Position numbers and translations under genes: made by a program. A DNA stretch of 64,000 nt, taken from positions 62,001 through 126,000 of the forward strand of contig NZ_JABBXD010000001.1 in the NCBI RefSeq assembly GCF_014750655.1. Reading direction: 5' to 3'. Position 1 is the stretch's first letter. Every line of letters starts with the position of its first letter. The notes under the pieces were generated by a model. The model had not been told where the DNA came from. It did no database searches and saw nothing but the letters and a program-made list of their open reading frames with translations. Shown here piece after piece: positions 1 to 64,000 of this stretch. This stretch comes from Salinimonas profundi (GTDB lineage: Bacteria > Pseudomonadota > Gammaproteobacteria > Enterobacterales > Alteromonadaceae).

Positions 1-1
1 A

Positions 2-247
2 AAGCGGATGTTCAGGAAAAGTGATTATCTGCAATGTCTCCCTGTTTTAAGTATTAGTACAGCTGAGCAAAATGATTATGTATTGCGGGAAGCCGCGCAC
101 GATTATCAGTTGTGTACCGCACAGGTTGCAGTCAAAATTTTTCAGTTGGCGGGTGAACAGGAAAGTGCGTTAGCACTGGACAACTATTTTAAGGTATTTA
201 CATCTCACTATCTTAAAGGGAAGCCCGACAGAAAGCACCGGGCCTGA
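2..247 (+). CDS. C-terminal end of an unidentified protein (5' end outside window)
   Basis: The reading frame is open to the left edge of the window and stops with TGA at 245-247. The first in-frame ATG is at 8, but the open frame upstream suggests that this is only the last ~80 residues of a longer protein. The visible part is soluble, with alternating polar and hydrophobic residues, and ends in a basic tail (PDRKHRA). I do not recognise the family. A weak GC stem (GCCCG/CGGGC, about 225-242) overlaps the stop codon. The next gene converges on it two bases away. Confidence 0.45.
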   Translation, partial: KRMFRKSDYLQCLPVLSISTAEQNDYVLREAAHDYQLCTAQVAVKIFQLAGEQESALALDNYFKVFTSHYLKGKPDRKHRA

Positions 248-249
248 AT

Positions 250-849
250 TTAATGTAAAAACTGTGGCCCGAAGCCTGAGCCCCAGGCAATGATAGTGGC
301 CGCCATTAGTATACTGAGTAACACAAGTCCGCAGGTGATCACCGAGCTGGCGTAGATAAACCCTTTTTCTTCTGGAATATGCATGATGATGGGGACGCCG
401 GCATACAATAGATACACTGAATACGACAGCCCTACAAGCCCGACACTCATTACAAACCAAAGCTGCGGGTAAAGCCCGGCAAATCCCACCATGAATAGCG
501 GGGTTGCCGTGTAGGCCGCCAATTCGAGTGACTGGGTCCAGGTAGGTTTTGCATCAAAAATGGCTGCCAGTTCCCGAATAAGCAGCGACAGAGCCAGCAC
601 GCCAAGAAACAGACCGATATAAAGTCCGATACTGACAAAAACCGCGCTTTGTTCGGTGAGGCGGATCGTATCACCTGCACCTATTTTCCAGCCTAATTGT
701 GTGGCCGAATAATACGTCACCAGCGAGGGTATTAGCGCAATGACCAGAATATGGCTTAATGCATACACACAGTTTTCATGCTTTCTGTCTATTGTCGCCC
801 ATTCTTCTCTGGGATGCGTATAAATGCCTAACAAGTGATTTAGGATCAT
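250..849 (-). CDS. Yip1-family inner membrane protein (DUF1282/YohC-like)
   Basis: This is a 199-residue protein with about five hydrophobic segments. The N-terminus (LLGIYTHPREEWATI) matches the start typical of the bacterial Yip1 family: a short cytosolic helix with a Pro and W-x-x-I before the first membrane span. Members of this family are polytopic inner membrane proteins of unknown role, and E. coli YohC is the usual comparison. It appears to be monocistronic. The ATG start at 849 is preceded only by a weak purine stretch. Function cannot be inferred beyond membrane location. Confidence 0.7.
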   Translation of the reverse strand: MILNHLLGIYTHPREEWATIDRKHENCVYALSHILVIALIPSLVTYYSATQLGWKIGAGDTIRLTEQSAVFVSIGLYIGLFLGVLALSLLIRELAAIFDAKPTWTQSLELAAYTATPLFMVGFAGLYPQLWFVMSVGLVGLSYSVYLLYAGVPIIMHIPEEKGFIYASSVITCGLVLLSILMAATIIAWGSGFGPQFLH

Positions 850-1002
850 AGCGTGGACCTACGGCAATCGTTTACAAATGGTTAACAATTAACCTATCGC
901 CTAACCACCGTAAGAGTCAATAGAAAAGTATAAAAAATATACAGATTGCAACATTAACGCTCAGTAGGCGAGTAAAAACCCGCACCATCTGATGGCTCAG
1001 CG

Positions 1003-3483
1003 TTATACGATGACCTTTTCCCATTTTCCATAACGGCAGGAAATTGAACCTTTGCGCAGGCTAAGCGCGATAAGCAGCGGCCCGCATATAAGGCTGGATA
1101 TCATCGATAGTGTACTTGCCTCGTATAAAAATGGCGCGGCCATTAAGCCAATGCCCAGAGGGATAAGCCCGTAGCGCGCTGCCCGCCCTGATTCAGCTGT
1201 GGCCGTGATGACAACGGTTAAGGCCAGTGCCCCCACAATATGATCGGCATTGGCCATGCCACCAGAAGTATCCAGTGTTATGCGCGTGAACATCAGCCAC
1301 AGGCCAATAGGTATACACAAAGCAAGATTCCAGGGCAGAGTGACACCCCCGGCGACCATATCTTTGAGGACAACAAACGGGCCTCGCTCAAACTCGCGTT
1401 CGTCACCCTGCCATTTACCCTCATCAGTGTCGCCGGTAAAGAAAATGCGTAACAGCGGCCGCCCCTGTTTCTTCCTGCGCCACAAAAACTCGGTGGTTGC
1501 TACAAGCTCATCCAGTGAGTAGGGGATCTGAATCAGCATAGCAGCCGCACCAATCAGACACAGCGTGCACCAGGTGCCGATTACAATTGGCTGAATGATA
1601 ATAAAAAAGATAGAAACCGCGCCCAGGGGTACGATCATAATGCCGAACAACATCACCAGCCAGGGCATCGTCCGCCAGCGGCGGGTCGAGCCCATCAGCC
1701 CGGTGAGAATTTCAAGGGCGTAAGTCAGGGCGCCTAACCCAGCATCGGGCACCGGCCACGCTTCTGAGACTTCAGAGGTAATTATTTCTTCCGTTCCATT
1801 TTTGGGATCGCCCGCGGCGCCTGCAAAGAAGGGCTCCCAGACTGCATCGATATGTCCCAACTGGTAGGCGCAAAGATATCTGGAGATAAAAAAGCCGACA
1901 AATGCCAATAAGATGATGGGCATGCGCTGCACCCAGCTTGACGGGTTAAAATCCCAGCCCGGCGGGACATTCGGGCCTGTTTCAGCGGCAACCAGCGAGA
2001 CCCCCGGTGTGGGTCGCGAGCATACGGCAAAGCCGATGATCAACATGCCTACTATTGTCCCGTTGAGATACGCTGCCGCGGTGGGAGCCCAGAATACCAG
2101 CGGGGCAGTTAACACCCATAATCCCACAGCAGCGGCGGCCCAGCGGGCAAGGCTCATACGCCAGGACAAACTCAGACACCCAAAGACAAAAAGCGCGCCC
2201 CCCGATGCCATATCACTGATTATCATTCCCTGACTTTCATATCCCAGCAGAAAGGGGGCAGTAATCAGCCAGAAAGCCAGACCGATATTCAGAAAATGCG
2301 CCCAGATAAAGTTGTTATGGCTGGCTTTGTAATGCGCTTCATGTTTCTCGCGAATGGTATTGGCGTTGACATTTTTTTCTGTAGAAGTCTGCATCCAGTC
2401 AGGCATGGTGATGCCATTGGCTTCATACCAGGCGGGCGGATCGTTTTTCAGATTGCCAATCAGGTTGGCAAGCTCATCGTAGATTGCATGTTGCGGTGCC
2501 CAGCCAATCTGTTTTTTAACACGGGAGATATCTAAATCGTAATGGTCGCTGGACAAGTCAATCATAAACGGTTTGATAAACGGCTTTTCGCCATGGTCGA
2601 AGGCATCGGGCACCACAGGTTCGGTCTTTTCCTCCAGCCAGGCGCCGGGCTTTGCGATAAATTCCGGCACCGTAATGGTTTCCCATTCTTTCTCACCGTA
2701 AATAAGGTGACCGATACGGTTTTGCAAAGCCTGATAGCCCATGACGCTGTCTTCACCGGCCAGCAATACATTGTCTTCTGGCAGCGATTGTCGTTTGGCA
2801 ACCAGCGTTGCAAATAAACTGACCATGTCGTCTTTATGCAAAAACGCCTGACCGGCCATTTTGTCGCCCGAATAAATCCAGCTTTTTAATTGCCGCTCAT
2901 AGATTCTGGCAATCTGATAGCTAAGTGTTGGGACGGCGGTATTTTCGTCATAGAGCCCTGCCAGTCGAAGCAGCGAGTAGGGGATGTGTCCATGGTGTTC
3001 GCGCACCGCTGCCTCGGCATTTGCTTTAGATTCTGGATAAGCCCATCCGGGTGCTAATGGGGTATCCTCGTTAATTTTTTGCCCGGGAACTCCCGCTTCA
3101 TGCACCAGCATGGTAGAGGCATAGAAAAAGTGCTCAACGGTAAAGTCCTGAAGAATGTCCAGAAAGTCGGCTGTTCCCTGCACGTTGAGTTCATCGTAGA
3201 GCGGATTCGCTTCACCGGTAAAATCGAAATAAGCCGCAAGATGAATGACGCTGGCGATATTCTTGCCGTGCTTGTCAGCAATTTTCTGCATGGCCAGCGC
3301 AATTGAATCTTTGGACGTAAAGTCGCATTCGTAACTTTCATCGGCGCTGTCTGCTGTTACCACATCCAGTCCTATCAGATGATAGTCGGTGTTGAGCGTT
3401 TCGCATATCGCACTCCCCACAGAGCCGGAGGCACCGGTGACCAGAATGATTTTTTTGCCTGACGTGCTGGTTGCTGTAGCCAA
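1003..3483 (-). CDS. Fusion protein: NAD-dependent epimerase (SDR) - SPW repeat - VKOR-like - SPW repeat
   Basis: This 826-residue protein has four recognisable parts. Residues ~10-360 are an extended short-chain dehydrogenase, with the Rossmann motif GASGSVG (17-23) and YPESK as the YxxxK catalytic pair. Residues ~395-500 are membrane spans of the SPW-repeat type (GLAFWLITAPFLLG). Residues ~525-680 resemble vitamin K epoxide reductase, with the redox motif WCTLC (Cys639 and Cys642). Residues ~715-800 look like a second SPW module (GLWLMFTRITLD). VKOR proteins move electrons between quinone and disulfides, and SDR epimerases act on nucleotide sugars or similar substrates. How the two are coupled here is unknown. 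The gene stands alone, divergent from miaE. The second (loop) cysteine pair of VKOR is not obvious. Confidence 0.75.
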   Translation of the reverse strand: MATATSTSGKKIILVTGASGSVGSAICETLNTDYHLIGLDVVTADSADESYECDFTSKDSIALAMQKIADKHGKNIASVIHLAAYFDFTGEANPLYDELNVQGTADFLDILQDFTVEHFFYASTMLVHEAGVPGQKINEDTPLAPGWAYPESKANAEAAVREHHGHIPYSLLRLAGLYDENTAVPTLSYQIARIYERQLKSWIYSGDKMAGQAFLHKDDMVSLFATLVAKRQSLPEDNVLLAGEDSVMGYQALQNRIGHLIYGEKEWETITVPEFIAKPGAWLEEKTEPVVPDAFDHGEKPFIKPFMIDLSSDHYDLDISRVKKQIGWAPQHAIYDELANLIGNLKNDPPAWYEANGITMPDWMQTSTEKNVNANTIREKHEAHYKASHNNFIWAHFLNIGLAFWLITAPFLLGYESQGMIISDMASGGALFVFGCLSLSWRMSLARWAAAAVGLWVLTAPLVFWAPTAAAYLNGTIVGMLIIGFAVCSRPTPGVSLVAAETGPNVPPGWDFNPSSWVQRMPIILLAFVGFFISRYLCAYQLGHIDAVWEPFFAGAAGDPKNGTEEIITSEVSEAWPVPDAGLGALTYALEILTGLMGSTRRWRTMPWLVMLFGIMIVPLGAVSIFFIIIQPIVIGTWCTLCLIGAAAMLIQIPYSLDELVATTEFLWRRKKQGRPLLRIFFTGDTDEGKWQGDEREFERGPFVVLKDMVAGGVTLPWNLALCIPIGLWLMFTRITLDTSGGMANADHIVGALALTVVITATAESGRAARYGLIPLGIGLMAAPFLYEASTLSMISSLICGPLLIALSLRKGSISCRYGKWEKVIV

Positions 3484-3659
3484 ATCCTTACCCCACTGAG
3501 AAACTCATGACCGTATGAGTAATCAAAACGTTGCAACAGACGGTTCGGGTCATCGCTACGTTCAAAGTGAGCCAGCCGGTATGCTAATAGCGCAGGAATA
3601 CTGGCCTGTGGTAGTATTGCGGCCTAACTATTTCTTTTAATCGAACAGGCGTTGTTATT

Positions 3660-4424
3660 GTGTTTGATTCTTCCTTACTTGCTCCCGTTCAGGCGTTCTT
3701 ACAGGCAGAAACCCCCACCGAATGGGTTCGTGAAGCGCAGCGACCCGAAAACTTACGTGTCGTACTCACAGATCATCTAATCTGTGAGTTAAAAGCGGCG
3801 CAGTCGGCCATGTATCTGATTCGGCGCTATGCGGTGGATGAGGAAAGCGCCCAGGCATTATTGCAATGGCTTAAGCCTTACGAAGATTTTGTCTACCGGC
3901 AAAAGGGTGACTGGCAGGCGCTGGCACAAACAGCCAGTTTGAAGAAAACGATGTTACCGCGCTCAGACTCACCGTATGGCCAGGATCTCATTGATAAGAT
4001 GGTGCTGTTGATTAAAGAAGAGTTGCATCATTTTTCTCAGGTCCTCCAGATTATGCAGGATTACGGCATGGAATATGAAAATGTCACATCCAGCCGCTAT
4101 GCGAAGGGGTTGCTAAGGCATGTGCGTACCTATGAACCGCAGGCATTGGTGGATAAGCTGATTTGTGGTGCCTACATTGAGGCTCGCTCGTGTGAGCGCT
4201 TTGCGGTACTGGCGCCTCTGGTCGATGAACATTTAGGGCAGTTCTATGTCTCATTGTTACGCTCAGAAGCGCGCCACTTTGAGGACTACCTGAAACTTGC
4301 CCGCATGATAGCGAAGGAAGACATCAGTCAGCGAATTGCGTTTTTCGGTGAGGCTGAAGCGCGCTTAATTACTGAGGCAGATGATGACTTTAAGTTTCAT
4401 AGCGGGGTGCCGGTGTCGGCATAA
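3660..4424 (+). CDS. miaE: tRNA-(ms2io6A) hydroxylase MiaE
   Basis: MiaE is a non-haem diiron monooxygenase that hydroxylates the isopentenyl side chain of ms2i6A at position 37 of tRNAs reading UNN codons. The 254-residue product carries the ferritin-like helical bundle with carboxylate and histidine ligands visible as ICELKAAQSA, KEELHHF, EARSCERF and SEARHFEDY, in the expected order. The start is a GTG at 3660, and no ATG is available nearby. The gene is divergent from the SDR-VKOR fusion gene, and no partner is implied by context. Length agrees with the family (about 250-270 residues). Confidence 0.93.
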   Translation: MFDSSLLAPVQAFLQAETPTEWVREAQRPENLRVVLTDHLICELKAAQSAMYLIRRYAVDEESAQALLQWLKPYEDFVYRQKGDWQALAQTASLKKTMLPRSDSPYGQDLIDKMVLLIKEELHHFSQVLQIMQDYGMEYENVTSSRYAKGLLRHVRTYEPQALVDKLICGAYIEARSCERFAVLAPLVDEHLGQFYVSLLRSEARHFEDYLKLARMIAKEDISQRIAFFGEAEARLITEADDDFKFHSGVPVSA

Positions 4425-4560
4425 AATACAGTTACGACGCAGCTAATTTGCTATATAACTGAACTGGTTAGTGGTTTTTTTACTATTCACCCATTAACCC
4501 GTTTTAATCAATAGCGATTAAACCAGGTAATTAGCTTCTTAATTGAGGAATCGGCGAAGT

Positions 4561-5259
4561 ATGGCTAACACGCAACATGAAGCGAGTGCACCTTATGTAA
4601 CAGCCCCTGTCAGATTCAGTTTGCTGGAAGGTTTGCTGGTCTTCTGTACCGCCGGGTTGTATCTGCCCGTCTGGTTTTTCCTGGCTACGCGGGACATTCG
4701 CCGAATCACTGACGATGATGAGATAACCCCGTTTCTCTGGTCGCTGGTACCGCTGGTTTTTATTGTTCAGCCAATCGCGCTCAAGCGCTTTTTCGTCTAT
4801 TTGCGACGTGCAGAGAAAAGGCTGAATATAAGAAGATGGCCTGCTTTTTTTGATTATCTGTGGATGATCCTGTTTTTCTCCTGCGGCTTGTTCTTTGCTA
4901 TCGTCAGCGTGGTAGAGGTTGAGACGGTTTATCGGGTGCTGGTATCTGTGGGCTCGATCATCATTTTTATGTTTTTACACGCCCGGCTTAATACACTGCG
5001 CAAGCGGTGTAAGACAGAGTCTGTCGCGGCGCGTCGTTGGGGGTATAATTCACTTGAGTGGATCATGGTGCTGGTTTTTACGCCTATTATCTTGCTGTTA
5101 TTTCTCTACACCTACATAAATTCAGATCTTCATAAAAACCTGCGGGCAAAAAAACTGATTCAGCAGGAGCAGGCGTTGCAGGAACGGCTTGAAGCACATC
5201 AGGAGCAGCTCGAGGCACAACAAGAAGATGCCAGAGAGCGACAAGAAGAGAACAACTAA
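4561..5259 (+). CDS. Membrane protein of unknown function with C-terminal coiled coil
   Basis: I do not recognise the family. The 232-residue product has an N-terminal hydrophobic pair (LLEGLLVFCTAGLYLPVWFFL), two further spans in the middle and one near residue 170. The last ~45 residues are a Gln/Glu-rich coiled coil (EQALQERLEAHQEQLEAQQE). The ATG at 4561 was chosen over an upstream TTG at 4543 because GAGGAA at 4545-4550 lies at a good distance before it. The N-terminal LYLPVWFFLATRDI pattern resembles DUF4234-type membrane proteins, but only loosely. It converges with the following minus-strand gene, and the ends overlap by four bases. Confidence 0.65.
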   Translation: MANTQHEASAPYVTAPVRFSLLEGLLVFCTAGLYLPVWFFLATRDIRRITDDDEITPFLWSLVPLVFIVQPIALKRFFVYLRRAEKRLNIRRWPAFFDYLWMILFFSCGLFFAIVSVVEVETVYRVLVSVGSIIIFMFLHARLNTLRKRCKTESVAARRWGYNSLEWIMVLVFTPIILLLFLYTYINSDLHKNLRAKKLIQQEQALQERLEAHQEQLEAQQEDARERQEENN

Positions 5260-5897
5260 ATACGCTGTACCAGCCAATGTCCGCGCTTGATGCGGACCAG
5301 GGTCACTACATCGCCTGATTTAAGCACGTCATTTTCGTCACAGGGCTCCACCAGTATGTAAGCAGGCTCGTCGGTTTTTGTCAGTAGTCTGGCTTCAGTG
5401 GGGTGTGCAAGATAACCGGCGTCCATGGTTACCATTGCCCGAGCACCAATAAGCTTTTGCACCGTGTTTTGGTCAGCGCGGTGATATAATACTGAAGCAA
5501 GCCACAACGTACTGAAGTGGCTGAGAAAACTGGTTAAAGCAACGCTGATTATACTTAACAGAAATAATGAAGCAGGCGGCAGGCCTAACCACAGACTTAC
5601 GGCAGTAATTGACAACACTACAACGGCAAAAAGACTCAAAAACATCGCCAGCCACAACATAAAAGGCAAATGATGTAAGCCAAACCAGCGCAGCGTCACT
5701 GTGCCAGAAGGGTAGAAGCGCTTTTTAGCAGTAAAAGGATAGTGTTCAGGGGTTTTGTACAGACCTAACACACTGGTTTTGTAAAACGCGGCGATGATTT
5801 CAGCGGCAAAAATCACCACCACAAGCATTATCGCGAGTGCAAACAGAGGGCTGGCGGCAATCAGTAATTCAGCCATTGTAGAAGCCAGAACGAACAA
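5256..5897 (-). CDS. YqiJ-like membrane protein with C-terminal OB-fold (DUF1449-like)
   Basis: This is a 213-residue protein. N-terminal hydrophobic spans cover residues ~10-35 and ~75-130. They are followed by a soluble ~65-residue domain (LIGARAMVTMDAGYL, then EPAYILVEPCDEND, then GDVVTLVRIKRGHWLVQ) whose pattern follows the OB-fold of E. coli YqiJ and the NfeD group. YqiJ is usually encoded beside a flotillin (YqiK), and none is adjacent here. NfeD/YqiJ proteins are thought to organise membrane microdomains with flotillins, and without that partner the role is open. The second Met at 5876 is an equally possible start. Confidence 0.6.
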   Translation of the reverse strand: MFVLASTMAELLIAASPLFALAIMLVVVIFAAEIIAAFYKTSVLGLYKTPEHYPFTAKKRFYPSGTVTLRWFGLHHLPFMLWLAMFLSLFAVVVLSITAVSLWLGLPPASLFLLSIISVALTSFLSHFSTLWLASVLYHRADQNTVQKLIGARAMVTMDAGYLAHPTEARLLTKTDEPAYILVEPCDENDVLKSGDVVTLVRIKRGHWLVQRI

Positions 5898-5984
5898 CCA
5901 GATTCTATATATAGCATATATTGCATGTCGAGCCAGTCTTACCAGATAAGAGACCGCCCGGACTCGTTTCGATTTCTTTACTGG

Positions 5985-6713
5985 TTAGCCGGAAAAATCT
6001 CTTTGTTGTAAATCGATACTGTCAGGCGACACTTTTAACACTGACCCTTGATCGTACCAATCCCCCAGAACAATACGTTTAGCAGGCTGGCCATTAACCT
6101 GTAGAGAGTGAATAGCAGGTCGGTGCGTATGCCCGTGAATTAACTGCTGAACATTATGCTGTGTCATTACCCTGACAACTTCATCCGGGGTGACATCCAT
6201 AATGTCCTGACGCAAATGCTTTTGATTTTCACGGCTTTCTTTTCGGCCGTTTTCAGCAACACGACGCCGAAACCAAAGTGGCATTGCCAGCATTAGTCGG
6301 GGCCACCACCAACTGCGCGATTTTTTACGAAACTTCTGGTACGCCACATCACGTGTACACAATTCGTCACCATGTGCGATGAGTGTCGGTATTCCATACA
6401 AATCAATCACGGTTTGCTCAGACAAAATAGTCATGCCTGCTTTATCAGCCCAGGATTGTCGGAGGGCAAAGTCGCGATTACCGTGAATAAAAAATATCGG
6501 CACAGTGTGGCTTACCGTCTTAAATGCGCTGGCAACTGATTCGTTAAATGGCGTAACGTTATCGTCGCCGATCCATACCTCAAACAAGTCGCCTAATACA
6601 TACAAGGCATCAGCATCAGGGGCTTCCTCAGCCAGGAAACGAAATAAACAGTCGGTAATATCAGGACGTTCAGCAGCAAGGTGCAGGTCAGCAATAAAGT
6701 AGGTGATAGACAT
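5985..6713 (-). CDS. lpxH: UDP-2,3-diacylglucosamine diphosphatase LpxH
   Basis: LpxH hydrolyses UDP-2,3-diacylglucosamine to lipid X in lipid A synthesis, at the inner face of the inner membrane. The 242-residue product shows the calcineurin-like phosphoesterase metal motifs DLHL (residues 9-12), GDLFEVWIGDD, GNRDF, HGDE and HGHTHRP in order. Length matches the enterobacterial enzyme. The gene lies 64 bases downstream of ppiB on the same strand, an arrangement also found in E. coli (ppiB-lpxH), so a shared transcript is likely. Confidence 0.95.
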   Translation of the reverse strand: MSITYFIADLHLAAERPDITDCLFRFLAEEAPDADALYVLGDLFEVWIGDDNVTPFNESVASAFKTVSHTVPIFFIHGNRDFALRQSWADKAGMTILSEQTVIDLYGIPTLIAHGDELCTRDVAYQKFRKKSRSWWWPRLMLAMPLWFRRRVAENGRKESRENQKHLRQDIMDVTPDEVVRVMTQHNVQQLIHGHTHRPAIHSLQVNGQPAKRIVLGDWYDQGSVLKVSPDSIDLQQRDFSG

Positions 6714-6738
6714 CAGGCAGGAAACACACGGTTAATGA

Positions 6739-6760
6739 GCGGGCAGTCAGACTGCCCGAT
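6739..6760. repeat. Perfect inverted repeat between ppiB and lpxH
   Basis: CGGGCAGTC and GACTGCCCG (6740-6758) flank a single central base. As RNA this would fold with a three-base loop. It sits in the 64-base gap between ppiB and lpxH. No T-run follows on the minus strand, so it is more likely an mRNA stabiliser or partial attenuator than a full terminator. Confidence 0.5.
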
Positions 6761-6777
6761 ATTTTCAAAGCAAAGAA

Positions 6778-7269
6778 TCAGCTCAATTCAGCTTTTTCAA
6801 TGATGACAGGTTCAACTGGCACGTCCTGATGAAAACCATGGCTGCCTGTTCGCACATCCTTAATTTTCTCTACAACGTCCATGCCCTCGACCACTTTGGC
6901 AAATGCACAGTAGCCCCAGCCATTCACTGATTCGCTGGTAAAGTTAAGAAAGTCATTATCTTTCACATTGATGAAAAACTGTGAGGTGGCAGAGTGTGGA
7001 TCGTTGGTACGGGCCATAGCCACGGTGCCTTTTTCATTGGCTACGCCATTGTTTGCCTCGTTTTCAATTGGCGCGTTTGTTTTTTTCTGGTCCATGTCTT
7101 CGGTAAAGCCACCGCCCTGAACCATAAAGCCGTCAATGACACGGTGAAAAATTGTATTGTCATAAAAGCCGTCTTTGACATAGCTGATGAAATTCTCAAC
7201 CGTTTTTGGAGCTTTATCTTCAAACAGCTCAAGTTTAATATCACCGAAATTAGTCTTTAACGTTACCAT
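6778..7269 (-). CDS. ppiB: Cytoplasmic peptidyl-prolyl cis-trans isomerase B (cyclophilin)
   Basis: This is a 163-residue cyclophilin without a signal peptide, hence the cytoplasmic PpiB type, which speeds proline isomerisation during folding. Typical motifs are visible: [16 protein letters not shown] (catalytic Arg and Phe/Gln), the [17 protein letters not shown] segment, and [16 protein letters not shown] near the end. It starts at ATG 7269, divergent from cysS with about 150 bases between. Followed by lpxH. Confidence 0.94.
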
Positions 7270-7423
7270 GTGTGTGCCTTTGTAAAAAAAATCAGAATCA
7301 GGTTATGGTAGCCCAATTCCCGGCAAAGATAAATCGACTCTGCGCCGCGTAAAGTAAGACTGTGACTTACTCGCCGACAGTGCTAAACTTTGCGCCCATT
7401 TTTATGAACAGGAATTGAGACAA

Positions 7424-8800
7424 ATGCTACACCTTTACAATACCCGCACCCGAGAAAAAGCGCGCTTTGTACCGCTCAAAGAAGGTAAGGTGGGCTTGTA
7501 TGTGTGTGGAATTACTGTCTATGACCTGAGCCATATGGGGCATGCCAGAACCTATTTGTCGTTTGATATTCTGGTGCGCTATCTGCGCCACCTTGGCTAC
7601 GATGTTAACTATGTCAGAAACATCACTGACGTAGATGACAAAATTATTGCCCGCGCAAATGAAAACAACGAATCTGTCGATGCGCTGACCGAACGCACCA
7701 TCGCCATGATGCACGACGACTTTGCGGCGATAAATTTATTACTACCTGATATTGAGCCTCGGGTAACCACCCATATGCCTGAAATTATTACCATTATCGA
7801 AACGCTGGTAAATAAAGGGTATGCGTATCAGGCAAACAGTGGCGACGTGTTATTTGATGTAAGTAAATTTGATGATTATGGCAAGCTGAGCAAGCAAAAT
7901 CTTGAACAGCTCAATGCCGGGGCCCGCGTTGATGTTGCGGCCGGCAAAGACGATCCGCTGGATTTTGTGTTGTGGAAAAGCGTAAAGCCGGGTGAGCCAT
8001 TCTGGACATCCCCCTGGGGCGATGGGCGTCCAGGATGGCACATTGAATGTTCAGCGATGAACCACAAACATCTTGGCGAGCATTTTGATATCCATGGCGG
8101 CGGTTCTGATCTGATGTTTCCGCATCATGAGAATGAAGTGGCGCAATCCTGCTGTGCTTATGACACACCTTATGTAAATACCTGGATGCACACGGGTATG
8201 GTGCAGGTCGATAACGAGAAGATGTCTAAATCATTGGGTAACTTCTTCACGTTGCGGGATGTGTTGCAGCAATATGATGCTGAAACACTACGGTTCTTCC
8301 TGATGTCTGCACATTATCGCAGCCAGCTTAGCTACACGCAGGACAATATTATTCAGTCCAGAGCGGCGCTGGAAAGACTGTATACCGCGCTTCGTGGTGT
8401 CAACGCATCAGAGCAGGTACGTGGTGATGAAGGCGGCTATCTGGCCCGGTTTGAGCAGGCAATGAACGACGATCTTAATGTGCCTGAGGCAATGTCGGTG
8501 CTGTTCGATGTAGCCCGTGAACTGAACAAGCAAGAGGCAGACTCTCCTGACGCGGCGACACTGGCAGGCGTGTTAAAACATCTTGGCGGTATACTCGGGT
8601 TGCTGGAATCCGATCCGGATACCTTCTTGCAGGGCGGTGGTGATGACGATGTTGCAGAGATTGAGGCGCTTATTAAACAGCGTAACGATGCCCGCGCACA
8701 GAAAGACTGGGCCGCAGCGGATGAAGCGCGTGACGCGCTCACGGCAAAAGGGATTGTCCTTGAAGATGGGCCAAACGGAACTATCTGGCGTCGTCAGTAG
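7424..8800 (+). CDS. cysS: Cysteinyl-tRNA synthetase
   Basis: CysS charges tRNA-Cys with cysteine. It is a class I synthetase with a catalytic zinc ion. The HIGH-type motif appears as SHMGHART after VCGITVYD (the first zinc-ligand Cys). The later motifs [23 protein letters not shown] and KMSKSLGN are intact. The ATG at 7424 (458 residues) is preferred to an upstream TTG at 7415, since AGGAA at 7410-7414 precedes it and [12 protein letters not shown] aligns with the usual N-terminus. Its 3' end overlaps the convergent methyltransferase-like gene by 20 bases. Confidence 0.96.
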
Positions 8801-9266
8801 CTTTTACACCCAGCCAGCGCCGTGTGCGCTGGCTGTATCTGATATACGCCTCGCCGAATGCCTGTCTGAGAGCGTGCTCTTCAGGCCGAATCTGAAAATA
8901 CTCAATGTATGCGCAGAACACCAGCGCCAGTATCAACACACCCCAGTCGTTCAGTATCACGCCATTAGCCACAATTAACAAAGCCATCGCCAGATAAATC
9001 GGGTTTCTGCTGTAACGAAACACGCCGGTAGTAATCAACGACGATGTTTTGGCAGGATCTCTGGGATCAACGGTGGTCTGATGGGTTCTGAATTGCACAA
9101 CAGCCAGCACAGCGATGGCGCCGCCGCTGATAAACAGCAAACTTGCGACTATTAGATCAAATGCATCAGGAGACACTGGCTGTCTTACGTAAAGGTAGGG
9201 CAGACCGATAGCAATGATGCATACAATAACCGGGGGAATACGCAATGCTAAACGCCGGCCAGTCAT
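8781..9266 (-). CDS. Isoprenylcysteine carboxyl methyltransferase-like (ICMT/PEMT) membrane protein
   Basis: This is a 161-residue protein with four to five membrane spans. The C-terminal half carries the family signature: [13 protein letters not shown] (SAM-binding region R-x-x-R-N-P-x-Y) and [25 protein letters not shown] (the E-E-x-x-L ... Y-x-x-Y-x-x-x-x-x-R-W pattern). These proteins methylate small or lipid-linked substrates from within the membrane, and the bacterial substrate is generally unknown. It begins at the last base of the upstream voltage-sensor-like gene, so the two are probably co-transcribed. Confidence 0.8.
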
Positions 9267-10321
9267 TAACGTTTGTCCGGGTCAGCCGGATGCTCATTTA
9301 CATCAGGCATGGGCATTGTTTGCGTTTTGCCACTTAAATGGTCTTTCCAGCGCTGTTGAGAGACATGCGCTTTAACCAGGTCAAAACATTCATCGACAAC
9401 CTGCAATACTTCTTTATCCAGTGCATCAGTTTTGGGCGCATAACCCTGTACGCCCGATTGTATAAACTCATTGATACGTTCATCGCTGACATCGCTAAGC
9501 AGATTTATCAAAGATGCGGTAACGATATCTGTGATGGTCTGCTCCAGCGTTTTCTCAATACTTTTGCCCACTACCGGTAAATAAGACAGATTATTGAATT
9601 GCTGATTGTTCTTAACCGCTTTTCCCACGCTTTGTTTTACATGTTCGCGAATGACCGAGCCCTGATCGTTATCTGACAGGGTACTGCCCATATGCTGCAT
9701 AACACCGGCTACCCATTGGGTGAGTACAGGGCGGCGGGGCGCAAGCACTTCCCGGGTGATCTTATCTATTAGCGGGGAGCCTTTCTTCACATCCTGCTGG
9801 ATGTCTGCCAGTATTTTTACAACGATACGGTCACTGAGTTCTTCTACAAACACATCGTAATAAAATGCGAAGAAGCGATAAGTACGGGTACGATTTAAAT
9901 CTATAATTTCAAATTTATGCAAGCGGTGCAGGATGGAGAAAATACGCAGAAAACGAAACAGACGGGTGAAGCCTAAAGGGATCAGACCAACAATGTCATA
10001 CCAGTGTAAAACGGGAAAAAAATACCAGCGCAAATGCTCTTTGTTTACTACTGATACAACCCAGCGTATACAGAACTCAGTGAGAAATATGGCGATAAAA
10101 ACTAAATCGATGAGCAGAAAGTTTTCGTGTACCGGCTTGTAGCCATGGTAAACAGCCGGCAGGTATTCAGACAGCAGATTTTGCATTGAAGCGGTTGAAT
10201 ACAGTGTATCAAACACCAGCCATGCCAGGTTTATCAGTAACAAAACCAGCATGAAAATATCAACGATTAACCAGGGGGCTTGATGACTCTTTCTTAGATT
10301 TTCCCGGTTAATCCTTAACAT
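9266..10321 (-). CDS. Voltage-sensor-like membrane protein without a visible pore
   Basis: This is a 351-residue protein. Four hydrophobic segments lie in the first ~150 residues: ~20-45, ~70-95, a short span around VLHWYDIVGLIPLG, and an arginine-rich amphipathic segment FTRLFRFLRIFSILHRLHKF. This layout, with the WYDIVGLIP stretch before an Arg-repeat helix, resembles S1-S4 of ion transport proteins. No pore helix or selectivity filter (TVGYGD-like) follows. The C-terminal ~200 residues are predicted helical and soluble (VKILADIQQDVKKGSPLIDKI and onward). It is probably in an operon with the ICMT-like gene. Function unknown; a regulator or a stand-alone sensor is possible. Confidence 0.55.
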   Translation of the reverse strand: MLRINRENLRKSHQAPWLIVDIFMLVLLLINLAWLVFDTLYSTASMQNLLSEYLPAVYHGYKPVHENFLLIDLVFIAIFLTEFCIRWVVSVVNKEHLRWYFFPVLHWYDIVGLIPLGFTRLFRFLRIFSILHRLHKFEIIDLNRTRTYRFFAFYYDVFVEELSDRIVVKILADIQQDVKKGSPLIDKITREVLAPRRPVLTQWVAGVMQHMGSTLSDNDQGSVIREHVKQSVGKAVKNNQQFNNLSYLPVVGKSIEKTLEQTITDIVTASLINLLSDVSDERINEFIQSGVQGYAPKTDALDKEVLQVVDECFDLVKAHVSQQRWKDHLSGKTQTMPMPDVNEHPADPDKR

Positions 10322-10330
10322 ACGTCTTAT

Positions 10331-12028
10331 TTACCCTATATTTTTTAGCCTGGTGATATCTACAAACAGCTTGAGTTTCTGACCTGGTTGCAGATAACGT
10401 TGTTTAGCCAGATCGTTCCATTTTTTGATGTCACTGACACGCACGTTAAATTTACTGGCAATTACGGATAACGAGTCACCATGCCGGACAGTGTAGGTCA
10501 GCGTTTTGATAACAGCATCACGGTGCTGGCTATCACTGACCTGATCAACCCAGATAACCAGTTCTTTACCCGGATGAAGCGGATCATTGGGCGCCATGCC
10601 ATTCCACTTTGCCAGGTCCCGGGTAGTTACTTTGTACTTACGGCTTAGATCCCAGAAGGTATCACCCGATTTTACGGTATGAGTCAGTTTATGATCAGCC
10701 TGTTGCGTATTTTGCAATGAGGCCAGGCGCTGATCCTGAGACAGGGCATACGCATTGAGCTCTTTGAGCGCCACTGGCACCATAATAGCGTCGCCAATGC
10801 GAATCATATTACTGTCGAGATCATTCACCTGTCTGATAATGCTGGCGGTAGTGTGATACTTATCGGCCAGGGCGAGTAAGCTATCGCCACGCTTAACAGT
10901 ATGCCGTACCCAATTAAGGCGCTCCTGACGATCAATGTTAGCCAGCTCTTGCGCAAAATTATCAGCTTTATCAGCTGGAAGAATCAGATGATGCGGGCCG
11001 TCAGGATCCGTGGCCCAGCGATTAAATCCGGGATTCAGTGCCTGTAATGCTTCAAGTTCCATATCCGCTAGTTCAGCGGCAAATGCCAGGTCAACCTGTG
11101 AACCAATATCAACAATATCAATTACGGCAACATTATCCACTGCCGGCCAACTGAAGGCGTAACGTTCTTTGTTTTTAAGAATATCCGCTAGGGCAAGTAG
11201 TTTTGGCACATAAGCGCGGGTTTCCCGGGGTAAATCCAGTGACCAGAAGTCCGTTGGCTTCCCGGCTTTTTGGTTTCGGCGAATCGCCCGTCTGACACGT
11301 CCTTCACCACTGTTATAAGCAGCCAGTGCATGCAGCCAGTTACCATCAAAATAGTCGTTCAGATAAGTCAGATAATCCAGCGCACCCTGTGTAGAGGCGA
11401 TGACGTCACGGCGACCGTCGTACCACCATGACTGGCGAATACCAAATCGCTTTGCGGTGCCGGGGATAAACTGCCACATACCGGCAGCCCGACCATGGGA
11501 GTAAGCGAACGGATCGAACGCGCTCTCCACAATTGGCAGCAGCGCAAGTTCCAGCGGCATGTCGCGGGATTCTATTTGCTCGGTAATATAGAAAAGAAAA
11601 GGTTGAGCCCGTTTGGTAACCCGCGCCATGTACTCCGGATGTTTAAGATACCAGTTGCGCTGAACATCGACACGCCTGTCATCAGGCACTGTAAACGACA
11701 ACTGGTTACCAATCCTGGCCCATACATCATCAATAACGATGGGAGAGGGGGTGACCTTTTTTTGTTTGTCGGCAGGCTCTACGTCAACAGTTAGATTATC
11801 ATTTGGATGGATAACATCAATCACCCCGTCTTTGGCGATTTCGCAATCCTGCTTACCGTCGATTGGCGTATTACCTACCTCGCAGCTATTTTCATCAGCG
11901 GGGCGAGGTTGATTGTGCTCAGCAATTTCATTACGACTCTCTGACTCAGTTGACTGGCAACCACTTAACATTACTGCCAGGGCAATAGAAGAATAGATAA
12001 ACCACTGTCGACGCATAAAACTGAGCAC
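10331..12028 (-). CDS. mltD: Membrane-bound lytic murein transglycosylase D
   Basis: MltD is an outer membrane lipoprotein that cleaves peptidoglycan glycan strands, leaving 1,6-anhydro ends. The 565-residue product has a lipoprotein signal peptide ending at LSGCQS (Cys ~23) and a goose-type SLT domain with catalytic Glu in LLPIVESAFDPFAYS, followed by GMWQFIPGTAKRFG and ALAAYNSGEGRV. Three LysM peptidoglycan-binding repeats follow (HTVKRGDSLLALADKYH, HTVKSGDTFWDLSRKYK, YTVRHGDSLSVIASKFN). It sits downstream of gloB on the same strand, as in E. coli where mltD neighbours gloB. Confidence 0.95.
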   Translation of the reverse strand: MLSFMRRQWFIYSSIALAVMLSGCQSTESESRNEIAEHNQPRPADENSCEVGNTPIDGKQDCEIAKDGVIDVIHPNDNLTVDVEPADKQKKVTPSPIVIDDVWARIGNQLSFTVPDDRRVDVQRNWYLKHPEYMARVTKRAQPFLFYITEQIESRDMPLELALLPIVESAFDPFAYSHGRAAGMWQFIPGTAKRFGIRQSWWYDGRRDVIASTQGALDYLTYLNDYFDGNWLHALAAYNSGEGRVRRAIRRNQKAGKPTDFWSLDLPRETRAYVPKLLALADILKNKERYAFSWPAVDNVAVIDIVDIGSQVDLAFAAELADMELEALQALNPGFNRWATDPDGPHHLILPADKADNFAQELANIDRQERLNWVRHTVKRGDSLLALADKYHTTASIIRQVNDLDSNMIRIGDAIMVPVALKELNAYALSQDQRLASLQNTQQADHKLTHTVKSGDTFWDLSRKYKVTTRDLAKWNGMAPNDPLHPGKELVIWVDQVSDSQHRDAVIKTLTYTVRHGDSLSVIASKFNVRVSDIKKWNDLAKQRYLQPGQKLKLFVDITRLKNIG

Positions 12029-12103
12029 CTTTAATCATTCTGTGTAAACCGAAAAACGGTTAAAGCGAACGATACATTGTAATAGCAATGTTTTATAAAT
12101 GCA

Positions 12104-12901
12104 TCAAAAGTTATCTTTCCACTCACGGATTGCGGCAAAAACACTGACCTCATCAGTTAGTGGTTCATCACTTTTGCGGCTTGCGCTTGTTACCACTGAG
12201 TCATGCTGTGTACGCATAAACGGGTTGATATCAAGTTGCATTGATAAGGCACAGGGGACGGTGGGTTCATCGTCTTCACGCAACGCGTTGACGACAGACT
12301 GATACTCACGAATAGCGTCATTATCCGGCTCTACAGCCGCGGCGAAGGCTAAATTAGCGCTGGTATATTCATGGGCGCAGTAAACAGTGGTGGTACCGGG
12401 CAAATGTTTAAGTTTGTCCAGTGACGTCAGCATCTGTTGTGCAGTGCCCTCAAACAAGCGTCCGCACCCCCCGTTAAATAGCGTATCGCCACAAAATAAA
12501 ACGTTATGACCGTAAAATGCGATGTGATCCAGGGTATGGCCGGGCACTTCAATCACTTTAAAGGTGAGATCCAAAGACGCTAAAGTCACATCATCGCCTT
12601 CTCGAACCGCTTGGGAAATGCCTCTGATGTGGCCTCCCTGAGGGCCGATGACCGGAATGTCAGGGCGGGTGGAAATAAGCTTTGTCACGCCACCAGTATG
12701 GTCGTGATGATGATGGGTAATCAAAATCGCGGATAACGTCAGATTACGGTCTTTTAAAAAGGCGAGTACCGGATCGGCGTCGCCCGGATCAACAACCACA
12801 ACATTTTCTGTATCGTGAATGCACCAGATATAGTTATCTGAAAATGCGCGAACAGGCGTTACTTGCAGGCCTGATGGTAAAGTGTCGTTCATGGTAGACA
12901 T
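12104..12901 (-). CDS. gloB: Hydroxyacylglutathione hydrolase (glyoxalase II)
   Basis: GloB hydrolyses S-D-lactoylglutathione to D-lactate and glutathione in methylglyoxal detoxification. The 265-residue product is a metallo-beta-lactamase-fold enzyme with the dinuclear metal motif THHHHDHTGG, the PGHTLDHIAFY His ligand, FCGDTLFNGGCGRLFEG (bridging Asp) and YCAHEYT. Length agrees with the family. It is divergent from the methyltransferase-like gene at 12989, the same arrangement as E. coli gloB and yafS. Confidence 0.95.
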   Translation of the reverse strand: MSTMNDTLPSGLQVTPVRAFSDNYIWCIHDTENVVVVDPGDADPVLAFLKDRNLTLSAILITHHHHDHTGGVTKLISTRPDIPVIGPQGGHIRGISQAVREGDDVTLASLDLTFKVIEVPGHTLDHIAFYGHNVLFCGDTLFNGGCGRLFEGTAQQMLTSLDKLKHLPGTTTVYCAHEYTSANLAFAAAVEPDNDAIREYQSVVNALREDDEPTVPCALSMQLDINPFMRTQHDSVVTSASRKSDEPLTDEVSVFAAIREWKDNF

Positions 12902-12988
12902 GATGGCGTACCTGCTTGAGATATGAAATGATTCGGATACTATAGAAAGTTAGATAAGTGACTGCAACCATATGGATCAACGGCAAAA

Positions 12989-13786
12989 ATGAAATCGGCA
13001 CATATTAAGCACGTGCCCCGGTATCCGGCCGGTTGGTCAGAACTTCCAGCAGGCGAATCCCTTCGGGAGTCAGTTGAATCGGTATGCGACGCTTTCAGCC
13101 AGCGAATATTTGGCTATCACTTCGTAAAACTGGGGGCATTGAGTAATCAGATCCATCTTTCGCAGTGCGCAATTCATCATCAGATTCATCAGTCTCCCCG
13201 TCCTGTTGAGCAGGCAGGCGTCATCGCCGAATCCACTGCTTTACCTTATGTAGAAAACAGTATTGATGGCTTTTTACTGGCAAATGAGTTGGACTTTGCC
13301 CAGGATCCGCATCAGATACTTCGTGAGGTAGACCGCTGCCTGACGCAAAGTGGGTTTGTAATTATCAGTGGCTTTAATCCCTACAGCCTGGCGGGAATGG
13401 CAAGGTATCTGCCGGTGAAAAAAGATAATGTGCTGCACGATGCTCGCTTTTTCTCCGCACACCGGGTGAAAGACTGGTTACATTTGCTGGGCTTTGAAGT
13501 TATCGAACATCGCCGGTTATTATTTTCATCGCTGTTTATGCATCCGCGCTGGCGCTTGTCGGAGCGCTGGCAGCAAAAAATGTCCAGATATCTTCCCTGG
13601 TGCACGTCTGTGTATGTGTTAGTCGCCAGAAAGCGCGTGTGGCCGATGACAACTATTCGGCCTAAGTGGAAGCTGAGTACACAATTCAGACCGGTTGGGG
13701 CGAGCATGTATCAGCGGCAGGATGCGGGGCGCCTCAAGACAGCTGATGCGACACCTGCTGTGCAAACCGGTAAATCCGCGACCTGA
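12989..13786 (+). CDS. YafS-like SAM-methyltransferase-fold protein, motif I degenerate
   Basis: This 265-residue protein matches the YafS-type methyltransferase usually divergent from gloB. The C-terminal half fits: LPYVENSIDGFLLANELDFAQDP, then HQILREVDRCLTQSGFVIISGFNPYSLAG. At the position of motif I, where D/E-x-G-x-G-x-G is expected, it reads VKLGALSNQIH, so the SAM-binding glycine loop is not intact. Either the protein binds SAM weakly or not at all, or it has another role. In enterobacteria rnhA and dnaQ follow; here a terminator and metG follow. Confidence 0.65.
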   Translation: MKSAHIKHVPRYPAGWSELPAGESLRESVESVCDAFSQRIFGYHFVKLGALSNQIHLSQCAIHHQIHQSPRPVEQAGVIAESTALPYVENSIDGFLLANELDFAQDPHQILREVDRCLTQSGFVIISGFNPYSLAGMARYLPVKKDNVLHDARFFSAHRVKDWLHLLGFEVIEHRRLLFSSLFMHPRWRLSERWQQKMSRYLPWCTSVYVLVARKRVWPMTTIRPKWKLSTQFRPVGASMYQRQDAGRLKTADATPAVQTGKSAT

Positions 13787-13810
13787 AAAGCTGTTCTCCG
13801 AACCAATAAA

Positions 13811-13840
13811 AAAGGCAGCCGGGGGCTGCCTTTTTTTAAT
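13811..13840. terminator. Bidirectional rho-independent terminator
   Basis: GGCAGCC (13814-13820), a three-base loop and GGCTGCC (13824-13830) are followed by seven T on the plus strand and preceded by A-rich sequence that gives a T-run on the minus strand. It lies between the convergent methyltransferase-like gene and metG and can serve both. Confidence 0.9.
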
Positions 13841-13853
13841 TCAGAAAAACAGA

Positions 13854-15917
13854 TTATTTCACGCGCATACCAGGCTGAGCCCCTTCGTGCGGCTCCATGA
13901 TGTATAACTCTTTACCACCAGGGCCTGCAGCAAGTACCATCCCTTCTGATAGGCCAAAGCGCATCTTACGCGGTGCGAGGTTGGCGACCATGACCGTATT
14001 TTTGCCAATCAGTGAGGCCGGATCATACGCTGATTTAATTCCCGCAAAAACCTGACGCTTCTCTCCACCCAGATCTAACTCAAGACGTAGTAGCTTATCG
14101 GCACCTTCAACATGCTCAGCGTTTGCAATACGCGCGACCCGTAAATCGATTTTGGCAAACTCTTCAAAGCTGATGGTGTCGCTGACCGGATCTTTAGACA
14201 GAGGCGTTTCCTGCGCGGGTTTAACTGGCGCAGCGGCCTCCAGACTTTCCTTGGAATCTTCAATCATTTTATCAATCTTTTCCATTTCTACGCGTTGCAT
14301 CATCGGCTTGAATTTATTAATCGCGTGGTTTTTCAGCACTTCCTGACTGCTCTGCCAATTAAGGTCATCATTCAAAAAGCTTTCTGCTTTTTGTGCCAGT
14401 ACAGGCAGAATAGGCTTGAGGTAGGTCACCAGAATACGGAACATATTAATACCCAGAGAACATACATCATGGGTAAACTGTTCTTTGCCTTCTTCTTTAA
14501 TTGTCACCCAGGGGGCATTGGCATCAATGAACTGGTTGGCCTTGTCGGCCAGAGTCATTATTTCACGCACCGCCTGATGATATTTTCTGCTTTCATAAAG
14601 CTGTGCAATGCGCTCAGACGCATCGTGAAATTGCTGAAGTAGGGCTTCATCTAGTACCGTTTCAGACAGCTTGCCATCAAACCGCTTAGTGATAAATCCA
14701 GCACAGCGACTGGCGATATTCACCACTTTACCCACCAAATCAGAATTTACTTTTTGCGCAAAATCGGTGAAGTTAAGGTCGATATCTGACACACCATCGC
14801 CCAGCTTTGCAGCAAAGTAATAACGCAGATACTCAGGGTTGAGGTGCTCAAGGAAGGTGCGCCCTTTGATAAACGTCCCCCGCGACTTGGACATCTTGGC
14901 GCCGTTAACGGTAACGAAGCCATGAATGTTCACACCGGTGGGCTTACGGTAGCCGGCACCTTCGAGCATCGCTGGCCAGAACAGGCAGTGGAAATAGGTG
15001 ATATCTTTACCAATAAAGTGATAAAGCTCAGTATCAGAGCCAGCTTTCCAGAATGCATCAAAATCCAGATCGTGGTTATCACAATAGTTTTTGAAGCTGG
15101 CCATGTAGCCGACCGGGGCATCCACCCATACATAAAAGTATTTATTGGTTGTGCCGGGTATTTCGAAGCCGAAGTAAGGTGCATCGCGACTGATGTCCCA
15201 TTGCTGCAGACCTTCTTCGAACCACTCCTGCAGCTTGTTCGCCATTTCGTCCTGTAGCGCGCCCGAGCGGATCCAGCCTTTAAGCATCTCTTCAAATTTT
15301 GGCAGATCAAAAAAGAAATGTTCTGACTCTTTAAGTACAGGCGTAGCTCCGGAGACCACACTTCTTGGGTTTTTTACTTCCGTCGGGCTGTACGTTGCGC
15401 CGCACACATCGCAACTGTCGCCATTTTGATCTTCTGCGCCACAGCTTGGGCAGGTACCTTTTACAAACCGATCCGGCAGGAACATTTCTTTTTGCGGGTC
15501 GTATAACTGATTGATAACTCGCTTGCTGATATAACCGGCATCATCAAGGCGCGTGTAAATCTCTTCACAAATTGCCTTGTTTTCAGGCGAATGAGTCACA
15601 TAATAGTTGTCATACTCAACAAAAAAGTCCTGCAGATCCTGATGGTGCTCAGCACGGGTCTTCTCTACCATTTCTTCTGGCGTAATACCCAGTTCCTGGG
15701 CTTTAAGCATAACAGGCGTACCATGTGCATCATCAGCACACACGCTGTAAATCTCATGGCCACGCAGTCGTTGGAAGCGCGTCCAGATATCGGTTTGAAT
15801 ATGCTCAAGTAAATGGCCCAGGTGAATAGAGCCGTTAGCATAAGGCAGAGCACTGGTCACCAGAATACGACGTTGCTCGGCCGATGCTGATGCTGAAGAC
15901 GAAGGGGTCTGTGACAT
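13854..15917 (-). CDS. metG: Methionyl-tRNA synthetase
   Basis: MetG charges tRNA-Met. The 687-residue protein shows the class I motif HLGH in [17 protein letters not shown], the zinc knuckle [18 protein letters not shown], the KMSKS loop in [12 protein letters not shown], and a C-terminal EMAPII-like tRNA-binding domain ([11 protein letters not shown] ... GMVLAAG) that mediates dimerisation in the E. coli type. The full length matches E. coli MetG (~677). It is divergent from apbC, as in many gammaproteobacteria. It starts at ATG 15917. Confidence 0.97.
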
Positions 15918-16026
15918 AATGACTTTTACTGTTGTTAACCGTTACTCAAAATGGCTGCAAATACTAGCTGAAAATAGCCGTTTTTGCATTACGTAATTGC
16001 TGTTCAGTGAACTTTAGAGGTACATC

Positions 16027-17115
16027 ATGTTTTTCAGGCGCAAAACTCAGCCCATTCAGGATTTTTTATGCAAAGTGCTGGCAGAGTATTTTTCTTTGGA
16101 GTCGGCTGAGGTTACAGACTGGGTGTCGGTGGATGGCGCATCGGTATCTGTTGTGCTGCCTTTTGCCTGCGCTACCCGGCATACGCAGTTAAAAGCGCAT
16201 CTTCTGGAGCAGCTACAGCAGAGTAAATTTTCAGTAGATGATATTACTGTGTCTGGTCAGATTCATACCGGGCAAACTAAACAGCCACCGGTAAAAAATA
16301 TCAAAAATATTATTGCCGTTGCCTCCGGCAAAGGTGGGGTAGGTAAATCTACTACAGCAGTGAATCTGGCCTATGCGCTGCAGCAGGAAGGGGCGCGCGT
16401 GGGCATACTGGATGCGGATATCTACGGGCCCTCAATTCCCATTATGCTGGGCAATGAAGATGCCAGCCCGCGAAGTGCGGATAACAAACACATGGAGCCG
16501 CCAGAAGCCTGGGGGCTGGTGGCCAACTCCATCGGCTATCTTGTGCCAGCTGAAGATGCGGCAGTGTGGCGCGGGCCCATGGCCAGCCGTGCGCTAAAGC
16601 AAATTCTGGATGAAACGCTATGGCCAATGCTTGATTATCTGATTATCGATTTACCGCCGGGAACCGGTGACATTCAGCTGACCATGGCCCAGCAAATACC
16701 GGTCACTGCATCAATTATCGTCACTACACCGCAGGACCTGGCACTGGCTGATGCGCAAAAAGGTATCGCCATGTTTAATAAGGTGGATGTGCCGGTATTG
16801 GGGCTGGTGGAAAATATGAGTTACTACCAGTGTGTGAAGTGCGGCCACAAAGATCCGATTTTTTCTGAATATGGCGGCGAATCCCTGGCGGAAAAATACG
16901 GGTTACCGCTATTGGGTGCCTTACCTCTTAATACACAAATCCGCGAGCATGCCGATGCAGGGACACCGCTTGTGGTCACGCAGCCAGACAGCGAGCTTGC
17001 CAATACCTACCGGGAGATTGCCCGGGCAGCGTCCATGAGTCTGGCACTCAGTGTGGCTGCTGCGCAGGACGACTCTCATCTTAAAGGTGACCCTATTTCA
17101 TTTAAACCCGCGTGA
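16027..17115 (+). CDS. apbC: Iron-sulfur cluster carrier protein ApbC (Mrp/NBP35 family)
   Basis: This P-loop ATPase is thought to carry and deliver Fe-S clusters. The 362-residue protein has an N-terminal MIP18-like region (residues 1-80) and a Mrp ATPase core with the deviant Walker A GKGGVGKSTT, IDLPPGTGDIQLT and the cluster-binding CxxC in YYQCVKCGHKDPIF. The metG-apbC divergent pair is conserved in enterobacteria. It starts at ATG 16027 after a GAGGTA stretch. Confidence 0.93.
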   Translation: MFFRRKTQPIQDFLCKVLAEYFSLESAEVTDWVSVDGASVSVVLPFACATRHTQLKAHLLEQLQQSKFSVDDITVSGQIHTGQTKQPPVKNIKNIIAVASGKGGVGKSTTAVNLAYALQQEGARVGILDADIYGPSIPIMLGNEDASPRSADNKHMEPPEAWGLVANSIGYLVPAEDAAVWRGPMASRALKQILDETLWPMLDYLIIDLPPGTGDIQLTMAQQIPVTASIIVTTPQDLALADAQKGIAMFNKVDVPVLGLVENMSYYQCVKCGHKDPIFSEYGGESLAEKYGLPLLGALPLNTQIREHADAGTPLVVTQPDSELANTYREIARAASMSLALSVAAAQDDSHLKGDPISFKPA

Positions 17116-17167
17116 TGCGTGTCAATACGCTGTCCATTGTATCGTTTCGAACTGGCTGATTTGACGC

Positions 17168-17196
17168 TTGTGAGAGATGGCCGCTACCCGCATAAT
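17168..17196 (+). promoter_or_regulatory. Sigma-70-type promoter for dcd
   Basis: TTGTGA (17168-17173) and CATAAT (17191-17196) are separated by 17 bases and lie 33 bases before the dcd start codon. Assignment is by pattern only. Confidence 0.5.
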
Positions 17197-17228
17197 GGCG
17201 GGCCTAAATAAAGCGCAGAGAGTACGTT

Positions 17229-17837
17229 ATGAGATTGTGCGATCGGGATATTTACCAATATCTGCAGGAAGGAAAAATCAACATCACACCGTTACCTGAT
17301 TATGACAAAATCAGTGGTGTGACGGTTGATATTCGCTTAGGAAACAAATTCAGGGTGTTTGAAGATCATCAGGCGCCTTATATTGATCTTAGTGGACCAA
17401 AAGCCGAGGTTCAGGAAGCGCTTAACTCGGTGATGAGTGACGAAATTGAACTGGCTGATGGAAAAGCCTTTTTTTTGCATCCTGGCGAACTGGCGCTGGC
17501 CGTAACGCATGAGTCGGTGACATTGCCGGATAATATTGTTGGCTGGCTGGACGGGCGCTCATCATTAGCGCGTTTAGGACTGATGGTGCATGTGACGGCA
17601 CATCGCATTGACCCGGGCTGGTCTGGCAACATCGTTCTTGAGTTTTTCAACAGCGGTAAGCTGCCTTTGGCGCTGCGACCAATGATGAAAATCGGTGCGC
17701 TGAGTTTCGAAGTACTTTCGCAGCCTGCCGAAAAGCCTTATAACGCGCGACTGGATGCAAAGTACAAAGGCCAGGCGGGCGCTGATGCCAGCCGGATAGA
17801 CTCTGACGAACAGCCGGGCAGTGGTAACCCGGCATAA
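17229..17837 (+). CDS. dcd: dCTP deaminase
   Basis: Dcd deaminates dCTP to dUTP, the main bacterial source of dTMP precursors. The 202-residue product begins [12 protein letters not shown] and shows the trimeric dUTPase/Dcd fold motifs [26 protein letters not shown], with the catalytic Glu in [28 protein letters not shown]. Length is close to the E. coli enzyme (193), with a short acidic C-terminal tail. apbC-dcd is also a common neighbourhood in gammaproteobacteria. Confidence 0.96.
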
Positions 17838-17893
17838 AACGCGCAAATAATCAGCGTTTAGTTTAAATTCAGCTAAAAAACGCTATCAGGCAA

Positions 17894-17921
17894 TTGCATT
17901 CGAAGAAAATTTAAGTACACT
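17894..17921 (+). promoter_or_regulatory. Promoter for tRNA-Pro
   Basis: TTGCAT (17894-17899) and TACACT (17916-17921) are separated by 16 bases. The predicted start of transcription falls a few bases before the tRNA 5' end at 17938. Confidence 0.5.
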
Positions 17922-17937
17922 TGTCCGCTCTTTCGGT

Positions 17938-18014
17938 CGGTGTGTAGCGCAGCCTGGTAGCGCACTGTCATGGGGTGTCAGGGGTCGGAGGTTCAAATCC
18001 TCTCACACCGACCA
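17938..18014 (+). tRNA. proL: tRNA-Pro (anticodon GGG)
   Basis: This 77-nt cloverleaf has the acceptor stem CGGTGTG/CACACCG, D-arm GCGCAGCCTGGTAGCGC, anticodon loop ATGGGGT with anticodon GGG at 17972-17974, T-arm GGAGGTTCAAATCCTCT, discriminator A and encoded CCA at 18012-18014. It is nearly identical to E. coli proL outside the acceptor stem, including the unusual T-T mismatch in the anticodon stem. It reads CCC and CCU codons. Confidence 0.97.
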
Positions 18015-18141
18015 ACTTCCTTATCCCCAGAATATCTTTTTGAATCGCACGGTTTTCATTTTTCTCTTCTCAAATATGTTTCATCTCCGTAAGCCGTGAT
18101 GTTGGTTACCATTTGTTATGTGTTAGAGCGGACAACGCTTA

Positions 18142-18612
18142 CTAATGATCGTAGCTAATTACCCGGATTATCTGCCATTTATCGTCCTTCTTTTCCCACA
18201 GATGCACAAAGCGTGGGCGGGCTACTTCTTTAAAAGATGCGCCTTCTTTAATTAGAAATCGGTGAGCGCCGAACTGAACAGCGCCGACACCTTCGATAGG
18301 GTGCACTTCATGTGCCTCTGGAATGAATCTGCGGATGAGTGATGCCTGTTTACCTGCTGTGCAGCGATCCAGAAATGAAGGTTCAAGTTCATCCCGACTG
18401 TAAGTGGGTGCATCATTATCCTGATAAAATTCTATATTTGGTGCCAGGTACTGACGCCATTTTTCCGGATTGCACTGATTAAATGCTTCAAACAGCGCTT
18501 TATCCTGTTGTTTGATAGTGTCACTCAGTGATTCTTTAGCGTGCACACTGTGTAATGTAAAAGCACAGAGGGTCGTAACTAGCAGGTTTGAAAATTTCAT
18601 TTTGTAAGCCAT
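18142..18612 (-). CDS. Secreted NTF2-like protein (DUF4440-type)
   Basis: This 156-residue protein has a signal peptide (KFSNLLVTTLCAFTLHSVHA). The mature part follows the SnoaL/NTF2-like DUF4440 pattern: DTIKQQDKALFEAFNQCNPEKWRQYLAPNIEFYQDND at the start, and a C-terminal WEKKDDKWQIIRVISYDH beta strand. Members are periplasmic or secreted small-molecule-binding or enzyme-like folds without a general function. A second Met four codons in may be the true start. No operon partner. Confidence 0.75.
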   Translation of the reverse strand: MAYKMKFSNLLVTTLCAFTLHSVHAKESLSDTIKQQDKALFEAFNQCNPEKWRQYLAPNIEFYQDNDAPTYSRDELEPSFLDRCTAGKQASLIRRFIPEAHEVHPIEGVGAVQFGAHRFLIKEGASFKEVARPRFVHLWEKKDDKWQIIRVISYDH

Positions 18613-18681
18613 TAGCGATATTGAGTAAATATCCTACAACTAATCGCTGTGTCATCGTGTTACCTAATGTAAGAATTTGTA

Positions 18682-18706
18682 TAAAAAAGGCCGCGTGAGC
18701 GGCCTT
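18682..18706 (-). terminator. Rho-independent terminator of the PEP-CTERM-like gene
   Basis: AAGGCCGC (18687-18694), loop GTGA and GCGGCCTT (18699-18706) are followed on the minus strand by a run of T (complement of 18682-18688). It lies 8 bases beyond the stop codon at 18715. Confidence 0.88.
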
Positions 18707-18714
18707 AACAGAGT

Positions 18715-19491
18715 TTAACGGCGGCGGTTAAACGCAAAAGCAAAAAGTCCCGATAATAAAAGCAGTGCAGAGGCGGGTGCTGGTACAGACGCTGAAGGAG
18801 GGGGAGGGGTAATGTCTTCGTTGTTTATCTCAATATTGTCGAACAGCAGTGCCGAAGCATATTCACTATCGCTCCAATTGGTTACACCAAGAGATAGCAT
18901 GTAACTACCAGCCTCATCGATAGAAAACAACGACTCGATCCATCCTGTATTTCCACAGCCTGTGTCGAAACACCTGCCACTGTCTCCTCCCAGCTCAGAA
19001 AAGCTGGTGGCCCCGTCAATGATGGTCACTTCTGATGGAATGAGTGTTGCTGTAGGCTCGGGCATTCCAAAGCCGGGTACTGTATTGCCGTCAGGGGTAG
19101 AACGGGCGGTAAATAAGGTCGCGACTAATTCACCCGTATCATCCAGCAATTGTGCCCATGCATAGTCTGAGAATTCGTCACCATCAGAAGTTATATAGTT
19201 GAAGAAAAAGCTTAGCTCGTCACCCGCTTCAACAGTAAATGCCGAAGAGACAATAGTAGAGCCATTTGTTTCTTCACCCAGATCCAATCCTGTCTGATTA
19301 ACACCCAGATAGGTAGAAACGTAACCAAACTCCCCGCCTTCCGGTGAGGCGCCGATATCGCCATTAGGCATGGCTGTACCAAAATTACCGGTGCCACTCC
19401 ACATCATATCTGCCTGAGCTGTACCTGAAAGTAAAAGTGCTAACACTGCACCTACAACTTTTTTATTAAATAATTTCATAGCATTGTCCAT
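18715..19491 (-). CDS. Secreted protein with PEP-CTERM-like sorting signal
   Basis: This 258-residue protein has an N-terminal signal peptide (GAVLALLLSGTAQA). The mature domain is Ser/Thr/Gly/Asp-rich, probably a beta sandwich, with one Cys pair (RCFDTGCGN). The C-terminus SASVPAPASALLLLSGLFAFAFNRRR has the three parts of a PEP-CTERM signal: a short Pro motif, a hydrophobic span and a basic end. It reads VPAPAS in place of VPEPAT. Such proteins are processed by an exosortase and exported to the surface or into exopolysaccharide. No exosortase gene is in this window. Confidence 0.75.
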   Translation of the reverse strand: MDNAMKLFNKKVVGAVLALLLSGTAQADMMWSGTGNFGTAMPNGDIGASPEGGEFGYVSTYLGVNQTGLDLGEETNGSTIVSSAFTVEAGDELSFFFNYITSDGDEFSDYAWAQLLDDTGELVATLFTARSTPDGNTVPGFGMPEPTATLIPSEVTIIDGATSFSELGGDSGRCFDTGCGNTGWIESLFSIDEAGSYMLSLGVTNWSDSEYASALLFDNIEINNEDITPPPPSASVPAPASALLLLSGLFAFAFNRRR

Positions 19492-19658
19492 TGTTTGTAT
19501 GAAAGGTACTTCTTATATACGCAATACAATCTGCAACCGGAGGTAGCATGAAACAGGCCATTACAAAATTTTAATGTTTTCGTGGGGCTTAGCGTTTTTC
19601 AGCAGACGATGAGCGATGCTTTTGTAAGTAATTTCGACAGTAAAAAAGTAGTAGAAAG

Positions 19659-19686
19659 GTGCCTGTGCGCAGCCGTGCACAGGCAG
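19659..19686 (-). terminator. Possible terminator of the DUF3360-type gene
   Basis: GCCTGTGC (19661-19668) pairs with GCACAGGC (19677-19684) around an 8-base loop. On the minus strand it is followed by a loosely T-rich stretch. It lies just beyond the stop codon at 19694. Confidence 0.45.
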
Positions 19687-19693
19687 TAACATG

Positions 19694-21160
19694 TTATCTG
19701 AAAGCGGGCAGTAAGGCAGGAATGCCCGGGAACATGCCGATAATCGCCATGACGGCGCACAACACAATGAATGCAATGCCCGGGATGATCCATCGACCCC
19801 CTTTGCCTAGCTCCTGCGCGCGGTCTTTGCAGCCTACAAGACCGGCGTTATCCAGTAGCATGGCAAATGACCAGCCAAATACCGGATTGACTATCACAGA
19901 AGAGATGACAACAAGTGCAGCGGACTGCGTGGTTTTACCTTCCCGTGTCATTTGCATGCCCGCTTCCATCAGGGGCAGAAATACGCCCACAATCAGCGCA
20001 ACACTGAGCACCGGCGGCCAGACCGCAAGATCCATCGGGTAGCCCCAGACTGCTGCGATAATACACAGTACGCCTGTCACGACGGCGCCGGCCGGGATAG
20101 GACGACGGGCGATAGATGCCGGGATGATGTACGTTCCCCAGGATGACGATATGTTGCCTCCGCCAAGCAGGCTGCCAACGGCCTGACGCGTGGAAGCGGC
20201 CATCATGGTATCGTCAATATTCATCTGTACACGTTCGGTCTTTTTCGGGTAACTGATTTTCTGGAATACCTGATGACCCAGAAAGTCAGGCGACCACATA
20301 GCCACGGCCAGAACAGCGAAAGGCAGTACCGCCACAAAATGCGACCAGTCAGGCCAGCCTAACTGCCAGCCGGTGGTTTCTCCCCACCAGTAAGCCGGAT
20401 TCATATTGGGTACACCGGGCTGTGTGGAAAACTCAAAAGGCGCCCCCATCGCCAGAGCAATAACCGCGGCGACGCCGGCGCCCAGCGGAATTGCCAGCCA
20501 GCGCTTTTGAATGTGTTCCAGCCAGGCATACATAATGACGGTTGCGATCAGCACCACAAATGCCAGGTAGCCTTTATCGAATCCCTGTGCCCAGGTAAAT
20601 AATTTTTCAACCTGCCCTGAAATACCAATAAAGCCAAGATAGAGTAACAGCCCGCCACAAACGCCATTGCTGGTTAACCGGGCTAGCAGGCTGCCGCCTT
20701 TTGTCACGCCCAGCAAGAAGCCGAATAACCCGACCAATAATCCCAGGGCCATTGGATGACCACCGGATGCAACAATCAGTGGTACCAGTGGGATAAGGGG
20801 GCCATGTGTGCCGGCCAGATTCGCAGAAGGGTTTAAAAAACCGGATATCAGGATCACAAATAATACGGCTGCAATAATCAGCTCAAAGCGCACATTCTCA
20901 ATAACAAACGCTGAACTAAGTCCCAGTGGGGCAGCAAATGCGCCTACAATTGCTGCGACCATTACGATTTTTCCAATGGTGGCAGCCATGCCCGGAACTA
21001 AGTCCTCCCATTCAAAACGATAGTCGCGGCCAGGCAGATTAGGCCGCCAGCGATGAGGCGACATCACCTTTAATTCATGTTCCAGATAGTCAGCGCGGGA
21101 GGCAAAGTCTGCGCGGGGTCTGCTTAAATCAGTGTACGTTGTCGTGCGTTCGTCGGACAT
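19694..21160 (-). CDS. Polytopic membrane transporter-like protein (DUF3360-type)
   Basis: This 488-residue protein has about twelve hydrophobic segments and a ~55-residue cytosolic N-terminus (ending GRDYRFEWEDLVPGM). The general arrangement, with LNPSANLAGTHGPLIPLVPLIVASGGHPMAL in the first third, recalls the NCS2/SulP superfamily of anion and nucleobase transporters. The whole resembles the DUF3360 family of Alteromonadales and Vibrionales. Substrate unknown. It is divergent from sbcD with ~210 bases between the start codons. Confidence 0.7.
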   Translation of the reverse strand: MSDERTTTYTDLSRPRADFASRADYLEHELKVMSPHRWRPNLPGRDYRFEWEDLVPGMAATIGKIVMVAAIVGAFAAPLGLSSAFVIENVRFELIIAAVLFVILISGFLNPSANLAGTHGPLIPLVPLIVASGGHPMALGLLVGLFGFLLGVTKGGSLLARLTSNGVCGGLLLYLGFIGISGQVEKLFTWAQGFDKGYLAFVVLIATVIMYAWLEHIQKRWLAIPLGAGVAAVIALAMGAPFEFSTQPGVPNMNPAYWWGETTGWQLGWPDWSHFVAVLPFAVLAVAMWSPDFLGHQVFQKISYPKKTERVQMNIDDTMMAASTRQAVGSLLGGGNISSSWGTYIIPASIARRPIPAGAVVTGVLCIIAAVWGYPMDLAVWPPVLSVALIVGVFLPLMEAGMQMTREGKTTQSAALVVISSVIVNPVFGWSFAMLLDNAGLVGCKDRAQELGKGGRWIIPGIAFIVLCAVMAIIGMFPGIPALLPAFR

Positions 21161-21373
21161 ATCGACCTCTTGTTATTAATGCGCCGGTCAGTCTAGAAGC
21201 CTGGAGAGAGGGCAACAATGCGACCCTGGTCTTAGATGTCCTTTCGCAGTATCGTTAAAGTTTGCCGGTCAGCCGGTACGCAAGGCTTTCGTTTTACGAT
21301 AAAATTGCCCCTTCGTTTTGTGTTAACTGTTCTGCAAGGTGCGCCCTGTCGGCCAGATTCAAGGAGTGGTTGT

Positions 21374-22609
21374 TTGAGAATTTTGCATACGTCTGACTGG
21401 CATCTGGGACAGACATTTTTCACTAAAACACGAAAGTCCGAACACGAGGCTTTTCTGAACTGGCTTCTGGCATTAACGGAAAAAGAATGTATTGATGCCA
21501 TCATCGTGGCAGGCGATATCTTCGATACCGGCACGCCCCCCAGTTATGCCCGGCAATTGTATAATCAGTTTGTGGTGGACTTGCAGCGTCAGCAATGTCA
21601 GCTGGTGGTGCTGGGAGGAAATCACGACTCTGTATCTGTGCTTAATGAATCACGCCAATTATTGTCCTGCCTCAATACACATGTTATCGCCAGCACGGGC
21701 ATTCCTACCGAGCAGCAGGTGATCAGCCTGCATAACAGGCAAGACGAAGTTGGCGCTATCCTTTGTGCAATTCCCTTTATCCGGCCGCGTGATGTGCTTA
21801 TCAGTCAGGCAGGCGACTCGGGCGATGACAAACGTCGCGCACTGGGCGAGGCAATTACTGCCCATTACCAGACGGTATATGAGGCTGCGCTTGCCAGGCG
21901 TGAGGCTGTGGGCAAGCCGGTACCGATTATCGCTACCGGGCATCTGACCGCACTGGGTGTCAGCCAGTCGGACAGTGTCAGAGATATTTACATCGGCACC
22001 CTTGAAGGCTTTGCGGCCGACGGATTTCCGCCGGCTGATTATATCGCACTTGGTCACATTCACCGGCCTCAGAAGGTGGCTAAATCTGATCATATTCGCT
22101 ACAGCGGGTCGCCCATCCCCCTGAGCTTTGATGAGTTGAAACATGCCAAGCAGGTTAATATTGTTGATTTTGATAATGACGACAACGCTGCCCGGATATC
22201 GCCCGTTGAGGTGCCGGTTTTTCAGCCGATGGCTAGTCACAGCGGCACGCTTAAATCGCTGGAGCAGCAATTGTCGGCCTATGCGCATAGCGAACAGACA
22301 GTCTGGCTGAGTCTTGAAGTACAGTCGCAGGGGTACCTGAGTGACCTGCAACAGCGTATTGTTGCTATCACAGAGCCTTTGAATGCTGAAGTTTTGCAGT
22401 TACGTCGTGCCAGACAGAACAGCGCGCAAAGTAGCGATGCCGTGAACAAGGAAACCCTGAGCGAACTGACACCTACACAGGTGTTTGAACGGCGACTGGC
22501 ACTGGAAAGCTTTGATGAAGATGACGAGGCACAGGCTCGAAAGACACGTATCTCGCAACAGTTCAATGCAATTTATCATTCCCTCATCAGTGAGGGAGAG
22601 GCGTCATGA
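21374..22609 (+). CDS. sbcD: SbcCD nuclease, exonuclease subunit D
   Basis: SbcD is the Mre11-type nuclease of the SbcCD complex, which processes hairpins and DNA ends. The motifs of the manganese phosphoesterase are present: DWHLGQ, GDIFDTG, GNHDS, ATGHLTALG, GHIHRPQ. The TTG at 21374 (MRILHTSDWHLGQ) is chosen because AAGGAG at 21361-21366 lies seven bases upstream and the protein aligns from there; the longer frame from 21236 adds an implausible leader. The product has 411 residues. The stop overlaps the sbcC start (ATGA), indicating translational coupling. Confidence 0.95.
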   Translation: MRILHTSDWHLGQTFFTKTRKSEHEAFLNWLLALTEKECIDAIIVAGDIFDTGTPPSYARQLYNQFVVDLQRQQCQLVVLGGNHDSVSVLNESRQLLSCLNTHVIASTGIPTEQQVISLHNRQDEVGAILCAIPFIRPRDVLISQAGDSGDDKRRALGEAITAHYQTVYEAALARREAVGKPVPIIATGHLTALGVSQSDSVRDIYIGTLEGFAADGFPPADYIALGHIHRPQKVAKSDHIRYSGSPIPLSFDELKHAKQVNIVDFDNDDNAARISPVEVPVFQPMASHSGTLKSLEQQLSAYAHSEQTVWLSLEVQSQGYLSDLQQRIVAITEPLNAEVLQLRRARQNSAQSSDAVNKETLSELTPTQVFERRLALESFDEDDEAQARKTRISQQFNAIYHSLISEGEAS

Positions 22610-25600
22610 AGATACTCTCGCTTCGTCTTAAAAACCTCAACTCGCTCAAGGGTGAATGGAAAATTGACTTCACTCACCCTGACTTTACAGCAAATGGCCT
22701 GTTTGCCATTACCGGCCCGACGGGCGCCGGTAAGACAACCTTGCTCGATGCTATTTGTCTGGCGCTTTATCATCAGACCCCGCGTTTAGGCGCGATATCG
22801 GTTTCCTCAAATGAAATTATGACCCGCGGCAGTGCAGAGTGTCTGGCGGAGGTTGAGTTTGAGGTCAAGGGTATTGCTTACAGGGCATTCTGGAGTATGC
22901 GCCGGGGCCGAAATAAACCCGATGGCAATCTGCAGCAGGCCGATGTTGAGTTAGCAGAGGTTCAAAGCGGCAAGCTGATAGCCTCACAGGTGCGCCAGAA
23001 AATCGAGGCGGTGGAGGCGCTAACGGGCCTGGATTTCGGACGATTTACAAAATCGATGATGCTGTCACAGGGCGACTTCGCTGCTTTTTTAAATGCTACG
23101 GAAGCTGAGCGCGCGGAGCTGCTTGAAGAGCTGACCGGAACAGAAATCTACGGTCAGATTTCCCGTGCTGTACATGAACAGCACAGTGAAGCAAAAAACG
23201 AACTAAGAGCGCTAAAAGCGCACGCTGAAGGTGTTGAGTTACTTGACGAGGAAGAAAAACAGGCATTAACGAAAAAGCAACAAGATATTGCCTTACAACT
23301 GGTTGAATTAACCAAGGACTTAGACACAAAGTCCCGCCATTTACGATGGTGGCAGGATCGTGATCACGCCACTGCCCAATGTCGCAAAGCGCAACAGGAT
23401 GTGGACGAAGCGTTGTCAGATATCGCCCGGCATCAGTCTGAACGTGAACAACTGGCGCGCAGCGAACCGGCAGAGCAACTCAGAACGCGGTGGCAGCAAT
23501 ATAATCAGGCAAAATCTGAACAGGCATCCAACAAAGAAGAATTAACGCAGCGGGAGCAATCGCTGGCCCAGGCGCTAACGCAGCGTGAACAAAAGGCCGA
23601 ATCGTTAGAACAGTGCCAACGCGCGCTCTCTGACGTGCAGCAGAGCGCAGCAGAAGAAGAACAGCTCATCACCGAGCATATTATCCCTCTGGATGAGAAA
23701 GCATCTTCGCTTGTGCAGCAATTAGATGAAAAACGAGCGTCACTCGTGCAGATGCAGAGTAAGCGGGACCAGCTTCATAGTGAAGCCGGTGAGCTGGAAA
23801 AAAGTGCGCAAGCCTTGTCACAAAAACATGCTTCGGCGAGCGAGTATCTGGATAAAAACGCCCACCTTGCCCACTTTTCAAAATCAATGTCAGCGTGGCA
23901 GTTGCAGGTGCAGCAGCTTGATAGTATGAGTCAGGAAGTCGCGAATTTAGAGCAGCGCTCGAAAGACGCGCTGCGCGCTATTGAGACAGCGCAAAGCGAA
24001 CTCAATGGTTCTGCTGAACAGGCGCAAAAGCTTGATAGCGTGCGTCAGCAGGCGTTACGTAACAGCCAGCAAGCTACGGAAAAGCTAACCAGGCATGAGA
24101 GTGAGCACGAGGAGAAGACGGTCCTGCGACAACGAGTTGCAGCGCTTAACGGCCGCTGGCCGCATTTTCATGAGGCGCGCCATGCACAGGAGCAAATTGA
24201 TGCGTTTAGTTCACAGCATAAGGAGCAGCAGAACGCACTGACCGAGGCTGAGACGGCCCTTAGCGCGTTGACACAACAAAGGGCATCGCTTAGCGCCCGT
24301 TATCGTCAGTTGCGGCAACAACTTGATGATTTAACGCAGTTACTGTCACAAGAAGAGCTACTGGCAGGCTACAGGCAAGCGCTGAAGCATAATGAGCCCT
24401 GTCCTCTGTGTGGTTCGGTAGTGCATGATGAGGTGCCTGCGTTGGATGTCTCACAGACCACTATCCGGCGTGATGAAACGAAAGCCGCGTTACAGAAAAC
24501 AGAGGATGAAGGGCAGCATGTGCGCCAGCAAATCGATTCTCTTGAACATAAAGCGGGGCAGTATCGGGAGCAGCTTGTAAGCCTCTTGTCGCAAATTGAC
24601 AGCAATCGTGAACGACTCCGTCAGGCTTCAGAGCGTTTGCAATTGCGACCATCGTCATCTGATAAGAGTGATCTACAGGCGATTGAGCAGCAGCTCAATA
24701 ACGATATTGAACACTGCAATGTATTGTTAGCCGAACGCGAAAAGTTAGAAAAGGCTGTGAGCGAGACATCAAGGGCAGCCGAGTCAGCCAGAGCGCAGTG
24801 GCAACATGCCCAGGATCAGCGAACCCGGGATGAAAATACAGTACACAATGCCAGACAACAACAACAACAACTGACTGACGCGATAACGCAGTTGCAGGAA
24901 CAGTTAAGCAGTAATGAACATACCTTGCAGCAGCAAATCAGTGAGGCCGGGTATGAAATAGGCACTGAAAAGCTGGGCAAATGGCTGGATGAGCAGGCCA
25001 GACATCTGCAGGAATTTGAGACTATCACTAAGCAGGTATCGCAGCTTTCTGCTGATCTGACTACCGTCACCAGTGAGCTTCGAGCAGTTCGTCAGCGTGG
25101 TGAAGAGGTGGGTGAGCAGTGTACTGCCTTAGCGCGTCAGATAACCGAATTGGAAAGTATTCATACCACCACCATGACCCGGCGACACGAATTATTTGGC
25201 GATAAAGCGGTCAGGCATCAGCGTGAATACCGGGCGCACCAACGCCAGCAGGCTGAAGAAGCCCGCCAGAGCGCGCTGGCGGACTGGCGGCGTGCCGATA
25301 ATCTGGTGACAGAACTGACCACGACCGTTTCATTGCTTTCATCCCGAGCTCAGCAGCTTGATGCTGGTGTACAGCAGTCCGGAGAATTGTGGCAGAACGG
25401 GTTAAATGCCAGCCCATTTGATGATGAACAGCAGTTTTTAAGCGCATTACTGGAAAAAGAAACTCAACAGCGACTGGCGCATATGAAAGCACAGCAGGAT
25501 GATCGGCTGAATCGCGCCAGAACAGTAATGGAGACAGCTACACAGACATTGGCTGATATCAACGGGCAACCTGAAGCCAGTGAATGGCAACAGCGTGAAA

Positions 25601-26295
25601 AAGCACAGGTAGAGAAAGACATTGCCGGAGTAAAGGCAACCAGAGATCAACTTTCAGAAGAAAAAGGCAGAGTCTCTCATGCCTTGTCCAGCGATGATGA
25701 TAAACGCGACAGACAACATGCGTTATTGCAGAAGATTTCAGCGCAACAAAATCGCTATGACGACCTCAGTTATCTGCATGGACTGATAGGTTCTGCCAGT
25801 GGTGATAAGTTCAGAAGGTTTGCTCAGGGGCTGACGCTGGACAACCTTGTTTATCTGGCCAATCAGCAGCTAAGCCGGCTCCATGGGCGTTATCAGTTAA
25901 CTCGGTTGACAGGGGACGGGCTCGGCTTGTCCGTGCTGGACACCTGGCAAGGGGATGAACAACGTGACACCAGAACCCTTTCTGGCGGCGAGAGTTTTCT
26001 TGTCAGTTTAAGCCTCGCGCTGGCCTTATCTGATTTAGTAAGTCATAAAACCAGTATCGACTCACTGTTTTTAGATGAAGGATTCGGGACGCTGGACGCG
26101 CAGACCCTGGACATCGCGTTAGATGCACTGGATAACCTCAATGCCTCTGGCAAAATGATTGGCGTTATTAGCCATATTGAGGCAATGAAAGAGCGGATAC
26201 CGACGCAAATAAAAGTGATGCGCCAAAGTGGCATTGGCACGAGCGAATTGGCAGCACGGTATCGGGCAGATCACCAGACACGGCTTTCCCAGTAA
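22606..26295 (+). CDS. sbcC: SbcCD nuclease, ATPase subunit C
   Basis: SbcC is the Rad50-like SMC-family ATPase partner of SbcD. The 1229-residue protein has an N-terminal Walker A GPTGAGKTT (37-45) and a Q-loop (SQGDFAAFLNA). Two very long coiled coils, rich in Gln and Glu, flank a zinc-hook CPLCGS near residue 600. The C-terminal ABC signature LSGGES and Walker B DSLFLDEGFGTLD complete the ATPase. The size is slightly above E. coli SbcC (~1050) because of longer coiled coils. It overlaps sbcD by 4 bases. Confidence 0.96.
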   Translation: MKILSLRLKNLNSLKGEWKIDFTHPDFTANGLFAITGPTGAGKTTLLDAICLALYHQTPRLGAISVSSNEIMTRGSAECLAEVEFEVKGIAYRAFWSMRRGRNKPDGNLQQADVELAEVQSGKLIASQVRQKIEAVEALTGLDFGRFTKSMMLSQGDFAAFLNATEAERAELLEELTGTEIYGQISRAVHEQHSEAKNELRALKAHAEGVELLDEEEKQALTKKQQDIALQLVELTKDLDTKSRHLRWWQDRDHATAQCRKAQQDVDEALSDIARHQSEREQLARSEPAEQLRTRWQQYNQAKSEQASNKEELTQREQSLAQALTQREQKAESLEQCQRALSDVQQSAAEEEQLITEHIIPLDEKASSLVQQLDEKRASLVQMQSKRDQLHSEAGELEKSAQALSQKHASASEYLDKNAHLAHFSKSMSAWQLQVQQLDSMSQEVANLEQRSKDALRAIETAQSELNGSAEQAQKLDSVRQQALRNSQQATEKLTRHESEHEEKTVLRQRVAALNGRWPHFHEARHAQEQIDAFSSQHKEQQNALTEAETALSALTQQRASLSARYRQLRQQLDDLTQLLSQEELLAGYRQALKHNEPCPLCGSVVHDEVPALDVSQTTIRRDETKAALQKTEDEGQHVRQQIDSLEHKAGQYREQLVSLLSQIDSNRERLRQASERLQLRPSSSDKSDLQAIEQQLNNDIEHCNVLLAEREKLEKAVSETSRAAESARAQWQHAQDQRTRDENTVHNARQQQQQLTDAITQLQEQLSSNEHTLQQQISEAGYEIGTEKLGKWLDEQARHLQEFETITKQVSQLSADLTTVTSELRAVRQRGEEVGEQCTALARQITELESIHTTTMTRRHELFGDKAVRHQREYRAHQRQQAEEARQSALADWRRADNLVTELTTTVSLLSSRAQQLDAGVQQSGELWQNGLNASPFDDEQQFLSALLEKETQQRLAHMKAQQDDRLNRARTVMETATQTLADINGQPEASEWQQREKAQVEKDIAGVKATRDQLSEEKGRVSHALSSDDDKRDRQHALLQKISAQQNRYDDLSYLHGLIGSASGDKFRRFAQGLTLDNLVYLANQQLSRLHGRYQLTRLTGDGLGLSVLDTWQGDEQRDTRTLSGGESFLVSLSLALALSDLVSHKTSIDSLFLDEGFGTLDAQTLDIALDALDNLNASGKMIGVISHIEAMKERIPTQIKVMRQSGIGTSELAARYRADHQTRLSQ

Positions 26296-26727
26296 AATTG
26301 TGCAGGCAGCGTGCTGTTTTAGGTGGCTGCCAGTATCAATGCTACGCCGCCGCTAAGACAGGCAATCGCTGATAAATTTTTATACTTGAGCCGTATGAGC
26401 GGGCCATTTCTGACAATGGATGGTCGACGTCGTCAGATGGTTTATCTTCCTGTCATCTGGCACTAACCCGTAGCGAGCAGGGTGAAAGTCGTAAGTTGCA
26501 GGAAGTTGCTACTAAAATGTTAAAAATGTTGATGAAATGTATGTTAACTGCCCTTAAATAAAAATTTATTAAATTGTTCGTTCAAATAACCGCCAATTGC
26601 GACCAAAGGATATTGCAGCTCGTATCAGTTGTCCGTAAGCTTCGGCTCATATCAGGCGTTTATGACATTTATATGTGCAAGAAATGTCTTATGCCCATCA
26701 TTTTTGTGAAATAAAAAAGAGATTTAC
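26296..26727. other. Intergenic region upstream of the FadL-type gene
   Basis: No gene is supported here. It holds a short imperfect stem (GGCAGC around 26307 and GGCTGCC around 26325) that may end the sbcDC transcript. From ~26515 on it is AT-rich (AAAATTTATTAAATTG) and likely contains the promoter region of the porin gene. I could not assign a specific operator. Confidence 0.4.
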
Positions 26728-28032
26728 ATGCATAAACACTCCAAAATTTTTATTTGTGTTGGTATGGCAGTTTCCTGCTTTTCTTCTTCAGCACTGGCGG
26801 CCGGTTTTCAGGTTAACGAGCACAGTGCAAACGGGTTAGGGCGTGCCTTCGCCGGTCAGGCCGCAACACCTGAAAATGCCACTATTCTGACCACTAACGC
26901 TGCGGCAATTACGCAATTTGAAACACAGCAGTTCAGTGCGGCGGTGAGCTATATCGATCCGAATGTCGACATCTCAGGTGAGCTTAACACACAGGTTACT
27001 ACGCCAGCTGGCACGGTCGATTTACCGCCAATGAGCGCAAGTGAACAAAACATTGCAGATACCGCGATTGTTCCGGCTGCTTATTACATCAGGCCTATCA
27101 CCGATAAGCTGTCATTTGGTATTGGCGCGTTTACCACTTACGGCTTGCGTACCGATTACAGTGACGACTACAACGGTTTACATTTTGCGAATGATGCAGA
27201 AGTAAAGTCAGTCACACTTAACCCAACTTTAGCTTACAAAGTATCAGACCAGCTTAGTCTTGGTTTAGGTATCAGCACCACGTACGCTGAAGCAGAAATT
27301 TCAACAGCCACGCCAAAGGCGATTGAATCTATCAGTGGTGGCGCGGTACCTGGTAATGCGACTATCGTCGGTCTTGAAGGTGATGACTGGGGCTTCGGCT
27401 GGAACGTCGGTCTTTTCTGGCAGCCAACGCAGACCACCGATATCGGTGTATCTTATCGTGCTGAGACAGAGCTTGAGCTGGACGGTGAAGTAAATTCTGA
27501 TCTTCGTCCTGAGTTGAATCTGGGTGGCCAGCTGGATCTTAATCTGGCAGCAATTACTGAAATCGCAGTAAATCAAGAACTCACTAATCAGTGGTCAGTA
27601 CAGGCCAGCCTTGTATTCACTGACTGGAGTACATTTGAGAAGCTAGAAGCAACGCTAGACAATGGCGCTGATCTGCTACTAAAAGAAGAAAACTTTGACG
27701 ATACCTGGCGTGGTGCGTTGGGTGTGACATACAAGCTGGATGACGTATGGACACTGCGTGCGGGCTATGCATACGATGATGGTGCTGTAACAACTGAGAA
27801 TCGTTCGCTGAGCATTCCTGATACAGATCGTCACTGGATCACTGCCGGTGCCAGCTATGCTTTCAATGACACCAGTACCGTTGATTTCGGCTATGCATAC
27901 CTTAATGGCCGTGAAGCAAATGTAGATAAAACCAATGACCGCTTACAGGCGTTGGGTATTACTTCCACAATTACAGGTCGTCAGTCAGCCAATGCTCATA
28001 TCCTGAGCGTGCAATATAACGCCAGCTTTTGA
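26728..28032 (+). CDS. fadL: Outer membrane long-chain fatty acid transporter (OmpP1/FadL family)
   Basis: This is a 434-residue outer membrane beta-barrel protein that admits long-chain fatty acids or other hydrophobic compounds. The signal peptide (GMAVSCFSSSALAA) is followed by the FadL-type N-terminus AAGFQVNEHSANGLGRAFAGQAA, with the plug region containing the NAA motif, and ends with the strand-terminal aromatic signature (ILSVQYNASF). It is monocistronic, with its own terminator. Paralogues are common in this group, so the substrate is uncertain. Confidence 0.9.
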   Translation: MHKHSKIFICVGMAVSCFSSSALAAGFQVNEHSANGLGRAFAGQAATPENATILTTNAAAITQFETQQFSAAVSYIDPNVDISGELNTQVTTPAGTVDLPPMSASEQNIADTAIVPAAYYIRPITDKLSFGIGAFTTYGLRTDYSDDYNGLHFANDAEVKSVTLNPTLAYKVSDQLSLGLGISTTYAEAEISTATPKAIESISGGAVPGNATIVGLEGDDWGFGWNVGLFWQPTQTTDIGVSYRAETELELDGEVNSDLRPELNLGGQLDLNLAAITEIAVNQELTNQWSVQASLVFTDWSTFEKLEATLDNGADLLLKEENFDDTWRGALGVTYKLDDVWTLRAGYAYDDGAVTTENRSLSIPDTDRHWITAGASYAFNDTSTVDFGYAYLNGREANVDKTNDRLQALGITSTITGRQSANAHILSVQYNASF

Positions 28033-28050
28033 TTTGTAAGTAATCATGAT

Positions 28051-28079
28051 AATACCGGGGCATGCCCCGGTATTTTTTT
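28051..28079 (+). terminator. Rho-independent terminator after the FadL-type gene
   Basis: AATACCGGGGC (28051-28061) and GCCCCGGTATT (28064-28074) form a near-perfect stem, followed by a T-run. It is 18 bases after the stop codon. Confidence 0.93.
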
Positions 28080-28256
28080 GTGTACTCACCTCTCGTGACC
28101 TGCATCTTTAAATGTCCAGCCAGGCGACGCCTGAATCGGTCGCTAGTCATTCATTATCAACGAAAGTTCAATGTTGTAGCGCGCAAAAAGCGGCTAGGCT
28201 TTTATGTAGGAAGACTTAAAGGTCTGTCTAACTTGTCATTGCTGTCGGAGAAGTGC

Positions 28257-28613
28257 GTGAAAAACGAAGCCAACCCTGTTAAGCGCAGACGCAAGTCAGC
28301 ACTCAATGAAAATCATCAGACGTGCCCAATAGAGCGGGGAATGCGGCTGATTGGCGGAAAATGGACGAGTTCTGTCATATATCATCTAAAGGATGGTCCG
28401 GTTCGATTTAATGAATTGTGTCGGCAATTAGGCGGCGCCAGTCGTAAGATGATCGACCAGCGACTTAAGGAGCTTGAACAAAACAATCTGGTTAAGCGCA
28501 CGGTTCTGGCCCAGCGGCCCATAGCGGTTTCTTATGAACTCACCAAATTTGGTCATAGCGCGCTTGAGGTACTTGAGCCGCTACGCGAATGGACAGAAAA
28601 ACACGACATATAA
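28257..28613 (+). CDS. HxlR-family transcriptional regulator
   Basis: HxlR-type regulators are small winged-helix proteins that often respond to aldehydes or oxidants. The core CPIERGMRLIGGKWTSSVIYHL, FNELCRQLGGASRKMIDQRLKELEQNNLVKR and YELTKFGHSALEVLEPLREW is complete, with the conserved N-terminal Cys of the family (TCPIERG). GTG 28257 is taken as the start because GGAG at 28247-28250 precedes it; this gives 118 residues, the usual length, and avoids a long leader running back into the fadL terminator. It is convergent with glpK. Confidence 0.85.
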   Translation: MKNEANPVKRRRKSALNENHQTCPIERGMRLIGGKWTSSVIYHLKDGPVRFNELCRQLGGASRKMIDQRLKELEQNNLVKRTVLAQRPIAVSYELTKFGHSALEVLEPLREWTEKHDI

Positions 28614-28623
28614 CCACAGGTCA

Positions 28624-30108
28624 TTAATTACAGCGGATTCTGGCGACGGCCTCCTGCCAGCGCTTGTATGCGCTGTCACGTTCCTCCTTGGATAATCTGG
28701 GTTCAAATACGTGCTCACATTGCCAGCACTCTGAAAGAGTATGCAGGCTTTTGTAGATTCCGGCCTGCAACCCGGCCAGAAAGGCAGCTCCCACGGCGGT
28801 GGTTTCAGTGATTTGCGGTCGCTGCACTTCTGCACCCAGGATATCGGCCAGAAAAGCCATTACCCAGTCGTTTTCTGCCATCCCGCCATCCACGCGCAGG
28901 GCCACAGGCCGGGCGCCATCATTTTCCATCGCTTTTTGTAAGTCTTTGGTCTGATAACAGACAGACTGTAATCCGGCGGCGACAATTTCACTGATCCCGG
29001 TATCTCTGGTTAACCCTAAGATGGCCCCGCGCGCATCCGGATCCCAGTACGGCGCACCCAGGCCGGTGAAGGCCGGTACCAGAAACACGCCATTATCCTT
29101 GCGGGATTTTTCCGCCAGCGTCTCGGACTCGGCGGCATCACTGATAAGCTTAAGTCCGTCCCTCAGCCACTGCACTGTGGCTCCGGCCATAAAGATACTG
29201 CCTTCCAGGGCATAGGTGACTTTTCCGTTTATCCGGTATCCCACCGTCGTGAGCAGTCGATTAGTCGATATCATCGGCGCATCACCGGTATTCAAAATCA
29301 TGAAGCATCCCGTGCCGTAAGTGCTTTTTGCCATGCCCTTTTCAAAACATGCCTGTCCGATTAATGCGGCCTGCTGGTCGCCGGCCACCCCTTGAATAGG
29401 TACTGACCTCCCTAACACTGACGCTTCAGTTTTTCCAAATTCAGATGCACAATCCTGCACTTCAGGGAGCATTGAGGCAGGTATGTTAAATATCTCTAAC
29501 AGGCGTTCATCCCATTGCTGTTTATTAATATCAAACAGCATCGTACGCGATGCATTGGTTGCATCGGTCACGTGCGAGGCTCCGTTGGTCAGACGCCAGA
29601 TGAGATAGGTATCGACAGTGCCAAACAGCAGCTCACCATTGTTGGCGCGCGCCCTTGCATCTTCGACATTGTCCAGGATCCAGGCGATTTTTGTCGCAGA
29701 GAAATAAGGGTCCAGTAATAAACCTGTGGTTTGCGAGATGTAATTGGTCAGTGCCCGGTCATCCTGATGCGTCTGACAGTAAGCGGCTGTGCGACGATCC
29801 TGCCAGACAATGGCAGGATAAACAGGCTCACCGGTTTGCTTATCCCATACGATGGTAGTTTCCCGCTGGTTTGTAATACCGATGGTAGCGATGCTTTCAA
29901 CACTGATATTGGCGTTGTCGATTGCTTCTCGCATGGTATCCACAACACTTTGCCACAACTGCTGGGGATCGTGCTCTACCCATCCATCGTGAGGGTAAAA
30001 CTGTTTAAACTCTTGCTGTGCCATTGATTTTACCTGTCCGTCGGGGGCAAAGATTAGCGCCCGTGAACTGGTAGTGCCCTGGTCGATAGCGAGAATATAG
30101 TCCTTCAA
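28624..30108 (-). CDS. glpK: Glycerol kinase
   Basis: GlpK phosphorylates glycerol to sn-glycerol 3-phosphate. The 494-residue FGGY-family protein has the N-terminal [12 protein letters not shown] phosphate-binding motif, [17 protein letters not shown], the [14 protein letters not shown] loop and the C-terminal [20 protein letters not shown]. Length matches E. coli GlpK (502). No glpF or glpD is adjacent, unlike E. coli. It is convergent with the HxlR gene, with ~10 bases between the stop codons and no obvious terminator. Confidence 0.95.
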
Positions 30109-30341
30109 ACGTCTGCTCCTGACAGCATGTCTGCTGTATCATTAATGAGTATCTGGTTGTTGAAACGGCCAGCTCCACAGAAACGATTAGTTTGTTAGTG
30201 GGGAGTTACCTGCCGTTGAATTAATCAGATGGGAATAGTTCATAGCAAATTTGAATAAACATTAGCGTAGCACTCGGTTTTTTTTATCAATAGACTCAGA
30301 TGAAACACTAATGAACTGAATAAGAAAGATGGGGAAGAGAT

Positions 30342-31463
30342 ATGGGTAAGGCAAAAGTCGGGCTGGTCGGCTGGCGAGGTATGGTGGGCTCTGTGTTGAT
30401 GGAAAGAATGACACAGGAAAAAGATTTTGACCTTATCACGCCGACATTTTTTTCCACCTCGCAGGCCGGCGAACCCGGACCGCAATTTGCCGGTTATGAA
30501 CCAACAACGCTGCAGGATGCGCATGACATTGAAGCGCTTGGTGCACAGGACATTATAATCACCTGTCAGGGCGGTGATTATACAAAATCTGTTTATCACG
30601 CATTGCGCGATGCCGGCTGGCAGGGATTTTGGATTGATGCTGCCTCAGCGCTGCGTATGGATGACAGCGCAGTAATTGTACTTGACCCGGTCAACCGATC
30701 TGAAATTGACAAGGGCCTGTCGAAGGGGCTGAAGACATTTGTAGGTGGCAATTGTACGGTTTCACTTATGCTGTTGGCACTGGGCGGTTTGTTTGAAAAG
30801 GATTTGATCGAGTGGGTCTCACCCATGACCTACCAGGCAGCGTCAGGCTCTGGCGCGCAGCATATGCGTGAACTTTTGACACAAATGGGCGCTGTGCATG
30901 CCCATGTAAAAGATAAATTATCCGCGCCTGCGTCAGCCATTTTAGATATTGATCGCGAAGTCACCTCATTTATAAACAGCGATGAATACCCGAAGCAGCA
31001 ATTTGGTGTGCCTCTGGCAGGAAGCCTGATTCCTTATATTGATGCTCAGCTTGATAGCGGGCAAAGTCGTGAGGAATATAAGGCGCAGTCTGAGGCAAAC
31101 AAAATACTGGGTAGTCAGTCGGCGCCGGTACCCATTGATGGCATTTGTGTAAGGGTAGGGGCTATGCGTTCTCATAGTCAGGCGCTGACAATAAAGTTAA
31201 AACAAAACCTGCCATTGGAAGAAATTGAAACGATCATTTCCCAGCATAATGAGTGGGTGAGAGTCGTACCCAACACAAAAGAAGCGTCGATGGAGCAATT
31301 GACACCGGCCAAAGTGACCGGCACGTTGTCGATTCCGGTAGGGCGCCTGCGTAAGCTTAATATGGGTGAGCAGTATATCTCCGCATTTACGGTGGGCGAT
31401 CAATTATTGTGGGGCGCGGCTGAGCCACTACGCAGAATGCTCAGAATTCTTTTGAGCCAATAG
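30342..31463 (+). CDS. asd: Aspartate-semialdehyde dehydrogenase
   Basis: Asd reduces aspartyl-4-phosphate to the semialdehyde, the branch point to lysine/DAP, threonine and methionine. The 373-residue protein has the NADP-binding [17 protein letters not shown], the active-site Cys in [11 protein letters not shown] and the catalytic His region in [17 protein letters not shown]. It aligns end to end with the enterobacterial enzyme (367). It starts at ATG 30342 after GGGGAAGAG. Single gene, ending 50 bases before a large palindrome. Confidence 0.95.
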
Positions 31464-31511
31464 CCCTACATAAAAAACATGCATTGCAGATAAAACTTAA
31501 GGCTCGCGCCA

Positions 31512-31537
31512 GGGTGGTTACCATATGGTAACCACCT
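31512..31537. repeat. 24-bp perfect palindrome between asd and the PagL-like gene
   Basis: The 12-base half GGTGGTTACCAT (31513-31524) is followed immediately by its exact reverse complement (31525-31536). One more G-T pair extends it outward. There is no loop, so it is more like a DNA operator than an RNA hairpin, and no T-run follows on either strand. It lies 100 bases upstream of the lipid A deacylase-like gene. Confidence 0.75.
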
Positions 31538-31635
31538 GAGTTTAATAAATAATTTGAAAATCTTATAAGAAAATATCACATTCCTTTTTGAGTCTGTTGC
31601 CGTATAAAAGCGCCTTATTTTCTCAGGAGTTTTAA

Positions 31636-32124
31636 ATGCGATTCTTTTCTTATATGTCTATTCTTGTTGGCTTTTTTCTGGCCTCTGGTATTCAGCAAGC
31701 AGAAGCCCGTCCATGGGGCGAAATGAAGCTTGGCGGAGCAATCTGGAACATTATGGATGGCGCTGACAGAAATGCCCTACATGGTGCTTATATATTGCCC
31801 CCGCTATCATCGCTTTACAGTATCCAGCCCAGTGTCTTGGTAATTTGGGCAGATGAAGGCCAGCATTATTTTGCGGCAGGATTACATAAAACGTTTTATC
31901 AGCAAGGCGCCTTTTCAACTGCGCTGGCCTTTCACGCCGGGCTGGTTGACTCGCCGGAGGCGCTGGGTGACAACGTCGAATTTTATTCTGCGCTGAGTGC
32001 GCGTTACCAGCTCTCGGCGCAGTGGGCGACAGAGATAGAAATCGGCCATATCTCCAATGGTGGATTAGGCGAAAAAAATCCCGGCTCAGAAGGCGTTGTG
32101 CTAAGCTTGCGCTATTCCCTGTAA
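31636..32124 (+). CDS. PagL-like lipid A 3-O-deacylase (acyloxyacyl hydrolase)
   Basis: PagL is an outer membrane beta-barrel esterase that removes the 3-O acyl chain of lipid A. The 162-residue protein has a signal peptide (ending QAEA) and the catalytic His-x-Ser-Asn motif in IEIGHISNGGLGEKNPGSEGV, with a candidate catalytic Glu after it. It ends with an outer membrane strand (VVLSLRYSL). Length matches the family (~170). ATG 31636 follows AGGAG. The palindrome upstream may regulate it. Confidence 0.82.
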   Translation: MRFFSYMSILVGFFLASGIQQAEARPWGEMKLGGAIWNIMDGADRNALHGAYILPPLSSLYSIQPSVLVIWADEGQHYFAAGLHKTFYQQGAFSTALAFHAGLVDSPEALGDNVEFYSALSARYQLSAQWATEIEIGHISNGGLGEKNPGSEGVVLSLRYSL

Positions 32125-32233
32125 CGTCATGCGCGATGGGGGCGTCGATGAAAAAGCGACCAGAAGTGTACCAAAAATAAAGTAAGCGACTACGCTTTTA
32201 GAATATGGTCTGATTCGGGTGGTACAGCGTGCT

Positions 32234-33316
32234 ATGACGGATAACCCAGAGCTTGAACACGCAAGACTACGCCGGGCCGTCATTCTTGGGCCGGTTATCA
32301 TCGGCGTCTTTATGTTGGCTGATATGTCGCTGCTACCGCCATTACTGTATGGTATCTACCTTGAAAACCGGCTGCTTTATCAGTTGCCCGTAGTGGCACT
32401 GGTGGTTGCCGGTGTTTTTCAAAAGCCGGTCGAACCTTACCTCAAGCTACTATTTTCATTACTGTTGCTGTGGCTGAGCTTCACCAACTTTGCGTTAATT
32501 CACCGCTGCTGGACACAGTTTCAATTCGCATTTCCGTATGAAGGGACGATTCTTTACGCTTTCTTTTGTGTGTTTGCGCTGCGCATTCCGTATAAATACA
32601 CCTTTTTCTGCTGCATTTTCATTTTGAGCGGCTTTTTATTTTTACTCTATTCAAATGCTATTTATCAAGAGCGTGGGCCCATCTCTGCCGCCTTTGTGGC
32701 AGGAGGCCTGTTTATTTGTGTGTATGCCAGATATCGTATAGACAGAACGTTGCAACGAATGCGTAGCATTAATAGTGAGTTAAAAAAACTAAGTACTCTC
32801 GACCCGTTAACCAATCTGAATAACCGGCGTGCACTGATGCAATCCAGCGAATCGTTACTGGCTCTGTCAGCGCGACAGAAGCTGTCATTCTCAGTCCTGT
32901 TACTGGACTTAGATGATTTTAAAAAGTTTAACGATTATTTCGGGCACCAAAAAGGCGACCATGCCATCTGCTTACAGGCAGATATTCTCCGGCAGATTTT
33001 CAGGCGTCAGTGTGATGTTATCGGTCGCTACGGTGGGGAAGAGTTTATGGTCGCGTTAAGCGGTATGAGTGAAGCAGATATCAGACAAAAATGCGAGGAG
33101 TTCAGCGCGTTATGGCAGCATCATGCGATGATGCATGCCCCCGATGCTGCCCACCCGGTCATGACCTGCTCGGTGGGTGTGGCGTTTTGTGAAAATTGCA
33201 TTGGTGAAGATCTGACTTCACTGATTCATCATGCTGATCAGGCACTCTATAAGGTTAAAACACAGGCAAAGGGGTCGCACTACATCACCACCTTGCCTGA
33301 AGAAACAGCCTGGTGA
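32234..33316 (+). CDS. Membrane-bound diguanylate cyclase (GGDEF)
   Basis: This protein makes cyclic di-GMP. Six or so hydrophobic segments in the first ~180 residues form a membrane sensor of no named type. A short helix leads to a C-terminal GGDEF domain with an intact GRYGGEEFMVAL active site, the DLDDFKKFNDYFGHQKGD metal/substrate motif and an RxxD product-inhibition site (RQCD) five residues before GGEEF. It is therefore predicted to be active and feedback-inhibited. ATG 32234 (360 residues) is taken over a GTG at 32219; no strong ribosome binding site decides. Confidence 0.88.
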   Translation: MTDNPELEHARLRRAVILGPVIIGVFMLADMSLLPPLLYGIYLENRLLYQLPVVALVVAGVFQKPVEPYLKLLFSLLLLWLSFTNFALIHRCWTQFQFAFPYEGTILYAFFCVFALRIPYKYTFFCCIFILSGFLFLLYSNAIYQERGPISAAFVAGGLFICVYARYRIDRTLQRMRSINSELKKLSTLDPLTNLNNRRALMQSSESLLALSARQKLSFSVLLLDLDDFKKFNDYFGHQKGDHAICLQADILRQIFRRQCDVIGRYGGEEFMVALSGMSEADIRQKCEEFSALWQHHAMMHAPDAAHPVMTCSVGVAFCENCIGEDLTSLIHHADQALYKVKTQAKGSHYITTLPEETAW

Positions 33317-33317
33317 G

Positions 33318-34316
33318 TTAGAGCTTAACCATCAGTTTGCCTTTATTCTTACCTTCAAACAGCAGGTTTAAACCTTCCATTGCACTGGTTAACCCCTCAA
33401 TAATGTGCGAACGATATTTAATCTTGCCTTGTTGTACATAGGGCGTAAGCTGCTTAACAAGTTGCGCGCTGTTATCCAGATGGTCAGGCATCGCAAACCC
33501 CTGAATTTTTATGCGTTTTTTAATCAGTGGTAACCAGTTCGGACCTGGCGACGGAGTATCAGCCTGATAGTCTGATATCATGCCGCAAACCACGACACGT
33601 GCATGGGCATTCATGTAATTGACAATCAGGGACTGTATCGGGCCGCCGGTATTTTCGAAAAATACATCGATTCTGTCTGGCGCCAGCTCCTCGAGTCTGG
33701 CCTGCAGATCATCCGTCTTATAATTGATAGCGCCATCAAACCCAAGCTCTTGTGTGATCCAGTCCGCTTTCTCATCACTGCCCACTACACCAATAACCCG
33801 CAGTCCATCAGCTTTGGCTATCTGACCAACGATTGAGCCCACAGAGCCGGCCGCGCCGGTTACAATGAGTGTCTCACCTTTTTCAGGTTTACCAATGTTT
33901 AATAAACCTTGTGTGGCGGTAAGGCCGGGCAGACCGAACACACACAATGCGGTCTCCTCATCAATGCCTTTCTGCAGTTTGTTCAGGCCTTTGCCATCGC
34001 TGACGACGTATTCCTGCCATCCCATCATCCCCATCACTTTATCACCCTCACTAAAGTCAGGATGCCGGGAACTGACCACGGTGCCTACGCCACTTGAGCG
34101 CATGACATCACCAAGCTCAACGGGCGGAATATAACTTTCCTCGTCCGCGGTCATCCAACCGAGCATTGCAGGATCCAGTGACATGTAAGTTTGTTTGACC
34201 AATATTTGATTGTCTTCAGGTTCAGGAACCGTCTTTTCTTTTACCTCAAATAAATGTTCACCAATTTTGCCGTCTTCAGGACGATTTTTCAGATGTATAG
34301 CAGTATAGGTTGTCAT
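33318..34316 (-). CDS. Zinc-independent MDR-family NADP-dependent oxidoreductase (CurA/LTB4-reductase type)
   Basis: The medium-chain dehydrogenase/reductase of the CurA/YncB/prostaglandin reductase group reduces the C=C bond of alpha,beta-unsaturated carbonyls with NADPH. The 332-residue product shows the N-terminal SLDPAMLGWM, the Rossmann GAAGSVGSIVGQIAKADGLRVIGVVGS, and ENTGGPIQSLIVNYMNAHARVVVCGMIS. No zinc-binding cysteines are present, as expected for this branch. It forms a convergent pair with the diguanylate cyclase gene (one-base gap). Confidence 0.88.
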   Translation of the reverse strand: MTTYTAIHLKNRPEDGKIGEHLFEVKEKTVPEPEDNQILVKQTYMSLDPAMLGWMTADEESYIPPVELGDVMRSSGVGTVVSSRHPDFSEGDKVMGMMGWQEYVVSDGKGLNKLQKGIDEETALCVFGLPGLTATQGLLNIGKPEKGETLIVTGAAGSVGSIVGQIAKADGLRVIGVVGSDEKADWITQELGFDGAINYKTDDLQARLEELAPDRIDVFFENTGGPIQSLIVNYMNAHARVVVCGMISDYQADTPSPGPNWLPLIKKRIKIQGFAMPDHLDNSAQLVKQLTPYVQQGKIKYRSHIIEGLTSAMEGLNLLFEGKNKGKLMVKL

Positions 34317-34398
34317 TGATATCTCCCGTGCGTTAAATAGGTCACTTACTGCAGGCTCTTACGCTGTGTCATGTGACACAGACCAATCCTTCCCGGCA

Positions 34399-35046
34399 TT
34401 ACACGCTTTCTTTTATGGCTATGTCAGACAGTGCTTTAACCAAAGCGTCAGACTCCTGTGCACCACTTATCAGATACTTCTGGTTTATAACAAACGCCGG
34501 TACTGAGGAAATGCCTGCTTGTTGCCAGAGTTTTTCTTCATCGCGTACCGCCTGGGCGTAGTCATCCGATTCCAGCACTGACTGCGCTTCATTACGATCA
34601 AGACCGGCTGACTCTGCGCAGCTAAGTAGCACATCCTTCTCATCAACTGATTGGGCGTGTCCGAAATAAGCGTCGAACAAAGCAAGTTTCATGGGTGTTT
34701 GCTTTTCAAACTGGGCCGACCATTTCACCAGCCTGTGAGCATCAAATGTATTGCAGGTGTACCGGCTGTCCATGTTGTCAAAATTAATACCCAGCGCATG
34801 CGCCGCGTCTTTCATCTGCTGCTGTGTCTCATCAACCTGTTGCTCACTCATATTGTATTTTTTTGCCAGAGCAGGTCCGATAGGCTCGCGGACCGCATCC
34901 GGATCAGGGTTCAGCTCAAACGCGCGCCAGCTTATTTCAGCGTCTATTTCCGAGGATGCGTCCAGTGCTTCACGCAACCTGCCATAACCGATGGCACACC
35001 ATGGGCACGCAATATCCGAAATAATATCAATAGATAATGTAGTCAT
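34399..35046 (-). CDS. FrnE-like DsbA-family oxidoreductase (cytoplasmic)
   Basis: This 215-residue protein without a signal peptide has a thioredoxin-fold active site CPWC in IISDIACPWCAIGYGRL, a helical insertion typical of DsbA/HCCA isomerase relatives, and the cis-Pro region SSVPAFVINQKYLISGAQ. The FrnE type is cytoplasmic and has been linked to oxidative-stress tolerance. It lies 80 bases upstream of the MDR oxidoreductase on the same strand, so a two-gene redox operon is likely. Confidence 0.85.
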   Translation of the reverse strand: MTTLSIDIISDIACPWCAIGYGRLREALDASSEIDAEISWRAFELNPDPDAVREPIGPALAKKYNMSEQQVDETQQQMKDAAHALGINFDNMDSRYTCNTFDAHRLVKWSAQFEKQTPMKLALFDAYFGHAQSVDEKDVLLSCAESAGLDRNEAQSVLESDDYAQAVRDEEKLWQQAGISSVPAFVINQKYLISGAQESDALVKALSDIAIKESV

Positions 35047-35337
35047 ACTTACCTTCAGTAACGTGGATGTAAACTATGAATGAGGGTGCCACAGCAGATT
35101 ACAACCGCTGTGATATACTGAAAATATCAAAGGTCAAAAGCAGGCAGCTTGTCTCTTTCGGGCGACACAAAGTGGCGAAGCGTGATCTTCTGACATGCAC
35201 TGCTGGTATAAGTAGCCAAATAACAATAAGATAACTCTTAGTGACCCGCAGGCGAATAAAATGCGACTAATGGTTAGTTGTACATACCGTTCGCGCCGTA
35301 TATATGTAAGTTATATTCGCAAAAAGGATTTGTAGTA

Positions 35338-35907
35338 TTGGCCTCATCACCTAAAGTGACGCTCGTCACATTGACAAAAAACGATATCAGACAAGCCCGT
35401 GTCTTTTCCGGAATCAGTCCCAAAGCCATGCGACGTGTGTTCTTTGCATGGATTGCTTTTGTTGTCATCGTGAGTTTATTGGTTATTTTTGCCCCCAGGT
35501 TAAGTACCTCTTTTACCCTTATCACCCTTGGAACTTTGGCTGCATTTACACTGGCAATGTTCGCGCAAAGTCGTATTTCAGAAGGCTGGCCGGCGATACT
35601 TGCTAAAGACGAACAGCTACATATTGTCAGAGATCCTTACAAGCGAGAATTTTTTTGCATCAGTCCGGCGTTGGTGAGTGATATTGAGCCAACGGTAATA
35701 AAGCCAAATAAAAAAGCTATCGAGCTAAAACTGGATGACAAAGCGCTGTCTGCAGAAGATATTGATACCCTCAATATGGCGGTGTGGCCGCGGGATAATA
35801 AACTGCTGGCGTTGGCTCATTTTATCCCCCGGGACAAGGCCTGTAGTTCACTCAAATCCTATATTGCATCCGTGTCGGCGGGGCGAAAAACGGTCTCCCA
35901 CGCCTGA
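35338..35907 (+). CDS. Two-span membrane protein of unknown function (possibly DUF2982)
   Basis: I do not firmly recognise it. The likely start is TTG 35338, nine bases after AAGGA (35324-35328), giving 189 residues. Two adjacent membrane spans at ~38-60 and ~65-80 are followed by a soluble domain with a PH-like alternating beta pattern (EGWPAILAKDEQLHIVRDPYKREFFCIS) ending in a basic tail. Architecture and size resemble DUF2982 proteins of Alteromonadales, but this is a guess from memory. No operon partner is seen. Confidence 0.6.
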   Translation: MASSPKVTLVTLTKNDIRQARVFSGISPKAMRRVFFAWIAFVVIVSLLVIFAPRLSTSFTLITLGTLAAFTLAMFAQSRISEGWPAILAKDEQLHIVRDPYKREFFCISPALVSDIEPTVIKPNKKAIELKLDDKALSAEDIDTLNMAVWPRDNKLLALAHFIPRDKACSSLKSYIASVSAGRKTVSHA

Positions 35908-36236
35908 TTATTTGTAAGGCAGCATGACAAAGCTTGGTAAGAGGGACGCTGCTGCCGGTAATTTTTATAACCTTCCCAGACAAAATTACCCTGATTAAAA
36001 TCAACATGCATGCCGAGCTACTTCATTTATTGCTGATAAAGGATAGTTCGGTCACCAGCCGGATGCTGGTAGCGCTATCAGTTGAGGATACTAAGCGTTT
36101 GAGCATAATATTGGCCCGGGTTCTGCTTATACAACTTTTATCTTGGATGCCCGGCAAGGTCCGGTGCAAAAAATAAGCGCGCTCGATGCGTCGTGACAAC
36201 CACTAAGGTTGTAATAAATGGGTAGCAGGAGGCGCC
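35908..36236. other. Intergenic region before the orphan REC gene
   Basis: No convincing gene. An 80-codon plus-strand frame at 35934-36176 starts with no ribosome binding site and has non-protein-like composition. The region holds the sigma-54-like element at 36112-36127 and an imperfect stem near 36050-36085 (CACCAGCCGGATGCTGGTAG). Confidence 0.45.
36112..36127 (+). promoter_or_regulatory. Sigma-54 (-24/-12) promoter match before the REC gene
   Basis: TGGCCCGGGTTCTGCT has GG at 36113-36114 and GC at 36125-36126, separated by ten bases, and agrees with TGGCAC-N5-TTGC at 8 of 10 positions. The -12 element lies ~110 bases before the start codon, farther than in the other five cases. Confidence 0.45.
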
Positions 36237-36632
36237 ATGATACAAAAATCTGTTCTTAATGTACTTTTAGCTGAAGATGATCCTGTAACGGCTAGTACCA
36301 TTACCAGCGTATTGACTGGCCTGGGCTGGACAGTAGACTTTGCTGCCAGTGGAAAAGCCGCTGTGAGACTTCAGCAGCAGAGAGATTATGATGTGGTGTT
36401 ACTTGATGACACATTACCCGATATGAGCGGAGAGCAAGTTTATCGGGCCATCAAAATGACGGATAAACGCGTCCCACCGGTTTTGTTTTTGCGAAGCACA
36501 GGTGTGCAAAATGGCAAAATCGTCCTCGACGAAGGCGATCAAATGCTACCGGATGTGTCAGATATCAAAGATATGATTTCCCGCTGTCACGCATTGGCGG
36601 CCACGGCACCTGCCATGGCCATTAGTGCTTAA
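36237..36632 (+). CDS. Orphan single-domain response regulator, atypical REC
   Basis: This is a 131-residue receiver domain without an output domain. The acidic pair (LLAEDDPVT) and phospho-acceptor Asp in DVVLLDDTLPDMSG are present. A Thr/Ser switch may be FLRSTG. The otherwise invariant Lys-Pro near the end reads MLPDVSD, so the lysine is missing. Loss of this Lys usually weakens phosphorylation-dependent switching. The gene has a good Shine-Dalgarno (AGGAGG). No kinase is adjacent; the nearest is 13 kb away. Confidence 0.75.
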   Translation: MIQKSVLNVLLAEDDPVTASTITSVLTGLGWTVDFAASGKAAVRLQQQRDYDVVLLDDTLPDMSGEQVYRAIKMTDKRVPPVLFLRSTGVQNGKIVLDEGDQMLPDVSDIKDMISRCHALAATAPAMAISA

Positions 36633-36644
36633 CAATAACGGATC

Positions 36645-37679
36645 CTATTCTGATTCGGGGCTGGCTTTATTGTCAGCTTCTGGCGCAGAAGAAGACGGAC
36701 AGGCATCACCTTCCCGGGTGAGATGCAACTTTGTCAGTAAAGGAAAGTGATCTGATCCATAGCCTTCTAAACGCTTAATATCCACCAAATCGAAATGATC
36801 AGTATGAAAAACATGGTCAAGTGGCCATCGGATTAACCGGTATTTAGCATGGAACGTGTTGAAGAAACCACGTCCGCGACGCGGGTCCCGTGCCTGGCTA
36901 AGATTACGAAACTTTCTGGTTGTGGGTGACCAGGCCACATCATTCAGGTCACCGGCAACGATCACAGGCAACTGCTGATCTAATACCTCTTGACCAACCA
37001 GCGTTAACTCCTCGTCCCTGGGGCCGGCTGTTTCATTCTCTGTTGGACTTGGCGGCTTGGGATGCAGCAGATAGACAATTATGTCATGACCGTCAATCTC
37101 AATAGTCACCTGCATAGAGGGAACATCATCTTCGACGAGATAGCGTAGTTCTTTTTCCTTGAACGGCAATTTACTGTAGAGATGCATGCCATACAGATTC
37201 TCCAATGCGCAGGGAATACGATAAGGGTAGTCATCGTGAATTTTTTCGAGCGCGTCTTCCCAGTCTTTGTTGCTTTCCAGCGTAACCAGCATATCCGGCT
37301 GGTACTTCTCTACCAGCTTTATCAGACCATCAAAGTTTTTATTGTGCATGTAGACATTGCTGGTGAGGATAGAGAACGTTTTTTCTTTAACCGGAGATTT
37401 GATGCGGGTGACCTCCTTTAGCCCTAGCAAAGTATAGGGGACAACCCAGACTGATTGATAGATAAAGCATAAAAACAGCACGACAGCTAAGCCAGCTGCA
37501 GTCATATCAGCTGTGTAATAGAAGTACACTCCCCAGGCCACAACCGTTATGGCAATGATTACCATTTGCTGCACTCTCGGAAATTCCCAAACACGAATTA
37601 ACCAATGTTTACCGGGAAGGTGAGGCGCAATGGTAGTGAAGATCATTATGCCACTGATTACGCACAGGACTTCGAACAT
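36645..37679 (-). CDS. Membrane-anchored endonuclease/exonuclease/phosphatase-family protein
   Basis: This 344-residue protein has three N-terminal membrane spans (residues ~1-90). They are followed by an EEP domain with TSNVYMHNKNFDGL, LVTLESNKDW (catalytic Glu), HPKPPSPTEN, VIAGDLNDVAWSPTTRKF (Asp-x-Asn) and YGSDHFPLLTKLHL (Ser-Asp-His). These residues indicate a metal-dependent phosphodiester or phosphomonoester hydrolase facing one side of the membrane. Substrate unknown; DNA, phospholipid and sugar-phosphate hydrolases all share the fold. Convergent with the REC gene. Confidence 0.82.
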   Translation of the reverse strand: MFEVLCVISGIMIFTTIAPHLPGKHWLIRVWEFPRVQQMVIIAITVVAWGVYFYYTADMTAAGLAVVLFLCFIYQSVWVVPYTLLGLKEVTRIKSPVKEKTFSILTSNVYMHNKNFDGLIKLVEKYQPDMLVTLESNKDWEDALEKIHDDYPYRIPCALENLYGMHLYSKLPFKEKELRYLVEDDVPSMQVTIEIDGHDIIVYLLHPKPPSPTENETAGPRDEELTLVGQEVLDQQLPVIVAGDLNDVAWSPTTRKFRNLSQARDPRRGRGFFNTFHAKYRLIRWPLDHVFHTDHFDLVDIKRLEGYGSDHFPLLTKLHLTREGDACPSSSAPEADNKASPESE

Positions 37680-37918
37680 GGACGTTCCTTAGTTATTTTT
37701 AGCAGGCGGTGCATGCAGTGTTGCAAACATAGTATTCAAATCTTTACGAATTCAGGCGATTACGGTTCATCACCGGTCTGGATCTGTCCCGTCAACGGAT
37801 TAGACAAAATGATGTAAGAGTAAAAAGTTTCTTTGTGCGGTAACCCTTTCAGAGTTGTGCGAGAAGTTTTATGCTAAAACCGCGTTACTTACTCTTTTAA
37901 ATCATAATCTTAAACGCT

Positions 37919-37934
37919 TGGCATGGCTTTGGCA
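37919..37934 (+). promoter_or_regulatory. Sigma-54 (-24/-12) promoter of the BON-domain gene
   Basis: TGGCATGGCTTTGGCA has GG at 37920-37921 and GC at 37932-37933, ten bases apart, with 8 of 10 matches to TGGCAC-N5-TTGC. The -12 element is 34 bases before the start codon. Two TAAGAGTAA-like elements in opposite orientation lie upstream, near 37814 and 37885, and could bind an activator. Confidence 0.65.
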
Positions 37935-37967
37935 TTCATTCATATGACACGAAAAGGAGATTTAGAT

Positions 37968-38621
37968 ATGAAACGAACAATGTTGTCTCTAATAGTTGCC
38001 TGCACCTTAACGACAAGTGCATTGGCAGCAGATATGAAGGCTGAAAATGACTGGGAGAAAGGTGCCAAGGATGCCTGGATAGACGGCAAAGCAGAAGCAA
38101 CGCTGCTATTTAATGGAAACCTTAATTCCTTCGATATCAACACAGATGTGAAAAACGGAAAAGTTATTTTAACGGGCAAGGTAAAAACATCAGTTGATAA
38201 AAAGCTTGCTGAAGAATTGGTTGAGAATATTGATGGTGTCACTGCTGTCGATAACCGCCTGACGATTATGCAGGGTCTGGAAAACAGTGATGGTATGACC
38301 GCTTCAAACGAAATGGATGCCGAGGATGATATGGAAGCGGCGGAAGATGATGCTGAAGAGGCGACTGAAGATGCGTCCAGCGAGCTGTTGGATGCAAAAA
38401 TTGCAACAGTGATAAAGACCCGTTTGCTGATGGATTCAGATATTTCCGGTTTCGACATTGATGTAGATGTGGAGCAGGGCAATGTCACTCTGACCGGTGA
38501 GGTAGAGTCTGACGCTGAACGGGAGCTGGCAATTGAAATTGCGCAAAACGCGTCTGATGTAAAAAATGTTGAAGACAACTTAAAAGTCATGAAGAAAACT
38601 GCAATGACAGATGACAATTAA
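37968..38621 (+). CDS. Periplasmic protein with two BON domains (OsmY-like)
   Basis: The protein has 217 residues from ATG 37968, which has AAGGAG eight bases before it. It has a cleavable signal peptide (LIVACTLTTSALAA) and two BON domains: DAWIDGKAEATLLFNGNL through VDNRLTIM, and DAKIATVIKTRLLMDSDI through EDNLKVMK. They are separated by a very acidic linker (DAEDDMEAAEDDAEEATED). BON domains bind phospholipid surfaces. OsmY of E. coli, also two-BON, is a periplasmic osmotic and stationary-phase protein. Regulation by sigma-54 is suggested by the upstream element. Confidence 0.9.
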   Translation: MKRTMLSLIVACTLTTSALAADMKAENDWEKGAKDAWIDGKAEATLLFNGNLNSFDINTDVKNGKVILTGKVKTSVDKKLAEELVENIDGVTAVDNRLTIMQGLENSDGMTASNEMDAEDDMEAAEDDAEEATEDASSELLDAKIATVIKTRLLMDSDISGFDIDVDVEQGNVTLTGEVESDAERELAIEIAQNASDVKNVEDNLKVMKKTAMTDDN

Positions 38622-38639
38622 TGTCGGGTGGTTAAAAAC

Positions 38640-38662
38640 AAGCGCCTCATGGCGCTTTTTTT
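38640..38662 (+). terminator. Rho-independent terminator of the BON gene
   Basis: AGCGCC (38641-38646), loop TCAT and GGCGCT (38651-38656) are followed by seven T. It lies ~20 bases after the stop codon. Confidence 0.9.
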
Positions 38663-38907
38663 ATGTCTTCACGAAACTGTCATCTCAGAGTGTAAATATT
38701 TCCCTCGGTAAGGAAGAGTTATAGAGGGCCAATTAAGCACCACCTTTAAAAATCCCTACAACTTTTTCTGTACCCCACACTTTTACTGGTCTGCACCTAT
38801 TTTTAGTACTTTTGTATAAGTTGGTGCAATCTTTGTATATATACCTTTAACAAAGACAAATTACGTCGTCTTGTCTATCAGGACCGAAACCCGAAAGGAT
38901 AGGTATC

Positions 38908-39081
38908 ATGAAATTTTTAAAACCAAAGCGCCAGCCTCAGCCTGCAAATCGTTTTCAGAAGTATCTGCAAAGCCAGCCAGTTTTTAATTGGTTTGAACGG
39001 TATGAACAACCAGCAACAGTAAATACAGAGTATCAGGATCCACAGCATGCAAACTGGATCGCCAAGCGAGTAGGTGAATAA
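38908..39081 (+). CDS. 57-residue basic protein of unknown function
   Basis: This short gene reads from ATG 38908, eight bases after AAAGGA (38894-38899), to TAA at 39079-39081. The product starts MKFLKPKRQPQPANRF, has an aromatic centre (NWFERYEQ) and ends ANWIAKRVGE. There is no signal or membrane span. A strong terminator follows at 39104, and ~285 bases of AT-rich sequence precede it, so it looks like an independent unit. I know no family. A sigma-54-like element at 38822-38837 has GT in place of the needed GC, so its promoter is unresolved. Confidence 0.7.
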   Translation: MKFLKPKRQPQPANRFQKYLQSQPVFNWFERYEQPATVNTEYQDPQHANWIAKRVGE

Positions 39082-39103
39082 ACCTTTTACGCGCAAATTC
39101 GAT

Positions 39104-39133
39104 GGCAGAGCGTTTGCTCTGCCTACTCTTTTT
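39104..39133 (+). terminator. Rho-independent terminator after the 57-residue protein gene
   Basis: GGCAGAGC (39104-39111), loop GTTT and GCTCTGCC (39116-39123) are followed by TACTCTTTTT. Confidence 0.9.
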
Positions 39134-39380
39134 AATGAGCAGTTAACATGTATCACTATTTACTCAACAAACACATTATCCAGTCAGTATTCTGTGCACT
39201 CGTGCTCATCGCGATTTAGTATTAGTTGCTTTCATTCACGTATTCTACTGCAACGCTCCTACCCGCAATAAAGCTGAAGTAAAGCGATCATAAAAGGTCA
39301 GGCACCGTATAAATCAACAGGTTACCCATGCTACTCAGACATTTTGCCTGTTGTGATGTAAAACTTTGATAAGGAACACT

Positions 39381-40271
39381 GTGTTGAAGAATTTGTTTTT
39401 AAAACATACATTGCTGCTACTTTTCTTACTATCCGCTACCGCCTGTACCACCACTGATGAACCGGAATCTCTCGCTCAAAATGAATCTGTTGCTCAGAAG
39501 CAACAGCAAAATGAAAATGTTGAGAAATTGCGGTCGGGCAAAGATGTCACAGTGCAAACCAGCCAGGGAAATATCAGCGTCTCACCAAATGTTGTTGCAA
39601 TAACTGATGCACAGGATAAGCAGGGGAATGGCGAAGGCCCGTTTTACTACGATCCCTGGGAAGATTTCAACCGAGCGATTTTCAGCTTCAATAATTACAG
39701 CTACGAATATGTGTTAAGCCCTGCAGCACAAGGATATCGATATATCGTTCCGGCTGCTGCCCGGGACAAAATTGGTAATGCGTTTGATAACATCCGCGAA
39801 CCTCTGAACCTGTTAAATAATCTGGCTGCCGGTCAGTTTAAAGAAGCCGGTGCGAATCTGGGACGATTTGCCATTAATTCAACGCTGGGATTATTTGGCT
39901 TGTTCGATCCCGCAAAGCATTGGTTTGACATAGATGCTCAGCGTCAGACGCTGGGCGATACACTTCAACATTATGACGTGGGTGCAGGCCCATATCTGGT
40001 GTTGCCTATTTTAGGGCCCGGCGACTCTCGTAGCGCATTTTCTTTACTAACAGAAAGTTTTATCCATCCCATTGACCAGTTAGTTGACTCGCCAGACTCT
40101 TATTACATACGTTCGTTCGACGGTTTCGACGATTATTCGGACCAGGCCGAAACCTACGACGCGCTCTATCAGCAAGCGGAAGACCCATACATCTATTTTA
40201 GAAACCAGTATATCCAGGGTAAACGCAGAGATGAATACTTCCAGTACAAGCAGGTTGATGACAATGAATAA
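39381..40271 (+). CDS. mlaA: MlaA/VacJ-family outer membrane lipoprotein
   Basis: MlaA removes mislocalised phospholipids from the outer leaflet of the outer membrane. The ~296-residue protein has a lipoprotein signal (LLLLFLLSATACTT), a ~60-residue low-complexity Gln/Asn/Val-rich stretch not found in E. coli MlaA, then the family core YDPWEDFNRAIFSFNN, NIREPLNLLNNLAAGQFKEAG, RFAINSTLGLFGLFDPA, and GDTLQHYDVGAGPYLVLPILGPG. GTG 39381 or TTG 39384 is the start, after AAGGA. It overlaps the next gene by 8 bases. The mlaBCDEF genes are not here. Confidence 0.9.
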   Translation: MLKNLFLKHTLLLLFLLSATACTTTDEPESLAQNESVAQKQQQNENVEKLRSGKDVTVQTSQGNISVSPNVVAITDAQDKQGNGEGPFYYDPWEDFNRAIFSFNNYSYEYVLSPAAQGYRYIVPAAARDKIGNAFDNIREPLNLLNNLAAGQFKEAGANLGRFAINSTLGLFGLFDPAKHWFDIDAQRQTLGDTLQHYDVGAGPYLVLPILGPGDSRSAFSLLTESFIHPIDQLVDSPDSYYIRSFDGFDDYSDQAETYDALYQQAEDPYIYFRNQYIQGKRRDEYFQYKQVDDNE

Positions 40272-42699
40272 GCTGGCCGCAAGCATTGTAAGTGCGCGAT
40301 GGTTGATCATCCTGGTTTTCACCGCGCTGGTAAGTTTTTTCGGATATCAGATCGTCAACTTTAAAATTGATGCGTCGGCTGACACGCTACTGGTAAAAAA
40401 TAATAAGCTGTATATTCAGAATCAGGTGGTCAATCAAACATTTTCTCCTGATGAATTCATTCTGCTTGCGTATCAGCCAAAAAATCATGCGCTATTTAGC
40501 AATCAGACGTTTACAGATATAGAAAAATTGTCTGAAGCGATTACGAAAATTGAACGTGTAGAGAATGTCACCTCCATCTTATCTGTTCCTTTAATAAACG
40601 ATGCATCAGCGCTAACCGGCAATACCAATATTAACGCGCTGACCTGGCTCGAACAGCGATACAGTCCTTCACGAATGAAAGAGATGGTAGAGGGGCACCC
40701 AATTTTTACAGATTTGCTGGTTAACCGACAGGGCACGGCCACAGCAATCCAGGTGGTGTTTAAACCGGACCCTGAGCTAACAACGCTGGAAAATCAGATT
40801 ACGAATATTCAAAAGCAGGCGCTGGATGGTCCGTTATCTGAAGAACAACAAGCAAAAATTGACGCGTTACAGGCTCAGGCCGATCCTATTCGACAAGAAC
40901 TGACAAAGACCAGAAAAAAAGAAATTCAGCAACTAAATGACATTACCCGACAAGTAGAAAATCGTGCAAATACGTATATGGGTGGTTCATATGTGGTCGG
41001 GCAGCACCTTATTGATATTATAAAGTCAGATCTGAAGATATTCGGTAGTGCCATCGCAGGCGTTGTTGCGCTGCTATTGTTGCTATTGTTCAGAACACTA
41101 CGCTGGGTTATTTTTCCTCTTGGTGCTTGCGCCGTTAGCGTTACACTGACGATGGGACTGTTTGGCTGGCTGGATATGCGTACCACCGTGCTTTCAGCAA
41201 ACTTTATTGCGTTGCAGCTTATTCTTACACTTGCCGTTATGATCCACCTCATTGGTGCTTATCGTGAAATCAGCCGTGATAATCCAGCGCTTTCACAGTC
41301 AGAACGTATTATAGCAACCTTAAACGAAAAGCTGGCGCCTTGTTTTTACGCCACTCTTACCACCTCGGTAGGGTTTGGTTCGCTGATATTCAGTGGCTTG
41401 CAACCCGTGGTAGATTTTGGCTACATGATGCTCAGCGCAATGGTTATCACGATGGTAGTTAGCTTGTTGTTATTTCCTGCACTACTGACATTTTTACCTG
41501 CGAAGAAAGAAAAACAGGAATACCGGTTCATTACCGCCATGCTAAATGGCATGCGAAGGCTCAACCTTGCCGCACCTAAATCTGTGATTGCTATTATGCT
41601 CGTAGTTTTTCTGGGCATGGCTGCGGGTATTTCACGCCTAAATGTTGAAAACTCGTTTATCGATTATTTCGCAAAAGATACGACGGTTTATCAGGAACTG
41701 GCGTTCATCGACCAGGAATTCGGAGGCTCAACTCCGCTGGATATTATTCTTGATATCGGTGAGGCGAACGAAAAGAAACAGTTAGTATTAACAGCTGATA
41801 CAGTGGGCCAGCTTCAGCTGGTGCAGGCAGCGGTTGATGCATTTGAAGCGACTGGCAGCGTTACTTCCGTGGTAAATTTCACAGAATTGGCCAAGCAACT
41901 TAACGGTGGCAAGCCGCTGACTGAATATGAGTTGACCACTATTTACCGATTGCTGGATGAAAAAGTGGTTAATCAGTTAATTGGCTCTTATTTTTCTGCA
42001 CAGGATGAGCAGCTAAGAATATCGGTACGCATTCAGGATACGACAGAGGGTTTGCAACGCGATGAATTGATGGAGAATCTGAAAAATGATATTCAGGAGG
42101 TCGGTGTAGACAAGGAAGATGTCACCCTGACCAATCTGTTCGTTCTTTATCAGGATATTCTCAGTCGACTGTTTGATTCGCAAATTACAACACTGGGCAT
42201 TGTTTATGTTGTGCTTGGACTGGTTCTTCTGGCAATTTTTCGTTCTGTTAAAATCGCACTAATTGCATTGGTGCCCAACGTTTTGACGACGTTAGGGATT
42301 TTGGGATTGATAGGCTGGTTGGGCATGCCATTGGACATCATGACAATTACAATTGCTGCCATCGCGATGGGTATTGCTGTGGACGATACGATTCACTTTT
42401 TACATGCCTGGTTGCAGGGTAGGGAAGATGGCACAGATGGTACGCAGGCAGAACGAGCCAGCCGTGCTGCATTTGGTCACACCGGGTTGGCCCTGATGTT
42501 CACCACCACGATCATCGCTGTAGGATTTTCATTGTTCGGCTTTTCTAATTTTATACCAAGTGTGAATTTTGGATTTCTGACGGCAACGGCGATGGTGATG
42601 GCGCTTGTCACCGATGTTACGTTATTACCTGCATTATCGAATAAGTTTGTTGCCAGACAAGATGATTCAACGGCGCAGGCGTCTCACTCTCAGGCATAA
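40264..42699 (+). CDS. RND-superfamily (MMPL/HpnN-type) membrane transporter
   Basis: This 811-residue protein has twelve predicted spans in two repeats of one plus five, each with a large periplasmic loop. ATG 40264 overlaps the end of mlaA by 8 bases, so translation is coupled. The TM4 region of the second repeat carries AAIAMGIAVDDTIHFLHAWLQG (the Asp-Asp relay of MMPL types). The first periplasmic loop contains an extended helical insertion (TLENQITNIQKQ... and PIRQELTKTRKKEIQQLND) likely to form a coiled coil. Linkage to mlaA suggests movement of lipids, such as phospholipids or hopanoid-like molecules, between membranes. Substrate not proven. Confidence 0.85.
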   Translation: MNKLAASIVSARWLIILVFTALVSFFGYQIVNFKIDASADTLLVKNNKLYIQNQVVNQTFSPDEFILLAYQPKNHALFSNQTFTDIEKLSEAITKIERVENVTSILSVPLINDASALTGNTNINALTWLEQRYSPSRMKEMVEGHPIFTDLLVNRQGTATAIQVVFKPDPELTTLENQITNIQKQALDGPLSEEQQAKIDALQAQADPIRQELTKTRKKEIQQLNDITRQVENRANTYMGGSYVVGQHLIDIIKSDLKIFGSAIAGVVALLLLLLFRTLRWVIFPLGACAVSVTLTMGLFGWLDMRTTVLSANFIALQLILTLAVMIHLIGAYREISRDNPALSQSERIIATLNEKLAPCFYATLTTSVGFGSLIFSGLQPVVDFGYMMLSAMVITMVVSLLLFPALLTFLPAKKEKQEYRFITAMLNGMRRLNLAAPKSVIAIMLVVFLGMAAGISRLNVENSFIDYFAKDTTVYQELAFIDQEFGGSTPLDIILDIGEANEKKQLVLTADTVGQLQLVQAAVDAFEATGSVTSVVNFTELAKQLNGGKPLTEYELTTIYRLLDEKVVNQLIGSYFSAQDEQLRISVRIQDTTEGLQRDELMENLKNDIQEVGVDKEDVTLTNLFVLYQDILSRLFDSQITTLGIVYVVLGLVLLAIFRSVKIALIALVPNVLTTLGILGLIGWLGMPLDIMTITIAAIAMGIAVDDTIHFLHAWLQGREDGTDGTQAERASRAAFGHTGLALMFTTTIIAVGFSLFGFSNFIPSVNFGFLTATAMVMALVTDVTLLPALSNKFVARQDDSTAQASHSQA

Positions 42700-43113
42700 A
42701 AGCCTGGGTGTTCACTGGTAGATGGTTTTTCCATCTGCCATCGCTGTGACCTGACACGTGTTGGACTGTCAGGTCGCCAAATCGCTTTTCGCTATCTGAC
42801 AACCTTCCTTCGCCAGACTTTGCATCGTTGAGAACCGTCGTATTCTGCTTACAAGATAACTCGATGTCGATAGCTGGGACAGCTATAAACTAAGTTGAAC
42901 CTGGCTTTCTGCCTGTCACAAACAGAGCGCGCTACAAACCTGCTGTGCCATTACACCAGAGCATAGGTTTTCTTATTATTGCTGACGTCAATAATTCGAA
43001 AGCCTGAGGTAGGCGGAAGATGAGTGGTAATAAAAGTACCGCTAGGAAGCACTGTGCGACGAGACGATGCGGGTATCAGTAAAAATGATGTTAAGTAATA
43101 TGCTTATTTACAT
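42700..43113. other. Gene-free region with two inverted repeats
   Basis: About 410 bases hold no supported coding frame on either strand. Two perfect inverted repeats are present: GACCTGACA/TGTCAGGTC with a 10-base loop (42748-42775), and ATAGCTG/CAGCTAT with a 3-base loop (42870-42886). A purine-rich segment (GAGGTAGGCGGAAGATGAG, ~43004-43022) follows. A structured non-coding RNA is possible but not shown. Confidence 0.35.
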
Positions 43114-43139
43114 AAAAAAACCCGGCGGAGCCGGGTTTT
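43114..43139. terminator. Bidirectional terminator downstream of the acidic lipoprotein gene
   Basis: CCCGGC (43121-43126) and GCCGGG (43130-43135) form the stem. On the minus strand a run of seven T follows (complement of 43114-43120); on the plus strand TTTT follows. It serves the minus-strand lipoprotein gene at 43155. Confidence 0.88.
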
Positions 43140-43154
43140 CTATAAAAATGCAGA

Positions 43155-43382
43155 TTAACAATCGTCGTCTTCTGCATCCATTCCTTCTTTCACATCTTCA
43201 CAAGTGTCTTCAACAGCATTACCTGCATCTTCCATTGACTCTTCCATTTCGTCACTGGCTTCAGACATTGTTTCATCAAGCTCTTCGCCTGCATTCTCTG
43301 CACCGCCGTCATCACACGCTGCTACTGACAGAGCGAACATGCCCACAAAAAGAGTTTTTAATAGATTTTTGTACGTCATCAT
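43155..43382 (-). CDS. Small, very acidic lipoprotein
   Basis: This 75-residue product has a lipoprotein signal (LFVGMFALSVAACDDGG, Cys ~23). The remaining ~50 residues are almost all Glu, Asp, Ser, Ala and Met (ETMSEASDEMEESMEDAGNAVEDTCEDV) with an amphipathic helix pattern and two more Cys near the end. It resembles EcnAB-like or small stress lipoproteins only in architecture. It starts 22 bases after the DUF1328 gene, so it shares its sigma-54-like promoter. It could bind cations or associate with envelope proteins. Function unknown. Confidence 0.75.
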   Translation of the reverse strand: MMTYKNLLKTLFVGMFALSVAACDDGGAENAGEELDETMSEASDEMEESMEDAGNAVEDTCEDVKEGMDAEDDDC

Positions 43383-43404
43383 AGTCCTTGCTCCTTAAAC
43401 GTAA

Positions 43405-43581
43405 TTATACTTTCGGCGATTTGCCGCGTAATGCATTAGCAATTAGTGAAATCACCAAAAGCGCTACAAAAACAAAAAACAAAAATTGGGCAATGCCTGT
43501 TGCCGCACCAGCAATGCCACCGAAGCCAAAAACTGCTGCAATAATGGCAATGATAAAGAATGTAATAGCCCAACCTAGCAT
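43405..43581 (-). CDS. DUF1328 (YtjA-type) small membrane protein
   Basis: A 58-residue product reads from ATG (43579-43581, minus strand) to TAA (43405-43407). It begins [22 protein letters not shown] and ends [11 protein letters not shown], with two membrane spans joined by [10 protein letters not shown]. This is the DUF1328/YtjA pattern. Family members are often stress-induced in Proteobacteria, with no known mechanism. A good ribosome site (GAGGA) precedes it. A sigma-54-like promoter is at 43626-43641. First gene of a pair with the acidic lipoprotein. Confidence 0.85.
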
Positions 43582-43625
43582 GAGTTTATCCTCGTTTTGC
43601 TTCCATTGAATGTCCCTTAAGCTAA

Positions 43626-43641
43626 TGCGGGTTTCATGCCA
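43626..43641 (-). promoter_or_regulatory. Sigma-54-like promoter of the DUF1328-lipoprotein pair
   Basis: On the minus strand TGGCATGAAACCCGCA has GG (43639-43640) and GC (43627-43628) ten bases apart, 7 of 10 matches to TGGCAC-N5-TTGC. It is 45 bases before the start codon. CCTGTAAGAGTGATG lies upstream (~43710), similar to an element upstream of the BON gene. Confidence 0.55.
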
Positions 43642-43823
43642 ATGGGTAAGTATATGAATAAAGTAGAGTTTTTCTTAATATGGCAAGTAAAACTACAAAT
43701 TATTCATCACTCTTACAGGTGATTTGAAGTTTTTACACGAGAGGGAATGATTTTGTTCATTTCCGTAAGCAAAAATTTTGTTGGCTGGTAAACTAACCAT
43801 CTTATTTTCAAAACAAATTTGTT

Positions 43824-44462
43824 ATGACCAAACAAAACTCAGCATTTATTGGTTTAATGCAGCGTGCCAGAAATGTAAAGCGGTGGCCGTTAATGGCCCA
43901 GTTTCAGGAAGAAATGCTATCTACGCATATTTACGAAGCATCGATGATAGCCCATATGCTTGGCGCCATCGCGGCTGACGTGTATGGGGAAGATGTCATT
44001 CCTGACAGAGTAGCTGCTATGGCATTATTTCACGAAGGCAGTGAAATTGCCGGTATGAGCGACATTCCCAGCCCGGTTAAGTATCATGATCCGGAAACAA
44101 CGGCTGCCATCAAAAAGTTGGAATGGCGTTTTGAAAGCATGCTGATCCAAACGTTGCCTGACGAATTGAAAGCCCGGTATGAGCCATTAATTCAGCAAGA
44201 TAAAGACGATGTCCATGTCCGGTTGGCCAAAGCCGCCGATGTGCTCTGCGCTTACCTTAAATGTGAGTATGAAATGTCAAAATCGAATAGCGAATTTTCC
44301 AATGCATTGGAAGAGATGGAGATGCAGCTGAACAAATATCGTGAAATGCACCAGTGCGTAGATTATTTTTGCTCCGTGTTTCTGGAGGGAGCAAAAGGCA
44401 CATTGGATGAACAAACGAGAGATTTGGACTGGGTGGAAAATGCCAACAATGTTCACTTGTGA
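43824..44462 (+). CDS. YfbR-like HD-domain 5'-deoxynucleotidase, HD motif altered
   Basis: E. coli YfbR removes phosphate from deoxynucleoside 5'-monophosphates. This 212-residue homologue keeps the family framework: INRWPLM-like VKRWPLMAQF, the first metal His region (LSTHIYEASMIAHML), SPVKYHDPE, and the KAADVLCAYLKC helix with its Asp. The metal-binding His-Asp reads His-Glu in ALFHEGSEIAGM. Glu can replace Asp as a ligand, so activity may persist, but the metal site is changed. It starts at ATG 43824, shares no operon with the minus-strand genes, and ends at a bidirectional terminator. Confidence 0.78.
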   Translation: MTKQNSAFIGLMQRARNVKRWPLMAQFQEEMLSTHIYEASMIAHMLGAIAADVYGEDVIPDRVAAMALFHEGSEIAGMSDIPSPVKYHDPETTAAIKKLEWRFESMLIQTLPDELKARYEPLIQQDKDDVHVRLAKAADVLCAYLKCEYEMSKSNSEFSNALEEMEMQLNKYREMHQCVDYFCSVFLEGAKGTLDEQTRDLDWVENANNVHL

Positions 44463-44464
44463 AC

Positions 44465-44494
44465 AAAAAAGCCGATACACAGGTATCGGCTTTT
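44465..44494. terminator. Bidirectional rho-independent terminator
   Basis: GCCGATAC (44471-44478), a 4-base loop and GTATCGGC (44483-44490) are followed by TTTT on the plus strand and preceded by A6, which gives a T-run on the minus strand. It serves the YfbR-like and DUF2383-type genes. Confidence 0.9.
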
Positions 44495-44514
44495 GCATAC
44501 ATAAGCTTTAAGCT

Positions 44515-44964
44515 TTAGCAAGCGGTGGCATGTTGAAGGGATCGCATCTCGTCATGACACTGCTGCATTCTTGTGCGAATTCGTCTAAGTTCACATGCAT
44601 AATGCTGCGGAGGATCAGTCTCCAACGCACTGTCGATTACACGCAGAACTCTATCCTCAACTTCCTCAAGTTGTTCAATGTAAATTTGATCGCTTGGCGA
44701 TTCCAGTGCCTCCCGCAGTCTTGAATACATACTGCGTAGCCTCACAATCCAGTCCGCGTCATTACTTTCACGCTGTGCAGATTCGGGCAAATAAGGCTTC
44801 AGGGCAGTGACTGCCTGTTGCTTCTCCTCAATCATTCGCCGAAACATCGCCTGGATATTTTGACCAGTGACTTTGTGGATACTGTTCTTGTAGAACTCAA
44901 TGCCACCGTTTAATACCTTAACAATGTCAGATACTTTTTCGACATTCGCAGGTAACTGATTCAT
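44515..44964 (-). CDS. DUF2383 (PA2169-family) four-helix-bundle protein
   Basis: The protein has 149 residues from ATG 44964, chosen because AGGAG lies six bases upstream and because VEKVSDIVKVLNGGIEFYKNSI begins the family domain. Helices with ferritin-like spacing follow: FRRMIEEKQQAVTALKPYL, the central SRLREALES, and IEQLEEVEDRVLRVIDSAL. The PA2169 family is usually found with other stress proteins. No metal-binding set is obvious. A sigma-54 element lies 63 bases upstream. Confidence 0.8.
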   Translation of the reverse strand: MNQLPANVEKVSDIVKVLNGGIEFYKNSIHKVTGQNIQAMFRRMIEEKQQAVTALKPYLPESAQRESNDADWIVRLRSMYSRLREALESPSDQIYIEQLEEVEDRVLRVIDSALETDPPQHYACELRRIRTRMQQCHDEMRSLQHATAC

Positions 44965-45026
44965 TTTCTTCTCCTGTAAGAAAATAGGGGCGACTGATAG
45001 TGATAATTTGTCATCTACAATATGTA

Positions 45027-45042
45027 TGCATGAGGTGTTCCA
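45027..45042 (-). promoter_or_regulatory. Sigma-54 promoter of the DUF2383-type gene
   Basis: On the minus strand TGGAACACCTCATGCA has GG (45040-45041) and GC (45028-45029) ten bases apart and matches TGGCAC-N5-TTGC at 8 of 10 positions. No other gene lies between this and the terminator at 45302-45326. The intervening stretch to 45301 shows no coding frame. Confidence 0.65.
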
Positions 45043-45301
45043 CTCCAATCCTCCAGCTCAGCTGACGTTTTAAAGTATATTTCTTTGTTATTCAGTATGT
45101 TGCATCGATAGATTTTTTGAGATTCATACCGTACTTCTGACTCATTCTTTCGCACTAAGAAGTTTTTTCTGAATATCTGTAAAAGAGAAACGTCAACGTC
45201 CGTTTTTTACAGGCGCTCTACGGATGTAGCAGGATATCAGCGAGACGAAAATAGCAGTATCGGGGTTATAAAAGAGAAGGGGGGCACTTCGTTGGTAGTA
45301 C

Positions 45302-45326
45302 AAAAAAAAGCCGCAATCGCGGCTTT
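45302..45326 (-). terminator. Terminator of the DUF883-YqjE-lipoprotein operon
   Basis: AAAGCCGC (45307-45314), loop AATC and GCGGCTTT (45319-45326) are followed on the minus strand by a run of eight T. Confidence 0.9.
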
Positions 45327-45903
45327 AGGGATTAACGACTTTTGATAATCGAGCTAACACCTTTTCGACCTCGAACGCATTGTCACCAGTACTTACCTGA
45401 CTATTGCCCATACGTGCAACAACCGAATAGTAAACATCCTGGGTTTTTGTCTTCTTTGTCCGCAAGTCGCTGTCGCTGACTTCAAAAGGCTGGGCAACAT
45501 CATTACAACCAGACATCGTACACTGCTCTTCTTTAAGTACTGGTGGTAACGTATTCTTTTTATCTCTGACAATCCTTTGACTGATGTTAGCTTTTCTTTC
45601 AATGTCAGTTTTGACGATCGCCACCCAGGAATAACCTTGCTCATCAGCAATTTCAGCTGCTCGATACAGCGTGTATTCCTGAACTAAATCTGCCGGCGTA
45701 TCTTCAGCTGCTTTGAACATGACGCGGTACTGGGCATCATCAAGCTGAACACTGGAATAGCCATAAGCATCGGCGCTTTTAGCAGATTTATAAGCTGTGG
45801 GGCCCGATGAAGAAAAGCTGCTACAAGCACCTAGCGCAGAGCTTAAAAGTGTCACTGCAACGAGTGCACGAACTGGTTTTTTAATGTTACTAAATACTGC
45901 CAT
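45325..45903 (-). CDS. Lipoprotein of the CC0125/CC1285 family
   Basis: This 192-residue protein has a lipoprotein signal (VAVTLLSSALGACSS). The mature protein follows the pattern of the CC0125/CC1285 lipoproteins: AYGYSSVQLDDAQYRVMFKAAEDTPADLVQEYTLYRAAEIADEQGYSW (split here for reading as YGYSSVQLDD, then YTLYRAAEIADEQGYSWVAI). A YSVVARMG strand is near the end. No known function. It is the last gene of the operon starting at 47031, 11 bases after the YqjK-position gene. Confidence 0.8.
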   Translation of the reverse strand: MAVFSNIKKPVRALVAVTLLSSALGACSSFSSSGPTAYKSAKSADAYGYSSVQLDDAQYRVMFKAAEDTPADLVQEYTLYRAAEIADEQGYSWVAIVKTDIERKANISQRIVRDKKNTLPPVLKEEQCTMSGCNDVAQPFEVSDSDLRTKKTKTQDVYYSVVARMGNSQVSTGDNAFEVEKVLARLSKVVNP

Positions 45904-45914
45904 GTATCACCTTA

Positions 45915-46166
45915 TCAGGCTATAAAATTAAAAAACGCAGTTCTCGCAAATGACATCAATGCGACTTTGCGTTTCGAGTCCGGGTTACTTGTAGTCGCAC
46001 CCTTAAATGCGCCATATCCGAATATGCCTAGTAATACCGACGGTTTTGCCATGATAAGCCTGGATTTATGTTTCACATTATCCAAAGCCTGATGCGCATC
46101 ATTCCGAACGCGGGTATATTCAAGGTGAGACTGTTCAACTGACCGTAATTCTTTGTTCAGGAACAT
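45915..46166 (-). CDS. Small membrane-associated protein in the YqjK position
   Basis: The protein has 83 residues from ATG 46166, chosen since GAAGGA lies upstream and it begins just after the YqjE-like stop. It is basic, with an N-terminal helix (NKELRSVEQSHLEYTRVRNDAHQALDNV) and a hydrophobic segment (PSVLLGIFGYGAFKGA). Sequence similarity to E. coli YqjK is not clear, but place and size (after DUF883 and YqjE) match. Probably an envelope stress accessory protein. Confidence 0.6.
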   Translation of the reverse strand: MFLNKELRSVEQSHLEYTRVRNDAHQALDNVKHKSRLIMAKPSVLLGIFGYGAFKGATTSNPDSKRKVALMSFARTAFFNFIA

Positions 46167-46167
46167 A

Positions 46168-46680
46168 CTAATGATCCTTCTCAGATTGAGGTGCTTCAAC
46201 GCCTGCGTGACCGGTAATTGCTTTCCAAACAGGTCGAATTGAAATGTACCTGTAACTATCTAACACCATTTTTGCAAAAAATGCGATCATTATTCCATTC
46301 ATTGCCAACAAAATCAGTGTCGTTAATGCAAGGTGCACACCTGAGCGATCCAATGCAATGCCGATTGCCGCATTGACAATTATCCAGCAAATGCAAGAAA
46401 GGACAAAGGCACCTCCAAGACCGATGGCAGTTAAAATAGCTGACTTTTTAACAAGCGCCGTTTCGCTGGAGACTACATCAGATAATGCAGCAAATTGCGC
46501 CTTTTTAGCATCGATTAGATGCTTGTACGCTTCAAAGGCTTCATGAAAGGTAGTATCGTCAACGCTGGAGTGTTCAGGTACACACGCAAGCGCCCAACCA
46601 GTGTCCCTGGTCGGGCGAAGCGATACAGGCCCATGCGGCCTGAACGATGCTTTTTTAAAATCTGCCATACCTGGCTGCAT
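46168..46680 (-). CDS. YqjE-like (phage holin family DUF1469) membrane protein
   Basis: This 170-residue protein has two adjacent transmembrane segments (AILTAIGLGGAFVLSCICWIIV and a second from LTTLILLAMNGIMIAFF). Before them is a charged amphipathic helix (EAFEAYKHLIDAKKAQFAALSDVVSSETA), typical of YqjE. The N-terminal ~40 residues are extra relative to E. coli YqjE. It lies between a DUF883 gene and a YqjK-position gene, as in E. coli yqjCDEK, an osmotic and stationary-phase cluster. Confidence 0.78.
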   Translation of the reverse strand: MQPGMADFKKASFRPHGPVSLRPTRDTGWALACVPEHSSVDDTTFHEAFEAYKHLIDAKKAQFAALSDVVSSETALVKKSAILTAIGLGGAFVLSCICWIIVNAAIGIALDRSGVHLALTTLILLAMNGIMIAFFAKMVLDSYRYISIRPVWKAITGHAGVEAPQSEKDH

Positions 46681-46686
46681 CGTCCG

Positions 46687-47031
46687 TTACTTTTTACGTA
46701 GCAGGGATGTGACCAACATACCAGCAGCAAATGCAACACCGGCCGCTGCAACCGGATTTTCTACTGCATATTTACGTACGCCAGACGTTAACCACTTTTT
46801 CTCTGCCAGGCGTTTACGCGCTGCTACATTTTCCGCTGAATCCGAAGCGGTAGTACGAATATTTTCCTCTGCGCGAGCCGCTGATGTGGCAAGCTTGTCT
46901 ACTGAAGAGTGTAGTGATTCCTGAATTTTATCTGTCATAGGATGTGTTGACTCCGTTACGCCATTTGAATGTGTTGTGTCCGTCGTTCCCGCACCTTTAA
47001 CTCCTGTGGTGGCTTTCGCTTGCGTTACCAT
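46687..47031 (-). CDS. DUF883 (YqjD/ElaB-type) tail-anchored membrane protein
   Basis: This 114-residue protein has a disordered N-terminus (TTGVKGAGTTDTTHSNG), a long amphipathic helix (KIQESLHSSVDKLATSAARAEENIRTTA) and a C-terminal hydrophobic helix ending LLRKK (NPVAAAGVAFAAGMLVTSLLRKK). YqjD and ElaB bind ribosomes to the inner membrane in stationary phase in E. coli. It is the first gene of the four-gene operon with YqjE-like, YqjK-position and lipoprotein genes. ATG 47031 follows AAGGAG. Confidence 0.85.
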   Translation of the reverse strand: MVTQAKATTGVKGAGTTDTTHSNGVTESTHPMTDKIQESLHSSVDKLATSAARAEENIRTTASDSAENVAARKRLAEKKWLTSGVRKYAVENPVAAAGVAFAAGMLVTSLLRKK

Positions 47032-47071
47032 ACGAATCTCCTTGATTTATGAATGTATGCATTAACTACGT

Positions 47072-47087
47072 TGCAAAGCACATACCA
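47072..47087 (-). promoter_or_regulatory. Sigma-54 promoter of the DUF883 operon
   Basis: On the minus strand TGGTATGTGCTTTGCA has GG (47085-47086) and GC (47073-47074) ten bases apart, with a perfect TTGCA at -12. It matches TGGCAC-N5-TTGC at 8 of 10 positions. The -12 element is ~41 bases before ATG 47031. An inverted repeat TTCTTCGCAAGAA is ~105 bases upstream (47188-47200). Confidence 0.7.
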
Positions 47088-47214
47088 CGAAAAATTAATT
47101 AAAATTATCTTTTATGACAGTAGGTTAAGAAGGGTTAGGGGTGGCAGTACGCCCCCTTGCTGGTAAAAACTGCACAGCATTGTAATTCTTGCGAAGAAAT
47201 TGGATAGCTGTCGT

Positions 47215-49263
47215 TTATGCCAGAAGAGTAGACAAATCGTCTTTACTAACAGGTTTTAACAGTGAGTGAGAAATGTTGTGAAGGGTAAGGTCACTGGCGT
47301 CAGGTTCTCTGCCGCTCACAACAACGATTGTCGTGGTATCATTGATATGCTTTTGCAGCGCATCAGCCAACTCAAAACCGTGATAATCTGGTAATGTGAG
47401 ATCAAGCAATATGAAATCGTATTCCTCTTGATCAACATGGGATATTGCCTGTTCACCGGTGTTTGCAATAGCTACCTGGTGACCTTGATGGCTAATAAGT
47501 AACTGCATAAGATCGGCTGCGTCGTGATCATCTTCGATGACCAACACTCGTTTGGTATCAGAGCCTGGAGACTCTTCCGGCTGCGTATTCTCAGTTTTGT
47601 TTGAAGCATTATCGTTATGACTTATCGACGTGTCAGGACTGGCATTGGCGCCATCTGGCAGACTAACATCTGCTAGAGCAGGATCGGGCGTCCGAATAAG
47701 GTATTTGTCCAGAATCTGCATCAGCGCATTTTTTTCAATGGGTTTGCCCAAAATATCATCAAAGCCTTCGTCCATCAGCGACTGCTTCAGACCTTTACGG
47801 CTTGCCGCAGTAATTGCAACAACGGCGGTTTTGCAATTATGTTTGCGCATCGCTTTAAGTGAGTCAATGCCATTCATGACTGGCATATGTATATCCATTA
47901 AAACCAGGTGAAATGGTTTACCTTCCTGCTCCGCCATCAATACCGCTTCCAGCGCTTTGACGCCATTTTCGGCATAGGCCACCTGAGCGTGACACTGACT
48001 GACCATATGTCCGGTTAAACGACGTAACTCCCGTAAATCATCTACGATTAACACGCGACCTGAAACGTGCAGGTTCATTGCACCGGGCGTTCTTGAACTG
48101 GGCGCAGCGAGGTTCAGTTCATCGCGGGGTTGTTCGGAAATGTCACCAGGATTGATATAAAACGAGAATACACTGCCTTTACCAAAGTTAGATTCGACGG
48201 AAATGTCGCCCCCCATCTTGTGTACCAGTTCCCGACAAATCGCAAGCCCCAGTCCGGCACCGCCGTGATTGGCACGCATGACATCTTCGATTTGTTCGAA
48301 TGGGTGGAAGATGTCATCAAGCTTATCCGGGGGCATCCCGATTCCAGAGTCTTTGACACTGAATCTGAGACGTTCTTCGCCGCTATTATGACTGGTGAAA
48401 ACTTCGAGGGAGACCTCAATGTTTCCCGAGTCAGTAAATTTGACCGCATTACTGATAAGGTTAATTAATACCTGCCGTAAACGGGTAGGGTCTGCTTTAA
48501 TTGACTCGGGTAAGGGAGACTGGCAATTTATGGATAAGCGCAACCCTTTATCTTTAGCTGCCAGGTTCATCAACGAGTGCACATCCGTCATGAAGCCCGA
48601 TAAATTTATATCCTTGGGCGACAACTCCAGTTTATTGGCCATGATTCGAGACATATCGAGCAAGTCATTAAGCAGGCTCAGCAAATGTTTGCCATTAGTG
48701 TGGATGATAGAAAGCTCTTGCTGCATGCGTTCGTTGCCCGCATCATCCAGTAGCAATTCTGTGTATCCCAGAATTGAAGTTAGAGGCGTTCGTAACTCGT
48801 GACCCAGGTGGGCCAGAAATTTGTCTTTGGCTTTATTTTGTTGCTCGACCTTGTGTCTTTCAATCCGCTCATTTTCTATTTCACGACGTACCATTGCATA
48901 GCGCATTGTACGCATGAAACGTGGCGTCTCAATCTCGCTCTTTGTCAGATAATCGGCAGCGCCGGCGCGCATGACCATTTCGTCGACTTTGGCATCTGAT
49001 TGTCCGGTCAATATAACAACCGGAATACTTATACCTTTGGATTTGATGATATTAAGGACATCGATGGCGTTTTCAGCGCCAAGAATATAGTCGAGCAGAC
49101 AGATATCAAAAAGTTTACAACGAAACGCTGCAACGGCTTCAGCGCTGTTAGTTACCCAGGTGATATCAAACCTGGGCTCCTGACATTGCGATAAGTAATC
49201 CGCAGTAAGAAAATAGTCATCTTCATCATCTTCAATAAGAAGTACGCGGATTACATCAGTCAC
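47215..49263 (-). CDS. Hybrid histidine kinase: REC-HisKA-HATPase-REC-REC
   Basis: This 682-residue cytosolic protein starts with GTG 49263. Order: REC1 (LIEDDEDDYFL, acceptor in ICLLDYILG), a dimerisation/His domain (FLAHLGHELRTPLTSILGY), the ATP-binding domain (NLISNAVKFTDSG, KDSGIGMP, GGAGLGLAICREL), REC2 (LIVDDLRE, LVLMDIHMPVMNG, GKPIEKN), and REC3 (VIEDDHDA, FILLDLTLPDYHG, LKPVSKDD). It has no signal or membrane span and so is a soluble signal integrator. It is the last gene of the operon, after the Rcp1-type regulator (22 bases between). Confidence 0.93.
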   Translation of the reverse strand: MTDVIRVLLIEDDEDDYFLTADYLSQCQEPRFDITWVTNSAEAVAAFRCKLFDICLLDYILGAENAIDVLNIIKSKGISIPVVILTGQSDAKVDEMVMRAGAADYLTKSEIETPRFMRTMRYAMVRREIENERIERHKVEQQNKAKDKFLAHLGHELRTPLTSILGYTELLLDDAGNERMQQELSIIHTNGKHLLSLLNDLLDMSRIMANKLELSPKDINLSGFMTDVHSLMNLAAKDKGLRLSINCQSPLPESIKADPTRLRQVLINLISNAVKFTDSGNIEVSLEVFTSHNSGEERLRFSVKDSGIGMPPDKLDDIFHPFEQIEDVMRANHGGAGLGLAICRELVHKMGGDISVESNFGKGSVFSFYINPGDISEQPRDELNLAAPSSRTPGAMNLHVSGRVLIVDDLRELRRLTGHMVSQCHAQVAYAENGVKALEAVLMAEQEGKPFHLVLMDIHMPVMNGIDSLKAMRKHNCKTAVVAITAASRKGLKQSLMDEGFDDILGKPIEKNALMQILDKYLIRTPDPALADVSLPDGANASPDTSISHNDNASNKTENTQPEESPGSDTKRVLVIEDDHDAADLMQLLISHQGHQVAIANTGEQAISHVDQEEYDFILLDLTLPDYHGFELADALQKHINDTTTIVVVSGREPDASDLTLHNISHSLLKPVSKDDLSTLLA

Positions 49264-49285
49264 AGCTTATCCTAATTATAATTGC

Positions 49286-49738
49286 TTAGTCGTGAGGTAG
49301 TTCGACGAACTCAATCCAGTACCGGCCCAATGCACGCATTAAATCTACCAAACCATCGAAATTAACAGGTTTTGTAATGTAGGAGGCGCATCCAAGATCA
49401 TATCCGCGAAGCATATCTTCTTCTTCTTTAGATGTTGTCAGGATCACAACCGGAATGCTGCGAAGCGCCGGGTCTGATTTAATCTCCTGCAACGCCTCAC
49501 GGCCATCCATACGTGGCATGTTTAGGTCAAGCAAGATAAGGCTGGGGCGGGGTGAATCGCTCGGATCAGTGTATTTGCCCTCGCGACGCAGAAACTCCAA
49601 CAACTCTACGCCATCTTCAACGCAATACAGGTTATTCAGAACGCGACTTTCTTTCAGTGCGTCCAGTGTTAACAACCGATCATCTTCATCATCATCGGCC
49701 ATCAGAATGTTGATAGGCAAGGCTTCTTTAGCTGTCAT
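49286..49738 (-). CDS. Rcp1-type single-domain response regulator
   Basis: This 150-residue REC protein of the Rcp1/phytochrome-associated type has ILMADDDEDDRLLTLDALKE, the phospho-acceptor in LILLDLNMPRMDGREAL, TTSKEEED for the switch Thr/Ser, and ITKPVNFDGLVDLM for the conserved Lys. No output domain. It overlaps the upstream CHASE3 kinase by 11 bases, so the pair is translationally coupled and probably exchanges phosphate. Confidence 0.92.
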   Translation of the reverse strand: MTAKEALPINILMADDDEDDRLLTLDALKESRVLNNLYCVEDGVELLEFLRREGKYTDPSDSPRPSLILLDLNMPRMDGREALQEIKSDPALRSIPVVILTTSKEEEDMLRGYDLGCASYITKPVNFDGLVDLMRALGRYWIEFVELPHD

Positions 49739-51242
49739 TATTTACTACTCCCAGACTTGAAGTATTCGCGAATGGCTCACCATTCAACGGCATTATTATA
49801 TAAAATTTTGCCCCTTTGTCGGGCTCACTGACAGCTTTAATCTGCCCATTGTGACGCTCAACAATCCGGCGACATACCGCAAGACCAATTCCCGTTCCTT
49901 TGTAAGTGCTGCGCCCGTGAAGTCGTTGAAATGGCGCAAAAATCTTCTCTGCGAACGACTGGTCAAAGCCGATCCCGTTATCTTCTATGGTTATTGTCGT
50001 CCAGTCAAACTGATTTACCAAATGAAGGCCTTTCAATTCGCTTTCTTCTGACTCTCTGGAAGTGATGCTGATAACCGGATTAGTGTCAGGCTTTCTGAAT
50101 TTGATAGCATTGGAAATCAGGTTCAGTATGAGTTGCTCAATTTGCGATTTATCTGCCTCAATGACAGGTAATTTGCCTACTTCAACCTTTGCATCTGCTT
50201 CTTCTATGGCAATCTCAAGATCCTCGATGACCGCTGCAGTGACGTCGTTCATATCGACTTCTGTAAAATCTTTTCCGCGGGTAGACACGCGGGAGAACGC
50301 AAGTAGGTCGCTGATAAGCATCGACATTCTTTCTGCGGCATTAAGCATACGCTTCAAAAAGTCTCTGCCACGTTCGTCAATGACATCGCTGTAGCCATCA
50401 TCGATTCTATTGCCAAACGCGCGAATTTTTCGCAAAGGTTCCTGTAAGTCATGAGAAGCAACGAACGCAAAATCCTCTAGCTCACGGTTACTCCGGGCCA
50501 ACTCGTCTGAATAGACCTGAAGTTCCTGAGTACGCTGTGAGATTTTATATTCCAGCTCTTCATTTATATTTTCCAGCGTACGCTGGTGACGCAGGTTTTC
50601 ACGCATATTCATTTTAAGTAAAACGAAGATAGCGATAACCAAAAAAGCAGTTGTCACGCCGGAAATAATCAGTGTATTAACCGAATCTCTGCGCAACTTC
50701 ATCAGGTTCGCAAGGTGTTCACCCTGAACCGTTCGTTCAGACTCGTCTATTTCGGTAAAAATTGATTCGAACTGATCATATAAAAGCAAGCCCCTGTCTG
50801 ACGTCACCATCTCTATTGCTGCTGCAAAATCTCCGCCTTTGGCCAGATTAACGGTAGATACCATTTCACTGATTTTTTTCCGGCTCAGGGAAATCAGCAT
50901 GTTGATTTTTTCATCCTGATTAGGCAGATCGGAGACCTGTGCGCTGATTTCAACCTCATCAAACAGGCTTTCTATGCGTAGAAGGGTGGTGTTGTAATCG
51001 TCAAGGTAGCTTTCGTCTCTGGTTAGCAAGAATCCGCGCTGACCAGATTCCGCTCTTAATACCGCCATATGAAGGGTGTTGACCGAGTTAATCACCCGGT
51101 TGGTGGTAAACAGCCTGGCTTCCAGTGAGGCAAGCTCATCCAGGGTACTAACCACATAGAAGGAATTTCCGGTAATGATAAAAATAATCACGCCCAGAAG
51201 GACGACCCAGCTATAAACGGATTGTACTGCTTTATTTAGCAT
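49728..51242 (-). CDS. CHASE3-domain sensor histidine kinase
   Basis: The product has ~504 residues from ATG 51242. Order: membrane span (~10-28), CHASE3 extracytoplasmic sensor (LEARLFTTNRVINSVNTLHMAVLRAESGQRGFLLTRDESYLDDY is its core; the key AESGQRGFLLT is diagnostic), second span (~190-210), a coiled coil, the His-box FVASHDLQEPLRKI, and an ATP-binding domain with NLISNAIKFR, DNGIGFD and GTGIGLAVCRRI. The DLQEPLRK box is typical of phytochrome-like kinases paired with Rcp1 regulators. It begins four bases after the stand-alone DHp gene. Confidence 0.93.
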   Translation of the reverse strand: MLNKAVQSVYSWVVLLGVIIFIITGNSFYVVSTLDELASLEARLFTTNRVINSVNTLHMAVLRAESGQRGFLLTRDESYLDDYNTTLLRIESLFDEVEISAQVSDLPNQDEKINMLISLSRKKISEMVSTVNLAKGGDFAAAIEMVTSDRGLLLYDQFESIFTEIDESERTVQGEHLANLMKLRRDSVNTLIISGVTTAFLVIAIFVLLKMNMRENLRHQRTLENINEELEYKISQRTQELQVYSDELARSNRELEDFAFVASHDLQEPLRKIRAFGNRIDDGYSDVIDERGRDFLKRMLNAAERMSMLISDLLAFSRVSTRGKDFTEVDMNDVTAAVIEDLEIAIEEADAKVEVGKLPVIEADKSQIEQLILNLISNAIKFRKPDTNPVISITSRESEESELKGLHLVNQFDWTTITIEDNGIGFDQSFAEKIFAPFQRLHGRSTYKGTGIGLAVCRRIVERHNGQIKAVSEPDKGAKFYIIMPLNGEPFANTSSLGVVNNDS

Positions 51243-51246
51243 AGGA

Positions 51247-51474
51247 TCATGATTCCGACTGCGAATCGCCAAGCGCATCCATCATTTGGGTAAGCGCCTC
51301 ACTGCAATCCTTGGTACTTATAATAATTTTGTCCAGTGCCTGTTTGGCACGGTCCGGCGGTACACTGCCATCCAGCGCCATTTTTACCAATTCCGCTTGC
51401 ATTGAAATACGGTTAAGGGGCTTTCTGGCATCATGTACGTGCGCCGCCAGGGCTGCAAACTCTTTATCATTCAT
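51247..51474 (-). CDS. Stand-alone histidine-kinase DHp-like protein, 75 residues
   Basis: This protein comprises a single His-kinase dimerisation-like hairpin. Helix 1 holds AAHVHDARKPLNRISMQAEL, matching the H-box H-D-x-R-x-P-L-N with the likely phospho-His at residue 14. Helix 2 is PDRAKQALDKIIISTKDCSEALTQM. No ATPase domain follows. It lies between the sigma-54 activator (15-base gap) and the CHASE3 kinase (4-base gap) in one operon. It could be a histidine phosphotransfer protein (compare Spo0B), or a decoy or scaffold. Length ends at DSQSES, so it is not a fragment of the neighbouring kinase. Confidence 0.75.
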   Translation of the reverse strand: MNDKEFAALAAHVHDARKPLNRISMQAELVKMALDGSVPPDRAKQALDKIIISTKDCSEALTQMMDALGDSQSES

Positions 51475-51489
51475 AATGTCTTAACACAC

Positions 51490-52824
51490 TTAATCGTCTT
51501 TGCTAAGGTCGCCGTATGCGTGCAAACGGTTGTAAAGGGTTTTTGTGCTGATGCCGAGCATCTCAGCGGCAAGCGTCTTGTTGCCGTTTACTTTCTCAAG
51601 CGTCGCATAGATAAGCTCTTTTTCAACATCTTCAATCGTGCGACCGGCTTGCAAGGCAGGGGTTGTAGATTGCTTTTTGGCAAAGGGCGATTCGATAGTT
51701 TTAGGCAACTCCAGCGCTGACTTGTCTGGATCGCTCATTATTGCCGCACGATGAACAAAATGACGCAGCTCTCGAACATTTCCTGGCCAGTCGTATTCTT
51801 TTAATGTTTCAAGCTGGCCTTCTTTCCAACTAAACTGTGTTTCGTTTTCACGGTTTAGCTCATCAATAAATGCTGTTGCCAGTAAGGGGATATCTTCCTT
51901 TCGCTCGCGCAAGGGCGGAATGGTGATGGGAAAAACCGCCAGACGGAAATAAATATCTTCACGCAATACTTTACTTTCTGCAATGGCTTCCATAGTTCTG
52001 TTGGTGGCAGAAACCACCCGGCAATTTACTGGTATCGTTTTAGTGCCCCCAACGCGAATCACAACCTTGTTTTCCAGCACGCGAAGCAAATTGGGCTGCA
52101 TGTCTATTGGCATTTCGGTTATTTCATCAAGGAACAATGTGCCGTTCTCGGCTTGCTCGAACACACCAGACTTACGTCCAACAGCGCCGGTAAACGCGCC
52201 TTTCTCATGTCCGAATAACTCACTGCCAATCAGTTCTTTGGAAAACGCGCCGCAGTTGGTAGCGATGTAAGGGCCTTCAACATCTGATGCGGCATGAATA
52301 GCTTCTGCTACAACTTCTTTACCCACGCCGCTTTCTCCCAGCAGCATGACGTTTGCGCTGGTTCGGCTTACCCGCTCAATAAGTTTGTAAAGCTCTTTCA
52401 TTGGCTTAGATTCACCAATCAGGTGGCCGAAATATTTTTTAATATTTGACCCTGAGCTTTGTGATTGAACTTCGGTCTTTCCGGAAAGCACAGCTTCGAT
52501 TTCTTCGCGTTGAATCGGCTTTACCAGATAGTCAATGTTGGGACCGCACAAACCTTTGATGATACCGCGCACCGAAGGGTGACCGGTGATCAGGGTTACA
52601 CGGGGGCGCTTTCCTAATGCGTCAAGCTCATCGAAAAGATGAACACCGCTGCCGTCAGGCAACATAAAGTCGAGAAGGATATGGTCGAAACTTTCTTTTT
52701 TAAGCCAGTCGCGGGCTTCTTCAAGGTTCGCCGCAGTAAGGACTTCGTGGCCTAAAAACTCAATTATCGTACAGGCGACATCAGTAAATTCAGGATCATC
52801 GTCAACGAGTAAAACAGTTAACAC
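51490..52824 (-). CDS. NtrC-family sigma-54-dependent response regulator
   Basis: The protein has 444 residues from GTG 52824. A REC domain (LLVDDDPEF, HILLDFMLPDG, DYLVKPIQRE) is followed by an AAA+ domain with Walker A LLGESGVGKEVVAEAI, the sigma-54 contact loop GHEKGAFTGA, Walker B GTLFLDEI and arginine-finger region. A C-terminal Fis-type HTH (GNKTLAAEMLGISTKTLYNRL) closes it. It is therefore a phosphorylation-controlled activator of sigma-54 promoters. It is first in the five-gene signalling operon and divergent from exoD, which has a sigma-54 match. Confidence 0.95.
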   Translation of the reverse strand: MLTVLLVDDDPEFTDVACTIIEFLGHEVLTAANLEEARDWLKKESFDHILLDFMLPDGSGVHLFDELDALGKRPRVTLITGHPSVRGIIKGLCGPNIDYLVKPIQREEIEAVLSGKTEVQSQSSGSNIKKYFGHLIGESKPMKELYKLIERVSRTSANVMLLGESGVGKEVVAEAIHAASDVEGPYIATNCGAFSKELIGSELFGHEKGAFTGAVGRKSGVFEQAENGTLFLDEITEMPIDMQPNLLRVLENKVVIRVGGTKTIPVNCRVVSATNRTMEAIAESKVLREDIYFRLAVFPITIPPLRERKEDIPLLATAFIDELNRENETQFSWKEGQLETLKEYDWPGNVRELRHFVHRAAIMSDPDKSALELPKTIESPFAKKQSTTPALQAGRTIEDVEKELIYATLEKVNGNKTLAAEMLGISTKTLYNRLHAYGDLSKDD

Positions 52825-52854
52825 AAATATTTACCTTGCTTCATTTGCTTTGCC

Positions 52855-52873
52855 AATAAGTAAATTACTTATT
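52855..52873. promoter_or_regulatory. Perfect 9-1-9 palindrome: candidate activator binding site (UAS)
   Basis: AATAAGTAA (52855-52863) and TTACTTATT (52865-52873) flank one base. The centre is ~120 bases upstream of the predicted exoD start of transcription, a usual place for an NtrC-type activator, and 40 bases from the activator gene's start codon. It may serve both. A half-site, TTACTTA, recurs upstream of the BON gene. Confidence 0.5.
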
Positions 52874-52960
52874 TTTAACGCATTAAGATCAGTTTAATTG
52901 GCTGATGAGTTTAGCGCTAAAAGCCTGAAATTGGTAGAATCTTTATATGCTGTTTACTTT

Positions 52961-52976
52961 TGGCACAATACTCGCT
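52961..52976 (+). promoter_or_regulatory. Sigma-54 promoter of exoD
   Basis: TGGCACAATACTCGCT has GG at 52962-52963 and GC at 52974-52975 ten bases apart and matches TGGCAC-N5-TTGC at 9 of 10 positions, the best in the window. It is 46 bases before the exoD start. Confidence 0.75.
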
Positions 52977-53021
52977 TAGAAAATTACAATCTATTCATTT
53001 TATTTGCACAGGTAACCATCA

Positions 53022-53627
53022 ATGATAAGCATGGCTGTTGAACGGTCCATGAGCTTGCACGAGTTGCTCGGGAAAATGCAATGCAAGGGAGATGAAGAAA
53101 AAGTCACGTTTGGTGAGTTACTTAACGTTATGGAAAAGCGTGGGTTTGGCCCCATGCTCGCCGCGCCGGCATTTATTTGCTCAACCCCGGTTGGTGCAAT
53201 TCCGGGAATTCCTACGGTTACCGGTATAACGATCTTTCTTATCTCACTGCAAGTTTTACTGGCAAGAAACCATCCATGGTTACCATCTGCCATCCGTCAA
53301 ATTGGCATAAATCGCGATTCACTGAATAAAGGTATTGGAAAAGCCAAACCGGCGGTAACCCATGTTGATAAACTTCTTATGCCGCGCTGGTTTTTTATGC
53401 GGCAGTTTGTTTTCAGAAGTCTCATAGCTCTGAGTTGTGCTATTTGCGGGCTGATGATGGTACCGTTGGAATTGGTCCCTTTTTTAGGATTAATTCCAGC
53501 TGTCGCTATTTTCATTATGGCAGTAGGGATGGCGACTGATGATGGCGCCGTAGCACTTTTGGGGTTGTCTATCGCAATACTGGGTATTGTAATGGGAGGA
53601 CAGCAGCTTATTTCGTTAATGAGTTGA
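53022..53627 (+). CDS. exoD: ExoD-family membrane protein
   Basis: ExoD proteins affect exopolysaccharide production and alkaline tolerance in rhizobia; their biochemistry is not known. The 201-residue protein carries the family patterns VTFGELLNVMEKRGFGPMLAAPA, AIPGIPTVTGITIFLISLQVLLAR (with P-x-P/G turns) and four membrane spans including GLIPAVAIFIMAVGMATDDG. It ends 20 bases inside the convergent EAL gene. Divergent from the sigma-54 activator, which is likely its regulator. Confidence 0.87.
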   Translation: MISMAVERSMSLHELLGKMQCKGDEEKVTFGELLNVMEKRGFGPMLAAPAFICSTPVGAIPGIPTVTGITIFLISLQVLLARNHPWLPSAIRQIGINRDSLNKGIGKAKPAVTHVDKLLMPRWFFMRQFVFRSLIALSCAICGLMMVPLELVPFLGLIPAVAIFIMAVGMATDDGAVALLGLSIAILGIVMGGQQLISLMS

Positions 53628-55482
53628 CCATCACTGATTCACGGGCTGATAGCAGTGCATCAATTCCACTGGCTGGCGTGGGCTTACCGAAAAAGTAGCC
53701 CTGGCCGGTATCGCAGTTTAAACTTCGCAGTAGCGTGACCTGATTCTGCTGCTCAATCCCTTCGGCAACCACGCGGATATCCAGATTATGACAAAGCGTG
53801 ATCATGGCCTCGACGATGCGGGCATCTTTGGTATTCTCAGCAATGTTCATAATAAATGCGCGATCCAGTTTTATGGTATGCACATTGAGTTCCCTTAAAT
53901 AAGCAAAAGAACTCATGCCGGTACCAAAGTCATCAATTGACGTTTTCAGTCCCAGGCGGTTGAAGGCATTAATCATCCGCTTGCTCACCGCGACATCGAC
54001 CATAGTGGCACTTTCGGTTAGTTCAAATTCTAACAGGGAAGGCGTAATACCACTGCTGGCCAGCAAGCGTTCTACAAATGGGACGAAGGCACTGTCCATC
54101 AGGTTATAGGCAGACAAGTTCACCGCTACGGGCATCGGGGTGCCCCGATCTTCCCAGGTTTTGATTTGATTAACTGCCCACTCGACCGTATAGCGTGTGA
54201 ACGCATGAACTATCCCGCTTTGTTCTATCAGTTCAATAAAATGTCCCGGTGGCAACACACCCTCATCGGGATGGTTCCAGCGGGCTATTGCCTCAACCCC
54301 TGAAAGCTCGCCATTGGTCAGATTAACCTTGGGCTGATAATAAAGCTCAAATTGTTTTTGCTGAAGCGCGGAGCGCAACTGACTACGAAGTGTCACCTCA
54401 ACGGTACTATTGTAGGCCAGTCGTTCATTGTAGACCTGAATACCCAAACGCATGCGTTTGGCTCTTAACATGGCATTTTCGGCATTCTGAACCAGAGTTT
54501 CCACAAGGTGACCGTGCTCAGGTGCGCACGCTACGCCGATACTACAACCAATCTCGAATGCGCTCTTGCCGATATTAAGCGGTTCCCTGCATTCATACAG
54601 TAGCGTAAAGGCACGGTTCATGACTTCATCACTAGGAATGTTGGGGATCCAGATAACAAATTCATCGCTTCTGTAGCGATATAACTGCATGGTATTGTCA
54701 GACATCAGCCGTAGTCGCTGGGAGAACGCTTTAAGTAGCTTATCTCCCATGTCGTGGCCCAATGCATCGTTGATGTCTCTGAACCGGTCAAGATCCAGGA
54801 ACATAAACGCGCCCTGTTTATCCTGTATATCCAGGCTGGTAAGCAGCGCATTGCGGTTATAGAGCTTGGTGAGGTTATCTATCAGCGCCATCTTTTCAAG
54901 GTTTCGGTTTGCCGATTCAAACCGTCGCGCAATAAACGCTGACATGATCAGGGCAGACCATACTGATAGCCAGAATGTCAAAAATGCGGCGACAGATAAT
55001 CGACTGATAACGCGCTCTGATATTTTTTGCATATCAACAGAGCGCCAGATAACGGTAAGCGGCTTGCCGGAAGGAAGGACATTACTGTGCACATAGTATT
55101 CCTCACCGCCTTCGTCAAAAAAACCGGATTGCTTTAACGGCTGAAGATACGTTTGCGGCGCCAGACGTGGGTCGCGGTACAATTCCTGATTATCCAATTC
55201 GATGATGAGAATATCCTCGGCCAGGATGGATAAATCTCTTGGCACAAGAGAAAGGGAAGAAACGGGGTTGTTATTATCAATAACCGGGGCCAGTAGCGTC
55301 TGAACGTCAGCATACTGGTCTTCAAATGCCTGTCGTTCCAGATCTCTTTCCATCTCCAGCAACAGGCTGTAACCGACATAACAAAATATAGTGATAACCA
55401 GCAAAGACAGAAGAATTGAGCCGAGCAAAAGTCGCCTTCTCAAACTGCTGTCACTTTTTACCAGCTCTAGATTATCCGGCAT
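53608..55482 (-). CDS. Membrane-bound EAL phosphodiesterase with degenerate GGDEF
   Basis: This 624-residue protein has two membrane spans (~17-38, ~165-190) flanking a periplasmic sensor region. Next is a GGDEF domain in which the active site reads RSDEF (not GGDEF), so cyclase activity is not expected. It is followed by an EAL domain with GVEAIARWNHP (EAI for EAL), NLSAYNL, LEFELTES, IDDFGTGMSSFAYL, KLDRAFI and AEGIE: the catalytic metal and base residues are kept. It likely degrades c-di-GMP, with the GGDEF part as a GTP sensor or structural piece. Confidence 0.88.
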   Translation of the reverse strand: MPDNLELVKSDSSLRRRLLLGSILLSLLVITIFCYVGYSLLLEMERDLERQAFEDQYADVQTLLAPVIDNNNPVSSLSLVPRDLSILAEDILIIELDNQELYRDPRLAPQTYLQPLKQSGFFDEGGEEYYVHSNVLPSGKPLTVIWRSVDMQKISERVISRLSVAAFLTFWLSVWSALIMSAFIARRFESANRNLEKMALIDNLTKLYNRNALLTSLDIQDKQGAFMFLDLDRFRDINDALGHDMGDKLLKAFSQRLRLMSDNTMQLYRYRSDEFVIWIPNIPSDEVMNRAFTLLYECREPLNIGKSAFEIGCSIGVACAPEHGHLVETLVQNAENAMLRAKRMRLGIQVYNERLAYNSTVEVTLRSQLRSALQQKQFELYYQPKVNLTNGELSGVEAIARWNHPDEGVLPPGHFIELIEQSGIVHAFTRYTVEWAVNQIKTWEDRGTPMPVAVNLSAYNLMDSAFVPFVERLLASSGITPSLLEFELTESATMVDVAVSKRMINAFNRLGLKTSIDDFGTGMSSFAYLRELNVHTIKLDRAFIMNIAENTKDARIVEAMITLCHNLDIRVVAEGIEQQNQVTLLRSLNCDTGQGYFFGKPTPASGIDALLSARESVMVNSLTK

Positions 55483-55684
55483 GACTCACTCATTGCGGTT
55501 GAACATATTTACGCTGCACATGTTCTGACGATAAACGTTATCAGTGTACATCAGATAACATTTTGATACTCGTTGAAAGTCCTGCAACCCGGTAAAGACT
55601 GAATCAGCCTTCATAATACGCTCACTGCTTATTGTTTTGTTATATGCTTGTGCCTGTTGTTTATAACGTGAATAGCAATGATCT

Positions 55685-56602
55685 TCAATCGCTGTGCGAT
55701 AAAACGGTGGCTGTACCGGGTAACTGCATCGACTGAAAGCGTAACTCGCCGATGAATGCTCTTGCTGCAGGGCCGAGTCTGTCGCCGTCCTGAAAACTTA
55801 AATTCAATAACGCTTTTCGGTGACTGCCAGCTGCCAGGGGCAGGGGAGCAAGCTTGTTAGCTTTCAGACTGTCCTGAATCATCGCAATGGGAAGCCAAGC
55901 AAAACCGAGCCCACGCTCTATCATATCAATAGACGTGCGCACATGAGACACTGTCCAGCGCTGTTCTGCACCCAACCAACCTACATCGGCACGTCTGTCA
56001 CTGGAACTGTCACGAACAACAATCTGGCGATGTGACTTGAGATCTTCTGCACTAAGGGTTCTGTTCAGCTCATGCAGCGGATGACTGGGGTGAGCAACGA
56101 GGATAAAATCAATTTCGCATAACTCTTCGCTGAATCCATTCGCTAAAGGAAACGGGGAAATCGCGATATCGACTTTTCCCTGTTGCATTAAATCATTGGC
56201 GCCGGATAGCACCGTTTCCATGATTTCAATTCTCAATAACGGATACTGGGAAGATACCTCAGATAATACCCGATACAACATCTCGGCAGGTAAGATAATG
56301 TCAATGGCAATCGTAAGTTGGGTCTCGACACCATGTTGGAGGCTGGCGGCAACAGCTTCCATTTTCTGTGCTTCTTCAAGTAAAAATGTCGCCCGGCGTA
56401 ACATCAGCACCCCGGCATCTGTCAGTTTGACCTTACGACCATCATTTTCAAATAACGCTACGCCTAAAGCATCTTCCAACTTGTGAACGGCATGATGAAC
56501 GGTCGACTGACTCTTGTGGACGAGCTGCGCAGCCTGGTTAAAGCCGCCAGCGTCGACCACCGCTTTAAACATGCGCCATTGTTCAAGTGTCGCCTTCAGC
56601 AT
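55685..56602 (-). CDS. LysR-family transcriptional regulator
   Basis: This is a 305-residue regulator with an N-terminal winged helix (LEQWRMFKAVVDAGGFNQAAQLVHKSQSTVHHAVHKLEDALG is the HTH; read FNQAAQLVHKSQSTVHHAV) and a C-terminal substrate-binding fold (TQLTIAIDIILPAEMLYR onward). No divergent target gene adjoins directly: the rhodanese gene upstream is on the same strand. Target unknown. Confidence 0.88.
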   Translation of the reverse strand: MLKATLEQWRMFKAVVDAGGFNQAAQLVHKSQSTVHHAVHKLEDALGVALFENDGRKVKLTDAGVLMLRRATFLLEEAQKMEAVAASLQHGVETQLTIAIDIILPAEMLYRVLSEVSSQYPLLRIEIMETVLSGANDLMQQGKVDIAISPFPLANGFSEELCEIDFILVAHPSHPLHELNRTLSAEDLKSHRQIVVRDSSSDRRADVGWLGAEQRWTVSHVRTSIDMIERGLGFAWLPIAMIQDSLKANKLAPLPLAAGSHRKALLNLSFQDGDRLGPAARAFIGELRFQSMQLPGTATVLSHSD

Positions 56603-56686
56603 TATCTTTTAACTTATAAACGATGAAATTATTAAATGGATAATGCCTTGTTTAACAGTGTTTTTCTACTTGCTATCACTGCGCAA

Positions 56687-57037
56687 TTATTGATTAAAAG
56701 CATCCTGTATATCTTTTATATCACTGACGATAGCAGACACATTGGTATAGCCCATATTTATCATCTGCTCGGCAGCAAGCCGCGCTCTGACGCCAGTGGC
56801 GCAATGCAGGTATAGCGGCTTGTCAGGGTTTTTGAATTGGTCAAGTGCTTTCATTTCAAGCACTCCCCGGGGAATCGTAAAAGAACTACTTACCGGAGAA
56901 TCAGCCAGCTCCGACGGTTCTCTGACATCAATTAAGGCACCTTTGTTCTCCGCAAGCTCTTGTTTCGCTTCTGTTGCAGTAACAGTGCGTAACGATTCGG
57001 GTAACTGCGCCAGCCGTTCCTGAATGCTTTTTAACAT
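56687..57037 (-). CDS. Rhodanese-domain protein
   Basis: The protein has 116 residues from ATG 57037, since GGAGG (57041-57045, minus strand) precedes it and the frame's earlier Met has none. It is a single rhodanese domain with LIDVREPSELADSPV and the active-site loop YLHCATGVRARLAAEQM, where the Cys forms the persulfide. Probably moves sulfane sulfur. It is divergent from an ArsR-family gene. Similar pairs (YgaV-YgaP, BigR-associated) handle sulfide or persulfide stress. Confidence 0.82.
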   Translation of the reverse strand: MLKSIQERLAQLPESLRTVTATEAKQELAENKGALIDVREPSELADSPVSSSFTIPRGVLEMKALDQFKNPDKPLYLHCATGVRARLAAEQMINMGYTNVSAIVSDIKDIQDAFNQ

Positions 57038-57213
57038 ACATCCTCCTTCGTTTTTCTTAACCGATAAAGTCATTAGAAAATTCTTATTTGATCAATGTCT
57101 AAGCATGATTCAGCCAGATATCTTTAGACTGCTGCTTTTGTGCGATAAATGCACTTGTGCAGCTTGAGTGCTTCGCGTTTCAATATGGCTTTAAACAAAT
57201 TAGTGTTGCCTTC

Positions 57214-57537
57214 ATGTCTGCTATTTCCGAAACACAAAATAATGAATTCATTTTAGAGTATGTCAGTGAGGCAGAGCAATTCTTCAAATTGCTTGCAAAT
57301 AAAACACGACTGACAGTGTTGTATTCACTGACCGATCAGGAACTGTCGGTTTCTGATTTACTCACACGAATTAATGTTACTCAACCGGTATTATCCCAAC
57401 ATCTGGCTTTACTTCGCGAAGCTGGCGTTGTCGCTACCCGGCGTGAAGGTCAGGTGATATTCTATCGTCTGACAGATAAACGTGTCCTTCAGACGATAGG
57501 CTTGATGAGCGAATTTTTCGACGACTCTTCACAGTAA
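57214..57537 (+). CDS. ArsR/SmtB-family regulator (YgaV/BigR-like, without sensing cysteines)
   Basis: The protein has 107 residues from ATG 57214. It has a winged helix AEQFFKLLANKTRLTVLYSLTDQELSVSDLL, VTQPVLSQHLALLREAGVVATRREGQVIFYRL. This is the pattern of YgaV/BigR sulfide-responsive repressors, which use a Cys pair. No Cys lies in the core here, so sensing by disulfide or polysulfide is not possible in that way. It converges with fumC with a 3-base gap. Divergent from the rhodanese gene. Confidence 0.82.
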   Translation: MSAISETQNNEFILEYVSEAEQFFKLLANKTRLTVLYSLTDQELSVSDLLTRINVTQPVLSQHLALLREAGVVATRREGQVIFYRLTDKRVLQTIGLMSEFFDDSSQ

Positions 57538-57540
57538 TAA

Positions 57541-58857
57541 TTAAACCAGCTTAGCGGGATCTAACAGCGACTTTAGCTCTTTCTCTTCCAGCGACGTCAT
57601 TTCTTTCGCAACGTCAAGAATATCCCGCTTTTCGTCATAGGCACGCTTGGCAATCTCCGTGCCTTTCTCATAACCTATCTTTTGATTAAGCGCTGTTACC
57701 AGAATAGGGTTTTTAGATAACACTTTCTCAAGCTGCGCTTCGTTAACCGTGAAGGTTTCTATGGCTTTTTCAGCCAGATGCTCACAACTGTTGGTCATCA
57801 AGTTGATAGCCAGCAATAAATTTTGCCCGATAAGGGGCAACATTACGTTAAGCTGGAAGTTACCGGATTGACCGGCGACCGATATGGCAGTGTGATAGCC
57901 CATAACCTGAGCGCACGCCATGGCAACTGCTTCGGGAATGACCGGGTTAACTTTTCCCGGCATAATAGAGCTGCCAGCCTGAAGTTTCGGCATTTCAATT
58001 TCTGCCAGGCCTGCTAATGGCCCACTGTTCATCCAACGCAAATCATTGCTGATTTTCATTAAAGAGGCTGCCAGTGTGTTTAACTGACCAGCCAGCTCAA
58101 CGGCTGTGTCCTGCGCTGAAATAGCGGCGAAATGATTATCTGTTACAGAAAACGAGATATCGAGCTGTCGACTCAGCGCAGCGCAAACCCGCCCGCCAAA
58201 CTCTTTGTGAGTATTAATTCCGGTACCTACCGCAGTACCTCCGATTGCCAGCCGGCTTAACCGCAGCAGGGTATCCTCGAGGCGCTGCTGATTCTGCATG
58301 ATTTGCGCACGCCACCCGGAAAGCTCCTGACTCAACTTCACAGGCATCGCATCCATCAAATGTGTCCGGCCTGTTTTAATAACGTGGTCTAACGCTTTCA
58401 TACGCGTCTCAATGTGGTCGGCCAAACTGCGCATGGCCGGCAACAGACGTGCCTGAATTTGCATCGCTGCACTTACATGAATCGTAGTAGGAATGACATC
58501 GTTGGAGCTTTGCCCCATATTGACATCATCATTCGGGTGTATTTCCTGATTTGAATATCGCGTCGCTAAGGAGGCAATCACCTCATTGGCGTTCATATTG
58601 GTACTGGTACCCGAGCCGGTTTGAAAAACATCAACCGGAAACTGCGCATCGTGTTTGCCCGCAGCAACCTCCATCGCTGCCTTGTAGATAGCCTCTGCGG
58701 TGTTGTCGTCCATTTTACCCAGTTCCTGATTCGCCGTCGCACAGGCTGCTTTAAGATAACCTAAAGCGTGAATAAAAGGCGCGGGCATCCCGTGCTGACT
58801 AATGGCAAAATTCTCACACGCCAGCGATGTCTGTTTCTGATACAAGATTTCGCTCAT
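57541..58857 (-). CDS. fumC: Class II fumarate hydratase
   Basis: FumC hydrates fumarate to malate in the TCA cycle, without an iron-sulfur cluster. The 438-residue protein shows TGSGTSTNMNANEVIA, QSSNDVIPTTIH, the GRTHLMDAMPVKLSQE motif, and the signature GSSIMPGKVNP with the catalytic Ser. GGAGTAACAAT before ATG 58857 supports this start, but it makes the N-terminus ~17-20 residues shorter than most FumC (it begins at LYQKQTSLACENF, aligning with LWGAQTQRSLEHF). It follows the PRC-barrel gene by four bases. Confidence 0.92.
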   Translation of the reverse strand: MSEILYQKQTSLACENFAISQHGMPAPFIHALGYLKAACATANQELGKMDDNTAEAIYKAAMEVAAGKHDAQFPVDVFQTGSGTSTNMNANEVIASLATRYSNQEIHPNDDVNMGQSSNDVIPTTIHVSAAMQIQARLLPAMRSLADHIETRMKALDHVIKTGRTHLMDAMPVKLSQELSGWRAQIMQNQQRLEDTLLRLSRLAIGGTAVGTGINTHKEFGGRVCAALSRQLDISFSVTDNHFAAISAQDTAVELAGQLNTLAASLMKISNDLRWMNSGPLAGLAEIEMPKLQAGSSIMPGKVNPVIPEAVAMACAQVMGYHTAISVAGQSGNFQLNVMLPLIGQNLLLAINLMTNSCEHLAEKAIETFTVNEAQLEKVLSKNPILVTALNQKIGYEKGTEIAKRAYDEKRDILDVAKEMTSLEEKELKSLLDPAKLV

Positions 58858-58861
58858 ATTG

Positions 58862-59593
58862 TTACTCCGCTTTTAACAGAATTGACTCCAGGTAGCTGGC
58901 ATCTGCCAGTTTATCCATGTCGATTTCTGGTTTTTCCATGAGTTGATCATGCGTGAGATTGACGTGAAGTTTATGGCTGGACCAGTCGATGGTATCGATA
59001 TCTTTTGGCGAGATCGCGAGCTTTTTGCCTCCGGGCAGCCAGTTGTTCGTATCGATAACCAGTAAACGCAATGCCCACCCGGTATGATCGAAAATAAAGT
59101 CAGTAATATGACCGACATCTTCGTCCAGCGTAGCTACGTCGTAGCCATGGACTTCGCTGCATGAGCGCAGATGATTTGCCGGTTCCCCGGCATCTTCGGC
59201 CAGTGTTTGCTGCATTTCTTTATCTGCCAGCTCTGTAGGGTGTGCAAAATCGCCCCAGGCTCCCGGACCAATCCAATAGTAGCCATAGCCAAAATATTTA
59301 AATAATGTTTCTTCGTATTCTCTTGAGAGCGGCTTATGCTCGTCAATTGAGGGGCTATCCTTTAATTCCTGTGACGACATGTTTATCGCCAGCCACTGTT
59401 CGTCAGTGTTAACTTTTGAAACTGAAATTGGCGAAATAACCACTTTACGGCTCATCGGTAACCAGCTATTGGTATCCGCGACCAGGTATCGGGCAACAAA
59501 ATCCTGATCGTCGAAAAGAATATCTTTACAGCCGCCTATATCACCGTCAGTAGCGTGAATAGAATAGTGAGTAATCTGTTTGTGCGAAATCAT
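58862..59593 (-). CDS. Tandem PRC-barrel domain protein
   Basis: The protein has 243 residues from ATG 59593, since GGAGG precedes it; a longer frame from 59683 has no such site. Two PRC-barrel-like domains are seen: ITHYSIHATDGDIGGCKDILFDDQDFVARYLVADTN near the start (GDIGGCKDILFDDQDF), and HGYDVATLDEDVGHITDFIFDHTGWALRLLVIDTN near residue 150-190. Each is followed by GGKKLAISPKDI-like strands. A Trp/Tyr-rich linker (FGYGYYWIGPGAWG) lies between. PRC barrels are found in ribosome-maturation and photosynthetic proteins; function here is unknown. It is coupled to fumC. Confidence 0.8.
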   Translation of the reverse strand: MISHKQITHYSIHATDGDIGGCKDILFDDQDFVARYLVADTNSWLPMSRKVVISPISVSKVNTDEQWLAINMSSQELKDSPSIDEHKPLSREYEETLFKYFGYGYYWIGPGAWGDFAHPTELADKEMQQTLAEDAGEPANHLRSCSEVHGYDVATLDEDVGHITDFIFDHTGWALRLLVIDTNNWLPGGKKLAISPKDIDTIDWSSHKLHVNLTHDQLMEKPEIDMDKLADASYLESILLKAE

Positions 59594-59760
59594 GGCTTCA
59601 ATCCTCCAGATGTCTGAGCGCCTTAAGGAATAAAATGCGGCGCTGAAGCGACTTATGATTGAATTCGTGGCGGCATCCGACAAAGATCACACACAGGCAG
59701 TATTAACGCAGGGATTGCGTGGAAGTAAAACGAGGAAGATTCTTTACAGCAGAAAGGATG

Positions 59761-59783
59761 GATGCGGTCCTGCGGACCGCATC
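59761..59783. terminator. Hairpin downstream of maoP
   Basis: GATGCGGTCC (59761-59770), loop TGC and GGACCGCATC (59774-59783) form a perfect 10-base stem. On the minus strand only a short T-run (TTTC) follows 3 to 5 bases on, so termination may be partial. Confidence 0.6.
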
Positions 59784-59803
59784 TTTGGTGTACAACAGGA
59801 ACG

Positions 59804-60169
59804 CTAACCTGCTACATCATATTCTTCACTGACATAGTCATCGTCGTAATCAGCCTGGTTACTGGCGCTGCTGTGTAACGTATAAAAGTGTCGTTTACCG
59901 CGTGCCAGCTGAACGTATTTTTGCCACGCTTTTTCAAGGCTGTTGTGAGCAGGCACCTGGCCTTTGGTAAAAGCAACAAAATGAGACTCATCATCGCCTT
60001 CTGGCGCAATGGTTTCATTCTCCAATGCCAACAGTGTATTACCGTAACGGGTAAGCAGGTCAGCTTCAGAAATACTAAAGTCACCAGATTTCCTGAAGCC
60101 ATAAGGAAATTTGGCTCTGTCCATAAATGGTTTAGGTGCAATACGGATATCAGGTGTGTTCATGTTCAT
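59804..60169 (-). CDS. maoP: MaoP (DUF413, macrodomain Ori organisation protein)
   Basis: MaoP helps organise the Ori macrodomain of the chromosome, acting through the maoS site in E. coli. The 121-residue protein shows FMDRAKFPYGFRKSGDFSISEADLLTRYGNTLLALENETI and later LEKAWQKYVQLARGKRHFYTLHS, both matching E. coli YifE/MaoP (112 residues). The E. coli neighbour hdfR is also close here, on the opposite strand. No maoS site can be named by eye. Confidence 0.88.
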   Translation of the reverse strand: MNMNTPDIRIAPKPFMDRAKFPYGFRKSGDFSISEADLLTRYGNTLLALENETIAPEGDDESHFVAFTKGQVPAHNSLEKAWQKYVQLARGKRHFYTLHSSASNQADYDDDYVSEEYDVAG

Positions 60170-60469
60170 CTCGCATAAAATAAGTTTGCAAGCGAACTTT
60201 TAGGTCAAATTTCAAAAAAAATGAAACAAAAATTTTTGTTCTTATCGGGAAAAATTTTTACTTGTCAGTTTTTAGTGGCAAAAGGCACTATAATGCCCTG
60301 CGTAGCAGAGCCGAAGGCGATCAGATCAACTGATAAAAAACGTATCAGGTTCGGGAAAAGATTATGATTTATAGAACAAATGTTTTTATCGTTACGATAA
60401 TTAATATTTGTTTTAAATTTGTACAGCGGCGCAGATAATAACCTTGTCGTTCACTATTTTGAGATTGTA
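60170..60469. other. Divergent promoter region between maoP and a 54-residue gene
   Basis: This AT-rich stretch holds no gene. A consensus TATAAT at 60289-60294 on the plus strand is followed by a GC-rich discriminator (GCCCTGCG), as in growth-rate-regulated promoters; a matching -35 at the usual spacing is not clear (TTGTCA at 60262 is 21 bases away). The leader to 60470 would be ~170 bases. Confidence 0.4.
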
Positions 60470-60634
60470 ATGAGCAAAGACTATCGTTACCAGCGAGAAG
60501 AATGGGACTCGGTAGAAGACGATGACCATTTTGGAAAGAAAAAATCGGTTCGCCGTAACCCAACGAAAGAGCGTCAGAAGCGTGATGAGCTTAGACGCGA
60601 AAAGCAGAAAAGATTGCATCAGGAGAGTTATTAG
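60470..60634 (+). CDS. 54-residue charged protein of unknown function
   Basis: This small reading frame starts at ATG 60470, with a weak GAG upstream, and is preceded by a long leader. The sequence is MSKDYRYQREEWDSVEDDD, then HFGKKKSVRRNPTKERQKRDELRREKQKRLHQESY. It has an acidic first third and a strongly basic helical remainder (possible nucleic-acid or ribosome contact). I do not know a family. It lies between maoP and hdfR, where E. coli has none. Confidence 0.6.
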   Translation: MSKDYRYQREEWDSVEDDDHFGKKKSVRRNPTKERQKRDELRREKQKRLHQESY

Positions 60635-60734
60635 ACAATATCCTGACTTTCTTAGCGCTTTATGAGTTTACAGGTTTACAAACCTGAGTATATGTGACAG
60701 CTTTACGGGCAGGTTTTACTATTGCCCGTGAAGC

Positions 60735-61577
60735 ATGGACATTCGCTTTTTATCTACCTTTATTGAAGTCGCTAACACGCGGCATTTCGGTAAGGCAGCA
60801 GAAAATCTGTTCTTAACACAGTCTGCTGTCAGTGCCCGTATCAAATTACTCGAAGAATATTTTCAGACCACTCTGTTTATCCGGCATCGAAATAGTATTC
60901 AGCTAACGCCTGCGGGTGAAAAGTTGTTGCCGTTTGCCCACCAGTTGAGCGACACATTAAAAGAAGCAAAGCGTGAACTTCAGCTTCAGTCAGGTGAATA
61001 TATTGTCTGCGGTGCGACCCAGCTGGCCAGTGAATTGCAATTAAGCAGTACCTTGTCGGGCATACACGAGCATTTTCCTGACTGGTCGGTAAAAGCTGAA
61101 ATCCTGACGCTTGATAATCTGTCTCGGCAGTTACATGAACGGGTTATTGATCTTGCTTTTTCATCAGAGCCGCTGAAATCTGAAGAGGTCATTTCACATC
61201 AGGTAAGTGCCGAACCTCTGGCCCTATATGTGGTGGGCAGAACGTCTGAAGAAATTGATGCCAATGACTATGTAGCTATCGAGTGGGGCGGTAAGGTCAG
61301 AGATCTGATTTGCCAACAATGGCCGCAGTTGCGTGATGCAAAGTTACGGACAAACTCACTCAGGCTTGGTTTAAATGCTATCGAAGAAGATGGCGGTTGT
61401 GCGGTTTTTCCTGTGCGCTTTGCACAGCAACTTTCCCATTTGTCTCTGCGCCAGGTCCATGCCCTTGATGACGTTCAGGCGTGTGTTTATCTGAACCGCC
61501 TTAAATCGGTCAAAAGGCATGCATTAACGACAGTGGTCGAGACTTTGTTTCCCTCCCATAAGACAATGGCGGTATAA
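60735..61577 (+). CDS. hdfR: LysR-family regulator HdfR
   Basis: HdfR represses the flagellar master operon in E. coli and acts on gltBD. The 280-residue product starts MDIRFLSTFIEVANTRHFGKAAENLFLTQSAVSARIKLLEE, the typical LysR helix-turn-helix of the HdfR type (read FGKAAENLFLTQSAVSARIK), and its ligand domain ends FPVRFAQQLSHL. Placement near maoP matches the E. coli maoP-hdfR neighbourhood. No flagellar genes are visible in this window, so the target here may differ. Confidence 0.85.
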   Translation: MDIRFLSTFIEVANTRHFGKAAENLFLTQSAVSARIKLLEEYFQTTLFIRHRNSIQLTPAGEKLLPFAHQLSDTLKEAKRELQLQSGEYIVCGATQLASELQLSSTLSGIHEHFPDWSVKAEILTLDNLSRQLHERVIDLAFSSEPLKSEEVISHQVSAEPLALYVVGRTSEEIDANDYVAIEWGGKVRDLICQQWPQLRDAKLRTNSLRLGLNAIEEDGGCAVFPVRFAQQLSHLSLRQVHALDDVQACVYLNRLKSVKRHALTTVVETLFPSHKTMAV

Positions 61578-61722
61578 TTAGCCATTAACATTCGTGTTGT
61601 GCTTCTGTGCTCAGCGTGATCTGAGACCGTTTTTAGAAGTAGAAAGACAATATCGCATTACACAGCGGTTACGCGTTATCGCAAGTTTGCCCTGTCACCA
61701 ATTGATATCATAGGAATTATTT

Positions 61723-62079
61723 ATGGCTCTAGATGAACATCCCCTGTTGGGAGTGAGTGCCGCATTGCGTTTGCAAGAGACCGTTTCGGGCATCAAAGAC
61801 AATCAAAAGGTCTGGATTTTGAAAGATGCAGATGGCTGCGTCATGTTAAGTACTGAAGATGAAGATGGCGTACCAGTCTGGCCTGACGCTGGCTTAGCGT
61901 TGCTATGGGCGACTGAAGACTGGGCGGATTGCGAGCCAATGGCGGTGACACTGGAAGATTGGCTTAAAAAATGGACACCGGGTCTGATGCAGGATGAACT
62001 TTGTGTCATGGTATGTCCTGTTCCCGGCGAAGACGGTGAAGTCATGGAGCCCGATGAGCTTGCTGAAAAGCTGATGTAG
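61723..62079 (+). CDS. DUF2750 protein
   Basis: This 118-residue acidic soluble protein contains KVWILKDADGCVMLSTEDEDGVPVWPDAGLALLWATEDWADCEPMAVTLEDWLKKWTPGL in two stretches (KVWILKDADGCVMLSTED and WADCEPMAVTLEDWLKKW), as in the DUF2750 family. No function known. ATG 61723 follows a weak AGGA. It is transcribed alone with a good terminator at 62097-62130. Confidence 0.82.
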   Translation: MALDEHPLLGVSAALRLQETVSGIKDNQKVWILKDADGCVMLSTEDEDGVPVWPDAGLALLWATEDWADCEPMAVTLEDWLKKWTPGLMQDELCVMVCPVPGEDGEVMEPDELAEKLM

Positions 62080-62096
62080 TTTGTCGAACGAGGTTA

Positions 62097-62130
62097 TTAA
62101 AAGCCACTGAGCGTATCAGTGGCTTTTTTG
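62097..62130 (+). terminator. Rho-independent terminator of the DUF2750 gene
   Basis: AAAGCCACTGA (62100-62110), loop GCGTA and TCAGTGGCTTT (62116-62126) are followed by TTTT. Confidence 0.93.
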
Positions 62131-62234
62131 TTTATCGCATAACGTTGCTGCGCTCTTTCATCAGCCCATGCGCTGAACTTTTTCCGCTCAGGGCCCGTTT
62201 ATTACTTTTAATACAACAGGATAACGGAGCAGAT

Positions 62235-62477
62235 ATGTATACAGAACAACCAACGATGGCAGACTTGTTCACACAGCTGGGGCTTGATTCCAGCGAAGAG
62301 GGAATGGATGCTTTCATTGAAGAGCATAAAGGCATGAATCAAAGCCGACATATCGAAGAGGCACCGTTCTGGAATGACTCACAGGCAGCGTTTCTTAAGC
62401 AGGCCATCGATGAAGATGCGCAATGGGTGGTCGTCATTGATGAGCTAAATGCGTTATTGCACCATGATCACGCTTAA
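62235..62477 (+). CDS. DUF2789 protein
   Basis: The protein has 80 residues from ATG 62235, preceded by ACGGAG; the longer frame from 62145 starts inside the previous terminator leader. Sequence MADLFTQLGLDSSEEGMDAFIEEHKG then APFWNDSQAAFLKQAIDEDAQWVVVIDELNALL fits the DUF2789 family of gammaproteobacteria. Cytosolic, no function known. An 11-base hairpin follows (62506-62532). Confidence 0.85.
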   Translation: MYTEQPTMADLFTQLGLDSSEEGMDAFIEEHKGMNQSRHIEEAPFWNDSQAAFLKQAIDEDAQWVVVIDELNALLHHDHA

Positions 62478-62505
62478 GCCATAAACCATCGGGACACGAT
62501 TGATT

Positions 62506-62532
62506 ACGGTAAATTCGGGATGAATTTACCGT
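62506..62532. repeat. Perfect 11-base hairpin
   Basis: ACGGTAAATTC (62506-62516) and GAATTTACCGT (62522-62532) flank GGGAT. No T-run follows on either strand. It lies between DUF2789 and the S46 peptidase gene, ~105 bases before the peptidase start, and could end the first transcript weakly or bind a regulator. Confidence 0.55.
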
Positions 62533-62638
62533 GGCAACAAATTTACACATTTTAGTCTGCGGTTTTAGCCTTAAAGACTGGGCGCGTTAGTCATTACACG
62601 GTAGTATCACTCGGATGACACTCGAATAAGGAACTGTA

Positions 62639-64000
62639 ATGTCTAAGAAAATAAGCTACCTGGCTGGCGCGATGCTTCTCGCCGGAACAGGCAGCGCACT
62701 CGCCAAAGAAGGCATGTTTACGCCTGAACAGCTTCCTCAAATCAGCGCAGATTTGAAAAAAACAGGATTAGAAATATCTCCCGAATCATTAAGTGATTTG
62801 ACCGACTTTCCGATGGGCGCGATTGTATCGCTCGGCGGCTGCTCAGCATCCTTTGTTTCAGACAAAGGACTGGCCGTTACAAACCATCACTGTGCACGTG
62901 GTTCAGTTCAATACAACTCCACCGCTGAAAACAACTATCTGAAAAACGGTTTTCTGGCTAAAAAGATTGGCGAAGAGTTGCCCGCTGCGCCCGGGACGAG
63001 GATGTATGTCACCGTCGAATTCTCTGATGTCACAGACAAAATCCTCGGCAAGCTGGACGAAAAGGTAACCGGCAGAGAACGTTTTGACGCAATCGTGGAT
63101 ATGCAAAAGCAACTTATCCAGGAATGTGAATCAGAGCCGGGCTATCGCTGCTCAGTGCCTTCTTTTTATAACGGTAAAGAATACAAGCTGATTAAACAGC
63201 TTGAGATACAGGATGTTCGTATTGCCTATGCGCCTGCCGACTCAGTCGGTAAATATGGTGGGGATATTGATAACTGGATGTGGCCGCGCCATACCGGCGA
63301 TTTTTCTTTTTACCGTGCTTATGTCGGAAAAGACGGTAAGCCGGCTGAGTATGCAGAAGATAATGTGCCTTATCAGCCTGAGCATGTGCTTAAGGTTTCT
63401 GCCGCTGGACTTAAAGACGGTGATTTCGTCATGGCTGCAGGCTATCCTGGTTCAACAGACCGCTATGCACGACTGGTCGCAGTTAAGCACACCTTCAACT
63501 GGTTATATCCTACCTACATTGACCTGATTGAAACGTGGATCGATACCATTGAAAAGGCGGCGCCAGAAGCCAGCGATGCGCGTATTAAGTATGAAGCGAC
63601 GCTGGCTGGTCTGAATAATTTTCTGAAAAATACCAAAGGACAGATTGCTGGCGCTAAACGTGTCGGACTTGTTGAGCGACGTGAACAGCGTGAACAAGCG
63701 CTCAATAAGTGGCTGTCTTCTGCCGGCATGCGTGAATCGCAACTTGAAACAATTGCAAAGCTGGATGAGGTAGAAAAGCAGCAGTCGGCGTTAAGCAAAC
63801 AAACGTTCTGGTATCGTAATATCACGCGTCCACAACTACTTAGTGCTGCGCAACGTCTTTATCGCAACGCTATCGAGCAGCAAAAACCTGATGCAGAGCG
63901 TGAGCCGGGCTATCAGGATCGCGATCAGAGTCGTTTGAAGGAAAGCATGCAACGCATTGAAAGGCGGTTTGACTCAAACGTTGATAAAGCAGTCTGGGCT
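62639..64000 (+). CDS. S46-family peptidase (DPP7/DPP11 type), 3' end outside window
   Basis: The first 454 codons of a secreted serine dipeptidyl peptidase are present, from ATG 62639 (with AAGGA upstream) to the window edge. It has a signal peptide (GAMLLAGTGSALA) and the chymotrypsin-fold catalytic His in GLAVTNHHCARG. The catalytic Asp is in KYGGDIDNWMWPRHTGDFSFYRAYV, and a DGDFVMAAGYPGSTDRY strand follows. The catalytic Ser lies beyond the window. DPP7/DPP11 remove dipeptides from the N-terminus of peptides in the periplasm. The family usually has ~720 residues. Confidence 0.92.
   Translation, partial: MSKKISYLAGAMLLAGTGSALAKEGMFTPEQLPQISADLKKTGLEISPESLSDLTDFPMGAIVSLGGCSASFVSDKGLAVTNHHCARGSVQYNSTAENNYLKNGFLAKKIGEELPAAPGTRMYVTVEFSDVTDKILGKLDEKVTGRERFDAIVDMQKQLIQECESEPGYRCSVPSFYNGKEYKLIKQLEIQDVRIAYAPADSVGKYGGDIDNWMWPRHTGDFSFYRAYVGKDGKPAEYAEDNVPYQPEHVLKVSAAGLKDGDFVMAAGYPGSTDRYARLVAVKHTFNWLYPTYIDLIETWIDTIEKAAPEASDARIKYEATLAGLNNFLKNTKGQIAGAKRVGLVERREQREQALNKWLSSAGMRESQLETIAKLDEVEKQQSALSKQTFWYRNITRPQLLSAAQRLYRNAIEQQKPDAEREPGYQDRDQSRLKESMQRIERRFDSNVDKAVWA

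Follow-up and report, generated by a model that had tools for sequence, protein, structure and literature searches.

Conserved promoters of the sigma-54 type precede a set of envelope and stress genes in Salinimonas profundi, and they are likely opened by an NtrC-type activator encoded in the midst of these genes (51490-52824, minus strand); we put the probability of this reading at about 0.74. From the sequence evidence, we infer with support that this activator controls the targets. All coordinates are those of the window, the whole stretch of 64,000 nucleotides that was analysed. The arrangement had been described in an initial annotation as a local envelope-stress regulon. Conserved sites do lie before genes of the cluster, but the regulon extends beyond it: promoters of the same kind stand before CsbD, hemerythrin and a second BON gene elsewhere in the genome.

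Target genes and their -24/-12 elements

As claimed in the initial annotation, six elements with GG-N10-GC geometry and 7-9 of 10 matches to the consensus TGGCAC-N5-TTGC lie upstream of genes and in the proper orientation. On the plus strand they precede an orphan receiver-domain (REC) protein (element 36112-36126, 8/10; gene 36237-36632, PF00072), a double-BON, OsmY-like exported protein (37919-37933, 8/10; 37968-38621, two stretches of PF04972) and the ExoD-family membrane protein, exoD (52961-52975, 9/10; 53022-53627, PF06055). On the minus strand they precede a DUF1328 small membrane protein (43627-43641, 7/10; 43405-43581, PF07043), a DUF2383/PA2169-family four-helix-bundle protein identified by profile matches (45028-45042, 8/10; 44515-44964) and the DUF883-like operon (47073-47087, 8/10). 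The 3' end of the site is 34-63 nt from the likely start codon in five cases and 110 nt in the case of REC, in agreement with the distances noted before. The anatomy of a sigma-54 promoter, with GG and GC 10 bp apart in the consensus context, is found at all six, and the REC element is low-scoring.

The BON protein is only OsmY-like, reaching 62.4 bits against a cut-off of 174 for the NCBIfam OsmY equivalog. In the operon, all on the minus strand, the DUF883/YqjD-like label is provisional (46687-47031; DUF883_C E 0.043, below cut-off), and a membrane protein of uncertain start and without a Pfam match (46168-46590) keeps the YqjE-like label of the initial annotation. A small protein known as an open reading frame (45915-46199) and, as the last gene, a lipoprotein of the CC0125/CC1285 family (45325-45903, profile match) complete it. 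The open reading frame behind DUF1328 (43155-43382, minus strand) encodes a small acidic lipoprotein-like protein that has orthologues and gave zero matches in Pfam and NCBIfam. The products are of the envelope or stress type, as annotated, but by family content the target set looks more like a general-stress set than an envelope-stress set.

Matching alone does not single out the six elements. The consensus is not enriched in the window, where the pattern with 3 mismatches was found 577 times against 595 expected, and 124 GG-N10-GC sites have at least 7 of 10 matches. Plain consensus counting, being at chance level, was therefore rejected as evidence, and the elements are distinguished by conservation and by matrices trained on other genomes. 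Position and sequence of the sites are conserved in 11 further genera and, within the genus, in 20 of the 53 genomes that have a full-length activator. A GG-N10-GC site was present before BON in 22/23 loci, DUF1328 in 25/28, DUF2383 in 15/17, the DUF883-like gene in 16/17 and exoD in 11/13, against 0-3 in the antisense control for these five genes. The control genes EEP (0/12), MlaA (3/20), YfbR (1/16) and LysR (2/10) seldom had one. In columns that were unscored during selection, the base after GC was A or T in 98/98 selected sites and the base after TGGCAY was a purine in 92/98, which agrees with sigma-54 sites.

The recommended matrix scoring, here over both strands of 800 kb of the own genome, also spoke for the elements. 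With a matrix trained only on other genomes, exoD ranked 1, BON 2, DUF1328 4, the DUF883-like gene 7, DUF2383 12 and REC 22; when the orthologues of each gene were also left out of the training, the ranks were 4, 3, 7, 39, 48 and 106, respectively. Sites of 7-8/10 occur at -109 to -131 in 6/6 loci with a syntenic REC. Conservation of a match does not always mark a promoter, because upstream of the stand-alone receiver gene of the phosphorelay, within kinase coding sequence, 26/32 loci hold a match of at least 7/10 (antisense, 11). Autoregulation of the activator operon by sigma-54 was also considered and is unsupported, with sense sites in 5/32.

The activator, its phosphorelay and a candidate enhancer

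The activator consists of a receiver domain, a sigma-54 AAA+ domain and a Fis-type HTH, the anatomy of NtrC-type enhancer-binding proteins. The intact GAFTGA loop noted in the initial annotation is there, and both GAFTGA and D52 are invariant in 11/11 aligned orthologues. Among the best 25 of 87 matching models, it stays below the cut-off of every named NCBIfam equivalog (NtrC, AtoC, ZraR, GlrR, PspF and others). The genome has one rpoN match and nine PF00158 matches above 200 bits, namely the activator and eight other strong proteins.

Beside it, on the same strand, domain searches found a hybrid kinase of the order REC-HisKA-HATPase-REC-REC (47215-49263), a stand-alone receiver protein (49286-49738) and a CHASE3 sensor histidine kinase with two hydrophobic segments (49728-51278). 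A HisKA match marks a stand-alone DHp protein of 75 aa (51247-51474) as a candidate phosphotransfer protein; its H14 is invariant in 18/18 aligned sequences, and the motifs of the remaining relay proteins are seen in the own sequence. The parts of a phosphorelay are present with conserved Asp and His, i.e., kinase, receiver, candidate histidine phosphotransfer protein and output receiver, and phosphotransfer between them is predicted. The AlphaFold2 model of the 75-aa protein is a helical hairpin (pLDDT 91). In the PDB, the natural structures closest to it are DHp domains of kinases (SrrAB kinase, E 0.094; HK853, E 0.13), but all matches are weak, none reaching E 0.001.

An enhancer-like motif, GTAA-N4-TGCA, which the initial annotation had not noted, is common to the promoters of BON, DUF1328, the DUF883-like gene, CsbD and part of the hemerythrin genes, about 75-120 bp before the -24 element, and it is a candidate for the binding site of the activator that would link them. 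At the BON promoter it reads GTAACCCTTTCA (37840-37851, plus strand; ranked 3 by the joint model, with a score of 29.5), a further GTAA lies at 37820, and the motif recurs in 20/22 orthologues with 1 mismatch allowed. Matches to the joint model are GTAAAAACTTCA at the DUF1328 promoter (43725-43736, minus strand) and, read on the plus strand, GTAAAAACTGCA at the promoter of the DUF883-like operon (47163-47174). With the tested gene left out of the matrix training and the level set at 95% of shuffles, DUF1328 exceeded it in 25/25 loci, the DUF883-like gene in 14/16, BON in 15/22 and the lipoprotein named lipoprotein-45 in 4/4. A second GTAA stands 19-23 bp away in 21/24, 12/14 and 9/20 loci of DUF1328, the DUF883-like gene and BON, against about 1 each in shuffled flanks. 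The joint model of site and enhancer, trained on other genomes, gave these same three genes its highest ranks when 800 kb of the own genome were scanned. Helical phasing of the enhancer distances (R 0.52 at 10.5 bp, p 0.002; 24 distance classes, uniform null) is suggestive only, as the period was scanned afterwards and orthologues are non-independent.

The motif is not shared by exoD, DUF2383 and REC, which reached the same level in 0/11, 5/15 and 0/5 loci and, searched to 350 nt upstream and also for the symmetric GTAA-N4-TTAC, stayed at or near the shuffle level. Dyads picked by eye at exoD and DUF2383 were dropped as inconsistent between species. Scattered high enhancer scores occur at these three genes, e.g., at two REC loci near -270 and -320.

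Distant targets, genomes without the activator and other readings

A joint search with the two patterns in 16 genomes returned 47 hits, where the reversed control gave 7. Of the 47, 24 fall within the present cluster, and a further 6 are upstream of a second BON gene, hemerythrin (2), CsbD, a DUF883-like gene and a Dps/ferritin-like gene. Among orthologues, hemerythrin has the site in 40/40 and the enhancer in 26/40, and CsbD in 36/39 and 35/36. In the own genome, the enhancer of the second BON gene is weak (5.8 bits), and none was found before hemerythrin at up to 1 mismatch. Five loci without the DUF883-like gene keep the last lipoprotein of the operon. In four of them (L046-L049) a 9/10 site and an enhancer stand directly before the lipoprotein; the fifth, L042, has zero sites of at least 7/10 there.

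Three same-genus genomes (G005, G006 and G046) have neither the activator nor BON, the DUF883-like gene, CsbD and hemerythrin, and keep rpoN; the BON search in the four activator-less genomes was run without an internal positive control. Of the three, only G006 retains DUF1328, at 96% identity, with zero GG-N10-GC sites in 250 nt upstream; a stretch that resembles the enhancer with one mismatch lies about 206 nt ahead of its start. These co-losses of activator and targets may be one event. The fourth genome, G022, does not fit: its CsbD has both site and enhancer, and a site also precedes its DUF883-like gene; it is a draft of about 300 contigs, 95% complete, and the exception would agree with a gap in its assembly. 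Three loci (L119-L121) hold similar genes round a related receiver-less activator, with sites before DUF1328 or BON. Such sites were not found at L122, where DUF1328 and BON lie near a 36%-identical activator.

The lack of a common enhancer at exoD and DUF2383, which keep strong -24/-12 sites nonetheless, bears on whether one activator serves all promoters. Several may do so, the local one for BON, DUF1328, the DUF883-like gene, CsbD and hemerythrin, and another for exoD, DUF2383 and perhaps REC. We regard this as a real possibility, short of probable. The 7/10 REC site that persists in the activator-less G006 and the number of strong PF00158 proteins point the same way. Against it, exoD and DUF2383 belong to the syntenic cluster adjoining the activator, and exoD of G001 has a pattern-matching enhancer, although its site is 189 nt before the start codon.

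It is rather unlikely that sigma-S or sigma-70 carries the main transcription, as in the E. coli counterparts, with the sigma-54 promoters secondary. E. coli osmY is described as sigma-S dependent (PMC5650638), and Alteromonas Te101 is reported to have a sigma-S that is up-regulated, as is rpoN (PMC5864184). However, footprinting ranks the enhancer and the -24/-12 element with the most conserved upstream blocks, and in G006 the site is missing together with the activator. A chance origin of the elements, as matches to a loose consensus, would suit the lack of enrichment of that consensus in the window and is very improbable in view of the orthologue counts, the antisense and shuffle controls, the unscored columns and the matrix ranks. 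The initial annotation had allowed that one or two of the matches at 7-8/10 could be chance; conservation and ranks refute this for the five main sites, and for REC it may still hold.

Proposed working and related systems

For activation by the local NtrC-type protein, the anatomy suggests that the membrane-bound CHASE3 kinase and the hybrid kinase would be the phosphate input, and that phosphate would reach D52 of the activator by way of the receiver protein and the 75-aa DHp protein. Next, the activator would assemble on GTAA-N4-TGCA, often with the second GTAA about 20 bp off, and with its GAFTGA loop it would remodel the sigma-54 polymerase at the -24/-12 element farther downstream, allowing transcription of BON, DUF1328-lipoprotein and the DUF883-like operon. 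The same activation may also reach CsbD, hemerythrin and the second BON gene. A diverged enhancer could bring exoD and DUF2383 under the same system; alternatively, another activator may serve them.

At somewhat less than even odds, a whole general-stress programme (BON/OsmY-like, CsbD, DUF883/YqjD-like, DUF1328, hemerythrin and, in some species, Dps/ferritin-like proteins) could be under the control of sigma-54 and of a multi-step phosphorelay of its own, in which a stand-alone DHp protein takes part; this would hold for most of the genus and for relatives, Paraglaciecola, Motilimonas and Gilvimarinus among them. It would be an activator-gated response replacing the stress sigma factor or standing beside it. 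If so, general stress genes of the sigma-S/EcfG type would be under sigma-54 and silent until the activator spends ATP, giving an all-or-none, signal-gated response with a defined enhancer. The conserved phosphorelay and the DUF1328, DUF2383 and DUF883-like families would also gain a function by association. Concrete predictions follow in the form of a motif, a target list and species from which most of the set is gone.

A described sigma-54 regulon of BON, CsbD and DUF883 genes was not found in the open-licence literature. Spo0B is a DHp-type phosphotransferase. Set beside such proteins and kinase DHp domains, the 75-aa protein has its HisKA match and hairpin model, and it is wholly without an ATPase domain. 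PspF is not known to have a receiver domain; its targets are different, and the activator here is far below the PspF model score. Dps and YqjD-like proteins are members of the E. coli sigma-S regulon. In contrast to that regulon, the promoters here are of the sigma-54 type, needing an activator. The E. coli target list, as described, overlaps in part through its BON/OsmY-like protein (PMC5650638), and the phage-shock circuit of PspF likewise answers stress through sigma-54 and a dedicated enhancer-binding protein (PMC3162934, PMC4641369). In Listeria, csbD is reported to depend on sigma-B and to be under a negative effect of sigma-L (PMC8568364), unlike the present case. In the Rrp2-RpoN-RpoS pathway of Borrelia, stress genes likewise stand under an NtrC-type activator and sigma-54, but the pathway is described as acting through rpoS, whereas the stress-type genes here bear sigma-54 sites themselves.

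Compared by description, NmpRSTU of Myxococcus xanthus is also a multi-kinase phosphorelay that includes a hybrid kinase and a receiver-only protein and ends in an NtrC-type activator; it shares sigma-54 promoters and paired enhancer sites as well, and a hemerythrin and a universal stress protein belong to its regulon (PMC11841059). Its enhancer is GCGCA-N5-TGCGC instead of GTAA-N4-TGCA, its regulon concerns oxygen use instead of BON, CsbD and DUF1328, and in the parts of its description consulted no stand-alone DHp protein was found, unlike here (PMC11841059). For Desulfovibrio vulgaris, compared in the same manner, the terms 'OsmY', 'CsbD', 'DUF883' and 'BON domain' are absent from the main text as available (PMC4641369). 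Its two-component sigma-54 activators are described for envelope stress (DVU1419, DVU3381) and the general stress response (DVU3305), and they are a precedent for the kind of system proposed here (PMC4641369).

Locus layout and relay proteins

The window occupies G000:C1:62001-126000 of the own genome (4.07 Mb). The phosphorelay is encoded on the minus strand by an operon-like row of genes (52824-47215) for the NtrC-type activator (51490-52824), a 75-aa stand-alone HisKA protein, a CHASE3 kinase, a receiver protein and a hybrid kinase (REC-HisKA-HATPase-REC-REC), in this order. It is flanked by the genes for BON, DUF1328 plus a small acidic lipoprotein-like protein, DUF2383, the DUF883-like operon and exoD. 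The DUF883 and YqjE labels are provisional: Pfam DUF883_C was matched below the cut-off (E 0.043), and the YqjE-like protein had no Pfam match.

The 75-aa gene directly adjoins the activator gene on the kinase side in 32/32 regions. In the locus L059 the hybrid kinase comes after the 75-aa gene, and no match for the CHASE3 kinase or the receiver gene was found there. The residues H14-D15-x-R17-x-P19-L20-N21 are conserved across the 18 of 32 loci that were aligned, and the protein is modeled as a helical hairpin (pLDDT 91). We infer that it is a putative histidine phosphotransfer step of the relay. A second activator copy with 52-54% identity was observed in L052 of the relative G067, its own 75-aa-type gene lying about 5 kb off in the opposite orientation.

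Conservation of the -24/-12 sites

The initial annotation had proposed six sigma-54 elements, located before BON, DUF1328, DUF2383, the DUF883-like gene, exoD and the orphan receiver gene REC (36237-36632), and their 7-9/10 matches to the consensus TGGCAC-N5-TTGC were confirmed. Its caveat that some could be chance is justified if consensus matching is the sole evidence, because the window contains 124 GG-N10-GC sites of the same quality and the loose consensus pattern is not enriched (577 observed vs 595 expected). A 9/10 site is also found at 39103-39117 (+), about 250 nt before MlaA, a gene for which sites within 200 nt are rare in relatives (3/20).

A full-length activator orthologue (81-100% identity) is present in 53 of the 58 same-genus relatives searched; in G043 it lies in pieces on two contigs, and in G005, G006, G022 and G046 it was not found. 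Conservation was followed in 32 loci, namely the own region, 20-kb regions from 20 of these 53 genomes and one from each of the 11 other genera with the closest activator orthologues, counting sense-strand matches of at least 7/10 within 200 nt upstream of the gene. Sites were retained before BON (22/23; antisense 3), DUF1328 (25/28; antisense 0), DUF2383 (15/17; antisense 2), the DUF883-like gene (16/17; antisense 1) and exoD (11/13; antisense 2), and shuffled upstream regions of these genes gave about 0.6 sites each. The control genes EEP (0/12), MlaA (3/20), YfbR (1/16) and LysR (2/10) seldom had one. Predicted sigma-54 promoters are therefore strongly supported at five of the six places.

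A conserved match is not always a promoter: matches were also counted before the receiver gene (26/32; antisense 11), the 75-aa gene (12/32), the hybrid kinase (9/32), YqjE (9/15; antisense 5) and the small lipoprotein (21/28), where the upstream sequence mostly codes for the adjacent protein. Those before the receiver gene, at least 7/10 in 26/32, fall inside the kinase coding end (about 49740-49940, minus strand) and would reflect either codon constraint or an internal promoter.

For REC, the best matches in other loci are often paralogues (8/28). All six syntenic REC loci carry a 7-8/10 site, 109-131 nt upstream of the aligned start. Since G006, which lacks the activator, has a 7/10 match before REC as well, REC may be a sigma-54 gene independent of this activator, or the match may be a weak coincidence. 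What stands of the proposed REC element is a low-scoring but recurrent site, outside the five strongly supported promoters.

Two columns that played no part in site selection were inspected in 98 sites (the best of at least 7/10 within a set distance range, with REC from five and lipoprotein-45, the last lipoprotein of the DUF883-like operon, from four chosen loci). The base 3' of GC is A or T in 98/98 and the base 3' of TGGCAY a purine in 92/98, both of which are known sigma-54 preferences. The weight-matrix ranking suggested for the whole genome was run on 800 kb (about 1/5) of the own genome with a matrix trained on other genomes, and the six elements rank 1, 2, 4, 7, 12 and 22 in this stretch. 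With the tested gene left out of the matrix, the ranks are BON 3, exoD 4, DUF1328 7, DUF883-like 39, DUF2383 48 and REC 106. Sigma-54-like sites outside called frames were also noticed at G000:C2:49236 and C2:215374 (15.1 and 15.3 bits); the exported protein downstream of the former presumably resembles PEP-CTERM proteins, which have a sigma-54 response regulator of their own.

A probable common enhancer within and outside the cluster

The conserved blocks of the aligned upstream regions share the core GTAAA-N3-TGCA, which may point either way. With one mismatch allowed, this motif occurs within 220 nt at DUF1328 (21/25), DUF883-like (13/16), BON (16/22) and lipoprotein-45 (4/4) genes, against 0.3-1.7 in shuffles, and it is rare at DUF2383 (2/15), exoD (1/11) and REC (0/5). 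The looser GTAA-N4-TGCA gave 24/25, 14/16, 20/22 and 4/4 for the former four and 4/15, 1/11 and 1/5 for the latter three. A matrix built without the tested gene exceeded the 95% shuffle level in 25/25, 14/16, 15/22 and 4/4, and in 5/15, 0/11 and 0/5, respectively.

Five loci without the DUF883-like gene retain the lipoprotein that elsewhere ends its operon. In four of them (L046-L049), the only ones of 20 with a site before this lipoprotein, the lipoprotein itself has a 9/10 site and the enhancer, which L049 carries with one mismatch and the other three without any; in L042 no site of at least 7/10 was found before it. In these four, the promoter would have moved with the operon.

A joint search for the enhancer followed, after 62-92 bases, by a -24/-12 element was run with two patterns in 16 genomes and gave 31 + 16 matches vs 6 + 1 for the reversed patterns. 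Among the 47, 24 lie in the cluster (DUF1328 11, DUF883-like 8, BON 3, exoD 1, lipoprotein-45 1), and six are located before other genes: a second BON gene of the own genome (C3:34296), the hemerythrin genes of two genomes, CsbD, a DUF883-like gene away from the cluster, its family match again below the cut-off, and a Dps/ferritin-like gene, Dps being our reading of a ferritin-like match. No clear meaning could be assigned to the other 17, some of which presumably fall in rplQ coding sequence.

Hemerythrin is found in 49/58 and CsbD in 54/58 same-genus genomes. In 40 of 41 hemerythrin loci (one dropped, its upstream region too short) the site is present in 40/40 (antisense 0) and the enhancer in 26/40 vs 3.0 shuffled; in 39 CsbD loci the figures are 36/39 (antisense 1) and 35/36 vs 1.9, these counts including two hemerythrin loci and one CsbD locus that the pattern search had itself brought up. 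The CsbD gene of the own genome is preceded by a site and an exact enhancer, its hemerythrin gene by a site and by no enhancer at up to one mismatch. A common enhancer, and therefore one activator, is well supported for BON, DUF1328, DUF883-like, CsbD and most hemerythrin genes.

Over the 800 kb and an additional 14 kb of C3, a joint matrix trained on other genomes scores DUF1328 (36.5), DUF883-like (36.2) and BON (29.5) highest, followed by a fourth match at 26.3; the second BON scored 22.7 and the best block-shuffled stretch 24.4. The fourth, G000:C1:386935 (-), and G000:C1:1890 (-) belong to two similar genes, which we take to be glycosyltransferase-like, each combining a sigma-54-like site (14.5 and 14.0 bits) with an enhancer-like stretch, for joint scores of 26.3 and 19.6. 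Furthermore, a second DUF1328-like gene lies directly 3' of the hemerythrin gene in L130 of G003 (5565-5777).

Natural losses, wider relatives and the activator

In G005, G006 and G046, which retain rpoN, no activator, BON, DUF883-like, hemerythrin or CsbD gene was found; the G005 assembly is a draft in about 590 contigs and 7% contaminated. The DUF883-like search was positive in three other genomes, and the BON search had no positive control within it, BON being detected separately in other genomes. In G006, DUF1328 (96% identical) keeps its position next to YfbR, and the 250 nt before it contain no GG-N10-GC site; its enhancer-like stretch is weak (10.4 bits vs 12.0-26.4 in others), and the nearest match, with one mismatch, lies about 206 nt upstream of the start. 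Of the two joint patterns, the first was run on the activator-less genomes and gave one match each in G005 and G046, both in an rplQ-like stretch, and none in G006 or G022. The exception is G022, in which hemerythrin is present, CsbD has site and enhancer and a DUF883-like gene has a site, while no activator, BON or DUF1328 was found; its draft assembly is 95% complete in about 300 contigs, so a gap is probable. CsbD is absent from 3/4 activator-less genomes vs 1/54 others (G034; Fisher p 0.0005, relatedness ignored), and hemerythrin is absent also from six activator-bearing genomes.

In two loci outside the genus, L060 from a different genus of the same family and L061 from a different family of the same order, BON, DUF1328, DUF2383 and DUF883-like genes are encoded no more than 10 kb away from the phosphorelay; L061 is probably the same record as the Motilimonas locus L134. 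Among named genomes, the closest activator orthologues come from Pseudoalteromonas fuliginea, Paraglaciecola marina, Motilimonas sp. E26 and Gilvimarinus agarilyticus. The Pseudoalteromonas contig piece contains none of the target genes; the other three loci have sites before BON-like, DUF883-like, DUF2383 or lipoprotein genes and a few more before unrelated frames. No target proteins were found at E 1e-5 in the other 76/80 activator-like loci of named genomes (3-21 kb of DNA each). In L119 (8059-9396), L120 (6931-8313) and L121 (7737-9059), a related activator (47-48% identity) is encoded amid similar genes, and an unrecognised N-terminal part replaces its receiver domain before AAA+ and Fis HTH. 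Sites precede DUF1328 in L119 and L120 and BON in L120 and L121, which would fit a retained output with an exchanged input. In L122, DUF1328 and BON lie near a 36%-identical activator with no such sites before either gene.

Synteny and co-loss support the protein encoded at 51490-52824 as the predicted common activator. The promoters of exoD and DUF2383 are likewise sigma-54-type by sequence and may answer to this or to another activator. Another GTAA, equally oriented and 19-23 bp off, accompanies the enhancer at DUF1328 (21/24; shuffled flanks 1.4), DUF883-like (12/14; 1.0), BON (9/20; 1.1), hemerythrin (6/26; 1.3), CsbD (5/35; 1.6) and lipoprotein-45 (0/4; 0.1). Activators of this kind usually have paired sites (PMC11841059).
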